Under the pieces are notes generated by a model. That model worked only from the letters and a program-made list of their open reading frames with translations. It was not told the origin of the DNA and ran no database searches. Below, piece after piece: positions 1-64,000 of a stretch of 64,000 nucleotides of DNA; the stretch's first letter is position 1, and every line of letters starts with the position of its first letter. Source of the stretch: Pseudocercospora fijiensis CIRAD86 (taxonomy: Eukaryota > Ascomycota > Dothideomycetes > Mycosphaerellales > Mycosphaerellaceae). Location of the stretch: contig NW_006921532.1 of assembly GCF_000340215.1 (NCBI RefSeq), positions 10,515,764 to 10,579,763 on the forward strand, given 5' to 3'. A program made the translations under genes and the position numbers.

Positions 1-39
1 ATCTTTAGATAGTAGTAACGCCGATATACACGCTAAATT

Positions 40-330
40 CGAGCACTATATAGTCCTATATCTTATCTATCTAGGTAGTGCCTTTAGCGGCTAGAATGTC
101 GATTATGAAGTCTCTTATATATAGCAGCACCTTCTTCGGTCGACCTAGTTTGCCTTTCTAGCTATACATAGTACTAGACACCTTTAGCTTGCGACTATAC
201 CGCTTAATAGCCGTAAACGACCCCCTTGTGTATTGCTTACGCTATAACAGCCATATATCCTTTGCCGACATGCCTTCTTCTAACAACTGGCCGATAATAG
301 CCTTATCTTGCTCGGTAAGAGGCGCTATAG
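40..330 (-). pseudogene. Degraded helix-turn-helix-like protein fragment
   Basis: On the minus strand a frame reads LTEQDKAIIGQLLEEGMSA, then a basic segment ending GKLGRPKK. The spacing resembles an N-terminal DNA-binding helix-turn-helix of a transposase or regulator. Interruptions are TAG at positions fitting Gln or Trp, as expected from RIP. No catalytic domain follows, and the window edge truncates it. The family is not recognised. Confidence 0.35.
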
Positions 331-639
331 CGGAAATAACGCGACGGTGAGGTACTACGGCGGCGGGGACAGGATAGGGCGGTAGAGACTCGGCGGAGCG
401 ACAGCAATAGTAGCAACAAGCAACAATACTAATTATTAGAACTATAGACTAGATACAGCGATAGCAATTGCTCGGTTTACTACTAAATTAGTATAAGAGG
501 TAAAGCCGATAGATGCGGCTTAAAAAGCTTAGGGTTTTTAAAATTAAGAATATCTAATAAGGATCTATCCTTACTCGGATTATCCCTATACCGACGGTGC
601 CTCCGGCGTTACTTCTTGCCTTCCCGTAGTAGACTATAC

Positions 640-2380
640 AAGTCTAACGGCGGAAAGGGCAAAGGCTAACCCTAAGTCGGCTTATAAGAGGAATTACCCG
701 GATCGAAGTTACTAGGTAGCGGTAGTAGAGGATCGTTAGGAGGATTACTAGGTAGATTGCTAGGAGGATTACTAGGCGGATTGCTAGGCGGATCGCCTAG
801 CGTAAACCCGCCCCGACGTAAGCGGCTATACCTACGGGTATTTATATATACGTCTACCCTCTACTAGTAATCGTATTAACCCGGGTTCGGCTAGGGCGGA
901 CTTAGCTCCCGCGTAGCTAATAGCGGAGAAATCGCCTATTCTATTAGAAAGTCTAGTACGACTTCGTTAAGATAGACTCCTCTCCGTCTAGCTAATTCGC
1001 GAAGATAATTACGACGCTAACGGTTTTGTTATATAGCGATATTCGCCCTATCGATCTCCTCGGTTATCTACGAGGCATCTACCGGGGTACGATATTAGAA
1101 ACGACTACGCGGCTCGTTAGCCTACGGGTCGGCGAGGCCGTCGTTTATTAGAGGCAATTAGCCGCGACCGATATCCTAGAACGGTAACGTCGACAGATCG
1201 GAAGGCCTAGTTAACGGTTCCTTAGGGGAAGTCTTAGGCAGAGGCCCCTTTAGCTTCTAAGGATTCTCGTCCGCTAGGTATCGTAGCTTAAGTAGCCTCT
1301 ATAAGAAAACCGATTTAAGCGAGCTATTAGGCGAACTAGGACGCTATTCCGGCGGCACGGTTGTTTCTACCGTAGTAATAGGCGAAACCGTAGGCCGCGG
1401 TAGAACTTAAGCCGGTCGGGCCGGTAGGCGCTACTCTGCTATAGGTAGTAGATAGATCTCCGGGTAGAATTAACGGTAATAGCGTAAATCGCGTACCGTT
1501 AGGAGCGCGGCTTTAAGCTCCTTAACCGATTTAGTTAGAATTCCTTTATCTACTACCTACTATCCTAAGAAGTTGTAACTATTAAGGGCGTCTAGGTAGA
1601 GTTCCTCGATTTTAGCCTATAGAGGCGGCGGATTTCCTACGAGCGGGTAATAGTATAGAACGTATAAGGCAAGCAAGTCGATTCGGCCGTACTTTGCCCT
1701 AAGCTAGGTCGCGAAGTTCTCGCTATAATCGACGTAGTTCTAAATATAGGAACAGATACGTAGGATATAGGGCTCTATATCTAGCAATCCGAGATTGCAG
1801 TACTAGGGCAGCGGTTAAACCGCTAGCTTAGCTGATTTCGAGGCTTCTACCGGAGTTAGAAGCGAGTCCGAAGGAGCTACGGTAAGCGAGTAAACTATTA
1901 GTAAGAGGGTAGAGGCGAGATAGTCTCTAGATAGAGGACAACAACGGAGAACCGACTAAAGGCGGAGGAGCGTAGCTTATTAGGGCAGGTCCTCCTAGGG
2001 AAAGCGGCTACCCCTAGACCTAAGTATAGTAGGCAATTGCTACTAAAGGTAGAAACTACTACTACTGTCTCCTCGGGGTACTAATAGGATCGCCGATAAG
2101 GCGCTCGCGCGTCGGTAGGGTATAGTGCGGAAGGGTAGTAAATCGAATAGGTACTGTCGTAACGGGTAGGAGTTAAATCGTAGTAATCGGCGGAAGATCG
2201 GTAGGACCCGTAGCTAATCGCGTCGATTCTCGTCGTAGCTATAACAACCGGGGTCGATTCGGGTAGAGGACTAGTAGTTAGTATAGAAGCTAACTAAGTA
2301 TTAAGCGAAGCTACTAAGTTGCTAGGCATACGGTTACAGTACGAAGGTATCGTAACGGTTATACGGTACAAAAGTTAATA
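640..2380 (-). pseudogene. RIP-degraded long coding frame with Pro-Pro-Ser-Asn repeats
   Basis: A long minus-strand frame is broken only by TAG/TAA. It contains a helical basic segment (RNYLRELARRRGVYLNEVV) and, near its end, a 12-bp minisatellite at about 733-800 encoding tandem PPSN units. A domain rich in aromatic and leucine residues lies upstream, around 1560-1760. The mix of a helical domain and a Pro/Ser-rich tail would suit a retroelement gag-like protein, but no zinc knuckle or polymerase is visible. I do not recognise the family; strand choice rests on the lack of non-RIP stops. Confidence 0.35.
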
Positions 2381-2539
2381 CATTCTCTAAGGTGCCGCGA
2401 GATAAGCTATCTATATAATAGTCCTACTATTAGTAGCAATAGCGACCGCAGCGGTCGATAGTAACCGCTGCCTGCTATCGTACATGCAATAGTGTTATAT
2501 CGTAACAATTACCTAGAATAATACCCTACTCGAGTAATC

Positions 2540-3768
2540 TATAAGTATAAAGACTAGGGTATATATCTGCCTATACTTATACCTATATAGAGCTCCTACC
2601 GTAAATGTAAGAAGCGCCTCTTCGAGAGCGAGTTATTTAATATGCCTAAGATAGAAATCGTAGTATATAATCTCTCTTCTACCTATATAATAGGCTAAAC
2701 TAATGCCTATAGATCTGCCTAAAAACTAACTAAGAGGCCGTACGTACCTATATAGGTAAGGTATTTTGTCGCATACCGGTAGGATCTAAGAACTTCGAGC
2801 GGTTTAAGGCTGCCTAGAAGAATGCCGATAGGTATATATAGTATTATACCTATACTACTAACTATTGCTAATACTATAATAGAAAAGATAAGGACGAAGA
2901 GACGCTAAAGGAGTTATACGAAGAGAAGGGCTTCTATAGTATATAACTCTGTCTTTACCTATACGTATACCTAAAGCTAATACCTTATAGACTATCTGCC
3001 GTAACACTACGGCTCTCGCTATATATATCGTCTATAGTATACGTAGCTCCCTACCTAGAGCTTTGCCTATACTAACGTATATATAGTATAAGGGAAAAGT
3101 CGAGTAGCCTAAGGAGAAGGATCGTAGTAGTCGGTATACGCCTAAGACTAAGACAAAAAAGTGCATTAGTAGGTTTAGGCAGATCTATAGGTATAGCTAT
3201 TTACTAATATGTCCCTTAGATTTCTTCGACAATGCCTAGGATCTGTACGAGGTTAAGTATAGCTATATCTTTACCCTTACCTTTGCCTATACTAATTCGT
3301 ATACAGCCCCGACGCCTTAGGTATACCGAGCAAGAGCAAAGCTAAGGGCAAAGCACCGGCTAAATCTGCCGAGACAATCGAAGACTCTAAGACTAAGTCT
3401 AAGCCTAAGTCTAATAGCGAGATATATATACTAATCTATGCCTATACCGCTAGTTATATACTAACTCAAATAGGCCCTTCGTTATCCGGCGCGGCAAGTA
3501 CGGTAAGGTATAAATAGTTACGTATATACCTTTACCTATACTAACGCCTATATAGATTGATTAGACTAAGGCTAACCGCGACTTCCGTACCGAGTTCCCC
3601 GAGGCTATAGTGCCTTACCTAGGTTGCTAGGCTAAGAAGGCTAAGAAGAGTAAGTCTAGAGCTTTAGCTATAGCAATGCCTATACTAACGCCTATAACAG
3701 ACTACAACCTCGGTGCCGATACCTACAACTATACTAAGAACTATAACGTCCTTATCCTTACGGGATAA
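2540..3768 (+). pseudogene. Unrecognised multi-intron gene, copy 1
   Basis: A spliced plus-strand gene in short exons. One reads IGKVFCRIPVGSKNFERF, another NRDFRTEFPEAIVPYLG, and the last ends YNVLILTG with TAA at 3766-3768. Exons are separated by short, similar A/T-rich introns whose 3' ends run close to CCTATACTAACGCCTATAG. A Lys/Ser-rich low-complexity exon lies at about 3320-3420. A homologous gene occurs at 24.7-25.3 kb plus 47.15-48.13 kb with the same exon order. The function is unknown; it may belong to another mobile element. Confidence 0.45.
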
Positions 3769-3922
3769 GGGTATAGATATAGGCATAGGCACGGGTATAG
3801 GATAAATATAGGATAATTATTGCCTATATAGGTACGTATATAAGTATAGAGCTAGCTACGGGTTAAAGGCCCCGGCTATAGTTAGACTTGAAATCTAACT
3901 ATAGCTAAATCTTCTCCGCACT

Positions 3923-4078
3923 CGTAACTTCCTATATACGCCGTACTATAGCTATAGGTCGCCTTTTATAATATCGTAACTTCCTATATACGCCGTACTA
4001 TAGCTATAGGTCGCCCTTTACAATATCGTAACTTCCTGTATACGCCGTACTATAGCTATAGGTCGCCCTTTATAATAT
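3923..4078. repeat. Three tandem 52-bp units
   Basis: Three near-identical 52-bp units start at 3923, 3975 and 4027 with CGTAACTTCCTATATACGCC. A fourth, partial start is at 4079. They follow the copy-1 gene directly. Confidence 0.85.
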
Positions 4079-4089
4079 CGTAACTGCTT

Positions 4090-4780
4090 TCGAGGCTTCT
4101 AGAGTCTAATAAAGGTAGCTTAACTAAAAAAAAAGGGGGATAACGAAAGGCTAGCGGTTATATCCTAGGAATAATAGAAGCTATACTAGTACTAATAAGT
4201 ACTAATAGCTAGAAACTAACAATAATTATATATATACTAGGATATATAGGTAGTAGAAGCTACAGTTCAGACGAATTAGTGTAGAAAGTTAGAAATAATA
4301 GGGGCTATATTAGTAAAGTTACCTAGATTAAAATAATTAATACTAGTATATAGCGGGTAGGTCCTTTTTAGTATAGATAGCTAGAATTTTATAACTGCTA
4401 GTTTTAGTCTAAAAGACCTAGAGATACTAATCGATATTATACTATAGCGTTACTAGTAGGCTGGTTTTTAGTATAGGACAGATGCTACTACTAGTACTAT
4501 ACCTATTCTCTAGTCTTTAGCTATAGTAGTAGGGCGTTATTATCCCCTACTATTAATAGAATAAAGGTATAGTCTTTAAAAAGTAGGTTTAGGTATTCTT
4601 TTCAAGTTAGCTATGTACTAGCGCTAGTACGTATCTTATAACGCCCTAAGGTCTATATACTGTTCTGTCGAATACGTTATATATATTTAATTATATAAAC
4701 GTATAGAAGTAGTAGTACTCTAGTTTAATACTACCTTGTATTAATTTATATATATATATATATATATACTACCGTATAGG
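4090..4780. other. A/T-rich stretch without recognisable features
   Basis: Dense TA steps and TAG stops on both strands, with a short (TA)n run near 4745-4770. No frame could be followed and no repeat boundary was found. Confidence 0.5.
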
Positions 4781-4929
4781 CCTATATACCGACTAACTGA
4801 TATTAAACTATATCTTAATCTCTAGCGTAGCCTAGTATCGGCCCTCGTATTACTCGAGGGACAATACGCTACTTACCCGCTTTCCGGCTAATAGTACTAT
4901 TCTATCGGGTATAGTCTACGGATCTAACC

Positions 4930-5509
4930 TGCTTTTTTAGTTTAGTATACTAAGGTCGGCGAGGTATGTTTCTAACTAGTATCGAATTGCTCTAATACTA
5001 TGCTATACTTTGAACGTAGCGAGCTGGATATATAGCTAATCGTATAGATATAGGTACTTTAGCTAGATATTACCTACCCGCTCGCCTGTACTAAATAGGA
5101 CAGTATAGGCTATAACCTAGAGATAATCGGCTTTCTATACCAGTAGGCCGGGAAGGGTAATAGTACTTATATCTACTACTTTAAAGTCGGTAGCAATCGC
5201 ACTACTACTAGTGCCTATTTCTATTTTATAGGTTAGTTTAATAATAAGGATTTGCTACTCGATCGTATATATCTAGAAGACTAGTTTGTATACCTGCTAT
5301 ACGATCTAATTCTAGCTAATACTAAGGTCGCTAACTATATTATATTTCCGAATAGTAGTATATTAGACTAGGACGCTAGTAAGGCTCGTGCTATTACTAT
5401 AGTCCGCGGCGTAGACGAGTAGTATATCAATAGTATCTAGAGAAGTATGTTTTACTATAACGAAAATATTTAGCTACCGCTAACTAGGCAACCCTAAGTA
5501 GTACTATAA
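4930..5509 (+). pseudogene. Unrecognised coding frame ending at 5509
   Basis: A plus-strand frame with only TAG/TAA interruptions includes YIYYFKVGSNRTTTSAYFYF and later ARAITIVRGVDEQYINSI. It runs to TAA at 5507-5509. The steady amino-acid composition and absence of TGA in this frame argue for a real RIP-hit gene. It ends 64 bp from the outer end of hAT fragment A. No family recognised. Confidence 0.35.
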
Positions 5510-7079
5510 ACGTTTACTATAGTTGGCCTAAGATAGTATTATATACTATCGTAGGTTAGCGTACTAGCATTGCTATACCCCGTAGTAGTTCGGGTTAGTT
5601 TGGTTTAGTTTACTAAGCCGAAATTCTAGGATAGTTTAAGTTAGTTTACTAAGCAACTACAGGAGTAGCAGGTTAGAACTATAGAATTAGTCGGTTTCTA
5701 ACAAGTATAGGAATATATACGTAACTTAAAGCAAGCCCTTTTTAAGACTAGTACTAATAGAATTTTCGAAGACTTTTATTTCGGACGTCTAATAAAGCAT
5801 AATATACCACACACATACCTAGAGAGTATTTACAGCGCGCTATATAGCGCCGTATAATAGCGGTATATTTTGTATACAGAAACGCTTACAGAGGAAACCA
5901 AGAACATCCATCCTACTAGAACATCTATCCTACCTACTACTATCTCGAATTTAGACATTCTAATTCTCAAGAATACAATCTAGGGCTTCAAAATCCTTAC
6001 CTATAGTCGTAACGCGATTTACGTAGATAGCTATAAGGACAATAGCTAAAATAGTATTAGTATAGTTCGAAAAGAGGTAGTAGAATTTAGTAGGAAATTC
6101 TACCTAGATATCTTCCGCAGTTACTACTTTAATAGTAATAATACTACTATACATAGTCTAACTATCTAGTATAAAGACCCGGCTAGAGGTACTAGCTATA
6201 GTAATCTTATAAGTAACCTAACTCTATTACTAGGAAATATAATAAATATCTATACTACGGTAGGCTATACTAAATAAGCTAGCTATTTAGTAGGAACAGG
6301 CCTACTACCGTCTCTATATACCGGCTCCGAGTGCCGACTATGCCTCCAGATTTAACTCCCCCCTATCTCGAAGGCTAAGGTACCGAGTAGAAACCCTATA
6401 CCTTATATTTACTCGGTTATCGCGGAGCGCTTATAAGTAAGATATTAAAAAGTATATAAAATATACGAGAAGAGTATCCTAGGATATAGGTCGTTAGTAA
6501 ATAATAGTAGTACGCCTAGTTATTTATATAGTACGTTACTCCAAACGACTAGGAGCCTATATTATCTCGTACTTCGCTTATAAGACTATATTATATACGA
6601 CCGGGTAAGTATAGTAGGGAGGTAGAGGTAGTATCTTAGGACGAGGCTTCTATATATCTTAGAATCTCTTATACGGGCTATACGTTCTTCTTCGTTAGAC
6701 TCGTAGATAGAGTCGTCGCTAGACTCTACTAACTTATACTATCGATCTCCTCCCTAGTTGTCCTAGCTATACGAGTAGCGGTAAGCGATAATACCTAGAT
6801 CGTATAACGATCTCTCTTCTTCTTTAGTTATATATACTTCTACTTCTTAGTATAGTTAAACTACGAATACTATCGAGGCAAGCCGGGATATAGAAAGAAA
6901 CTAGTCTAAATATAGCTCGTCTCCGTAATAATCGAGTAAACATAAGGCGCTAGGTTTCTACTTCGGACCTTATATCTAGGTATAACGCGGGAATAAAACT
7001 AGGAGTATAGCCGGTATATATAGCTAGTAAAAGGATGCGAAAATAGGCCTCCTCCTAGGTTAATATAACGACTAAATAC

Positions 7080-8433
7080 AAATCCTAATTAATCCGCTAT
7101 AAACCGACGCCGAATCTTAGCTAGAAGCTATATATTTTTACATTAAAGAGCAACCCGCTTCGTATAGATAGTAAGGAGGTTAGAAAGCTTAAACTCGGTT
7201 ATAAGAAATATCTAGGGTTGCGATAGTCTACTTTACCCCTCGCCTACGCTCGGGGATTTAAACTATACGTAAAGTCGCACTTTCTTAGTAGGCTATACGT
7301 AAAAGTCGATAATAGCACTATTATAGAGTAAATATAATAGGAAACTAAATATAAGTACGATAAGAGATAAGAAATAGTAGATTTCCGGTATATTAGTAAC
7401 TAGTAAATTGCGACTAAGGACCTTAATCCGGCCTCTTAGCAAAACTCTAGTCTACTATATAATCGATTACTTTATGTATCGGCCTATATGTCTATTATGT
7501 AATCTACTACCCTCCCCGCCCTCTCTGCCTTAGTTAACCGCTTAGTACGTATCCTCTTTATATTTTCGCCCTTTTTACGCCCTATACCGAGTTTTCTATA
7601 CTCTTTATATACTAGAAAGAAAAAATACGAGGAATACGCGCCTTATAATAAGGTAGACTAGCTTGCTAAGGATTATATAAGAAAACGGCGATAGTAAGGT
7701 CTATAGCTATAATATACTCGGATAAGGCTATATATATAATATTTAGACTCGCGGTTCCTTACTATACCTACCTAGATATCCGAATAGGACTAGAATATAC
7801 GATTATATCGAGGTTTACGTATAGCCTACTAAGAAAGTGCGATTCTATATATAGTTGAAATCCCCGCGACTACGGGGTAAAGTATAACTAACGAAACCCC
7901 GGATACCTCCGTAGCTTTCGAGAGATTACTAATCGCCTTAGCCGTAAATTATATACTAGACTTAAAATCTAATATAATTACTTAGACGAGTCGCTAGAAC
8001 GGAGTTATAGAGATTAAAAGCTCGGTCTACCTTTTATCTTAGAATAGCCGGATCTCGCGAAGGGTAATAGTACCCGGTTTAAGGCGCCGCTTCTTTATCG
8101 TCTAAACCTACCTTTTACCCTTTTTTATAGAAGAATAGCTTTTCTTCGTAATAGTCTTCGTCTGTCTACCTTTTTAGCTACTCTATCCTTCTTATATCTA
8201 CCTAAAGTATTCTTATTTCGTAGTACTGTTTTCCGAGGAACCCCCTTCCCTTATATATACTATATATAGTATTCCTCTTCCGATTTTTCGTTCTCGCTAC
8301 AGTCTTCCTATACCTAGCTTACTTTACTCTTACTCTATTCTAAGTTCTAAAGGTATCTTTATATACGTTTAGGCGACGAAGGTATATCGCTAAGACCTAG
8401 AAAATTAATAAGCCTATAATTGTAAAGAGATAT
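7080..8433 (-). pseudogene. Histone H3-like gene 1, copy A, split by a MITE
   Basis: From an ATA at 8433 (aligned with ATG in copy C) the frame gives a long basic N-terminal region. It continues KKRRLKPGTI, then LREIRLF and a TELLI.....PF*RLV block, matching the H3 alpha-N/alpha-1 region, where TAG replaces the CAG of FQRLV. The frame is cut at 7904 by a 693-bp MITE and resumes at 7208 with the alpha-2 to alpha-3 region, ending near 7080. It is also hit by RIP. The H3 assignment is strong; function is surely lost in this copy. Confidence 0.75.
7211..7903. mobile_element. 693-bp mariner-like MITE inserted at TA
   Basis: The left end TCTAGGGTTGCG...CTTTACCCC and the inverted right end TCCGGGGTTTCG...CTTTACCCC pair over about 90 bp, through a shared CGCACTTTCTTAGTAGGC. 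TA flanks both sides (7209-7210 and 7904-7905), and uninterrupted homologues of the target are present at 16.2 and 43.75 kb. No transposase frame is visible inside, so it is probably a non-autonomous Tc1/mariner-type element. It inserted into H3-like gene 1. Confidence 0.75.
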
Positions 8434-8802
8434 TTATACTTCTTATACTCTAGACTAAATAGTCTTCTATTAAACCGTCCTAGTCGGTTATTGTTAGATT
8501 CGTAATTAGGATAGTCCGCGTCCTTACTAGGAAGTCCGAAGTATTATAGAATATCTCTTTACGATTATAGGCTTATTAATTTTCTAGGTCCTAGCGATAT
8601 ACCTTCGTCGCCTAAGCGCGTATAAAGATACCTTTAGAGCCTAAAGGGCAAGGTTAAAGCAAGCTAAGTATAGGGAGACCGTAGCGAGAACGATATATCG
8701 GAAGAGTAAGACTCTCCGTAGTATATATAAGGGAAGGGGGTTCCTCGGAAAACAGTACCGAACAATAAGAAGGCCTTAGATAGATAAGAGAAAGCTAAAA
8801 AG

Positions 8803-8999
8803 TGTAAGAAGGGTATATTAGTAGGTAGATAGGGTAGTAGTAGGTACGAGTAGTATTCGATAAGGAGCTAGGAGGAGAGGGAGGAAGGCAGGTAAGTTAG
8901 CCTATTGCTAAGCGCCAAGCCCTGCCTAAGGCACTAAGACCCTAGCTTTACTTAGCCTAGTTATATACTAATCACGTATAGCCTCTTTAGCCCTAATAT
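8803..8999 (-). repeat. 3' LTR of chromovirus copy M
   Basis: 197 bp, starting TGTAAGAAGG on the plus strand (element end CCTTCTTACA, so the CA end is intact here) and ending GCCCTAATA. Adjacent internal sequence TATGCTTCCCTTCTA is the reverse complement of a polypurine tract. Confidence 0.9.
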
Positions 9000-9009
9000 A
9001 TGCTTCCCT

Positions 9010-10230
9010 TCTAAAGGCCGCGCCCTCGTAGCCTGTCTGTATTCTGCGACCTCTGTTGCCGCTAACTTAGCAAGTCTAATAAGCTGCTTAGCCCGCGCTA
9101 AATTAAACACTTAACTACCTAATTATATAACTATATCAAACCTTACCTCTAATATAGCACAATGTCTAACCCTAACTACGCTATCCCTATATACAATAAA
9201 CTATAAAGTAATATATATCTATAAGAATTAAGGGCCTTCGACTAGTTGTAATACGAGCGCGTCTTCCCTACTATAATAGGTAGACGTACGAGGTATTGCA
9301 GCCCTACCTCCGCTCTAAGTAATATCGTACCGAGTTCTTTGCGTCTACTCTTAAAAGACCTAGCAATGTCCGCTTCCGAGGGTTTATCCGCTTCCAAGGG
9401 TTATTGTTCTTGTTATTCGTAGTCTCGCTAGCCCTAATTAGCTAGGTTTAGTAGCCTTTAAGTGTTAATCTTATCTTATCTTTTTAAAAAACACAGCTCG
9501 TCTAGTTTCTATAGGTAAAGGCTATTATAAGTGCAGTAGTAGAGGTTCGCCTCGCTTAAAGGGTCGGAAAGATCGAGGAGTAACCTATTATCCGCAAGAT
9601 CGACCCCGGCTAGCTTAGCTCTATAGTTTTGCCCTTAGTTAGTTAATCTATTAAGCTACTTAATCCTTTTAAGCCTTAATATTTTGACTTAGCCTTAAAG
9701 TTTTAATCAAAGTTTTAATTAAAGGTGCCTTAGGCTCGTAGTGTAGGTAAGGTTGTGTCTATAGGCGTAGTAATAATAGCAAGTAATGTTAATAATAGCG
9801 GCGCTAGCCGTCTTAGCGCTAACTTTACCTTACTTCTGATTTCCTTCTTTAACTAATAACAACTTAGCAACACTGTTACTAACATAGCTATATCCTTCCT
9901 TTCTTAAATAGTAATATACTCTACAATACTATTACTAATATAGCTACGCCGGCTGCGCCGTCGTTATTATTATTATTACTAATATTATTCGCCTACGCGC
10001 GCGCCGCCTCTATCGACCGCCTAGGCCTTAGGGCCCCGATAGGACGTAGAAACAAGAGGGGCGCTAAGAGGAGGGTCTTATAGGGTATGCTAGTAAGGAG
10101 GTAGATTCCTTAAAAGAGTAGGCGATTAGTTAACAGTTATAGCGCGTTTGTTAACGCTCGGTACGCATCTACTATAGTAGTATAGTCTTATTGTCCTTTA
10201 TTACTAACAATTGCTTGCCTCTAATTAGTT
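9010..10230 (-). other. Internal 3' region of chromovirus M between pol and LTR
   Basis: About 1.2 kb with no followable frame. It matches 56830-57930 of copy P in the opposite orientation, so it belongs to the element, as a 3' untranslated segment or a lost reading frame. Confidence 0.6.
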
Positions 10231-10233
10231 AGC

Positions 10234-10258
10234 TAATAGCACCCCGGGGGTAGTATTA
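10234..10258. promoter_or_regulatory. GC-rich palindrome downstream of pol (copy M)
   Basis: TAATAGCACCCC-GGGGGTAGTATTA, a near-perfect inverted repeat about 30 bp after the pol stop. The equivalent in copy P is at 56799-56822. It is related to the palindromes at the ORF boundaries of the 12.3-kb element. Role unknown: RNA hairpin or protein site. Confidence 0.7.
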
Positions 10259-10288
10259 ATCCTAGGCTTAGTAGTAACATTATAGGCA

Positions 10289-13200
10289 TTATAAACTCTT
10301 AGCCTTCTTCGTGTTCTTTACGCTAGTCCAATACTTATCTAACAACTTAGTTATATCCTTAAACGAGTCTTTAGCCTCCTATAAGTCCTATTTAGGTAAA
10401 TAGCCTTGCTATCTTAACAGGTACTCCTTCTTGCCTTACCTAGTCCGGTGCTTTAGAATACGTTCTATAGACTATAGCTCTTTACTATCCGCTAGTATAT
10501 CTTCGTGTTTAGTAGGGGCTTCATCCCCCTCGCGTAGGTAATATAGCTTAAGGAGGGATATATAGAAGGTGTTATAGATAGTATAATAAGGAGGAAGCTA
10601 CAACTAATAGGCCTATGCGGAGGAGCCCTTAACTTCTCGAATGCGGAATAGACTAATGTATCTTAGTGCGAGCTTAGGCCTTGTTTTGCTATTAGGTAAT
10701 AGGTATTTGCGGATACGGAGGTTCTTCGTACTAAGCATAACTATATCGCCTTGTTTAAAGGTTATTAGCGTATAGTGTTTGTTATAGTAGGCCTTCTAAT
10801 AGGCCTAGGCCTTTGCTAGTTTATTAGCTATTATAGCGTAAATTTCTCGCATCTTTTGAACCCTCTCTATAGCCGCTAGTGTTTTAGGGGCTTAACGCGC
10901 TTCCCTTTCCTTACGCTCGGCCTCGAGCGAGGTAAATAGATCTTGTAGTAAAGTAGCGTTTTAGCCTATTATAGCTATGTACGGCGACACCTTAGTTAAT
11001 AAGTAGACACTGTTATTATACACGAATTTAGCTAGTTGTAGGAGGTTAACCTAGTCGTTAGGGTTTTTATTAATATAGCTACGCAGGTACTGCTATAGGG
11101 TAGCATTTTGCCTCTCGGTTTGGCTATCTGTTTATAGATAGAATACTATAGATAGGCGATGCTTAAGTCTTAGTTATAGGCATATCTTACTCTAATAATA
11201 AGATGTAAATGTCGAGCCTCGGTTAGAGACTATCCCTTTAGGGGTCCCCTAATAGGTATAGAAGATGTTGTTCTATAGCGCTTCTGCTATATCAATAGCA
11301 GTCCAATCTTTCCGCGCCGGGATATATCGAGCGCCCTTAGTAAACCGGTCTATAACGACTAGGATAGCGTTAAAGATGTCTTTGCTTCCTCTTCGCTTAG
11401 TAGGGGGAAGACTTATAATAAAATCTATTATAAGCTCTGCAAATGGCTTGTAGGGGATTAGCAATAAGGATAACTCGCTAAAAGGCTAATGCTTTAGTGC
11501 CTTAATACGTTAATATACGGCACACGTGTTTACGTAGTTCTTTATGTCCCGCTTACTATTTAGCTAGTAGTATGTGCGCGATAGTAGCTCGTGCGACCTC
11601 TCTATACTATAGTAACTAGCAAGCTTACTATTATAGTGTCGCTTAAGAAGTTCTTGTCTAATCGATTGTTTAGCGGGGATATAGTATCTGCCCTTAAACC
11701 TTAAGTAACCTTTGTTGTCGATCGACTAATTACTCTTACTAGATCGAGTCTTTCGCCTACTTACAAGCTTATTAATACGTTTAGTAGCAAAGGCGTCCCT
11801 CTACTAAGCCCGTAACAGCTTATCTATAAACGATTAACTATCCCTATTTGCAAGGTTATTTAATAGCACTCTCGCTATTAAACGAGGTACGCATTATATA
11901 TATCTAATAGTACTAGCAGCCGGATTAACTGCATTAGTGCTTTAATCGCTATTACTATATATAGCGATATCGACTAGGGAGTTATTATAACTTCTCCTAT
12001 CTGTGTCCTTAGCTCTTACCTTAATACGCACTATTAATATAGCAAGAGCATTAATATGCTTTAAGCCGTCGCGGAGTCCGGTAAGCCGCTTATCCTACGC
12101 GTGCTTATTAACAATACGGGCTATAGTAATCTTATGCTATAGGGTTGGAAACAAAGAATTAATATATTAGGTTTCGCTATCGTAATTAGGTCGCCTCGAT
12201 AGGCTATCGGCAGGGTTACTTACGCCTAGCCGGTATAACACATTAAAATCAAACCCGGCGAGGTAGACGGCCTATCTTGCCTGTCGACCTATAACCCTAG
12301 TAACCTTAGTAATACTACGGAGGTTGTTATAGTCCGTATAGACCTATATTATATATTAAGCCCTATCGAGGTAGTGCCTCTAGTGCTTAAAGGCCTCGAC
12401 AATAGCTAGGAGCTCTTACTCGTAGGTCTCGTAGCGACGCTTAGTATTAATTATCTTCCGCGAGAAGAAGGTAATCGGGTGCTAGTAATAGTTATTATCT
12501 GATTGCTAGGATATAATAGTCGATACAGCGAACTGTAAAGCGTTAGTCTTAATTCGGATCTGCTTGTTTAGCGCGAAATGGTATAACAAGGGGACTTTAG
12601 TAAAGCGTCGCTTTAGACCGTTAAAAGCGGCTTATGCTCTGTTAGTCTATTTAAACTCTCTAGTCGGGTTGGCCTTGGTTTTGGTAAGCTTAGTTAGTAG
12701 CATTACATGCCTCGAATAGCCCTTAATAAATCGGCGATAGAAGTTAGTAAAACCGAGGAACGACTGTAGCTCCTTAATTAACGTAGGAACAGGCCATTTA
12801 GTAATAGTTTTAATCCGATTAGGATTAGCCTTAACACCCTTAGTTAATACGAGGAAGCCGAGGAATAACACCTCTTTTATAGCAAAGGTGCATTTAGAAG
12901 GCTTATAATACAAGCTATAGGCTCGTAGGCGATCGAGCACCTTACGGACTATAGCCTAGTACTCCGTAATATTAGGTAAGTATATATAAACCAGGATGTT
13001 ATCTAGGTAAACTATATAGAGGTAGTCTAGTAGGCCTAATAGGGCCCGATTAATGTAGGACTAGAATGTAGTAGGGGCATTGGCTAGCCTAAATAGTATA
13101 ACTAAGTACTCGAAATAGCTATAGCGAGTACGGAAGGCTGTCTTCCATTTATCGCCCTTACGAATACGGATGCGGTAATAGGCGTCCTTAATGTCTAATA

Positions 13201-14179
13201 TAGTGTAGTAGTAGGCACTAGAAAGGCGGTCGAGGGTCTTATTAATAAGCGGGAGTAGATAGCGGTCTTTAATAGTAACAGCGTTAAGCCCTCTATAATT
13301 AATATATAAACGCAGGCCGCTATCCTTCTTTAGCACGAACAGGATAGGTATACTAGTAGGGCTGTTGCTATATCGAATTCGACTATTAGCTAGGTTTTCC
13401 TCTAGGTACTTACGTAGCATAGCAAGCTCTCGTTTACTAAGGTTGTAGAGGGGGCTAAAAGGAACCTCCTTAGCCTCTATAATATTAATCTTATAATCCG
13501 TCTCTTTGAATATAGGCAATGTCGATGCTAGGTAGTATTTAAACACATTAATATATGTCTCTCGAATAGGTTCTAGTATGCGCTTAAGTTATTTAGGATC
13601 TATGCTATTAGGGGGCACTAGTTTATCGTTATTGCTACCGAGCAGGTCGGCCGTCGGATTAGCTAGGGTTAGGTTGCTAATAAATAGGACCCTAATATTA
13701 TTAGGGTACTCGCTAACATTAATGTATTTAATGTCCTCTTTCCTAGCGATTCTAAATCGCTATTATTAACTGCCTGAGTCTGTGGCTGTAGTGTAGTACT
13801 TAGGAACAGGATTACTAATAACAATGTTAGATAGGAGGCTATCTATGTCTACTGCGTAGGTAGTAAAGTTTAGTAGGCGCTTATTGCCGAGGTCGTCTCT
13901 TAGGGCTATATAGACATAGTAGGCTCCGTAGGTTAAGTACCGAGCGTTATTAAACTAAGTAAGGGTTAGTAGGTTGGTCCTAGGCAGTTGTCGAAGGTCT
14001 AATTGCTTAGCTAGGCGATAGCTAATAAGGGCGCTAACTGAATTTCCTAGGTCTAGCGTAACCTTAGTTTTATAGTTAGTCCTATACGTGTCCGATACGA
14101 GATAGGTACGTATAATAGCTAGCACAATGTCGATAGTCTTACGCCGTATAAGGCTAATAGCTAGTACGGCGCTTACTCT
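10289..14179 (-). pseudogene. pol: Pol polyprotein of chromovirus M
   Basis: One frame of 1297 codons, entered by a -1 shift at 14179 and ending at TAA 10291-10289. In order: retropepsin (DLGNS-type active site), reverse transcriptase (best preserved at 13546-13061, with LYINYRGLNAVTIKDRYLLP), the catalytic box read as YLDN (YLDD altered by TG to TA), the RT tail and RNase H (12940-12647, [15 protein letters not shown]), integrase (11464-11273, IIDFIISLPPTK and DRFTKGARY), and a C-terminal chromodomain near 10330-10480. Many TAG codons make it non-functional. Confidence 0.9.
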
Positions 14180-14184
14180 TTTTT
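14173..14184 (-). promoter_or_regulatory. Gag-pol -1 frameshift site (copy M)
   Basis: On the minus strand gag reads TCG AAA AAA GAG TAA. Slipping back one base on the A6 run (14184-14179) gives AGA GTA AGC..., which is the frame of the reverse transcriptase. The same string is kept in copy P. See the entry at 52869-52880. Confidence 0.75.
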
Positions 14185-15600
14185 CGAAGGACCGATAGGG
14201 GTAGCATTAGCGGCTAAAAGGTGCTTATAGTACTCGGCGGCAGTACGGTCGATTCGGGCCTAGTCCTTAGGTTTGTCGCATTAGCCTAGTAGATAGCTAG
14301 TACTGTTATAATTGAAGCACTTCAATCTAGTTAGGGGGTTGCTATAGCCGCTATTGCTACTATTGTTAGTTAAGCGATTAGTACTATAGGGATACGAGCC
14401 CCTTCTACGGCCCCTATTACGGCCTCCTCTATATAGCCGCCGGCTACGGCTTCTTCTACGGTCGTTGTTACTATTCCTATTATTAGCATTGTTGTTCTAG
14501 TAGGAACCTTAGTTTCCTCCGCGGCTACTACGGTTGCTACGGTTAGTACTAGCTAGTCGGATCCTCGATTCTAGTCGTTACTAGAGCTAAATAGCTCGTT
14601 CGGCTGTTTCTACTTCGACTATAAATTAAATACGTATTAGATTAGCCTATTCGAATACACGGCGGCGGTCTAATTTAAGGATAAGCTCCTACCTAAGTTT
14701 TAGGCGTATCTTAGAGATCTATATAGAATTAGTCTTAGCCGGAAGATTATCCTCGAGGGTCTTTAAATAGGCCTTAAATAAACGAGCCGATTGATTAGTC
14801 TTTTGCTTAGCCCGAAGGTACTAGTCCTAAGCGTGTTGTTGCCTTAGTATAGGGTTCCTAAGGGTGTCTAGTATAATAGTTTTGTAGGTCTGCTACTAAA
14901 CAGCAGTCTAGTCCTCTAGGGAGTCAAAATAGTCGTCCTAGGTGCGTTTTAGGTCGCTATTAATATACTGTATAGCATAGACGACTAGTGAATAGTTATT
15001 TAGTAGAGCCCTTAGCACGTTTCGTTAGTTAAGCTTACAGTTACGGATATAGTCGTTGTATTGCTTTCGACTAGAGCCGTTAAACACGGTATAGTCCTTA
15101 AGTTTAGCATCCTTCTTCTAGACTAGGACTAATAGTAAGGAAGGCCCTGCTATCGGCTTAGTGTTAGTTATTAGGGCCTCCTAAAGGCGGCGAATTTCGA
15201 GGAGGTTATCCTTTAGCTATTGTTCTTAACGTAGGGCAGTAAGCCTGTTTTAGGTAGCTTCTTAGAGTCTCCCTACTAGTTAGGGGCTAAAGGCTAGCTA
15301 GCTATATCGTCGATTAACAATATTGTTAAGAATGTCGTTAACAGGCAATTCTAGATTATTACCTAGAATTATAGGTTCTTCTTTAATAGATTCTCCGGCA
15401 GGCTCTTTAGTAGGAGGCACTTTAGCAGGCACTTTAGCGGGAACTGTGCTACTAGCGTTGTTATTGCTAGCGCTACTAGCGGCGGCACGGTTATTGTTTT
15501 GTAATAAACCGGCTATTATAAGGGGCGGCACTAATAATACATTATTAGCCCCTAAGATGCGGATATAGCGGAATTAGTAGATATCGGCCTAGTATGCTTG
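14173..15600 (-). pseudogene. gag: Gag of chromovirus M
   Basis: The frame including 15531-15298 (Ala/Asn/Ser-rich, then KVPPTKEPAGES and NNLELPVNDILNNI) continues in the same phase to TAA at 14175-14173, about 455 codons. A CCHC-type zinc knuckle lies just before the end, partly lost to RIP. The true start is not visible; upstream in-phase codons suggest it lies before 15531. Confidence 0.8.
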
Positions 15601-15787
15601 ACTTAGTGTAATAGGCCGTATAGAAGGCCTTGCTTAATAATTAGTACGGTTGTTTCGATAGAATAGTACGTATAGGTCCCGTTCTTTAGGCGTAATATAG
15701 CTAGATTAACGATTTTCGTAGCTATACCGCTAAAAGCTTGAAATAAGGACTATCTAGCTACTGCCCTAAAGGGTAGATCGAATACTG

Positions 15788-15983
15788 TATAAGAAGGGTA
15801 TATTAGCAGGTAGATAGGGTAGTAGTAGGTACGAGTAGTATTCGATAAGGAGCTAGGAGGAGAGGGAGGAAGGCAGGCAAGTTAGCCTATTGCTAAGCGC
15901 TAAGCCCTACCTAAGGCACTAAGACCCTAGCTTCACTTAGCCTAGTTATATACCAATTACGTATAGCCTCTTTAGCCCTAATA
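15788..15983 (-). repeat. 5' LTR of chromovirus M, with primer site alongside
   Basis: 196 bp, matching 8803-8999. The internal base run just inside it, ATCGAATACTG at 15777-15787 on the plus strand, is the self-priming site. The LTR carries its counterpart TAGTATTCGAT with one RIP-type change. Confidence 0.88.
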
Positions 15984-16379
15984 AAAAGAGCAAGGTAGAC
16001 GAAGACTATTATAAAGAAAAGTTATTCTTCTATTAAAAAAAGGGTATAAGGTAGGGCTCGACGATAAAGAAGCGGTACGTTAAACTAGGTACTATTACCC
16101 TTCGCGAGATCCGGCTATTCTAAGATTAAAGAGGGACCGAGCTTTTAATCCCTAAGACTCTCTTCTAGCGACTCGTCCGAGAAATTATATTAGATTTTTA
16201 GTCTAGTATACGATTTGCGGCTAAGGCGATTAATGCTCTTTAGGAAGCTACGGAGGCATTTCTCGTAACCGAGTTTAAGCTTTATAACCTCCTTGCTATT
16301 TATGCGAAGCGGGTTACTCTTTAAAATAAAGATATATAGCTTCTAGCTAAAATTCGGCGTCGATTTATAGCAGATTAGT

Positions 16380-17770
16380 TAGAAATTTTATTTAGTCGTT
16401 AGATTAACCTAGGAGGAGGCCTATTTTCGTATCCTTTTGCCGGCTATATATGCCGGCTATATTTCTAATTTTATCTCCGCGCCGTCCCTAAATCTAAGGT
16501 ACGAAGTAGAAACCTAGCGCTCTATATTTACCTAGCTATTATAGAGACGAGCTACATTTAGATTAGTTTCTTCGTATATCGCGGCCTAGCGGGTATTAAG
16601 CGAAAGGGCGATAGAACGTTTATAATACGTCTCTATTTAGACCTAAAACACAAAGGTCCTAAGGAGCCCTAGCATCCTAACTATAAGGAGATTCTTTAGT
16701 ATTAGCACTTTAATCCTCTATACTACGAGGTAGATAGCAAGCCTACGAGACAGAAACTTTAACGAGAAATTCTCTATAATACGTAGCGCTATTATATAGC
16801 TATAGATACGCACTAAGTCCGGTAACTCGAAGAAGAATTAAGATAGCGTATTAGCAACCGAGGAGGAGATCGATAGTATACTAGTAGAGTCGAGGTCTTA
16901 TAAGCGAAGCATAAGATAATATAGGCTCCTAGTTATTTAGAGTAACGTACTATATAAATAACTAGGCGTACTACTCTTATTTACTTACGACCTATATCCT
17001 AGGATACTCTTCTCGTACTTTTTATACTCTTTTCTAATACCTTACCTATAATCGCTCCGCGATAACCGAGTAAATATAAGCTATAGGATTTCCGCTCGGT
17101 ACCTTAGCCTTCGAGATATAGCGGAGTTGATTCTCTATAATACGTAGCGCTATTATATAGCGACAGATACGCACTAAGTCCGGCAACTCGAAGAAGAATT
17201 AAGACAGCGACCGAGTAGGAGATTAATAGTATATTAGTAGAGTCGAGGTCTTATAAGCGAAGCACGAGATAATATAGACTCTTAGTCGTATAGAGTAACG
17301 TACTATATAAATAACTAGGCGTGCTACTCTTATTTACTTACGACCTATATCCTAGGATACTCTTCTCGTACTTTTTATACTCTTTTCTAATACCTTACCT
17401 ATAAGCGCTCCGCGACAACTTGAACCGAGTAAATATAAGCTATAGGGTTTCCGCTCGGTACCTTAGCCTCCGAGATAGGGCAGGGTTGAATTTAGAGCGA
17501 TAGCCGGCACTCGTAGCCGTTATATAGAGACGGTAGTAGGCCTTTTCCTACTAAATAACTAGCTTGTTTAGTATAGCCTACCTAACATTTCTTATATTTA
17601 CTAGCAATAGGCCTAGGTTATTTATAAGATTACTATAGCTAGTAAGGGAATTACTAAAGAATATCTATACTATAGTAGGATACTATTATTACGCCGACTA
17701 TTTATTAAAAGGAGGCTTTCGCCTATTACTATACCGGCTATATATACCGGCTATATTTTAAAGTTTGCCG
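16380..17770 (+). pseudogene. Unrecognised frame between the two H3-like genes (copy B)
   Basis: Downstream of H3-like 1 a plus-strand frame continues with RIP stops, reading RDRTFIIRLYLDLKHKGPKEP-like sequence in copies B and C. It is conserved between copies but not recognised. Copy B has an extra tandem duplication here (16774-17486). Whether it is a separate gene, intron-containing, or a C-terminal extension is unclear. Confidence 0.3.
16774..17486. repeat. Tandem duplication of about 356 bp, present only in copy B
   Basis: Two successive units each begin TTCTCTATAATACGTAGCGC (about 16774 and 17131) and run to the GGCAGGGTTGA/AGCGGAGTTGA string. The corresponding region of copy C (about 44277-44635) is single. 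The units differ by RIP-type changes and small indels. Confidence 0.8.
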
Positions 17771-18029
17771 TACCTGCCTTCTTTAGCCGTACCTACCTTC
17801 TTTCCTTGCTCTAACGTTACTATAATATAGGCTTGCGCGACGCTTACTCTATTGCCTAGCGATACCGCGATACTACCTCTCTCGCTATATTTAACCTTCG
17901 TATTAATACCTATACCTCTACGCTCTATATCTACTACCTCTATAATACCCTCGCTCCGCGCGCGCCTTCGTATACCTTCGTAACGCACTTTTTTCCTTAA
18001 TTCGACGACTTTTATAATACCGAGTAGTC

Positions 18030-18690
18030 TGAGTCTACTTAACTAAGTTACGACGCCTCGTAAGAAGGGACCTACTACTTCTACGGGTCGTAATAAGACC
18101 GGAAGTAGTAGAACGAGTATAGTATATTAACGCAAGAAGGCTACTACTACTACCGCTAGCTCTAGTACTAGAAAGAGCGTCGCGAGTAAGGCTCCGCGTA
18201 AAACGACGGCGGATAAGGCTCTAGGTAAGACGACGACTAGCGCTTCTACTACTAGTAGCAATAATCGTACGAAGCGTCGATAGCGCCTAGGAAGTAAGTC
18301 CTATTTATAGCCGGTAGCGTAGCCGGCATTCTTACTATCTTTTTACTAATCCTTCTTTAGCCGTAGCCCTCCGTAAGATTCGGAAGTATTATAAGAGTTC
18401 TAATCTCCTAATCCGTAAAGCTCCTTTCTAACGACTTGTTCGCGAAATTGCCTAGTATATTATATAGGACCTTCGCTTCTAAGCCTCTATAATAGATACC
18501 CTTTAAGAGGCTTTAGAAGCCTACCTTATTTGTATCTACGAATATATATTTCTCTTCTACCTCTTTTCGAACTATACTAATACTATTTTAGCTATTGTCC
18601 CTATAGCTATCTACGCGAAGCGTATTACGATTATAGATAAGATTGCAAAGCCCTCGATTAGATTCTAAAAGGCTAGATTATCTATATTCG
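18030..18690 (+). pseudogene. Histone H3-like gene 2, copy B
   Basis: The tail-like segment lies at about 18080-18293. Intron 1 is 18294-18360 (GTAAGT...TTTACTAATCC...TTTAG). The core then reads LRKIRKYYKSSNLLIRKAPF, RLVREIA, DLRF, EALEAYLI and IYAKRITI. The second intron has lost its GT (GTATG to ATATA), but the ACTATACTAATACTATTTTAG end remains. Intron 1 is exactly 24 bp shorter than in copy C, two units of a 12-bp repeat. It is a clear H3 relative, inactivated by RIP. Confidence 0.8.
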
Positions 18691-19039
18691 AAATAGTACT
18701 AGGTAGGACAGATATTCTAGTAGGAAGGATGTTCTTAGTGTTATCTATAAGCGTTTTCTATATACGAAATAAGCCGCTGTTATACGGCGCTATATACCGC
18801 GCTCTAAATACTCTCTAAGTATATATGTATAGTATTTTGTGCTTTATTAGACGTCCGAAATAAAAGTCTTCAAAAATCCCGTTAGTACTAAGGAGTAAAA
18901 ACGCCGGCTGCGCTGCCGGCTACGCTAATAGCTACGCTACTAGGTCTTTTAAAGAACTAGAAGAAGATAGATATTCTAGTTAATTTGTATTAGTTTAGAT
19001 TTTTATAAAAAGAAAATGGGGAAAAAGAAGCAAGGTTAA

Positions 19040-19545
19040 AGAGCCTGATACTTGTAGTTATAGGCATTATCCCTATTTTCTAGACTATATTATATACCTG
19101 CCTTCGCAACTCTACCTAATACTCCCTCTAAATATCCTTATACTCTACCTACTAGAAATTCAACTAGATACCTAGACCTATAGCTGCCTCTATATCTTTT
19201 ACTATCTTCTGTAGGTTAAAGGACTCCTCTATAGCAGCCTCTACCTCCTTATATAATACGAAGTTACTACCTACCCTACCCTTTATATCTACTAAATAAC
19301 TAAGAGTTCTAAGGAACGAACTAGCATTCGGCCTTAGTATAGCGAGTAACTAGTAGAACGTAGTGTAGAGCTACTTTGTAGCTCTTTTCTATACTATACC
19401 GATACTAAGGGAAGAGCTATCCTATTACTTAATATTAGAGAATAGTTTAGTAGGAAAGTGTTAGAACTTCTTAAAGAGGGCTTCTAGCGAAATCGATAAG
19501 TTCTACCTAGATATAGATAATAATATTCTACCGGGTAGTTAGGGA
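19040..19545 (-). pseudogene. Unrecognised reverse-strand frame at the hAT end (copy B)
   Basis: Homologous to 46235-46740 in copy C; see that entry. A helical, charged protein segment without a recognised domain; absent from fragment A. Confidence 0.4.
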
Positions 19546-20369
19546 ATTAAATAGCGAGCGAAAGGATGAAATTTATACCCAACAAGTGTAGTTTCTAAAC
19601 TAAACTATAATAGCTTGTATATATATATATGCTCTTAATTAGTTAGTGCCCTTAGCTAATTATCTATAGATTTAGGGTTATATAAGTACCTTCCTATAAC
19701 TAAAAAATGCCGGCTACGCTGCCGGCTATACTCTCGTGTCTTATAAAGGGCTTGCTTCGAGTTACGTATATATTCTTATACTTCTTAGAAACCGATAATT
19801 TCTATAGTTCGAACTAGCTACTCCTATAGTTACTTAGCAAACCAACCTAAACCAAACTAGATCTTCGGCTTAGCAAACTAAACTAAACTAAACTAACCTG
19901 AACTACTACGGGGTCTAGTCTCGACTCGTACGAGTTCTATACTACTTTAGGTACCGCTACCTAGCTTCCCTATTTTATATAGTATCCCGTTATACTTCTC
20001 GGTAGATATACTATATAGTTTTCGTCGCCGTTGTAATTATACCGTAGTTAACTAAAGCTAAGGCGAATAACGCCGTAGGCTTAGAGCTAGTACTACTATA
20101 TTAAAAGGGCATATAAGGCTACAGTTATTGTTAAGTAGATTATCTCTACGAATACAAAACTAAAGAGCTTGCAGTCGGGTAGAATCGAGTATAACAACGC
20201 TTACTAACGATAATAATAGTTATCTTCGGCTACTTCTCCTTACTACCGTAGAGCTTCGTAAAGGCCTTTTCGAAAGACGGTAGTTCTATCTATAGGACTA
20301 GTTTATACTAGCCTTCCGAGACGCTATTCTAGTAAATAATAACTTTGTTTAGTAGAGAGCTATTCTGCT

Positions 20370-20960
20370 TATACTACAAATTTAGACGCTTAATTACCGT
20401 TCCTTCGAGCCCGTTAGCTATTTCTTAGCGGCTATCCTATATACAGATCGAGCCTAGCTATTAGAGTACATACTTATTAACGCTAGTAATAAGCGTAGCT
20501 ATTAATAGCGTACCTTCGAGGAGCCTAGCGACGGGTAGGTAATATTAATACCAAATAGTAGTATTATCTTATTATCGAGCAGTTTACTACTAAAGGCATT
20601 TAGTATATAGTACGCTGCGCTACTACCCTTTAAGTTAAACTTAAGTACTAGATTACTAATATATATGCCCTATCTAATAAGCTTCTAAAGCTTCGATCCT
20701 AGAGAGTAGATAGTATATATACTAAATTTAATATTACTAAATTATTTAACACGAGCGTATAACTACTTATCGGCTTCCGGAATAAATACAAAGAGGAACC
20801 TAATACCTATACTCTCCTAGGCCGCTATCGCGAAGATATTAGTATTACATTACGTAGCTAGCGGTTACTAAGTCGCGATTCTATATAGTAGTAAGGGTCT
20901 CTAGTAAGATTTCCTACGTAGGCTTAATACGCTAGCCTATACTAATACTATATAACTTTA
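20370..20960 (+). pseudogene. Unrecognised coding frame
   Basis: A plus-strand frame with only TAG/TAA breaks reads FEPVSYFLAAILYTDRA, then PNSSIILLSSSLLLKAFSI and YNYLSASGINTKRNLIPI. Its helix-rich composition has no recognised motif. It lies in the flank of fragment B; whether it is host or transposon sequence is unknown. Confidence 0.3.
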
Positions 20961-21379
20961 TATACTTTCAAACTCTACTAATCAATTTTTAGGAATACCT
21001 AGGTTCCTATATAGCGTATTGCCTCGATTGCCTTTACAGTTAATAATTAGAACCGACTACCTAGGTCCCTATATAGCGTATTGCCTCGATTGCCTTTACG
21101 GTTAATAATTAGAACCGACTACCTATTAGATTTTCTAGGTCTAGTAAACTTAACGCTCTATAAGTTCTAGGAGCCCTTCTACGGCGTAATAGGTTTCGAA
21201 TTCGAACTATAGCTTACGTAAAGAGTATCTAGGATATAGTCGGGTACTATAATTATACTAGGACATACCGAGAAGCTAAATAGCCTTATAGAAGTTAACT
21301 AAGGATTACTATTAGGATTAGTAAGACGAAAGAGTTATACACTATTCCTAAGTCTAGTACCGGGAGTTCTAGTAACAGA

Positions 21380-21910
21380 TATAGCGTTAAGATTTAAAAA
21401 TCTAGCTACGAATTTAAGTATCTTAGAAGTCTAGTTGCTACTAAGTAGGCGTTAATAAGGCTAGCTAGGACGGACTATATATAACTTTATAGGCAGATAT
21501 TAGTAATTAGCGCACGTACCGACGTTAAGTACTAGACGATCTAGGTACCTACTAGTAAGGGCAATTCCGTAGTACTAACGGAAGTAATTATTAACCGTAA
21601 TCTATCGTAGTATAGTATTTATAGGGTCGACAAAGCAGAATATAACCTAGTTAGTATTACTTAAACGCTAGACCTAATTCTTGTCGGCGACCTTCGTAAA
21701 GCCGATAACAGTCCTAATCTTAACTCTAATTAGCTTTTACTAGCTATCTTTTATATCGGCGGTATCGACCTTTAATATATAGAAGAAAGCTTTATGCTAG
21801 TTGAGATTACTAGTACGCGCGTTAGTCTAAAGCTAAAGTAGAAGTCTAGGTTGGTAAAAGGCACTAGCGGTAACGTTTAAATTAACTAGTAGACGGTTAA
21901 CTACTAGGCG
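21380..21910 (+). pseudogene. Unrecognised coding frame
   Basis: A plus-strand frame with RIP-type stops reads SYEFKYLRSLVATK, SVVLTEVIINRNLS, LILVGDLRKADNSPNL and FYIGGIDL. No known domain seen. A duplicated GCGTATTGCCTCGATTGCC segment lies upstream at about 21008-21110. Confidence 0.3.
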
Positions 21911-22379
21911 AATAGAGGAGTAGTAGCCTCGTAGTACTTATAGCCTCCGCCTAAATCGGAAAGCTCCTTCCTAGATAGCTATAGTATAGATAGAATTTGT
22001 TTTAGCCTACGTTATAACCGGTATTAGTCTCGTCTAGCGCCCTAGTTTAGACGATGTTTATAAGTAGTAGTATAATTTAGAGTATTAGGTAGTTTAAATA
22101 TTTCTTTAAATATTCTCCTATTCTTTTCTAATATTATACTAAAACTGTCGTCTAGGCCCGTCGTAGTACTATAAGCTTAGTAAGAGAGTAAATTAGGCTA
22201 TAAAATTAAAACAATTCTAGGACATCCTATTAAGTAGTCTTCTATTACTAAAATTTACCCTTATCTTCCTAACGGTTAGATAAAGTATTATTTGTTTATA
22301 TATATTAGTAGATACTAAGATAATATTAACAGAAACTACTATACCGTTGCTACCGGACAACTTAGTCCTAAATAAAATT

Positions 22380-22680
22380 AATATATAAATCGAAGACGTA
22401 CCTCGAATCTAGCGCGAATCTAACGCCGCTTTCTATCTAGAAAGTAAAACACGTTTATTCAAATTTCTCGGCGGTCTCTCGATATAACCTAATAAAAATT
22501 ATATCGTTAGAACCGCGCAATCTTATTCTATCTAATATTAAACTTTCGTATAAATCGAGAACGTATCTCGAATCTAAGACGAATCTAACGCTGCCTTTCT
22601 AATCGGAAAGCGGCATACGTTATTTAGATATCTAGGCGGTCTCTAGATAGATTTTAGTTAAAAGTACCTAGTTCGAACCG
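22380..22680. repeat. Degenerate tandem duplication of about 170 bp
   Basis: Two units contain GACGTACCTCGAATCTAGCGC / AACGTATCTCGAATCTAAGAC, then a TCTAACGC core and a CGGCGGTCTCTCGAT / AGGCGGTCTCTAGAT end. The differences are mostly RIP-type. No coding sense found. Confidence 0.6.
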
Positions 22681-22689
22681 CGTAATAAG

Positions 22690-23505
22690 GTTTTATATCC
22701 TAACTAGCTCGATACTATCGTACTACGAGCGGATATTATACTACGTATAATTAGTATTAGCTACGTCGAATACTACGAAAGGGTCTAAGGGAGGTACTTA
22801 GGTTATTGCCTCGCCCCTCCTAGTACCTAGATATATATAGCAAACCGGGCCTATAGTCTCTAAAAATAGGGGACGTTAGGCTATTCCCTATACCCTAGCA
22901 ACTCGCTTAGCTAAACTTAAGTTTTCGGATTTTATATATTATAAGTTAAAACCGTCGGTATTATATATAATTATTATTAATATATTGTCTTCTAGACGCG
23001 GTAAGGTATAATAGTACCCGCTAAATTCGGATTTACGTGTTTCGAGGTATAGTTGTTGCTTATTATTATAGTATCGTAGTATTGTCGTTAGTCTTACTAG
23101 TATACGTTAGAATTCTCGGTTAGTCCTACAGAGTATCTACAGCAACAGTTGCCCATATAGCGATAGCATAATAAGGACCCTAGATATACTCTAAATTACC
23201 TTACTCCCTATACTTTATACTATAAGAATTCGAATAGTATTAATAAAGGCCTACTATAGGCGGAAGAGAGGGTTCTAAGAGGGGATTCTTCCCCCTAGTA
23301 TAGCGCTAGGACTTGTTACTAGAATTCAGACACCCTCATTAACCTAGTATAATATACTATTCCTATATTATTCTAATAGAGGTACTATTATAGTGCGCTA
23401 TATACTATAGTATAAATTATAAGTAGACTCTTCTAACTACTAAGTATAGCTATATATACTACGATAGGTTATACTACCTATAGAACCTTATACTATTATA
23501 GCTAA

Positions 23506-23571
<66 letters not shown>

Positions 23572-24690
23572 GAGTATTCGTCTCCGCTTAGTACTACCTA
23601 CTAGAAATCTAATTTACTAGTAACATTTAATTTGCTATACAGGCCTCTAACCGTATACTAATTATATAGGTTAACCTACTATTTGTCGAGATATAGTTAA
23701 TACTATAAGGAGCTATAAATAGCTAGCAATAGTTAATACCTAAATAGTAAATACTCGCCTATCGGATTAAGTGTATACGTTATATTCGCGTTAGACCTTG
23801 CGATACTCGTTAAATATTATTGAAAATCTAAGCGTTTATAGAGGTAAAATATATAGCTAGAACTAGGTAATAGTTCAGATTAATATACTATTAGTCGAGG
23901 TATAGCTCAATTTAATTTACTATATAGTATTATATTTAGTCTAGTAGCTATTAATATACTAGGTATCTATCTTAGATCTTAGGTAGATAAAATATTTAGA
24001 AGGTTATAATTGTAACTCTTAAGACTATAGGTAACCTATATAGACTTAAATAGTCCTTAGGTTACCTTGTATCAGCAGTCGCGCCTATACCACTAGTAGA
24101 AAATTATTTATTATTAAGGTATATTCTCCTATATAGAAACCCTTTTTCTTCGGGCCTAGAGGCTAGTAGATAAAGCTTAGGTCCCTTCGTATTAGAATAC
24201 TAGTTATACTCCTAGTGCTTATTTAATAGGTTTTAAGTTACTATCTATAAGATGCTACTAGTATTCCTATAAAGTCGTCTAGTAATATACTAGCTCTAGT
24301 ACGTTCTTTAGTACTCCTAATAGTATAAGGTTTTATTCTATTTTTATAATAGACTATTACTAGTATATATTAGTAGGATAACGAGTCGAAGGCTAATTAC
24401 AACTATACGAAGATATACCTAGTATATTAGTTCAAGTATTATATATAGCGAGATTATAGTAGAGTACTCTATTAGGGTCGAATAAGATATACTAAGTATA
24501 TGCGTAGACACATAGCTATATATTTGCATATATCGGATCGGGAGACCGGCAATCCCGGATACGAAGATTCTATTATGCTAGGATTATATATTACGCTAAG
24601 TAAGGGTATAATATCTTTACGCTTTTCTATACGCTCGAACCCTCTTCTTCTTTCTCTACTACAAACTACTCGTACGTATTAGACCTAGAG
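22690..24690. other. A/T-rich region without recognised genes
   Basis: Strongly RIP-like sequence. It contains a (TAG)22 microsatellite (23506-23571). A short open frame at 24500-24682 has no recognisable protein character. No repeat termini identified. Confidence 0.5.
23506..23571. repeat. (TAG)22 microsatellite
   Basis: Sixty-six uninterrupted bases of TAG repeats. Confidence 0.97.
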
Positions 24691-25304
24691 CCCTCTATAT
24701 ATACCTATGCGTATTCCTAATCCGCTTAGTACTAGAATCAATTCTAGTATTTATATATACATCCGTATAAAGCTATACGCATAGCAGTCGACTATGCCGT
24801 AGGATATTAAGGGCTGCGTATTCCCGAGCTCGCTCGTTAACGGTAGCGTAAGTACATTCCTATAGCTATACGTCGCTATATACTAATGCGTAAACAGAGT
24901 AGCTACCGCAAGTATAAAAAGCGTCTGCTTGCTAGCGAGCTAGTCCCTCTACCTATTCTAGATGTCGTTGTAAGCATTCTTCTGCCCTTACCTATCTATA
25001 TACTTATATATATAGACATACCTAAAGAAGAAAGTGCCCGCTATTCGCCTTTTTATAGGTAAGGTCGTTTATCGTATACCGGCTAGTACTAAAAACTAGA
25101 GTCGATTTATCGACGCTATAGAGGATAACGGGTATAGTTAGTATACTATTACGTATATCTATATATAGCACTAATCTCTATAGTAATAAGAGTTTAGAGG
25201 ATATATACGACGAGGAGGGCATGTATTATATATAACCTAGCCTTCGCGTATATCTATATATTCTACTAATACTTGCGTAGATAATATGCCGCAATATAAG
25301 AACA
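24690..25304 (+). pseudogene. Unrecognised multi-intron gene, copy 2, 5' part
   Basis: Exons include SYRKYKKRLLASELVPLP, and a block reading IGKVVYRIP then RF..A, matching copy 1 (2540-3768). Introns end in CTATATACTAATGC-type branch strings. The gene is broken at 25312 by the hAT element and continues at 47155. Confidence 0.45.
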
Positions 25305-25312
25305 CTTGCAAC
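25305..25312. repeat. Left 8-bp target duplication of the hAT element
   Basis: CTTGCAAC, matching CTTGCGAC at 47147-47154 with one RIP-type difference. Eight bases is the hAT-specific length. Confidence 0.85.
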
Positions 25313-25455
25313 TAGACCCCGTAGTAGTTCGGTTTCCGAACTACCAAACGTATATAGTTTGGTTTCTTAGCGGCGAACCAGCTCCCTAGTTCCGGTTTGG
25401 TTTTTTCGAACTATATAGATTCCTAGTTTAAACTAGAGACTGTATTAGTTTTACT

Positions 25456-25762
25456 ATAAGGACACTCTTATTCGACTGCCGGCTACGATTGCCGGCTATA
25501 ATAGTAACTCTGTTACATTTACTACGCTCTTTTGCCGTTGCTAGGGCGTAGTTGCTGTTGCTAGGGCGTAGTTGCTATTGCTAGGGCGTGGTTTTGCTAT
25601 AAGGACACTCTTATTCGACTACCGGCTACGATTGCCGGCTATAATAGTTACTAGGTTGTATTTACTACGCTTTATTACCGTTGCTAGGGCGTGGTTGCCG
25701 TTGCTAGGGCGTAGTTGCCGTTGCTAGGGCGTAGTTGCTATTGCCGGGGCGTAGTTGCCGTA
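25456..25762. repeat. hAT left-end minisatellite and duplication
   Basis: GTTGCTAGGGCGTAG-type 18-bp units occur in two blocks (about 25540-25592 and 25673-25762). Each block follows a copy of the string ATAAGGACACTCTTATTCGAC...GCCGGCTATAATAGT, so about 135 bp were duplicated. Confidence 0.75.
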
Positions 25763-25889
25763 GTTGCGAAAGCTTACCTATATAACGTTACGTAGGCGGC
25801 AACAATTAGGGCTTCGCGATATTCTTATACTTTCAACTTCTTCCTCTATACCTATACCGATAACAACTACTATACGCTACGCCCCCGCC

Positions 25890-26230
25890 CCTTTCCCTTA
25901 TAATAGTAAGAGAGAAGCGCGCCGCGCGCTAAATAGAAGATAGAACTAAAGACCGCGAGTTTGTTTTACCTAAGCGTCTAACTAAAAAGCGCAAGACTAA
26001 AGAGGAGTACTCTATAAAGAAGAATTCCGTACGAGACCGCGAGAGAAAGGATAAGATAGATAAGGATAAAAGAGCTAAGGATAAGAGAAGAAAGGCGCGG
26101 AATAAGGCATTCTATCGATAGCTAGCGCCTATAGAAAAAAGTGAAGGTTAGAATAAGAAGATAACCTAAAAGAAGGCTAAGAGGAGGAAAGAATTGCGGC
26201 TAGTTTTCGAGCGTAAAGTTCTAGTAGCGT
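25890..26230 (+). pseudogene. Lys/Arg-rich frame in the hAT element
   Basis: Reads LPKRLTKKRKTKEEYSIKKN, later RDRERKDKIDKDKRAKDKRR, with few RIP stops. It ends near a cluster of GCCGGCA/TAGCCGG repeats at 26240-26300. The highly basic composition fits a nuclear or nucleic-acid-binding region. It may be the first exon of the next frame, with the repeat cluster in an intron. No domain recognised. Confidence 0.35.
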
Positions 26231-26324
26231 AAGTCAATCTAGCTAGCGGCCGTAGCTAGCAGCTATAGCCGGCAGCCGTAGCCGGCAGCTGTAGCCGGTA
26301 TATTTTTCTTTAATACGTTAACTA

Positions 26325-27400
26325 ATAGCATTCAGACCTATAGCCGCTACCTCTATCGATACGACCGATAGTAACGGAGATATTTAGATAGCCGAGAACA
26401 ATAATGCTAGAGTTTAGGATGCCGCGACAGAGCTTAATACTACGAATAAAGGAACTGAAAAAAGCGAGGAGATACTATACGTCGATCTAGTAACAGGTAT
26501 AGTCTTAGAGCCTAACGCTATAGACGATAAGCGCTAGGAGTGGATCGAGTATAGTTAAAGAGACGAGATACTAGTAAAGGGCTAAGGTATAAGTCCTATC
26601 AATCTAGAAAATTATAGTTAAAGCTACTACGAAAAGCTAGCAAGGATTGGAATCGAGACTAGTCGTCTTTATATCCTCGATATAGAGTAGAAGTTTCTTT
26701 ATTAGTATTAGAGCGAAGCCTTTGCGTCTATAAAGGCAAAGTAGCTTACGATTAATGCGATCGGGGCTAGGTATCTAAGGACGGCAGAAGTGTTACTATA
26801 GGAGGAAGGGGTACAGGTAATTATTCTATACTCGGCATATATAGCCGGCGTTCGTAGCCGGTAGATACTAATAGTTAAATAGAAAGCGTTTCTCGAAGGT
26901 AGAGTGCTACTACTATATGAAATCTTTACTAAGGCAGAGAGGGCTTGTATCCGGAATCTAAGCTACTAGTAGGATAGGTTAGCGTTAGAATTCTCTAAAT
27001 CTCTATATAAGCCTCCGAAGGATTACCTATTTCAGCGATACGGCTTTATCTCGACTACTCCGTAGGTACCCGAAGAAGCTCGAGCGCTCTTTAAGGTCTT
27101 TACTAAGAAGCGGAAGGAGTTTAAGGATTAGGATTAGTTAATAGAGCTGTTAGTTAGTCTTAGGTTTCGTAGTTAGACTCGGCCTAAGTATTTGCTTGTC
27201 GAGTGTCTTATACCGAAAGAGGATGGATTAAGACTGAAAACGAGCTTAGATTCGTTAGGTATAGTAGCTCGGTTCCGTTAGTAGGAGAGAGCCGCCGTAT
27301 AGAAGGCAAAATTCAGGTAGTTAGGGTAGCTAGGAAAGAAATTCTAGTAGTTAGGCTAGCTAGGGTAGCTAGGAAAAAAAATCTAGTAGTTAGGTAGCTA
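26325..27400 (+). pseudogene. Unrecognised long frame in the hAT element
   Basis: Plus-strand frame with TAG/TAA only: EEILYVDLVTGIVLEPNAID, RIGIETSRLYILDIE, YLRTAEVLLQEEGVQVIILY, KSLYKPPKDYLFQRYGFIST. About 300 codons can be followed, interrupted by a short GCCGGCGTTCGTAGCCGG insertion near 26838-26863. No recognised family; probably cargo or an N-terminal part of the transposase. Confidence 0.35.
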
Positions 27401-27539
27401 GGAAACAAAAAAAAAGGTAGCTAGCTATTTACTGCCTAGCTGTTCCTAACGATACGATACTATAAAAGAAAGGGTGTTTCTCTATAGCTACTAGTACACA
27501 TCTACTACTCCTAAGTCCTTACCTTACCGTACGAAACCT

Positions 27540-28215
27540 TAAAACATGCCGACCGATATTGTATATATACTAGGCGCTACACTAGGAAGGGTAATAACGA
27601 GACGATAGTCGAAATAGTCTAGTATACGAGCGAGATTGCGACAACGTCGAGAGGAGGTCGTATACTTACCTTTAAGCCTATCGAGTCCTAGACTACGATT
27701 AGGGCTAGATTCATCCTCTCCGAATCCTAGTAGTAGGAATTCATTATAGGGTACTACTACCTAGTCCTTACCTTTACGGAGTCTAAGTAGAAGGTTGTTC
27801 GGAGATATAAGAATATCGAGTATTAACCCGGAAATCTTCGAAAAGGCTAGCTAGGCGTATCTTTAGAAACCCGAGTATATAGAGCAGTTCAATTAATAGG
27901 TCTATAAGATATAGTTCCCTTTATACTTACGTTCGAAGGAGTATAAACTCCGGAAGTACTCGATGCGATAGGGGAGTAAGGAGCGAACGGATACATTCTA
28001 GAAGTTCTTTATAGAGGGGGCATTGTACCGTTATACGACTTCTCGACTTAAAGGTTAACTAGTAATTGTCTATAACTTCTACGGTTCAATCTTAAAATAC
28101 CCGAAACTAGGGGATAGGAACTTATCGCCTACGAACTATCTCTATTCTAAACGGTATCGGGAATCTTAAGGAGAGAGGAGAGTTAATATAGATATAGCGT
28201 TCTAGAAAGAGGTAT
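27540..28215 (+). pseudogene. Unrecognised frame upstream of the hAT transposase core
   Basis: The later part (about 27840-28215) reads KPEYIEQFN, VYKIQFPLYLRSKEYKLRK, TDTFQKFFIEGALYRYTTSR. The earlier part changes frame, so introns or indels exist. A GCCGGCTATAG repeat cluster at 28228-28277 separates it from the transposase core. Confidence 0.3.
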
Positions 28216-28329
28216 ATCTTCTAAAATGCCGGCTATAGCTGCCGGCTATAGCTACCGGCTATAGATTCCGGCTACCTAAATCAACCGTAGAGATCTAGCT
28301 AATTATTATAGGCTACGCTTAAGGAAGCT

Positions 28330-28710
28330 CTAGGATTAAAGGCTACCGATTTCTCCCCCGAAGACTTTAAGTAACTAGCAAACGAAATGCTAGCTATAAA
28401 CGGTCTTCCGGAAGACTTCTACGAAAGGGAGTCTATATAGAAGACATACCTATATCTTATAAACTACCCTCCCCTATTTCTCGGCGCGATAACCTAGCGT
28501 ATTATATTCGAAAAGAACAAAGAGGCTACGTTAGACGACATTCGGGAGATCCTCCGTAATACTCGCTAAGTAGCTATTACTATCGATAGCTAGTTAAGCC
28601 GGACTATAAGAGCCTCCTTCCTCTCGATTATGCTATACTTTATTAATTCGGATTAGAAACTCTAGGAACTTATAATCGGATTCCCTAAAATTCTAGGTTC
28701 CTATACTAGT
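28330..28710 (+). pseudogene. hAT transposase, N-proximal catalytic part
   Basis: One frame reads TLDDIREILRNTR, then VAITIDS*LSRTIRASFLSI and FINSD*KLQELIIGFPKILG. This matches the hAT pattern around the first catalytic Asp (TxDxWss....aitaHfID.dwkLq). TAG sits where Trp is expected. The frame breaks at 28710 inside GSYTS, where the gypsy element inserted, and resumes at 40981 as KDIAKL. Confidence 0.8.
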
Positions 28711-28988
28711 AAAGGACGGAAACTAACACTACTACTACTACTTGTAGCAATAGTATAGGCTACCGAGGGTAACATAACCTATAGCAATATAGGCAGCTAT
28801 GTTTAGCAAGATAGGATAACGAGACTGTCGCTTAGGCTAATAACTAGAGCCCTGTAACATAGGCATTATAGAAGTGTGATATAAACAATGTGCTATACGA
28901 GGTTGATAATCTATCTACAATGTAGAAGGAGGCCTCTTATATAGGCTCAAAACTAGCCTATAGGTGTAGGGCCGGTTACTAGCTAATA
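28711..28988 (-). repeat. 3' LTR of the 12.3-kb element
   Basis: 278 bp. On the element strand it begins TATTAGCTAGTAACC (TG changed to TA) and ends ...CCGTCCTTT. The purine run GAAAGGGAGGGA just inside (28989-29003 region) is the likely polypurine tract. Confidence 0.9.
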
Positions 28989-29117
28989 TCCCTCCCTTTC
29001 TTCGTATCTAACTAGACACGCTTTACATTGCGCGCTTAAAACAAACATGTATACATTCTTAGCGTTCTTAGCTAAGGCCATTTTTAGAACTCCGTAATAA
29101 TACCCCCGGGGTAGCAT
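28983..29117 (-). CDS. 44-codon ORF4 starting on the UAAUG at the end of ORF3
   Basis: ATG at 29117 overlaps the ORF3 stop (TAATG). The frame runs MLPRGYYYGVLKMALAKN..., includes a CKACL stretch, and stops at TAG 28985-28983, six bases inside the LTR. It has no internal stop although neighbouring genes carry many. Its first seven residues equal those of pol because both are encoded by the palindrome. It could be a real small protein or a by-product of the stop-start signal. Confidence 0.4.
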   Translation of the reverse strand: MLPRGYYYGVLKMALAKNAKNVYMFVLSAQCKACLVRYEEREGY

Positions 29118-29119
29118 TA
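29095..29119. promoter_or_regulatory. Palindrome at the ORF3/ORF4 boundary
   Basis: TAATAATACCCCC-GGGGTAGCATTA on the plus strand; on the element strand TAATGCTACCCC-GGGGGTATTATTA. It holds the ORF3 TAA and the ORF4 ATG as TAATG. Confidence 0.8.
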
Positions 29120-31912
29120 ATCCTAGATACTATAACTATATAAAAACAACTTCCTAAGCAATACTATATAGACCTACTATTGCTTCAACGCGCCGTAATC
29201 CTTACTAGCAATAACCTTATCTACTAGTCGGTTCTCGAAATCTCCTCCGCATGCGTTAAAGCTATTAGCACCGAAGTACTATCCCTCGTAGAAAGCTTAA
29301 TTAACGAGGAGGTTAGTAGCCTTTTCCTTCGTAGCATTCTCCTAATCGTATAGATATTCCTTAAGTCCCTCGTTATTAAGCTAGAGGATCTGTTTAACTT
29401 CGTTCTAAATAACGTAACTTAACTAAGGAATCCTACTAACTAGGGCGTCGGAGATGCAACTAAGGCCTTCGACTAAGATAGCGGTAGGGAAGGGGAACGG
29501 TACGAAGGTATTCGAACCTAGAAGGGCGGTTAGATTGCGGTACGCCTTAGCAACCTCGGCGACGGTTAAGTTGTCGTAACCCTTAATCTTAGTACCGTCG
29601 ATAACGCGAGAGTAGCCTAGGTTAATTAATATACGGTTGCTCTTAGTCTTTAGATTACTATATAGTAGGTATAGCATCTGAATAGAGACTTCGCACTCCT
29701 TTAGAGGGTTGAGGATCTACTCCGCCTTACGCCCCTTACTATTAGGCTAACTATCGAATATATAGTCGAGGTCGTCGTCGGTGAGGTGCTTGTTAGTAAG
29801 CTTGCCGATCTTGCTTAGCGGGACTAGGCTACGAGCCTTAAGCTTCTTAACCTAGTTCGCAAAGACCTCGGGCTAATATATACCTTCGATAATAGTAGAG
29901 CAGCTAGTCTTATCCTTAGACATAAGACAGACCTTAATGCGTAGGTAACTAGCACCCTCGCTAGCTGCGAGCTTAACTATATCTTGTCCGAGACGAGTAG
30001 ACTCCTTAAAAGGATAGTTTTTATAAGTACCGCTAACCTTAAAGAACTTAGTAGGCTTAGGGACAGAGATAAGCTCGTATACGTAATTAGGTCGAAGGGC
30101 GACAGTTAAGAGCTATAGGGCAGGGTGCTAGCGGACGATTTAGTTGCTTATACTATAAGTTTGAAGGGTATTACGGCCTTCCTACTTAGACTTAGGTATC
30201 GTACGTATATACTAAAGGTATATTTTAAACTCCTCTTATATTAGGTCGATAAGGAAAGGAAGATGTGCTCTACGAGGCTCTTGCAACTAGCTAAAGACTT
30301 AAGGGAAGATAGCATTGCTAGTCTAGCGAAAGCGGTCGAAGGAAGTGCCTTAGCTAAGGATGCCGGTAACGAACTTGCTCTAGCGATCCGTTAGTATAAG
30401 GGCGCGAGTAATAGTACTAGTAGGGTTAAACGCGTAGAGTCCTAGAGATATCGGGGCGGCAATAGGGCGTCTAGGAAACTAGTTAGTATAGGCCTAATTA
30501 GCCTTAAGGGTAGCGAAGGCGTCTTAATTAGGAACCTCGCGACTAATCTTTAATAGGCGGCCGACGAGGACAATCGCCTTAGCACTAGTATAGAGACTAC
30601 AGACCTTAGCGGCCTTCTTAATATAGTTAGCACATATAGAGAACGGCTCTTCTCCTAGCTTACTAAGGTCGTCGAGCTATTAATAGATAGATAGGGCGGT
30701 AGGAGCTTTGCCTATATCGGCTTTAAGAACTATATCGATCTTAGTAATAAGGTGCGTAATAGAGTCGCCCTTGTAAGAACTATAGATGTTCTTAGTTAAT
30801 AGGATCGGCGAGAGCCCTCTATCTCTACGCTCGCTAAAGGAGCCTTCGGAGGAGACATCTTCTAGTAGTATATCTAGCATGTCAACATCCGAGTTACTAT
30901 AGTTAGTACTATAGTTAGCCCTAGAAGGGGCGCTGTACTTCTTAGTAGCCTTACGGAGGGCCTAGCGAGTATGCAATGCCTTCTTACGCGCTGCTTCGGC
31001 CTTAGCGCGCTCGTCCTTAACTTCCTAAAAGACCTTACGGTTGCGGGTCGAGCGACGGTCTTAAGCCTATATCTCCGTAGCGAGCGCGAGACTAGCAGCC
31101 GTATCGGCCTCTATTTCTAGGCGAAGAGCCTTACGTTTAAGGACATTAACGATAGGAGCCTCTTAACCTTTAATAATAAAACCTGCACTATTAATACGAT
31201 AGCCCTTCTCTTTTAGTAGATCCTTAGTTGTCTATATATTAAGATCGATCTAGACAATTGCATCGTAGTGCCGCTTCTAGTAGGATGTCGTAAAGTCGTT
31301 AAGCGTAAAGGACAAGTTAAGTAACTGCTTACCTACCTTCTTACTAGCGGTAGACATACGATAGATTATAGTGCGGGAAAGGTGCTTAGCGCCTTAACGA
31401 CGGACCTTGTACTTGTTAACGAACGAAGAGACCTGCTTTACACGCTCTTATCTACCGTAGGCGAAGTTAATAAGGCTTTTAGGAAGACTACTTAGTCCTC
31501 CCTAATATTCGAAGGCCTAGTCGAGGGTCTTAAAGCGCAAGCGAATCTAGGTGCCGGCCGTCTCGAGGCTATAGACGATAGGAAAGGCTTATTCGATATC
31601 TATATCGTTAAGGACCTCGCGCTTAAAGACACGCTTACCGATAGACTAACGCAAGTTGTTTATACCGTACGTAACTAAGATAGCAGCCTTCTTAATGTTC
31701 CTATTAATAACGCGTAGTAGGGTGCGAGCGTTCTAGATCTTCTCTTAAGGGTCTTTAAGGGCGGTAACGATCTAGAAGCAGTGCTCGAGGCTAGTTGTAG
31801 CAGCTAAGGCGCTATCGGAGGGGGCTTCGATCGGGACTAGTACGCCTAGGTTTAGGGCTAGTAGGTTGCTGCTACTACTAGCGCCTAGCGGATTTAGGGC
31901 GCCGGAAGACAT
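29117..31912 (-). pseudogene. ORF3 of the 12.3-kb element, unknown function
   Basis: ATG at 31912 to TAA at 29119-29117 is 932 codons in one phase. The only interruptions are TAG/TAA at likely Gln codons. The N-terminus is MSSGALNPLGASSSSNLLAL. A basic, Ala/Glu/Arg-rich helical region, possibly coiled coil, lies near residues 300-340 (KDERAKAEAARKKALHTR). Well-preserved blocks occur at 30880-30680 and 29677-29423 (NLTVAEVAKAYRNLTALLG). It sits where env lies in other gypsy elements, but I see no signal peptide or membrane segment. No family recognised. Confidence 0.75.
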
Positions 31913-32334
31913 CTTAGTCGACCGGAGCGGAAAGGAGTTAGTAACGAGCTTGCAAAAACGTTCGTAGCTTGTTAATAATAATTAAAGGGTTTAGATAGAA
32001 GAGGGGGGGGGTAGGCGGTAGTAAGTTAGTTAGTGCTCGAGTAGAAGAAAGAGCTTAGAAGGCTTGCCTTAAATAGGGTACGAAGGTAGCGTAGTCCGTA
32101 TATTCCGGTAAAGCAAACGGATAACGATTATATATAGACCCTAAAAAGTGAAGCTATATACGAGACTCCTTTATTAGTAGGGCGGCTAAAGTTTGACAAT
32201 CGATCTAGCTAATTGCTAGTAGCGACTACGCGCCTTTGTTAACCTCTAGCTTTCGTAGATTCCCGCGTACTCGAAATGTAACTAGTCAGTTCGAGTACCT
32301 AGTAGTAATCTATAGTAGTAAGGCTAGCGGGACT

Positions 32335-32361
32335 AATAATACCCCCGGGGTAGTATTAGCT
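32335..32361. promoter_or_regulatory. Palindrome in the pol-ORF3 spacer, ORF3-proximal
   Basis: CTAATAATACCCC-C-GGGGTAGTATTAG, arms of 13 with one mismatch. It lies about 420 bp upstream of the ORF3 ATG, in the same orientation as the sites at 29095 and 36778. Confidence 0.8.
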
Positions 32362-32457
32362 TTTCTCTAGAGATGCTCGGCAACTAGGAGCAAATCGCCT
32401 AGGCCTAGCGTAGCTTATATTAGCCTATAGCACTATCGTTATAGATGTAGTATCACC

Positions 32458-32464
32458 TTTTATA
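32458..32464 (-). promoter_or_regulatory. Possible TATA box for ORF3
   Basis: TGCTATAAAAGGTG on the minus strand, about 545 bp upstream of the ORF3 start and between the two spacer palindromes. It could support a separate ORF3 transcript. A motif alone is weak evidence in A/T-rich DNA. Confidence 0.3.
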
Positions 32465-32761
32465 GCAGTAGGTATATAAACGTAGCCCGTGCGTTCTTCT
32501 TTCTTCTAGACACTAAGCTTAGCGGCCTAAGGTCCCTATTCTTAGAGGCTATAGGCCTAGGTTACTACGTCTATCTAAGAGCTAGGAAGGGAGAGGGATC
32601 CTCCCTTTCTTAGTATCCTACGTAACTAATACTAATTAGGGCAGGAACAATCTCTAGCAGAGTACCTTGTTATCGTTGCTACTTAAGGGTAGTTACTAGA
32701 GTCTAGGAACCTAGAGGGAAGTAGTCCTAGAAGGGTAGAGGGGTTAGGTTCGGCTATCTTC

Positions 32762-32794
32762 CTAATGCTACCCCCGGGGTATTATTAGGAAAAC
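32762..32794. promoter_or_regulatory. Palindrome in the pol-ORF3 spacer, pol-proximal, inverted
   Basis: TTCCTAATGCTACCCC-C-GGGGTATTATTAGGAA, arms of 16 with two mismatches. Orientation is opposite to the other internal sites, so the 400-bp spacer between 32361 and 32762 is bracketed by inverted copies. Confidence 0.8.
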
Positions 32795-33054
32795 ACGCCT
32801 CGTACAGTTCTATCTAAAGAAACAAGAGCGAAGGAATAAAGTTATAGTAACATTAATCGAAGGTAAAGGCAAAAGCAAAAGACAATAATAGGATAAACTA
32901 AAAGCAACAAACGAGAGTATAAACATTAGTAGGAATAGATAATAGGTAAGGACTAAAGGTATAGGGCGGCACTATATTAATAGCGCGGAGAACGATCGAT
33001 AAGAGCAAGGAAGCAACGTAGTAGAGGCAGGTAGAGGCAAGGAAGAGCAAGCAG

Positions 33055-36000
33055 TTATTTAGTCTCGGGATCTAGCTATAATTCTAGGCGGTCTTCGTCG
33101 CTAGACTAGTTAGGTTCCTCGGAGTTAGAGTTAGATAGCTAGAAGTCTAGTTCACTATTAGAATCGGAATTAATATCGGAAACGCTCTATATATAGTTAA
33201 TCCGTATATAACCCTCCCTCTGTTCTTAAGTTATTCCTAATAGCTTACTAAGACGAACCTAGGGATAGGCATAGTTCTTAGGTAGAACAGGATCTATAAT
33301 AGCGGCAGAATCCTCTTCCCGATAGGTATCTAAGGACGGTAGAGGGTCTATAGAGGCACTAACTTCCTCCTCGGTCGGCGGAGAGCGGGTAGGTTCGCGT
33401 AACTTAACGATCTTCTTTAGATTAGCCCGAGGGTAAGAGTGCTTTAAGGTAGCACTATCTAGCTCCTAAAGAAGGTATACGGAACCCGAGTAAAGGACCT
33501 CCTTTACTCTATAAGGACCCTTCTACTTAAAGGCTAGCTTATAGGAGTAACTATACTCTAGTTCGGACCGGTATAGAAGGACTATATCGCTAACCTTTAG
33601 AGGCTCCTAGTTAATAGCATTATAGTCGTCGAAATACTGCTTAGCCTCCTTACGAAGGCGACGTTGTCGAGCAAGTCCCTCCTAAGAAGTAGTAGTTATA
33701 TCCTTAAGAGCCTTAGCGCGTAGGGTAAGGAGATCTGCTCTAGTACGAACAGACCCCTAGTCGTAAACGCTATGCGTACGGTAGGACAACTTAATCGGAA
33801 GAACGGCGTCCCTTCTAATTATAAGCTCCGCTAGCGTAAGTCTAGTCGTGTCGATAATAGTAGTTCGATCCGCCTAGAGAAGGGCTAGAACGCGGGTAGA
33901 GATAGGAACGGATCTGTCGCTACTATTAGTTATCTTAGATAGGGCATTAATTAACGACCGATAGCCGCGCTTAATAATAGCATTCGACTAGGGATAGTAC
34001 AGGGAGATACGAACGTTCTTAGCCCCGTACGAAACAAGTAGCGCTTAAACCTCCTTAGCTATATTGTTCGTAGCGTTATCTAAGATAACCTCGTAAGGTG
34101 TTCCCTAGCGGCAAAACAGATCCTTAAACAGGAAGGTAGCTATATTACGGGCATTAATAGTACCGCAACCCTTATAGAAATAATAGGCCTCCGGCTATCG
34201 AGAAAGACCCTCTCGAATAATATATAGGCTATTATTGCGGCTAAGATAGACCCTATCGCTATACTACCGCTCCCTAACTAACTAGGTAGTAGGGATACGT
34301 AGCTCTCCTAGACGCCGGTAGCTGTTCCTAAAGTTGCACTTAGGATAGCTCTTATAGTAGCGGGAGACATTAGCTTATACGCCGTCCTACTAGTAGCGTC
34401 GACGAAGGACATCGAAGGTGCCCTCCGCCGCCCGGTAGCTAAGCTTATCGTAAACGGAGCGAAGGATTTCTTATCGGGCTGCTAGATCGTTAATAATACG
34501 CTAGAGCGGTACATTAATTATAGCCTATCGCTAAAGGATGCGATCTTTAACAAGGAACCTCCGAGAATAGCGAATAATACGACGGTATTAACTCCTTAAT
34601 AGACTAGGAGCTCTCTTCGTATAGGTAAGGAAGTAGGCGATATTATAGGAGTCGTCGGAGTAGACCCTATTAAGGATATTATCCCTACCTAGTTCGCCCG
34701 CCTTAGCATCGTCCTAGTCCTCGCCGTTAGTAGTAGGGTCGTCGTTAGGCTAGTTACTAGGTTAGTCGTCGGCAGTAGACCTAGTAATTACCGGCATAGC
34801 GTTAATATAGAAGGTAGTAAAGAAGGTGCGGTTAATAACCGCGTCGACATCCTCTTCTTCTATTATCTCGGCGATGTCTTCCTCTATAGTAGGCCTTCTA
34901 GAAAGGCTATCCGGTCTAGTATACTTCTTACTAGGAACATAGAAGACGTCGAAATTAAACAAATAGATCTAGGCAACCTACCGAGCTATCGTAGAGTTAG
35001 GTAGGTCGGAGGCTATACGGTTAAGTTAATAGACTAGCGTCTAAGCGTCGACTTCTAGGCGAAAGAACACTCTAAAGAGCTAAGGTCGGAACTTCTTAAG
35101 AGCCTTATAGACACTAAGGCACTCTCGCTTACTAGTATCGTATCGGGCCTCGATAGGTTTCTATAGACCGGACTCGTACCGGATAGGGTAACGTAAGGAG
35201 GGCTCCTTATAATTATACTGCATTAGTATCTCGCCGTAGCCTTCCCCGCTCGAGTCGACAGCAACAATTAGTAGACCTGCGCCTTCCGAGTAGTTAATAG
35301 AGGTAAGCGTAGGCGCGCTAACAAGTGCCTTAGTAACCTTGTCCTTAGCGGCTTAGTAAACGGAGGTCTATTTAAATTCTATATCCTTCTTAAGCAAGGC
35401 GTATAGAGGCTTGCATACTAGCGCAAAGTTTTCGACCTAGATGCGGAAGTAGGAGACTACTCTAAGCTAGATCCGGACATCTTTCTAATAGGTAGGGTCG
35501 GGCTAGGACACAATCTTTAGGACCCGTACGTTATTAGGATAGCGGCCGTTCTTATTAGTTACAAACCCGACAATGTTCATTCGTTTGTATAGGAGCTAAA
35601 GCTTCTCCCTATATACCGTTAGGTTGGCTCGCTCTAGGTCGTAGAGGACACTATCGAGGTTCTAAATGTGTTCGAGAAAGAACCTACGGATACTAGGCTC
35701 TACTAGTACTTCTTTATTGTCGTACCTAGTTTTAGGGCCCTTAATACCGATGTCGTCGAGGAAAGGCATCGCTATATAGGAGATATAGGCCGCGAGGACT
35801 TAGTTTATAATACGAACGAACTAGGCTACGGAGTTAGTTGCCCCTTATAGAAGGGTAGTTTGTCTATATAGCCTAAGAGGTATCTCGAAACTAGTAAGGT
35901 CGCGGCTATTAGGATAGAGAGGGATCTAGTCGTAGCCCGAGAAAACATTAACTAGTAAGGCTATAATATAGTTAGCAAAAGCTTCCGAGAACCTATTAGT

Positions 36001-36798
36001 CTCCGGAGGGAGGTTAGTATCTCTAATCGTAACTGCGTTAAACTTTTGTATAGCGTTAATTAGACGGTACTTCTTTAGTTCCCTAGGAGCTGTCTTCTTC
36101 TAAACTAGGAAGTATAAGTTACGATACGAGGCATAGGAAGGCTTTAAGGTGCTAGCCTTTACACGCTGCCGTATTATATCCTTAACTATACCTCTTAGGC
36201 TTAGGTTTAGCTTAAACCCTAGGTAAGCCTAAGGCTTATACTCGATCGTTCGGATCCTCTATAGAAGGGCAACCTCCGGGTTAATCCTGCCTAGATGCGT
36301 GAAGTTATATACTAATACGGCTTCGCGGTTGTATAGAAGCTCGTATAGCAAATCTAGTTCAAGATCCGAAAGCTCGATGCTAGGTTTGATATTCGCTAGT
36401 CTCTCCGGCGTTAGCCTCGATCCCCTAGGAATAGCGGAGAACTTTTTAGTAATATACCTCTAGTCGTATAGACTATCCCTAGGTATTAATATCGCTTCGC
36501 GGTTAAGGTACTTTTGTCGCTAGTCAGGATTTCCGCTAGGATTAGACCTATCGGTTATATATACGCTGCCCTTTACGGGCTTAATCTTGTTAGCTACCCT
36601 CTTGTATAGGGTATATACGCTAACCGCTCGTAATACCCGAGCCCTCTCTCTTTAACGTTAGGCCCGGAGATTAGCGTAACAGAACAGCGCGTAAACTTTA
36701 TTAGAAGTCTCCTTAAGTCGGTAGGTATATAGCTAGTAATCCTAATTTATAATTCCGGCGAAAACGTTAGATTCCTAATAATACCCCCGGGGTAGCAT
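33055..36798 (-). pseudogene. pol: Pol of the 12.3-kb element (RT, RNase H, integrase)
   Basis: ATG at 36798, inside the TAATG that ends gag-protease, to TAA at 33057-33055: 1248 codons in one phase. It starts MLPRGYY. RT follows (NAVTIRDTNLPPETN; catalytic box FLDDIGIKGP, intact). RNase H ends in FYVPSKKYTRPDSLSRRP (34962-34762). Integrase shows ILDNATNN and LYYPQSNAIIKRGYRSL, where K replaces the catalytic Glu by a RIP-type G to A. No chromodomain is evident; the end is acidic and Ser/Asn-rich. Many TAG stops inactivate it. Confidence 0.9.
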
Positions 36799-36801
36799 TA
36801 G
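36778..36801. promoter_or_regulatory. Gag/pol UAAUG stop-start inside a palindrome
   Basis: On the element strand the protease frame ends ...IRAPS then TAATGCTACCCC-GGGGGTATTATTAG. TAA closes gag-protease and the overlapping ATG opens pol; the pol frame is confirmed by its multiple-of-three length and by the RNase H open block. The palindrome can fold as an RNA stem beginning at the stop codon, as in known termination-reinitiation signals. Confidence 0.8.
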
Positions 36802-39800
36802 CTCGGCGCTCTAATTAGTTAGTTCGGACTCGGGCTCGGGTAGATCCGCTTCCGGCGGCGATGCCTGCGATAGTATTATTACCGAGATTCGTGCACTAGG
36901 TAGTCGTTATACTATTATGCTCGCTATCGCTTCGAGCATTCGTCTTCTTAGTGTAGAGCCTAGGAACTAGCCTTATCGTACGGAGCGGCGTACCTCTAGA
37001 TATAACCTATTTAAGCTATATTAACTTATAGCGCAGATTGCCGGTCTTATAACCGCGCTATAGCGTTTCCCGAAGAGCGCTTAGAAGCAGTAAGGATATC
37101 CTCGTAGGACTTGCAGCTAGTGTTTCCGATATAACTAGTAAATACGACTCGGTTGCCTTTCTAGTTAGCGATAGTTCCTTCCTAGGAGCTATCGTCGCAG
37201 TTGCGCTAGATACCCCGGGTTATACGAGACTATAGACGACCTAGAATAATTGGCGTATTCGGGTTAGCGGCAATCTAGAAGGTAAAGGAAAAGCATATAC
37301 CGAAAGCGTCTACTATAACATTATAGTAGGCACCTACTAGCGTAACCTCCCTATTTACTCCCTATATGCTAAGGGAAATATCTCTATTTATTAGCAGTCG
37401 GAGCTGTTTAGCCTAGCGCTTACTTATAATAAGTAACTCTAAACTATTATCAAGTATTGCTAGCAACTACTAACTATAGCTTCCGATAGTAACTTAAATA
37501 TAGATAGCGGGAACGACGGCAAAGGAACGGGTAACTACGGAAAGGTCTACATTATTAGGGATAGAGTAAAGTTCCTTAGGTCGAGGAGGTCCTACTCGAC
37601 CGATTTATTAGCTAGTAAATCGGACAGCCTTAATAGAAACTAAAACCGAAGCAGAGTCGGTATTATTATTATCCCCTCGGCCTATCTCCTTAATCCCTTC
37701 TTCGTTAGTATTATCGATAGTCTCCTAGCTCTCGTAGGTTACTAATTCGCCTTCTGCTAACTCCTAGGCCCCTAAAAATTCAGGAAGGAACTATAGGGAA
37801 GAGACGTCGATATAGTCCTCTCGCCCCTATTTGCGTCGGAGGGCTACAAGGTCTTTTATAAAGGTTGCATCGTTAGGAATCCGGCTCTAGAACAGGTTAG
37901 TAGGCAAACCGTATACTAGAAGCTCCCCTATAGACACGTTAGACTTGAGGTCTAGGAACTATAAAGCCTAGAAGAGAGCATTTGCCTTTATATCGTAAGA
38001 GTTAGTAGGCCCGGCACTATACTTCTTTATATACCTATTAAAGCGAAAGCTCTTTAGGTCGGCTAACTTTCGTTTGTAGGCCGGCGGGTTAGCTAGGCCT
38101 AGGGTACTACTAAGGTCGGTAGTAGTATCCTCTATATCGATATCCGGAGTCTCTAGGACCTCCGGAGAGGCTATACTAGCTCGGGTTGCACGGTCTTTAG
38201 CTATCTAGAGTGTCTTAGTCTTAGCGACTAATTCTCGCTGTTTCTTAGCCTTATTAGCTGCCTGCTTCTTAAGTATCCTAGTAGGGGCTGCCGTACTAGG
38301 GCGGGTAGGGTTCTACGGGCTCTTACCCTTGCCCTAGGACGACTAGGTTTAGGACCTTGTAGTAGCGTAGACATCTATACTGTTCTTAGTAACCGCGTAA
38401 ACATTAGTAACTGCGTCCGGGTCCTAAGATACAAAGTTGACTTTAATAGGCTTAGTAGTACTATTACTGCTCCGCTCCTTAACCTGTTTTGCCCTAACCT
38501 TCTAAGTTTCTCGTTTAGCAATAGCAGCGAGGGTACTATTCCTAGTATCCTTAAACTCGATCTTGCTACTATACTTCTTCTCTAGAAGACTCCTAAGTTG
38601 AGGCAGCTTCGGAGCTCTACGATCCTACTCGAAGTTAATCTTATCGCCGGTATCGGTATAGTAGAACCGACTATTTACTTATATAACGAGCTTCCTCTTA
38701 AGAAGCTCCTTCTAGATAGGGTAGTCTAATTAAACATGTTTGAAACCGCCGTATATCTAGCACTTGCTATCTAAGTTAGAATAGATCTTTCGTATAGCGT
38801 AGACGTTAACTAAAGGGGCCTTAGGGTAGTTAGGATCGGAGACCTAGTAGACTAGTAGCACATCCTTTAGTGTGCTAGCGTTAAGGACCTCCCTAACTCG
38901 CTATAGTGCTTTCGTATTAAGGTTGAGCTAGGCTAGGGATTTAGCTAAGTCCGCAACGTCCTAAGAATGCTTAGTAACGGTAGGAGTTACGGTACTAGGA
39001 CTACTTTGCGATTTAGGAAGAAACTTAGGCCCTCTAGTTCCCGAGGCATCGTTCCTTACCTAGGCTAGGTTATTCCGGTCCTCGCCGTAAATGAACTTCT
39101 TTGCGTTAGCGGAGCTATTAATATCGTCCTTAATAGCCTCTAGGACCTCTTTATACTTCCTAAAGGTCTCGGGATTGGCTTCGCTAAGCTTATAGCGACG
39201 GAAGATACGCTTAGCCGTAGACTACGGCACCCTTAAGGAGTAGTCTCGTTCTCTAAGAATTCTCGAGGTCCTACTAGTCGATGCCGTCCGCTAACTTAAT
39301 AAACTCGCGGACGTACTCCTTTAGGTCGTTATCTTCGGTGCGCCTCTCTATATAGAGGTTCTTAAGCTACGTACGACTGCCTTTAATACGACGGCTATCG
39401 CGATCCCGATACTCCCTTATAAAGGCCTATTTGAAGACCTCCTAGTCGGTATTAGACTTGTCGTCCTTTTCTAGGTAGCTAACTAGGGTTCTAAGGGTTC
39501 GGTAAAGCTTAGTAATAGTAGTCCTCGTAAGGGACCGGACCTTGTACTAGTCCGACTCCTCTTCGAGTCCGTACTCGGCTAAGTTGTCCTTAAAGCGTTC
39601 TACGTGCGCCGTAGCGTTCTACCCTTCGAACAAAGGGTTCCTACTGCTTCCTAGCTCTAGCGGGCGACGCCTATTCTAACGGAGAAGGTTAGTTTGCCCT
39701 TAAATTATCTTTATAACGACATTATAGAGGGCCTCGGGCGTAGAAGGCTCGATAGCCCCTAGGTCGACGGCGCTTATAATAACTAGTCGTCGCCTGATTT

Positions 39801-39879
39801 CTTCGTTAATAGGGTCCGGTAGGTTATTAGATTCCGAAGATTCCGCTAATTCGTAATACTCGCTTTTGCTAGAGCTTAT
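36798..39879 (-). pseudogene. gag: Gag and protease of the 12.3-kb element
   Basis: The gag part near 39800-38900 reads RRRPLELGSSRNPLFEG, AHVERFKDNLAEYGL and EYVREFIKLADGID, a retrotransposon capsid-type sequence. Upstream an ATA at 39879 (ATG before RIP) gives MSSSKSEYYELAESS. The 3' part (about 37400-36800) includes PNTPIILGR, fitting a retropepsin flap and C-terminus, and ends at TAA 36800-36798. The two parts lie in different phases, so a frameshift signal, intron or indel lies between; I did not locate it. Confidence 0.75.
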
Positions 39880-39993
39880 TCGATTGTTATAAAGTAGTTG
39901 AAATAAAATACTATAGGAAAGTGTTTTTAGTATATATTATAGGTTTGGTTTGTTTCGATATTACTATGCGAGAAAATAGTGTGCTAGGCTGTT

Positions 39994-40028
39994 TTCTTCT
40001 AATGTTACCCCTAGGGTAGCATTAGAGT
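39994..40028. promoter_or_regulatory. Palindrome in the 5' leader of the 12.3-kb element
   Basis: CTAATGTTACCC-CTA-GGGTAGCATTAG, the leader version of the boundary palindrome, about 130 bp upstream of the gag start. It also contains an ATG on the element strand. Confidence 0.75.
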
Positions 40029-40032
40029 TTAG

Positions 40033-40064
40033 CCTCCTAGGGGTCGCCTAGACACCCCTAGGAG
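40033..40064 (-). promoter_or_regulatory. Second hairpin in the 5' leader
   Basis: CTCCTAGGGGT and ACCCCTAGGAG form a perfect 11-bp stem around a 9-nt loop (CGCCTAGAC), next to the leader palindrome. It could act in packaging, dimerisation or translation control. Confidence 0.65.
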
Positions 40065-40697
40065 CTTTAATTTAGTAAATTTAGACAAAAGCCGCTCGGA
40101 GGAAGGAACTGCAATCTCTATTTATACCTAGATCCTAGAAACTAGCTACTTTACTAACTATTATTATCTCCTTTAGCTAGGCGGGGGGCGGGGACCTTCT
40201 TTTTCTAGTAGAAGGCTAAGTACTGTCCGAACGAGGTAGCGAATCCCGAAGTAATCTACCCGGTCGATAGGGGAACTATCTAGGTATCCGACCTATAATC
40301 TAGAAATTGCTATCGTATAGATAGTCTTAGCAAACTAAGTAAGGCCGATAGGTAATTAGTCTATCTCCTCCTTAGGCGGGCGGTAGCTTATCTCGAGCAA
40401 GCGGTGCTAAATAGGTCTTCGACCTAGAGCCGAGTCCTTAGAAGCTAGCTATAGTTATAGACTAGGCCCTAAGCTGTAATAGTCCTAAGGGTTTGCAGCT
40501 TTTCGGGGTTAAAGCGATGCCCTCGTTAAGAGGTTCCTCTGCTTGTCGTAATAGCCCCTTAAGATACTTCTATATCGTCTATATCGTAGGCTCTTATCGT
40601 GCCCTCGCTTCGGTTATAGCTATTCGTACCTAGAGACCACCTTTAATATACCCGAACCTGTTAGATATAAAGAGATGGCCCTACCTTCGGCTCTAAT
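40065..40697 (-). other. 5' leader of the 12.3-kb element
   Basis: No coding frame followed. The bases next to the LTR, on the element strand ATTAGAGCCGAAGG, are the expected primer-site position. GGCTCTAGT inside the LTR pairs with eight of nine of them, so self-priming is possible but uncertain. Confidence 0.5.
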
Positions 40698-40975
40698 AAA
40701 GGACGGAAACTAATACTACTACTACTACTTATAGCAATAGTACAGGCTACCGAGGGTAATATAACCTATAGCAATATAGGCAGCTATGTTTAGCAAGATA
40801 GGATAACGAGACTATCGCTTAGGCTAATAACTAGAGCCCTACAATATAGGCATTATAGAAGTGTAATATAAACAATGTGCTATACGAGGTTGATAATCTA
40901 TCTATAATATAGAAGGAGGCCTCTTATATAGGCTCAAAACTGGCCTATAGGTGTAGGGCCGGTTACTAGCTAATA
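40698..40975 (-). repeat. 5' LTR of the 12.3-kb element
   Basis: 278 bp, co-linear with 28711-28988 without indels. The duplicated CTAGT follows at 40976-40980. Confidence 0.9.
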
Positions 40976-40980
40976 CTAGT

Positions 40981-42930
40981 AAGGACATAGCGAAGCTTAT
41001 CTATACGGTAATAGATAGGGTTAGCGTAACAACGAAACTAATCTCGATTACTGCGGACAACGCTAGTAATAATCGAACATTATATAAGGCGTTATATGTA
41101 CAATTCACTCGTATATGTCTTTAAAATCACTAATTGTATCGATAGGGTCGAGTGCGTAGAGGAGATTATAAGGTCTACAATCTAGCTTAATCTTCCGAAT
41201 ATTAAGCTCGCTACGATTCCGGATACGTACGACAATACGCACGATAATAACGATAAAGAGGAGCCTATTAATAGCCCTAGCCCTATTGAATCGGAGCCGA
41301 CGTCGTTGCTAGTTGCATCCCTATAGAAGTTTCCCTACCTCGCTTATATAGTTTAAATCGCGATCCGAGCCCTCTTTAAGACGCTTAAAATTGCATTATT
41401 AAACGACGACTAATAGAAGATCCTAGATAAGGATAAAGCAAAGTCGAAAGTCGAGAAACTTATTATAGTAATAAGACGGGATAAGGTAGAGAGCCTCGCT
41501 CTCGTTTTGTATAAGGTATAACTTTTGTCCGTAGCCGGTACCTATAGCCGGTAACCTAGTATAGTTCTAACTCTTTTTCTCTAGCTTCGTCGTCTAGCAA
41601 TATATACGAACTCGAGCTTATAGAGATATAACCGATTCGAGGCTATTTAAAAGAACCTAATCGAGCGCCCTAAAACCGATGCCTAGAATATCGCATAGAA
41701 TAAGCGATAGCAAAAGCGGCCTCCTTAGCGCCTACTCCGTTTTACCTAAGACGTTAAGACCCGGTTCGATTCGACTTTCTATATAGTTACGAGGGGATAT
41801 ACTTTACGTACCGCTCTCGAGATCTATTAGAGTTCCGAGGGTATTAAGTAGCTCGGCCTTACCGCCGCCGAATAGCGCTAAGTAGAGTATCTCGTCGATA
41901 TTAGTAAGCATTACGCGAAGGTTACTGCTACGATTAGAAGAACCCGAGGACCGACGATCTACCTTGTCTTTACGTACTATAACTAGCTCTTTAACGAGCT
42001 CGAGGAAACCGTAGCTAAGCTAGCTAAGAAGAGCGTTCCCTAGAAAGTAGCTATAACGAAAGCTATAGACACCTCCTATACTAAGTTGTATAAATATTAT
42101 AGTGCTACCTTTAACTCGTTCGGGGATATCTATAGCGTTGCGTACTTGCTTAACCCGGTAGAAAAGGATATATACTAGCAGAGGCCGGAATAGAAGGCGG
42201 ACGAGGTATAGCCGAAGCATTACTAGACTATTCTAGAAAAGATATTCTACGAGCGTCGGAAAGAAACTAGTCTAAATGCAGCTCCTATAAAGAAAAAGAA
42301 GGTTTAGAAGGCTCCGACATTATACCTGTTTCGTAGGTAGGAAGTAGAGGTAGAAGAGGAAGCAACTACTAAAGTAAATAAAGAAGAGTTCGATCTCTAT
42401 CGGCGCGCGAGTAAGTATAAACCCGTAGGCTCGGAAAGAGGGCTAATAATCTCTAGATCTTACCGGTCTTCTAGACGAATTCGGAGACGATATTCTCGCT
42501 ATATAGCAGCGGTTAGAGCCTAAGTTTCTAACGATAGCGTCGGTCGCTCGGGACGTCCTCGCTATCCCGAGCGTAGATATAGGCTATAAGAGGTCTTTTA
42601 GTATCGCTCGTTACTAGGGCCGCTTTAATCGAATATACTCGCCTACTACCTTCGAATCTATTATAGTATTCCGATACTATCTCCTCTACTAGAATCGCTA
42701 AGGTAGGTTACTAAAGATTATACTAAAGGAGTTAATCGAGGAATTAGAAAACCTTAAGATCGAAGAAACCTAGGAGCGCGAAGAGAATGCGAAATTTAGT
42801 CTAAGCGAAACCCTAATTAGCGATAACGAAGAGGAGGAGGGCGGAGGTAGAAGGCGATACCGGGTCGAGAAGCGGAAACGTATATAGGCTTAGAGCAGCT
42901 TTAAGGAGACGAAGCGTTTACGTATAAGGT
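40981..42930 (+). pseudogene. hAT transposase, C-proximal part with dimerisation domain
   Basis: Continues directly from 28710: KDIAKLIYTVIDRVS, LISITADNASNNRTL (second acidic region). After a degraded stretch follow DVKTRFDSTF, LTAAE.....EYLVDISKHY, GPTIYLVFTYYN.LFNELE, KYYSATFNSFGDIYSVAYLL and finally FPTIASVARDVLAIPSVD with SFSIARY. This last block is the hAT C-terminal dimerisation pattern. Stops are almost all TAG at Gln or Trp positions. Assignment to hAT is secure; the subfamily is not resolved. Confidence 0.88.
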
Positions 42931-43243
42931 AATATAGCCGGCGTATATAGCCGGTATATATCCGAAATGTGTTTCGAATTCCTAGGACCTAAACAGACTA
43001 GTTACTATAGCAACCGACCCCGCTTACCTACAGACTATTTCTAATTCTCTGTTCGCTCTTCCTCTCCTTCTTCCCTTTCCCTATATTCTTAAAGACAAAT
43101 ATGCCTTAAGGATTCGGCTCTTCGGGCCTTCCTAAGCCGGCTACCTCCCCTTCCTTAAGCTACTATCCTTTATTCGAATCTAACGATAACCTAATAAGGC
43201 GGTTTAATAGAAGACTATTTGTTCTAGAAGGTAAGAAGCATTA

Positions 43244-43885
43244 ATGTCTCCTTACGATTATATACTTATTAATTTTCTAGGTCCTACCGATATACCCTCG
43301 TCGCCTAAACGCGCAGATAAAAATCTTTAGAGGCTAAAGGGCAAGGGTAAAGCAAGCTAAGTATAGGGAGACCGTAGCGAGAACGAGATATCGGAAGAGC
43401 AAGGCTCTCCGTAGTATATACGAAGGAAGGGGGTTCCTCGGAAAATAGTACCGAAAAATAAGAAGGCTATAGGTAGATAGGAGAAGGCTAAAAAGAGTAG
43501 GCGGACGAAGACTATCGCGAAGAAAAGTTATCTTTCTATTAAAAGAAAGGGAATAAGGTAGGACTCGACGATAAAGAAGCGGCGCTTTAAACTAGGTACT
43601 ATTGCCCTTCGCTAGATCCGGCTTTTCTAAAACAAAAGAGGGACCGAGCTTTTAATCCCTAAGACTCCCTTCTAGCGACTCGTCCGAGAAATTACATTAG
43701 ATTTTCGGTCTAGTATGCGATTTACGGCTAAGGCGATTAGTACTCTTTAGGAAGCTACGGAGGCATTTCTCGTAACCGAGCTTAAGCTTTTAAACCTCCT
43801 TACTATCTATACGAAGCGGGTTACTCTTCAAAATAAAGATATGCAGCTTCTAGCTAAAATTCGGCGTCGGTTTACAGCGGATTAG
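43244..43885 (+). pseudogene. Histone H3-like gene 1, copy C (best preserved)
   Basis: ATG at 43244 is in phase with the H3 fold; about 214 codons. Residues 1-108 are a Lys/Arg/Ser-rich extension much longer than the tail of canonical H3. The fold then reads KKRRFK.GTIALR, TELLIPKTPF*RLVREI, RFTAKAISTL*EATEAFLV, IYTKRVTLQNKDMQLLAKIR. Spacing equals canonical H3 through the loop 1 and alpha-2/alpha-3 regions. The divergent tail, NLL in loop 2 and an end in RRRF rather than RGER suggest a variant, perhaps CENP-A-related, but loop 1 is not lengthened. RIP stops inactivate it. Confidence 0.82.
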
Positions 43886-43889
43886 TTAG

Positions 43890-45160
43890 AAATTGTATTT
43901 AGTCGTTAGATTAACCTAGGAGGAGGCCCATTTTCGCATCCTTTTACCGGCTATAGGTGCCGGCTACATTTCTGATTTTATCTCTACGCCGTCCCTAAAT
44001 CTAAGGTACGAAGTAGAAACCTAGCGCTCTATATTCACCCGGCTATTATAGAGACGAGCTATATTTAGATTAGTTTCTTCGTATATCGCGACCTAGCGGG
44101 TAGTAAGCGAAAGGGCGATAGAACGTTTATAATACGTCTCTATTTAGACCTAAAACACAAAGGTCCTAAGGAGCCCTAGCATCCTAACTATAAGGAGATT
44201 CTTTAGTATTAGCACTTTAATCCTCTATACTACGAGGTAGATAGCAAGCCTACGAGAGAGAAACTTTAACGAGAAATTCTCTATAATGCGTAGCGCTATT
44301 GTATAGCTACAGATGCGTACTAAGTCCGGCAACTCGAAGAAGAATTGAGATAGCGTATTAGCGACCGAGGAAGAGATCGATAGTATACTAGTAGAGTCGA
44401 GGTCTTATAAGCGAAGCATAAGATAATATAGGCTCTTAGTCGTATAGAGTAACGTACTATATAAATAACTAGGCGTACTACTCTTATTCACTTACGACCT
44501 ATATCCTAGGATACTCTTCTCGTACTTTTTATACTCTTTTCTAATACCTTACCTATAAGCGCTCCGCGACAACCGAGTGAATATAAGCTATAGGGTTTCC
44601 GCTCGGTACCTTAGCCTCCGAGATAGGGCGGAGTTGAATTTAGAGCGATAGCCGGCACTCGTAGCCGGCATATAGAGACGGTAGTAGGCCTTTTCCTACT
44701 AAATAACTAGCTTGTTTAGTATAGCCTACCTAATATTTCTTATATTTACTAGCAATAGGCCTAGGTTACTTATAAGATTACTATAGCTAGTAAAGGCATT
44801 ACTAAAGAATATCTATACTATAGTAAGATACTATTATTACGCCGGCTATTTATTAAAAGGAGGCTTTCGCCTATTACTATACCGGCTATATATGCCGGCT
44901 ATATTTTAAAGTCTCCCGTACCTGCCTTTTTTAGCCGTGCCTACCTTTTTTAGCCGTGCCTGCCTTCTTTCCTTGCTCTAACGTTACTATAATATAGGCT
45001 TGCGCGAAGCTTACTCTATTGCCTAGCGATACCGCGATATTACCGCTATATTCAACCTTCGCATCGATACCTATACCTCTACGCTCTATATCTACTACCT
45101 CCGTAATACCCTCGCTCCGCGCGCGCCTTCGTATACCTTCGTAACGCACTTTTTTCCTTA
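43890..45160 (+). pseudogene. Unrecognised frame between the two H3-like genes (copy C)
   Basis: The plus-strand frame stays free of non-RIP stops apart from one TGA: RSRNLALY, RKGDRTFIIRLYLDLKHKG, NYKEIL, FNPLYYEVDSKPTREKL, RQLEEEL. Conserved with copy B but not recognised. The last 250 bp before H3-like 2 are C/T-rich and may be promoter; an antisense open stretch there is discussed among the rejected items. Confidence 0.3.
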
Positions 45161-45177
45161 ATTCGACGACTTTTATA

Positions 45178-45850
45178 ATAGCGAGTCTACTTAACTAAGT
45201 TACGACGCCTCGCAAGAAGGGACCTAGTGCTTCTACGGGTCGTAATAAGACCGGAAATAGTGGAACGAGCATAGTATATTAACGTAAGAGGGCTGCTACT
45301 GCTACCGCTAGCTCCGGTGCTAGAAAGGGCGTCGCGAGTAAGGCTCCGCGTAAGACAACGGCGGGTAAGGCTCTACGTAAGACGACAACTAGCGCTTCTA
45401 CTACTAGTAGCAATCGTACGAAGCGTCGATAGCGCCTAGGAAGTAAGTCCTATTTATAGCCGGTAGCGTAGCCGGTAGCGTAGCCGGTAGCGTAGCCGGC
45501 ATTCTTACTATCTTTTTACTAATCCTTCTTTAGCCGTAGCCCTCCGTAAGATTCGGTAGTATTAGAAGAGTTCTTAGCTCCTAATCCGTAAAACTCCTTT
45601 CTAACGACTTATTCGCGAAATTGCCTAGGATTATAGAACGGACCTTCGCTTCTAAGCCTCCGCGATAGGCGCCCTTTAAGAGGCTATAGAAGCCTACCTA
45701 GTTCGTATCTTCGAATGTATGTTTCTCTTCTACCTCTTTTCGGACTATACTAATACTATTTTAGCGGTTAACCTTATAGCTATCTACGCGAAGCGTATAA
45801 CGATTATAGATAAGGATTTTAAAGCACTCGATTAGATTCTAAAAGGCTAG
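45178..45850 (+). pseudogene. Histone H3-like gene 2, copy C, with two introns
   Basis: Exons about 45178-45442, 45534-45716 and 45765-45850. The tail contains ASKAPRKTTAGKALRK, an H3-type ARK/K-rich motif, after an extra Ser/Thr-rich start. Intron 1 (GTAAGT...TTTACTAATCC...TTTAG, 91 bp) splits the GT-VALR site: splicing joins ...RLG to TVALRKIR. Intron 2 (GTATGT...ATACTAATAC...TTTTAG, 48 bp) splits loop 2: splicing joins FE to S-VNLIAIYAKR, equal in length to the canonical FEDTNLCAIHAKR. The fold ends KDFKALDQILKG-like. The start is ATA (ATG before RIP?) and uncertain. Confidence 0.83.
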
Positions 45851-46234
45851 AATGTCTATATTCGAGACGGTGCTAGGTAGGATAGATATTCTAGTAGAAA
45901 GGATGTTCGTAGTGTTATCTGTAAGCTTTTCTATATGCGAAATGAGCCGCTGTTATACGGCGCTGCATACCGCGCTCTAAATACTCTCTAAGCATATATA
46001 TATAGTATAGTATACTTTATTAGCCGTACGGAATAGAAGTCTCCCAAAATCCCGTTAGTACTAAGGAGTAAAAAGGCCGGCTACGCTGCCGGCTACGCTG
46101 CCGGCTACGCTACTAGCTACGCTGCTAGGTTTTTTAAAGAACTAAAAGAAGATAGATATTCCGGTTGATTTGTATTAGTTTAGATTTTTATAAAAAGAAA
46201 ACAGGGAAAAATAAGGAAGGTTGAAGAGCCTAAT

Positions 46235-46740
46235 AGTTATAGTTATAGGCACTATCCCTGTTTTCTAGAGCATATTATACACCTGCCTTCGCAACTCTAC
46301 CTAATACTCCCTCTAAATATCCTTATACTCTACCTACTAAAAATTCAACTAGGTACCTAGACCTATAGCTACCTCTATATCTTTTACTATCTTCTATAGG
46401 TTAAAGGCCTCTTCTATAGCAGCCTCTACCTCCTTATATAATACGAAGTCACTACCTGCCCTACCCTTTATATCTCCTAAATAACTAAGAGTTCTAAGGA
46501 ACGAACTAGCATTCGGCCTTAGTATAGCGAGTAACTAGTAGAACGTTCTATAGAGCTGCCTTATAGCTCTTTTATATACTATACCGATACCGAGGGAGGA
46601 GCTATCCTAGTACTTAATGTTATCGAATAGTTCGGTAGGAAAGTGTATAAACTTTTTAAGGAGGAGGACTTCTAGGGAAATCGATAAGTTCTACCTAGAT
46701 CTAGATAAAGACATTCTGCTAAGCAGTTAGGGAATTGAAC
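46235..46740 (-). pseudogene. Unrecognised reverse-strand frame at the hAT right end (copy C)
   Basis: Minus-strand frame with only TAG interruptions: SSSLGIGIVYKRAIRQLYRT, LLAILRPNASSFLRTLSYLG, AGSDFVLYKEVEAAIEEAFN. It is conserved with copy B at 19040-19545 and converges on H3-like 2. Helical and charged, it ends near a short inverted repeat (ACAGGGAAAAA / CCCTGTTTTC). Function unknown. Confidence 0.45.
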
Positions 46741-47146
46741 CGTAAACGAAAGGATGAAATTCATACCTAAGGAGTACAGTTTCCGAACTGAACTATAATG
46801 CCTTGTATGTATATATGTATGCTTTTAATTGGTTAGTGCCCTTAGCTAATTGTCTATAGATTTAAGGTTATATAAGTACCTTTATACAACTACGTAGCCT
46901 AAGTAGGATTCGAAAATTCTATAAGTACTAAGGACTAAAAATGCCGGCTACGCTGCCGGCTATACTGCTAAGTCTTATAAAGGGCTTGCTTGAAGCTACG
47001 TATACATTCGTACACTTCTTAAAAACCGATAAATTATATAGTTCGAACTAGCTACTTATATAGTTACTTAGCAAACCAACCCAAACTAAACTAGAGTTTC
47101 GGCTTAGCAAACCAAACTAAACCAACCCGAACTACTGCGGGGTCTA

Positions 47147-47154
47147 CTTGCGAC
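47147..47154. repeat. Right 8-bp target duplication of the hAT element
   Basis: CTTGCGAC; partner of 25305-25312. Confidence 0.85.
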
Positions 47155-48130
47155 GTATATTTAGTACGGGGTATATATTGTCCCCGAATAGATCTGCTTA
47201 TACTTATACCTTTATAGTATAGCGGCGTCGTCGAAGAGGGACGTAAGGAAGATAGTAAGCGGGATACCGGCGGTCGCTATACCCCGGAAGACAAGTTAAA
47301 GCGCTATATAGGTATAGCTATGCCTATACCTCTACCTATCGATTCCTATTAACGAGCCTTAGAATTCTACGACCGCCTCTAGGAGATATACGAGGACGAG
47401 GCGCGAGAGTATACGTAAGTCTACGATTATAGATATGCGTATACTAACACCTATTTAGCAAGGGTCCCTCTAAGGCTACCTCTAAGAAGGCCGATATAGG
47501 TAGCGACGAGACTAGCGACGAGGGTAGCGACGAGACTAGCGATAAGGCTAGCGACGCGGCTAGCGACTAGACTAAGAACGAGGCTAAGAGCGAGGCTAAG
47601 AACGAGGCTAAGAACTAGGCTAAAAGCAAGGCTAAGAACGAGGCTAAAAACAAGGCTAAAAACGAGGCTAAAAGCAAGGCTACCGATATAGCTACCGACA
47701 AGCCCTCTACTAAAGGTCCTAAGACCCCGACCGTAGTTATTAAGTCGTTTATAGAGGACGAGGACGAGGACGAGGAAATAGATTCTAGGTCTAAGCAAGG
47801 GTATATACCTAGATATAGTTATAGAGACTTCTCGCCGCTAATATATATAGCAAATTCGAGCTTATACTTGCCTCGAAGTCTAGTAGGGTAAGTATGAGAC
47901 TAGCCTTATCTATGCTTATACTAATACGCGTAGGTTAATAGGACGCTTACGAATAACGACTTTAAAAGGCGCTTCCCTAATGTAGCTGTACCCTATAATA
48001 CTTATAAGGCCGCCGGTGCGAAGACGAGTATACCTATCTATCCGTTTTAGTCTATTAGTATACTAACGGATGTATAGACTGCAAATAGGGTAACTATACC
48101 TGCGAGAATATAAAGGCATACGTACTCTAA
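47155..48130 (+). pseudogene. Unrecognised multi-intron gene, copy 2, 3' part
   Basis: Continues the gene broken at 25304. Exons: RYTPEDKLKRY; EFYDRL.EIYEDEARE; then a low-complexity run of SDE/AK-N-E-A-K repeats (about 47505-47690); NDFKRRFPNVAVPYNTYKAA; and an end ...NIKAYVL with TAA 48128-48130. Introns 47409-47458, 47888-47933 and 48028-48077 have GT/AG ends and ATACTAA(C/T)-type branch strings. Exon order and the last two exons match copy 1 at 2540-3768. Confidence 0.5.
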
Positions 48131-48139
48131 TCTGTAGCT

Positions 48140-48780
48140 ATATCTACGCGTATAGATAAGAGTACCGTAGGGCTCGTATAGAGGAGTAGGATTCGCTAGG
48201 GAATTAGATAGCTATACGCATATAGCCGGTTATAGCTATAGCTCGAACGTTGATTTAGGTTTGCGCTAGCTAATATTTGGCTTAGCGGCGGGAAGAGTAT
48301 ATAGATTAACATCCTATAGCGTTTAGTATACGGTTATTTCTATATAGGCCTTCGCGCTAACCTATACGTATAGCAAAGCTTATACCGCTGCGCATAGTAT
48401 AGCTCGAATATAGAGGCGTAGCTTACGTTATACAATTTTCCGCAACTTTGTTAATCGCTAAGACGTACTCTAGCTAGCGTCGACCGAGCGAATAGAGGGG
48501 AGCGGAAGTTTTATATATACGGCTATCGCTATGCGTATATGTTTCGCTATAGCTCTGCTTACTCGCTACTATCTCGAACGACACGATAGCAGGCAGCTAA
48601 TGTGTATTAGCATCGCTATAGACATAACTACGTCTACAACTCTGCTTACCTAGCGGACGGCTTTTATAGTAGCGTAAGCTCTACGACCGAACGAATAGAA
48701 GGAGCGCTATAAATATAGCTAATGTTCCGCGTATATCTACGTAGAAATAATGCTCTAGATCTGCGTATCTTTGCTATTTC
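48140..48780. other. Degraded region after the copy-2 gene
   Basis: Several ATAGCTATAGCTCG-like strings and splice-like TATAC-AG patterns are present, but no frame could be followed on either strand. Confidence 0.4.
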
Positions 48781-49820
48781 TTTAATATACAAAGTATATA
48801 GTTTAAGTTGTTTTCTTATATAGTAGAAGACCCTATACTATTTTTTATTAATTCCTCTTTATATATATTAATAATACTCTATACTATTACAATTTGCGTT
48901 GTTACTATATCTCTCTCTCTCTAATTTTTCTCGTTGTATATATTAATAGAAATATAATCTCTACTACTATTATTCTAGTTACTACCCCTCTCCTAGTAGA
49001 CGAATGCCTTTAGGTATGCGTATAGGCAACGCTATAGATATGCGTCCGTTCCTCCGTTTAAGTAATAAAGGCTTAGTATTATTTTATATTAGTATAAGAT
49101 TATTACGCTAGTGTAATATAAAGTAAATAGTTCAACTTGTTTACCTATATAGTAGAAGACCCTATATATATATAGCTAAAAAGATCTTTTTATTTTTATA
49201 TCTATACTTATTAATAATACTCTATAGCTATTACATTTTATGTTATTACGATATCGCTCTCTCTCTAAATTTTCTCGTTATATATATATTAATAGAAATA
49301 TTATCTCTAATATAATTATTATAGTTAAAGCTTAGTTTTATCCTACTTTATTATCCCTTTACGTATTATTCTATATAAGACACTATATAGGTATGTACAC
49401 ATCTCACGCTATAGATATGCGTCTGTTCTTCCGTTTTAGTAATAAAGGCCTAGTATTATTTTATATTAGTATAAGATTATTACGCTAGTGTAATATAAAG
49501 TAAATAGTTTAACTTGTTTGCCTATATAGTAGAAGACCCTATATATATAGCTAAAAAGATCTTTTTATTTTTTTAGATCTATACTTATTAATAATACTCT
49601 ATAGCTATTACATTTTACGTTATTACGATATCGCTCTCTCTCTAAATTTTCTCGTTATATATATTAATACAAATATTACTTATCTCTACTACTATTATTC
49701 TAGTTACTACCTCTATTCTATATACGGCTGCGTATAGGTATGCGTATACCTTACGCTTTAGGTATACGCCTGCATTTCCTTTTAGTAATAAAGGCTTAAT
49801 ATTATTTCAATATTAGGGTA
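48780..49820. repeat. Three degenerate tandem units of about 350-370 bp
   Basis: Each unit holds a GTAGAAGACCCTATA string, a TCTCTCTCTCTAAATTTTCTCG string, and a TAGTAATAAAGGC string (about 49070, 49440 and 49790). Very A/T-rich, no coding content. Confidence 0.7.
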
Positions 49821-50139
49821 ATTTTAGCCTAGTTTATCTACCCTTTAAACATACCTATACGCTTACGATAAGGCTCTCCCTCGAGTTATGCCTATATATA
49901 TGTGCTCGACTATGTCTATATACGTAATATATGCTAAAAAGATGTTAATATAACCTATATATATAGCTATCTCCGACCCTCTCTTAACTAGCGAGCTGTC
50001 TCGTCGTATACCCGTAGCTGCGCCCGTAGATACTCCGCCTATAAACTAGCGATCTCTGCTAGTATTAGCGGATATATTAAGGTAGGTTATATAACCGGAG
50101 GCATTAAGGAAGGCATTGTCGCGGCTATTAGTATAGCTA

Positions 50140-50360
50140 TTAGGGGCTGCATTAGCTATCCTATCGGTAGCTGTATTAGCTGTCCTGTCGGTAGCTGTAT
50201 TAGCTATCCTATCGGTAGCTACATTAGCTGTCCTATCGGTAGCTATATTAGCTGTCCTATTAGTAGCTATATTAGCTGTCCTATCGGTAGCTGCATTAGC
50301 TATCCTATTAGTAGCTATATTAGCGGCATTGTTAGTAGCTGTATTAGCTGTCTAATTATC
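50140..50360 (-). repeat. 24-bp minisatellite, about eight units
   Basis: TTAGCTGTCCTATCGGTAGC-type 24-bp units. As the unit is a multiple of three it can encode TATDRTAN-like octapeptides on the minus strand. It may lie in a coding region continuing to about 50900, which I could not read reliably. Confidence 0.75.
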
Positions 50361-50364
50361 GGCT

Positions 50365-50900
50365 AGTTATAGCTAGGGACAATTCGGGTTTAATCTTAAA
50401 GTTAAATCCCGTCTCGAGATATATCTATAGGCGTACCTATAGGCGTTCTAATGCGGCTAGGTCCTAATATAGCGGTGTTAGTAACTAATCTCTAGTTTCC
50501 CCTTTCTCTAGGCGTAGGAACGCGTAAAGGTAGAGGTATACTTTCTATGCTCGCTCGCTTTCGTTACCGGCTAGTAACCTCTAGTTTAGGATCCTAGATA
50601 GGGATTATATATAGGCGAATCCCAGGTAGTAGGCTTAGGCGTTGTAACGGTCGTAGGGCGGGCGTAGGGCTTAGACTTCCGGTTAGGCGTTATAACGGTC
50701 GTAGATATAGCGGTAGGCTAGGCTCGATATCCCGTAATTATAAACGTATTTCCTATTCTAGGAGGGTCCTCCGGGTAGGAATTATTCTAACCTAAGCTCT
50801 AGCGGCGCGATGCGCATTATTAACCCTAGTAGTACGCTTATCCTTACTATTACTCCTATACTTATAGAGATTGCTAGAGGCCTGCTCTTAGTACGCTAGC
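50365..50900. other. Degraded region, no clear gene
   Basis: Two copies of a GCGTTGTAACGGTCGTAG / GCGTTATAACGGTCGTAG string occur at about 50640-50705. Minus-strand fragments are rich in Arg/Thr/Pro. No reliable frame. Confidence 0.35.
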
Positions 50901-51066
50901 CTTATAGCCTTTTCCTATTTATATCTAGTCTTCTTTACAACTACGGCTATTAGTACGGGCATAAATCTGCTAATAGGTAGCTCTTACCTTGCTTCTATAG
51001 TGCCCTCTCGTATCTAGACTAAATAGAGACATTTACTAACGTATACTTTACGCAGTAGTCGGTCTA
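50900..51066 (-). pseudogene. MULE-like transposase, third fragment
   Basis: Joins at the chromovirus target site (GTCTA, 51062-51066) to 58125-58600: TTDICDID... continues to TDYCVKYTLVNVSI. The C-terminal end is not defined. Confidence 0.4.
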
Positions 51067-51255
51067 TATTAGAGGCTACACGTAATTGGCATGTAACTAG
51101 CTCGAGTAAAGCTAGGGTCTCAGTGCCTTAGGTAGGGCTTAGCGCTTAGCGTTAGGCTAACTAGCCTGCCTTCCTCCTTCTCCTCCTAGTTCTCTATCGA
51201 ATACTATACTAATTCACTACTACCCTATCTACCTACTAATATAACCCTTCTTATA
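51067..51255 (+). repeat. 5' LTR of chromovirus P
   Basis: 189 bp, TATTAGAGGCT...CCCTTCTTATA, with both ends changed by RIP from TG...CA. ATCGAATACTA at 51196-51206 is the complement of the primer site and the predicted transcript 5' end. Confidence 0.93.
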
Positions 51256-51266
51256 TAGTATTCGAT
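51256..51266 (+). promoter_or_regulatory. Self-priming primer-binding site
   Basis: TAGTATTCGAT directly follows the LTR and is the exact reverse complement of LTR bases 51196-51206. In the Tf1/sushi lineage the primer is the 5' end of the element's own RNA, cut after about 11 nt; length and position fit. Confidence 0.7.
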
Positions 51267-51479
51267 CTACCCTTTAAGGGCAGTAGCTAGATAGTCCTTA
51301 TTTTAAGCTTTTAGCGGTATAGCTACGAACAAGACTAATCTAACTATATTACGCCCGAAGAACGGGACCTATACGTACTATTCTATCGAAACAACCGTAC
51401 TAATTATTAAGCAAGGCCTTCTATACGGCCTATTATACTAAGTTAAGCATACTAGGCCGATATCTACTAATTCCGCTAT

Positions 51480-52880
51480 ATCCGTATCTTAGGGGCTAAT
51501 AATACATTATTAGTGTCGCCCCTTATAATAGCCGGCTTATTACGAAGCAACAACAACCGTGCTACCGCTAGCAGCGCTAGCAACGACAACGCTAGTAGCA
51601 CAGCACCTACCGAAGTGCCTGCTAAAGCACCTGCTAAAGTGCCTCCTACTAAAGAGCCTGCCGGAGAGCCTGCTAAAGAACCTGTAATTCTAGGTAATAA
51701 CCTAGAATTGCCTGTCGACGACATTCTTAACAACATTGTTAACCGTCGATATAGCTAACTAGCCTTTAGCCCTTAACTAGTAGGGAGACTCTAAGAAGCT
51801 ACCTAAAACAGGCTTACTGCCCTACGTTAAGAACAATAGCTAAAGGATAACCTCCTCGAGATTCGCCGCCTATAGGAAGCCCTAACAACTACTGCTAGAC
51901 TAGAACTAGTAGTAGGACCTTCTATTTAAAAGAAGGATACTAAGCTCAAAGACTGTACCGTATTTAATAGCTCTAGCCGTAAGCAGTACAATAATTATAT
52001 ACGTAATTGTAAATTGAACTAGCGGAATGCACTAAGGGCCCTGCTAGACGACTATTCGCTAGTCGTCTATACTATGCAATATATTAATAGAGACCTAAAG
52101 CGTACCTAGGATAACTACTTTGACTCCCTTACTAATTAGACCGCTGTTTAGTAGCAAACCTACAAAACTATTATACTAGACACCCTTAGAAACCCTATAC
52201 TAAGGCAACAATACGCTTAGGACTAGTACCTTCGGGCTAAGCAAAAGACTAATTAATTAGCTCGTTTATTTAAGGCCTATTTAAAGACCCTCGAGGACGA
52301 TTTGCTAGCTAAGACCGACTCTATCTAGATTTCCGAAATACGCCCTAAATTGCGATAGGAATTAGTCCTTAAATTAGACTGCCGTCGTGTATTCGAACAG
52401 GCCAACCTAACACGCATTTAATTTATAGTCGAAGTGGAAACAGCCGAGCGGGCTGTTTAGCTCTAGTAACGACTAGAATCGAGGATCCGACTAGCTAGTA
52501 CTAACTGTAGCAACCGTAGTAGCCGCGGAGGAAACTAAGGTTCCTACTAGAACAACAATACTAACAATAGGAATAGTAACAACGACCGTAGAAGAGGCCG
52601 TAGCCGACGGCTATATAGAGGAGGCCGCGATAGGGGCCGTAGAAGGGGCTCGTATCCCTATAATGCTAACCGCTCGACTAATAATAGCAGTAACAATAGC
52701 TACGGCAACAATCTCCTAACCGGATTGAAGTGCTTTAACTATAACAGCACTAGTTATCTACTAGGCTAATGCGACAAACCTAAGGACTAGGCCCGAATCG
52801 ACCGTACTATCGCTAAATATCGAAAGCACCTTTTAGCCGCTAATGCTACCCCTATAGGCCAACCTTCGAAAAAAGAGTAA
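51480..52880 (+). pseudogene. gag: Gag of chromovirus P
   Basis: The frame from before 51513 (Asn/Ala/Ser-rich, KVPPTKEPAGEP, NNLELPVDDILNNI) stays in phase to TAA at 52878-52880, at least 456 codons. The zinc knuckle near 52730-52790 reads CFNYNSTSYLLG*CDKP: the CCHC motif with Cys to Tyr, Gly to Ser and His to Tyr changes, all explained by RIP. An Arg/Gly-rich stretch precedes it. Confidence 0.85.
52869..52880 (+). promoter_or_regulatory. Gag-pol -1 frameshift site (copy P)
   Basis: Gag reads TCG AAA AAA GAG TAA. Moving back one base at the A6 run (52869-52874) gives AGA GTA AGC GCC from 52874, whose phase equals that of the RT block at 53552-53926. The stop follows one codon later. Copy M keeps the identical string despite heavy mutation around it. 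Confidence 0.78.
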
Positions 52881-55800
52881 GCGCCGCACTAACTGTTAGC
52901 CTTATACGGCGTAAAACTATCGACATAGTGCTAGCTATTACACGTACCTATCTCGTAGGAGATACATATAGGAATAATTATAAAACTAAGGTTATACTAG
53001 ACCTAGGAAATTCAGTTAGTGCCCTTATTAGCTATCGCCTAGCTAAGCAATTAGACCTTCGACAATTGCCTAGGACTAACCTACTAACCCTTGCTTAGTT
53101 TAATAACGCTCGGCACTTGACCTATAGAGCCTACTATATTTATATAGCCCTAAGAGACGACCTCGGCAATAAGCGCCTACTAAACTTCCCCGCCTACGTA
53201 GTAGATATAGACAACCTATATAGGGGAGCTACTATTGTTATTAGCAACCCTGTTCTTAAGTACTACGCTATAGCTATAGACTTAGGCATTTAGAAGTAGC
53301 GATTTAGAATCGCTCGGAAAGAGGATATTAAATATATTAATGTTAGCGAGTGCCCTAACGATATTAGGGTCCTATTTATTAGCAACTTAATACCGGCCTC
53401 TGCCTTAGCTAATCCGACTACCGACCTACTTAGTAGTAATAATAATGAACCTATACCCCCTAATAGTATAGACCCCGATTAGCTTGCTCGTATACTAGAG
53501 CCTATTCGAGAAACCTATATTAACGTATTTAAACACTACCTAGCATCGACATTGCCTATATTCAAAGAGACAGATTATAAGATTAATATTATAGAGGGCA
53601 AAGAGGTCCCTTTTAGACTACTCTATAACCTTAGTAAGCGCGAGCTTGCTATATTACGTAAGTACCTAGAGGAAAACCTAGCTAATAGGCGTATTTGGTA
53701 TAGTAACAGCCCTACCGGTGTACCTATCCTGTTCGTACTAAAGAAGGATAGTAGCCTGCGCCTATATGTCGATTATCGCGGGCTTAACGCCGTTACTATT
53801 AAAGACCGCTATCTACTCCCGCTTATTAATAAGACCCTCGATCGCCTTTCTAGTACCTACTACTATACTACATTAGACATTAAGGACGCCTATTACCGTA
53901 TCTATATTCGTAAGGGCGATAAATAGAAGACAGCCTTTCGCACTCGTTATAGCTATTTCGAGTACTTAGTTATACTATTTAGGCTAGCTAACGCCCCTAT
54001 AACATTCTAGTCCTATATTAATCGGGCTCTATTAGGCCTACTAGACTACCTCTATATAGTTTACCTAGATAACATCCTAGTTTACACCTATTTACCTAAT
54101 ATTATAGAGCACTAGGCTGTAGTACGTAAGGTACTCGATCGTCTAAGGACCTATAGACTATATTGCAAGCCTTCTAAATGTACCTTTGCTACTAAAGAGG
54201 TGTCCTTCCTTAGCTTCCTCGTATCGACTAAGGGTGTTAAGGCTAATCCCAACCGGATTAAGACTATTACTAAGTAGCTAATACCTACTAGTATTAAGGA
54301 ACTTTAGTCGTTCCTCGGCTTCGCTAATTTCTATCGTCGCTTTATTAAGGGCTATTTACGGCATATAATGCCCCTAACTAAGCTTACTAAAACTAAGGCT
54401 AACCTAACTAGAGAGTTTAAATAGACTAACAGAGCACAAGCCGCTTTTAACGGTTTAAAGAAGCGATTTACTAAAGTCCCCTTATTGCACTATTTCGTAC
54501 TATATAAGCAGATCCGAATTGAGACTAACGCTTTACAGTTTACTGTATTAGCTATTATGTTATAATAGGCTAACGACACCTACTAGCACCTAATTGCCTT
54601 CTTTTCGAGAAAGATAATTAATGCTAGGCGTCGCTACGAGACCTACGAGCAAGAGTTGCTAGCTATTATCGAGGCCTTTAAGCATTAGAGGTACTACCTC
54701 GATAGGGCCTAATATACGATATAGGTCTATACAGACTATAACAACCTCCGTAGTATTACTAAGGTTACTAGGGTTATAGGTCGATAGGCTAGATAGGCCG
54801 TCTACCTCGCTAGGTTTGATTTTAATATATTATATCGGCTAGGCGTAAGCAACCCTACTAATAGCCTATCGAGGCGACCTAATTACGATAGCGGGACTTA
54901 GCAATCTATTAATTTATTGTTTCTAACCCTATAGTATAAGATTGCTATAGCCTGTATTATTAATAAGCAAGCGTAGGATAAGCGGCTTACCGGACTCCGC
55001 GACGGCTTAAAGCATATTAATGCTCTTACTATATTAATAGTGCGTGTTAAGGCAAGGGCTAAGGACACAGATAGGAGAAGTTATAATAACTCCCTAGTCG
55101 ATATCGCTATATATAGTAATAGCGATTAAAGCACTAATATAGTTAATCCGGCTACTAGTGCTACTAGATGCATATAGTGCGTACTACGCAAGACAGCGAG
55201 GGTGCTGTTAAGCGAACTTATAGAAGGGGATAGACGAGCGTTTATAGATAAGCTATTACGTGCTTAGCAAAGGGACGCTTTTGCTGCTGCTCGTATAGAT
55301 TAGCTTAGAAGTAGCCGTAAGACTAGATCTAGTAAGAATTAGTCGATTGATGCTAATAGCTATTTGCGCTATAAGGGCAGGCTCTATATCCCTACCGAGC
55401 ATTCGATCCGATAAGAACTTCTTAAGCGACACTATAATAGTAAGCTTGCCGGTTACTATAGTATAGAGAGGTCGTACGAGCTACTATCGCGCACATACTA
55501 CTAGCTAAATAGTAAGCGGGATATAAAGGAATATATCGATATATATGCCGTATACTAACGTATTAAGGCACTAAAGCATTAGCCTTTTAGCGAGATGTCC
55601 TTATTACTAATCTCTTATAAGCCATTTATAGAGCTTACAATAGACTTTATTATAGGTCTTCCCCCTACTAAGTAGAGAGGAAGCAAAGACATCTTTAACG
55701 CTATCCTAGTCGTTATAGACCGGTTTACTAAGGGCGCTCGCTATATCCCCGCTCGAAAGGACTAGACAGCTATTAACTTAGCTAAGTTACTATAGAATAA

Positions 55801-56776
55801 CATCTTCTATAGCTATTAAGGAACCCCTAAGGGGATAGTCTCTAACCGAGGCTTAACATTTATATCTTATTATTAGAGCGAAATATGCCTATAGCTAAGA
55901 CTAAAGCATCGGCTATTAACAGCCTTCTACCTATAGACTAACGGTCAAATAGAGAGGCAGAATGCCACCCTATAGTAGTACCTACGTAGCTAAATTAACG
56001 AGAATCCTAACGACTAGGTCAACCTCCTATAACTAGCTAAATTCGTATATAATAATAGTGTCTACTTATTAACTAAGGTGTCCCTATATATAGCTATAAT
56101 AGGCTAGAACGCTGCTATACTATAAGACCCTCTATCGCTCGAGGCCGAGCGTAAGGAAAGGGAAGCGCGTTAAGTACTAACACCTAAGACACTAGCAGCT
56201 ATTAAGAGGGTTTAAAAGATGCGAGAGATTTACGCTAAGATAGCTAATAAACTAGCAAAGGCCTAGGCCTATTAGAAGGCCTATTATAATAAACACTATA
56301 TACCGATAACCTTTAAGCAAGGCGACATAGTTATGCTAAGCACTAAGAACCTCCGCATCCGTAAGCACCTATTACCTAATAGTAAAACGAGGCCTAAGCT
56401 TGTACTAAGATATATTAGTCTATTCCGTATCCGAGAGGCTAAGGGCATACAGGCCTACTAGTTGTAGCTTCCCCCTTATTATACTATCTATAACACCTTC
56501 TACGTATCCCTCCTAAAGCTATATTACCTACGCGAGGGGGATGAAGCACCTACTAAACACGAAGATATACTAGCGGATAGTAAAGAGCTGTAGTCTATAG
56601 AACGTATCCTATAGCACTAGACTAGGAAAGGCAAGAAGGAATACCTCCTAAGATAGCAAGGCTATCTACCTAAATAGGACTCGTAGGAAGCTAAAGCCTC
56701 TTTTAAAGATATAACCGAGTTGTTAGATAAGTATTAGACTAGCGTAAAGAACAAGAAGAAGGCTAAAAGCTTATAA
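52874..56776 (+). pseudogene. pol: Pol of chromovirus P (PR, RT, RNase H, IN, chromodomain)
   Basis: 1301 codons in one phase to TAA 56774-56776. Retropepsin: VILDLGNSVSALIS near 52994. RT: 53552-53926 (YVDYRGLNAVTIKDRYLLPL), then a catalytic box YLDN near 54065 (YLDD before RIP). Integrase: zinc region near 55420-55560, then IELTIDFIIGLPPTK and IFNAILVVIDRFTKGARY. The C-terminus (about 56590-56735) reads RILQH...KGKKEYLLR*QGYLPK*DS, a chromodomain with Trp to TAG. Such domains direct integration to heterochromatin. Confidence 0.92.
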
Positions 56777-56798
56777 TATTACTATTAAGGCCTAGTAC

Positions 56799-56822
56799 AA
56801 TACTACCCCCGGGGTGCTATTA
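56799..56822. promoter_or_regulatory. GC-rich palindrome downstream of pol (copy P)
   Basis: AATACTACCCCC-GGGGTGCTATT, 22 bp after the pol stop; counterpart of 10234-10258. Confidence 0.7.
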
Positions 56823-56829
56823 GCTAACT

Positions 56830-57920
56830 AATTAGAGGCTAGCAAACTAGGATAATAAGACTATACTAGGCGCGCTACGACGCGTTAATCAATCAATCGC
56901 ATACTCTTTTAAGGGCTCTACCTCTTTACTAACGCGCCCTATAGGTCCCCCTCTTATTCCCTTATTCTATCGAGGCCTTAAGGCCTAGGCAATCGGCGAG
57001 GACGGCGCGGCCGGTGCGGCTATATTAGTAACAGTGTTGCGGAGTGTGTTGCTATTAAGAAAGGAAGGATATAGCTATATTAGTAACAGTATTGCCGAGT
57101 TGTTATTAGTTAAAGAAGGAAATTAGAAGAAGGTAAAGTTAGCGCTAAGACGACTAGCGCCGCTATTATTAATATTACCTACTATTGTTACCGTACCTAC
57201 GAAGACAACCTTACCTATACTACGAGCCTAAGGCACCTTTAATCAAAACTTTAATTAAAACTTTAAGCCGCCTAAAAGATTAAGCGACTAGTAGACTAAC
57301 TAAGGGCAAAACTATAGAGCTAAGCTAGCTAGGGTCGATCTTGCGGACAATAGGTTACTCCTTAATCTATCTAACCCTTTAAGCGAGGCGAACCTCTACT
57401 ACTACACTTATAATAGCCTTTACCTATAGAAACTAGACGAGCTATGTTTTTTTAAAAGATAAGATAAGATTGACAATTAAAGGCTACTAAACCTAACTAA
57501 TTAGGGCTAGCGAAACTACGAACAATAATAGCCCTCGTAATAATAAGAACAACCCTCGGAAGCGGACATTTCTAGGTCTTTTAAGAGTAGACGCAAAGAA
57601 CTCGGTACGATATTACTTAGAACGGAGGCAGGGCTGCAATATCTCGTACGTCTACCTATTATAGTAGGGAAGACGCGCTCGTATTATAATTAGTCGAAGG
57701 CCCTTAATTCTTATAGATATATATTACTTTATAGTTTATTACATAGGGGATAGCGCAGTTAGAAGTTGGACATTGTATTAGAAGGTAAGGTTTGATATAG
57801 TTATATAATTAGATAGTTAAGTGTTTAATTTAGCGCGGCTAAGCAGCTTATTAGACTTGCTAAGTTAGTAGTAACGGAGGTCGAGGTTGGAATATAGAAA
57901 GGCTACGAGGGCGCGGCCTT
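56830..57920 (+). other. Internal 3' region of chromovirus P
   Basis: No readable frame; homologous to 9010-10230. The polypurine tract AGAAGGGAAG (57922-57931) precedes the 3' LTR. Confidence 0.6.
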
Positions 57921-57935
57921 TAGAAGGGAAGCGTG

Positions 57936-58124
57936 TGTTAGAGGCTATACGTAATTAGCATATAACTAGCTCGAGTAAAGCTAGGGTCTTAGTGCCTTAG
58001 GCAGGGCTTAGCGCTTAGCGTTAGGCTAACTAGCCTGCCTTCCTCCTTCTCCTCCTAGTTCTCTATCGAATACTATACTAATTCACTACTACCCTATCTA
58101 CCTGCTAATATAACCCTTCTTATA
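57936..58124 (+). repeat. 3' LTR of chromovirus P
   Basis: 189 bp, starts TGTTAGAGGCT (intact TG) and ends CTTCTTATA, followed by the duplicated GTCTA. Confidence 0.93.
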
Positions 58125-58600
58125 GTCTAACCCTAGAACTAATCGATATCGCATATATCTGTAGTCGTAGCTCTAGAAATACCTATTATTAAAGGTAGGT
58201 CGGTTCCGAATAAGTATAACTTATATCCCGTCTGTTTGTTAGCATTTATATCCGCCCGTCTACTTCTATATATGTCCTTGTTTATAAGCGTATACTCGGG
58301 GTTAAGCGCGGCTATAATAATGTCGTTTTTCTTATTCGTCGCCTAGTTACGGAGATCTTTGTTCCGGGACCCTATATATATTAGCGAATGTCTATAGCTA
58401 TATATATAGACGTACGTTAGAGGATGCCGATAATCGTATAGTACTCCTACCTACTCGGAGCGTTAATAAGGGATAGTATATCTTCTCGCTCTTTTATAGT
58501 AACCCTACTACGCTATTTGCTTATAACCTTGTCTACGTTCCTAATAAAGTGTATACGACAGAGCATAAGTACATGCTATAGGTAATACTCCGCTATATAG
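58125..58600 (-). pseudogene. MULE-like transposase, second fragment
   Basis: Minus-strand exons read MLCRIHFIRNVDKVI, then VTIKERE.ILSLINAPSR, EYYTIIGIL. After a short intron (GTACGTCTATA...CTAATATATATAG, about 58375-58425) follow NDIIIAALNPE and a later RRADINANKQTGYK exon. The C-x-VHF-RN pattern is typical of fungal MULE-type transposases. It joins 63547-64000 across the LINE and 50900-51066 across the chromovirus. Confidence 0.55.
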
Positions 58601-58749
58601 ATAGATAGATGTTTCATTTGCCTGTTGTAGTGCCTTTCGGCCTATGTAGGTCTGTTTCTATATATTGTTTTAGGTAGGAAACCAACTTAGTTAGTAAAAA
58701 CCTCCCTCCTATCCTATTTATAAGTGTTAATCTTCCTCGTTTCCTTGTT

Positions 58750-61700
58750 TTCCTTCCTCTAGGGTATACTAGTATTATAGTTGTTACCCTCTAACTACCT
58801 TGCCTACTGCCCTGCCCTTCTTTCCCCCTCTTCTTCCCTCCTTCTTATCTACTCCTTAGTTTCCCTTACTAGTGCGAATTGTTATACAAATCCCTATTTA
58901 ATAATCCACTTTACTATCCTCTTTAGGTCTTCTTTGCTCTAGATTAGCTTATCGTATTCCCTTTCTATTGCTTTTAGTCTCTAATTACTTCTGCCTTCTA
59001 ACTATTAAGGGCAGACTAGCAGCATATACTTAGGGTTCTAAGATTAGTAGCTATATTAGTAAGCCCTACTTTCAATTCCTAGGACGTTTCTTCTAAATAG
59101 GTAAGATCTAAGTCTAATATGTTTAGATCTAATTTAGATAGCTAGGCTTGCCTCGGCCCTATTTAGGTCCTTATAGAGCTAGTAGTTATGTTAACCAAAT
59201 TTGATTAGTGCCTTTAGGGTTCCTAGTCTAACTTGTGTTTTGTTCTATTCCTACTCCTATAGGTATCTAGCAATTGATTCTGCTAGGCTTTGTTTCTCTC
59301 CCTTTAGCTTGTCTTCCTTTAGCCTTATATTTAGTCCCTAAAGCTCTTTCTCTAGCATTTCTCTTATTAAGACTCTATATTGCTCTAGGTCTTTAACTTT
59401 CTAGGGAGTTATTTGTAGTCTATCTCGCCTTCTAGTCCTAATGTACTAGGCTTTTATCTTATCTAATGCCTTTTAGATTGTCTATTAGGCTAGGTATTCT
59501 ATTGTCTTTGCTGTATATTAGTGTCTTAGTCCCTTAAAGTATTGTTTAACTAGTAGGATCCCTAATTCTATTTCTACTACCCTTGTTAGTATAGTCTTAT
59601 ATACTCCTAGGATTTTCTTTAGGCTTTAGGTTTAGGACCTACTAACTAGTTGCTTAATCCTCTTTAGTGTTTTCTCCTAGGCTGTCTATATCTATGCTCT
59701 ATATAGTATTGCTAGCTTGACAATTGCTTTGTATATAACTTTAGCTTTCTCGAATGTAGCCCCCTATATAGAGGCTATAAGCCTATTAATGGATTGCATA
59801 TTAGCATCTGCCCTCTACTTTGCCTTCTTTACTTATAGTCCCTAATTCAGTTTTAGATCTAGCTAGATCCCTAGTACCCTAAGCTCTGCTAATAGTTGGG
59901 TTTCAAAGCCTTAGATAGTAATTGATTGCTTTATATTATAGGTTGATTTAGCCTTACTAAAGTGGATAAGCTAGTACTTTTCTAGGGCGAATTTTGCTCT
60001 ATGCCTCCTTGCCTATTTTTTATATTCCTAGTGCTTCTCTTCTAGGATCTTGTAGTTAGTTTCTATTATCTTAGACTAGGCTAGGATGTTTGTATTATCT
60101 ATAAACCCTAATACTAATGTGTTTTTTGATTCTAGGAGTAGGAGTAGGTCTACTATAAAGATAAGGAAGAGGATTAGGGAGAGTATTAATCCTTAGGGGA
60201 TTCCCTTTTTAGTTAGCATTAGGTCTAATTTGAATTTGCTTAGAATAAGCTGTATTAATCTTTCCTATAGGAAGGATTAGATAAATTGGATTATCTAGTT
60301 TAGTGTAGCTTTCTGTTTAAGTATATATAGGAGCCTTTTATAGGAGACATTGTTAAAGGCTCCTAAGATGTTAAGGGAGAGGAGGGTTGCTACCTAGTTT
60401 TAACTATAGTGCTAGATATACTTAATATGTTCTATAATTAGTTCTATAGCTATTAGTATTGACCTCTTCTTTCTTCCTCCTATCTAGCCTTTAGGAAGGA
60501 TGTTCCTTTCTTCGGCAAAGGTTGTTAGCCTTTTAGCGACAATTTTTTCTAGCACCTTACCTATTATATTAAGTAGGGCTATTAGTCTGTAGGCCTTGAG
60601 CTATATATAGTCTTCCTTCTAGGGCTTCCTTAGCACTACTGTTAGGGACTTCCTAAATAGTCTTAGGTAGTGTCCTAGTGCTAGGCTTTGTAAAAAGATA
60701 TTAGCTAGTACTAGGGCTAGCCCCTTCCTATATACTTTTAGAAGTTTGTTATAGATCTTGTCTTCTCCTAGTGCCTTATTGCCTAGAATTTTCTTTAGGA
60801 TCCTTTTAATAGTTTCGGGTTTAACCTAGGTGTCTCTTAGTATACCTAGTAGTAGAGTCTCTTATTCTTTCTCCTTTATATCTAATAGGTCTGCTTATAC
60901 TTTTCTATAGAAGAAGTGTTAGCCTAGGGCTCTTGCTTTCCCTTCTATTATAGTCTACGTTTGTCCTTATTGGTCTATAATATCCGGGAATTGTAGTAGC
61001 ATATCCTTATCCTACTTAGGTCTCTTTGCCTATTTAGCTATCCTCTATATCTCCTCTAGTTTCTTTGTAATTATTCCTATTATAGATCTCTATTCTTGCA
61101 TCTTATCTTTCTTAATCTAGATCTTCTTTTCCTAGCAGGCTTTATTGTAGTTGTCCTATACTTCCTAGGTATAGGTTTGTATCTACTGCCTCCTAGCCTT
61201 CCTTACTACTTTAACCTTCCTTATATACTTACTAGTCTAGTATAGTTGCTAGTATAGTGAATGTTTCTTTACTAGGGTATGCTTTCTAGCTACCTGTTTT
61301 AGGATTCCTATTAGTTCTTCTACTGCCTTATTAATGTCCTCTAGCCTTAGTAGGTGCTTTGTTAAGAGTTCCTCTAGTTTTAGGTCCCTTTCTAGTTCCT
61401 CCCTAATCCTGCCCTATTAGGCACCTTTCTAGTTAAGCTTCTCCTCTAGTTCCCTTTCCTAATTAGCTTAAACATTTAGCTTAATCTATACCGGGAAGTA
61501 GTCTAATAATTCTTCTAGTTCCTAGTTAACCCTGCATCTTGTAATCCTATTCCTAATCTAATGTAATATAAAGTATAGGTCTAGTGTACTACTGCTTCCT
61601 CTTGCCTCCTAAGTAATTAGTCCCTTTAGGGTAACAATTTCTATTCCTTCCCTCTCTAATATATCAATCAGTCTTCCTACTAGGAAGTAGTAAGCTAGGG

Positions 61701-62200
61701 TAAAGTCTAAGCCCTAAAGGGGGTAGTAGAGGTTGAAATCCCTAAGTAGGATTTAGTAGGTGTTCCCCTAGATAACTCTAGGTAGTCTTTCTAGGGTTTT
61801 CAGTTAGGTACTACTTCTTAAGTCTAGTAGTAGGTTGTATATATAGTAGACTTAGAGTATACCTTAGGATGTCTCTACTTGAACTAATATCAGGTCCCCA
61901 TCCTCCTATAGTATAGCCTACTAGGTTTCTATATCTATCTCCTTACTAATGTAGATATATATCCTTAGGGCTCCCTAGTTATAGATAATTAGGTAGTATC
62001 TTAGGTCTTTGACTGTTACTAGTCTCTTTGTATATAGGTTAAGCTAGGGCTCTTAGATTGCAATAATGTAATATTCTTTTAGGTTTAGTGCTTAAAGGAA
62101 GCTCCTCTATACCTTATCTTTGCTCTTGTTGACATTGTACTATATAATGTTTAGTAATGTTGCAATGTTTATTAGGTTTCATCTATATCATTTCCCTATA
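58750..62200 (-). pseudogene. LINE ORF2: endonuclease and reverse transcriptase
   Basis: The N-terminal endonuclease reads NIIQYNVNKSKDKV, then YYIIAI*EPQLN (N...E of the APE/EEP fold), LRDFN and TLDLYFIL (62190-61400). The RT region near 60230-59950 reads LILFLIFIVDLLL then LVLGFIDNTNILA, the FADD box with Asp to Asn by RIP. The region past 59700 is rich in Lys/Gln helices and less readable; RNase H was not seen. The frame was not checked for continuity. Confidence 0.82.
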
Positions 62201-62299
62201 AGTTTTCCTTTAGTCTTCCCTTACTTTAGACTAATATTTAACTAAGCTTTATCTGCCCTGCTTCCTTTCCTATAATGTTAAGGTATCTTAGTCTCCCTA

Positions 62300-63460
62300 G
62301 TTACTAGTAACTCTCTTATGCTAGTAAGGCCCTAAATGTGAACCTATTATCTTATCTAGACCTCTTTTATAGTACTTAGCTAGGTTGCTTCTACACCTAG
62401 CTACTCTAGCTTATTGTATATCTTTTTAGTATGTTAATTCTAGCTTCCTTCGCCTTCCTAGCTGCCTATATTCTTACTAGGCATTCCTTCGCCTAAGAGG
62501 GGTGTCTTTTAGTGCAGTATGTATATCTTGCTTCTCCCTTATATGCTTTATATTCTTTAACCTAGTAATCCCCTATATAATAGGAGTAGGTATTAGTTGT
62601 TTTTGTATACTTAGCTGCTAAGTATCTATAGTATTGACATTTGAAGCACTGCATTATCCTATAGTTGCTCCTATATATCTCTGTTTCTAATCTTTCAAAG
62701 TCCTAGAACAACCCCTAGTCTAGTACTATATTAGCTTGCTTTGTACTCCCTACCTAGATAATTAGGGAAGACTGCTTCTTAGTCTCTTCGATTTTCCTTT
62801 TAATCTATACTACTTTTGTGATCTTTAGGCTTAGGCATATAGCTTGGTTTTGTCTCTATAGGCTCTTAATATCCCGTTCTTCCTTAAAGCTTCTTGTTAT
62901 ACTATAGGCTATAATTATAAATTGCTGTTAGGAGACCTTTGCTGTTTTCCCTATCTTAGTTGTCTATTCTTTTTGTGTTTCTAGCTTCTTTTGTCCTACT
63001 CTTGTACTATAAATAGCTTGATTACCCCTTTACCTTCGTTCCTAGCCCTAATTACCTCTTTAACTATAATTCTTTCTACAATCTCTTTCCCTATAAGTCC
63101 TTAGATTTCCTTTTGCTCCTATAGGTCCGTAATATAGACTCTAACTACTGTCCTCGGGGGTTTTAGCGCCTCCTAACTAGCTACTGCTGCCTAGGTACGG
63201 TAGTTTAGGCTTATCTCCTATTGTTTCTTCGTAATCTTTACTACGACTGTATTAGCTACCTTTGTAATTACGTAGCTTGCCTAGTTATAGATTGCTTTTA
63301 GTCCTCTAAGGAGTTCTAAGATTATTATCCTATATACCCTCTTAGGGGTTCTTCTATCTTCCGCCTTTAGTACCTCCTCTACTCTAGTATATAGTGCTTT
63401 CTATTCGTCCTCCCTTCCTTCTTAACTATCTTCCCTTCGTCTCTAGTTGTTCGCTGCCAT
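62300..63460 (-). pseudogene. LINE ORF1 (nucleic-acid-binding protein)
   Basis: ATG at 63460 starts MAANN*RRREDS*EGREDEQ, followed by RTPKRVYRIIILELLRGLKA and a helical region. Near 62650-62460 is a CFKC...C.K.H..AKEC pattern, zinc-knuckle-like with a His to Tyr change. The knuckle phase differs from the start phase, so an indel or a misread lies between. The protein would coat LINE RNA. Confidence 0.78.
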
Positions 63461-63546
63461 TTTACTCTAGTTAAGATCGGTAATAGTATATAGCTATCGC
63501 CAATACTATATAGCCTTCCTTACTATACGTATACTCCGCTATATAG

Positions 63547-64000
63547 AGGGGGTCGATTTCGTATAGGTAGAGACTAAGGCCTATAGGTTAGTATAGGTAC
63601 GGGTATAGGCTAGGGCATAGATACTAGTATATTAGTACCCGAGCTAATCGACTGCGATATAGTACTACCCGTCCGTATCCCCGTAGATATATGCCTACCT
63701 ATATCTGCCTATACCTACGACAGCCGCTAAGGTCGTAAATAGGCGCTTCTATACGAGATAATATATCCGATTAGTATTCTTCTCGTTATAGATAACCCGA
63801 GCTAAGGTAAAGACTATCTTGTTAGCAGGTATATAGCTATAGGTTAGCCTATATATACGCTTTCTATTCTAACCTAACTTAACCGCAAAGATAACCTCGT
63901 TTATATTAGATCCTACGATACGTTTATAGGACATATCGACGTCGAATAACTAGAGAGACGTAAAGATCTCTGCTTGTTCCCTATAAAAGCATACTACTAT
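63547..64000 (-). pseudogene. MULE-like transposase, first fragment
   Basis: Minus strand, entering from the window edge: FDVDMSYKRIVGSNINEVIF, LTYSYIPANKIVFTLARVIY, NEKNTNRIYYLV, RLFTTLAAVV. The DxxMSYK...EVIF and YYxLxxRLF patterns match the catalytic N-half of fungal MULE-type transposases. Introns with CCTATACTAACCTATAG-type ends follow before 63546. It continues at 58600 beyond the LINE. Confidence 0.6.

Follow-up and report, generated by a model that had tools for sequence, protein, structure and literature searches.

A RIP-mutated hAT element, probably of the Pseudocercospora fijiensis H3-hAT family, whose second histone H3 gene appears to retain introns

The window, by which we mean the whole 64,000-nucleotide stretch of Pseudocercospora fijiensis CIRAD86 DNA that was analysed, very probably contains a copy, disabled by RIP, of an already described high-copy hAT family with a resident pair of histone H3 genes, the second of which (H3-2) apparently carries two spliceosomal introns. 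The core finding, that H3 genes were captured by a hAT element, is already in print (PMC6710886). Our addition to the account of the family is that H3-2 appears to retain introns, a reading drawn from alignments of its copies that revises the capture history published for the second H3 gene.

A hAT-type element interrupted by a retrotransposon

An earlier note on this DNA had proposed a single hAT-type element with matching 20-bp termini and an 8-bp target duplication, and comparison of the ends bears this out. The terminal inverted repeats (TIRs) begin with TAGACCCCG at position 25313, the inverse ending at 47146, and contain one mismatch in their first 20 bases; the target-site duplication (TSD), CTTGCAAC/CTTGCGAC, is identical at 7/8 bases, and the sole difference is one transition. 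An 8-bp TSD and short TIRs are both as expected of the hAT superfamily. Seven un-nested relatives were examined, five of which (L018, L025, L030, L017 and L014) have perfect TSDs by end comparison; the TSD of L012 matches at 6/8 bases, and L016 is truncated at its 5' end. The nine-letter terminus motif is uninformative by itself: allowing one mismatch it has 14 matches, where 16 would be expected by chance. The un-nested relatives are ~9.5 kb long, whereas the nesting of a 12.3-kb LTR retrotransposon brings the window element to 21.8 kb. The features of the element are:

25305..25312, no strand: left target-site duplication, CTTGCAAC (end comparison)
25313..47146, plus strand: hAT-type element carrying RIP mutations and a nested LTR retrotransposon (TIRs, TSD, 9.5-kb relatives)
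25313..25332, plus strand: 5' terminal inverted repeat (end comparison)
26415..27332, plus strand: reading frame full of stops, no assigned function (coordinates transferred from L018)
27492..28705, plus strand: 5' portion of the hAT transposase coding region, in several frames (coordinates transferred from L018; codon signal)
28706..40975, no strand: nested LTR retrotransposon, interrupting the transposase (LTR pair and empty-site join)
40976..42851, plus strand: hAT transposase coding region, 3' part (sub-threshold Pfam match, motifs by eye, codon signal)
47127..47146, minus strand: 3' terminal inverted repeat (end comparison)
47147..47154, no strand: right target-site duplication, CTTGCGAC (end comparison)

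The nested retrotransposon is delimited by an LTR pair (28706-28988 and 40693-40975, 95% identical). Inspection by eye shows a direct repeat of at least 5 bp on either side of it, and the 40-base empty-site join across it matches L018 and L030 at 38/40 positions and L025 at 37/40. The transposase that the earlier note assigned to the hAT type is backed by a strong codon-position signal (third-position changes 86/168) and by hAT-like motifs recognised by eye, but its profile evidence falls short: the Dimer_Tnp_hAT matches reach 13.3 and 13.0 bits, under the curated Pfam cut-off of 21.4, and we describe positions 42489-42608 as a dimerisation-like region. No Pfam match at the curated cut-off was obtained for the transposase, DUF659 was not returned by Pfam scans of stop-masked frames, and a database search that scored 7989 candidates gave no match at E 0.001. 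Third-position changes in the additional frame at 26415..27332 number 28/69, an excess that is not significant (p 0.13).

Two divergent H3-type genes within the termini

Two genes of distinct H3 type had been proposed downstream of the transposase, and similarity searches recover both. Using canonical H3 as the query, tblastn matched 43481-43864 (E 4e-25) and 45536-45823 (E 2e-23), as well as a tail piece at 45301-45393 (E 0.001), while the Pfam profile PF00125 matched two stretches within one stop-masked frame (E 3.3e-38), indicating a core histone fold. The gene features are listed below, where the start coordinates of H3-1 and H3-2 need not be the true gene starts:

43454..43885, plus strand: H3-1, divergent H3-like gene (tblastn, Pfam, protein and structure-sequence searches)
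45199..45442, plus strand: H3-2 exon 1, H3-like tail (copy alignments)
45443..45533, plus strand: predicted H3-2 intron A, 91 nt, GTAAGT...TTTAG, phase 1, containing a 12-bp minisatellite
45534..45716, plus strand: H3-2 exon 2, helix N to helix 2 (tblastn, copy alignment)
45717..45764, plus strand: predicted H3-2 intron B, 48 nt, phase 1, GTATGT...TACTAAT...TTTTAG, corresponding to the published '16 AA insertion'
45765..45862, plus strand: H3-2 exon 3 (copy alignment; provisional 3' end)

In PDB sequence searches both genes align with H3 over the tail and the fold. A comparison with CENP-A had also been suggested, and CENP-A identity of the element genes is not supported, as the best 60 of 176 matches to H3-1 and the best 60 of 179 to H3-2 are all H3, with no CENP-A among them; a tree that groups H3-1 with two CENP-A sequences is 11.5 log units worse (p-AU 0.07, short of formal rejection). 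Both genes are nevertheless distinct from canonical H3: the best listed database proteins are 47% (H3-1) and 58% (H3-2) identical, H3-1 has a 2-residue insert ahead of helix 1 and no intron seen across its aligned codons, and the C-terminal end of H3-2 has diverged. Database searches for intact relatives yielded only H3-type proteins (among the best 120 of 583 matches, and among 55 in another search). An H3-like protein from Rutstroemia sp. (P0173) has LLIPK-PF, RFT and an RR end in common with H3-1 and groups with it in the best tree (support 78/76, both branches long); it scores 104 bits against the H3-1 profile, where the host H3 scores higher, at 119 bits.

RIP and the arrangement of copies

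Across the 73.9-Mb genome, 148/150 scored PF00125 places (of 772 candidates) contain stops; of the two stop-free places, the one on C6 is the host H3 and the one on C5 is a CENP-A-like gene. Comparison of four full main-family copies with one another over 9.5 kb gives 284-334 transitions and 0-13 transversions. The RIP indices are 1.87 / 0.31 for the element, and the host H3 locus has 0.55 / 1.36. H3-1 and H3-2 occur in identical order in the main, B, C and D subfamilies, in keeping with the earlier proposal that they are part of the mobile unit. Both genes are present in all of L003-L030 (in L022 the locus ends within H3-2), a biased count, as these 28 loci, representing 26 distinct places with two taken twice, were picked from H3 matches; L031-L048 are short H3-1 pieces only. 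The two partial copies, A and B, that the earlier note reported to share this gene order are real, but they lie head to head with two 3'-type termini (5574 and 19917), and copy B holds parts only of both H3 genes. They are separated by a probable further LTR element (8802-15983), and no matching TSD was found for their composite at its site in the window.

Drift or retention of the H3 genes

The earlier note held that two divergent H3 types in one element spoke for retention rather than chance, an argument that the indels favour and the codon positions do not. In a scripted count of merged indels, 11/13 in the H3 exons are divisible by three, versus 29/103 between genes (p 1.3e-4). The proportions are 8/9 versus 8/26 for shared indels, 3/4 versus 21/77 for private ones and 16/19 versus 31/118 when indels are left unmerged, and 5/10 indels within intron A are divisible by three. 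The preponderance of multiples of three in the exons suggests that the H3 frames were kept while the subfamilies split, with the reservation that four of the H3-2 indels lie at the repetitive tail, where the repeat-unit length could itself yield multiples of three. By codon position, H3-2 has no third-position excess (25/73), and this test detects no amino-acid constraint; third-position changes in H3-1 number 12/31. A lineage test on H3-1 used 20 lineages with 28 informative and 66 singleton sites, and its informative purine/pyrimidine sites number 7, 10 and 11 by codon position. Pairwise transversion tests on both genes were too weak to be used.

On one account, which we judge close to an even chance, the H3 genes hitch-hike as passive cargo and drift neutrally. 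The even codon positions of H3-2 and the 7, 10, 11 distribution in H3-1 are consistent with drift, as is the H3-2 exon transversion rate to L014 (4-11%), which is similar to that of the between-gene DNA (8.8%). Against it stand the frame-preserving exon indels and the presence of the pair in all four subfamilies. Within H3-2, moreover, the region from helix 2 to helix 3 has changed at 7/66 sites at codon positions 1-2 versus 9/33 at position 3 (p 0.044, uncorrected), and H3-1 is slower than the between-gene DNA (2.9% versus 8.8% to L014), although the non-coding ends of the element are also slow (0.4% and 2.2%).

Alternatively, the variants may have been kept because their products aided escape from silencing or changed the chromatin over the element's own DNA, which we consider unlikely. 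The same exon indels would fit this proposal, and in the main-family H3-2 tail lysines are retained at positions equivalent to K9, K14, K18, K23 and K27. Position 1-2 changes in the H3-2 core concentrate in loop 1 and the beginning of helix 2 (14/30 versus 23/130 sites; p 0.0015, uncorrected, in a region picked post hoc), but this rate is not clearly above the local third-position rate (14/30 versus 5/15, p 0.53). The proposal is further weakened by the codon positions, with an excess absent in H3-2 and none shown in H3-1, by the repetitive setting of the four tail indels, and by the loss of part of the tail motif in subfamilies B and D. The frame-preserving indels make the question of whether transposons use their own histones answerable by intact copies from sister species together with RNA.

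Predicted introns in the second H3 gene

For the published 16-residue insertion in H3-2, the best reading is an intron of 48 nt in phase 1 (intron B). Its removal gives the exact H3 length, with FESVNLIAIYAKR for FEDTNLAAIHAKR. Intron B is gap-free in 27/27 rows projected on L018, without an indel inside it across 15 pairwise alignments, and its 3' end, TTTTAG, is kept in all 27 rows; the 5' GT is intact in just 10/27 rows and in 0/8 rows from the older subfamilies, where AT takes its place, a change compatible with RIP but no proof of it. Intron A begins with GTAAGT in 10/10 H3-2 rows listed by a pattern search, which missed the L008 intron, where the 3' site is CCTTAG. It varies from 67 to 116 nt among copies (three lengths were set by hand, and an exonic GTAAGC upstream was not used as a start), several of these lengths are not divisible by three, and LGTVALRKIR is restored once the intron is taken out. 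Intron 2 of the host H3 gene is also of phase 1 and lies one codon upstream of the intron A site; since there is a ~7% chance that one or both of two introns would fall no more than 3 nt from a host intron, homology between the two is suggestive only.

In the published view, a single captured H3 transcript or retrocopy was the source of both genes, and the second acquired a 16-residue insertion by mutation. H3-1 agrees with this in being continuous where the host gene has intron 2 (in the diverged H3-1 tail, the position of host intron 1 cannot be located), a clade of H3-1 and H3-2 is not rejected (p-AU 0.42), and exon-exon junctions were recovered in PMC6710886 after that study's own deRIP. 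A processed retrocopy lacks introns, however, and H3-2 looks unlike one because of its predicted introns A and B, the former one codon from host intron 2: both stretches have splice-site and branch-like motifs, their removal restores H3 length, and one varies in length by non-multiples of three. A tree that clusters H3-1 with host and yeast H3 is also 13 log units worse (p-AU 0.059), and overall we regard the published view as improbable.

Independent later insertion of H3 segments into the window copy is hardly credible and is rejected for the copies examined, as the gene order is common to the subfamilies and H3-1 lies at the expected distance in all 32 copies checked out of 40 seeded by the 5' end (24 listed, the window element itself and 7/7 fetched), a set that is a fair test for H3-1 alone; the same termini without H3, which the earlier note would have counted against its proposal, were thus not seen in those 32.

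For the intron-retaining reading, we envisage an active phase in which the hAT transposase, acting on the TIRs, would have moved the whole unit by cut and paste, with the two H3 genes carried along as residents. Because it has two predicted spliceosomal introns, H3-2 would have been captured in the form of genomic DNA and not as a processed transcript, unless its introns were gained later. The frames were probably retained during subfamily splitting, after which RIP would have disabled the copies and the LTR element inserted into the window copy. A fuller version gives the two genes different origins: H3-2 would have been captured as genomic DNA from an ascomycete H3, and the divergent H3-1 would be akin to the Rutstroemia protein. 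Each would have stayed in frame as a functional histone variant belonging to the transposon, and loop 1 of H3-2, a region that helps to target CENP-A, would be evolving fast. This version strikes us as distinctly unlikely.

Comparison with known H3-carrying elements

The P. fijiensis H3-hAT family of Dhillon et al. 2019 comprises 784 H3-like copies and 3 Mb, or 4.1% of the genome, and its members are 9.5 kb long with a 20-bp TIR, an 8-bp TSD and two H3 copies, the second 16 residues longer (PMC6710886). The window element is most likely one copy of this family, matched by described features rather than by consensus sequence: it shares the un-nested length of ~9.5 kb, the TIR and TSD lengths, the H3 pair, a second H3 that is 16 residues longer if read through, RIP stops and hundreds of copies, and the host H3 on contig 6 here corresponds to that on scaffold 6 in PMC6710886. 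The two accounts differ in that the 16 residues are an insertion there and an intron here, alongside another intron, and in that the transposase contained only DUF659 there, whereas we find a weak dimerisation-like region and no DUF659 in Pfam scans.

The P. fijiensis hAT consensuses have no nucleotide similarity to the Pyrenophora tritici-repentis element (PMC6710886). That precedent, which the earlier note named, does exist: the H3L hAT described by Manning et al. 2013 (PMC3538342) resembles the window element in that its TIRs enclose an H3-like gene plus an additional reading frame. As described there, it differs in its size (5.6 and 2.3 kb), in having one H3L gene, and in that most copies are near-identical and open.

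Ends of the element and a nested retrotransposon

The 20-bp inverted termini that an earlier note had described for this RIP-mutated hAT element are present at 25313 and 47146 with one difference, and the claimed 8-bp target-site duplication (TSD) is found around 25313-47146 with one transition. By itself the nine-letter terminus motif is no evidence, with 14 matches at one mismatch or fewer against 16 expected; the boundaries rest instead on the greater length of the terminal match, on the TSD and on relatives elsewhere in the genome, seven of which were inspected for their ends (perfect TSDs in five, 6 of 8 bases in one, and one truncated at its 5' end). A pair of direct repeats (28706-28988 and 40693-40975, 95% identical) marks a 12.3-kb LTR retrotransposon nested inside the element, which accounts for the 21.8-kb span. 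When the 20 + 20 flanking bases are joined, the resulting empty site shares 38 of its 40 positions with each of the un-nested copies L018 and L030, and 37 with L025. Without the nest the element would measure ~9.56 kb, and the main-family copies L018, L025, L030 and L017 measure 9.52-9.54 kb.

Upstream of the transposase lies a reading frame (26415-27332) to which no function is assigned. GCCGGC is found at 26 sites in the element (L018 114-9642) versus a single one in 27.6 kb of other DNA from the window. These sites are often paired, 12-13 bp apart, lie largely in introns and between genes, and are possibly transposase-binding or intron-forming motifs.

Two histone H3 genes of possibly separate origin

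The two genes downstream of the transposase are as follows.

H3-1: 43454-43885, no intron over the aligned codons, two-residue insert
H3-2: 45199-45862, main-family tail keeping lysine at the positions of K9, K14, K18, K23 and K27

The H3-2 tail is 27 nt longer in some main-family copies, and 27 nt are missing there in subfamilies B and D. Searches of solved structures gave ordinary H3 as best for both genes (among the 60 rows listed of 176 for H3-1, and the 60 listed of 179 for H3-2), and the matches listed in database protein searches were H3-type proteins only, with best identities of 47% for H3-1 and 58% for H3-2.

H3-1 and H3-2 form two clades in a tree of 30 rows, and joining them as a single clade is not rejected by the topology test (p-AU 0.42). 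Placing H3-2 with yeast H3 and host H3, the ordinary gene on contig C6, equals the free tree (p-AU 0.55), and the same placement of H3-1 is 13 log units worse (p-AU 0.059). H3-1 groups with the Rutstroemia protein P0173 (support 78/76, long branches on both), which falls below host H3 in score against the H3-1 profile. Separate origins for the two genes are a possible reading. P0173 is an intact, divergent H3-like protein with odd residues in common with H3-1.

Predicted introns in H3-2

A 48-nt stretch of H3-2 between 'FE' and 'NL', predicted intron B, reads GTATGT...TACTAAT...TTTTAG, and its excision leaves exact H3 length. It is gap-free in 27/27 rows projected on L018, indel-free in 15 pairwise alignments, and closed by TTTTAG in all 27 rows. 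Its first GT is intact in 10 rows and AT in the other 17, including 8/8 older-subfamily rows; RIP offers an explanation, short of proof, for AT at this 5' site. Predicted intron A, upstream, reads GTAAGT...TTTAG in all 10 H3-2 rows matched by pattern search (L008 not among them), holds a 12-bp minisatellite and is 67-116 nt long. It splits the codon one after host H3 intron 2 in identical phase. Coincidence with a host intron site has a likelihood of ~7% by chance. Dhillon et al. 2019 (PMC6710886) read the 16 extra residues as mutation and the gene as a transcript or retrocopy, an account against which the H3-2 sequence argues.

Presence of H3 and selection on the cargo

A set of 40 copies (of 695 candidates) was found via the 5' end only, and 32 of these were looked at for H3-1. 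A histone match lies at the expected distance in 24, and beyond the nested retrotransposon in the window copy; H3-1 sequence was also reached at each of seven fetched places, over 300 nt in five of them and over 39 and 88 nt in the other two. No copy with the same termini and without H3-1, the case named in the earlier note as speaking against the cargo, was seen among the 32.

Transversions are unaffected by RIP. Third positions hold 86 of 168 in the transposase (p 1.4e-6), 12 of 31 in H3-1 and 25 of 73 in H3-2, a share that differs from the transposase for H3-2 (p 0.017) and not for H3-1 (p 0.24); because of these counts, H3-2 gives no sign of codon-level constraint. Its position 1-2 changes pile up in loop 1 and where helix 2 begins (14/30 versus 23/130, p 0.0015, region picked post hoc), where third positions are high too (5/15). 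After merging by script, 11 of 13 indel events in H3 exons have lengths divisible by three, versus 29 of 103 between genes (p 1.3e-4); the figures are 8/9 versus 8/26 for indels in at least two rows (p 0.005) and 3/4 versus 21/77 for private ones (p 0.08). Several exon indels fall in the repetitive H3-2 tail, where unit length may favour multiples of three. The earlier preference for retention over chance thus gains from the exon indels but not from the codons of H3-2, and since the two kinds of evidence point opposite ways, support for retention by selection is mixed.

Amplification and RIP

Pairwise, the four full main-family copies differ by 284-334 transitions and 0-13 transversions over 9.5 kb, a pattern pointing to a late burst and subsequent RIP. 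A count of 73-76 transversions sets L016 apart from them, and L014 (subfamily B) and L012 (subfamily C) differ from L018 by 279 and 489. The element scores 1.87 on the RIP product index and 0.31 on the substrate index, and the host H3 locus 0.55 and 1.36. The best matches to L012 (at least 84% identity, 11 including itself, among 40 listed) all lie on C11, C12, C17, C20 and C23, smaller contigs that are perhaps accessory chromosomes.

Copies A and B (5574-19917) are real partial copies, as had been claimed, but their arrangement is head to head, bounded by two ends of the 3' type and without a matching TSD. Eleven genome places including the window are at least 97% identical to the H3-1 region of copy B, and because the inverted partner adjoins in 11/11, the composite itself was amplified. 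Two related probable LTR elements lie in opposite orientation at 8802-15983, inside copy A, and at 51069-58124.

Comparison with published elements

A PF00125 profile search of the genome (73.9 Mb, 30 contigs) gave 772 first-look candidates, and 148 of the 150 scored contain stops; the two stop-free places are host H3 and a CENP-A-like gene on C5. The H3-carrying hAT finding is real and already published: Dhillon et al. describe this family in Pseudocercospora fijiensis as ~9.5 kb long with a 20-bp TIR, an 8-bp TSD and two H3 copies 16 residues apart in length, all RIPped, and report 784 H3-like sequences and 3 Mb, equal to 4.1% of the genome, with host H3 on scaffold 6. The Pyrenophora precedent named in the earlier note is Manning et al. 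2013 (PMC3538342). Within the literature as retrieved, a search for later work found no further publication on the P. fijiensis family. As far as the consulted text of PMC6710886 and PMC3538342 shows, the intron reading of H3-2 and the indel pattern are additions to both.
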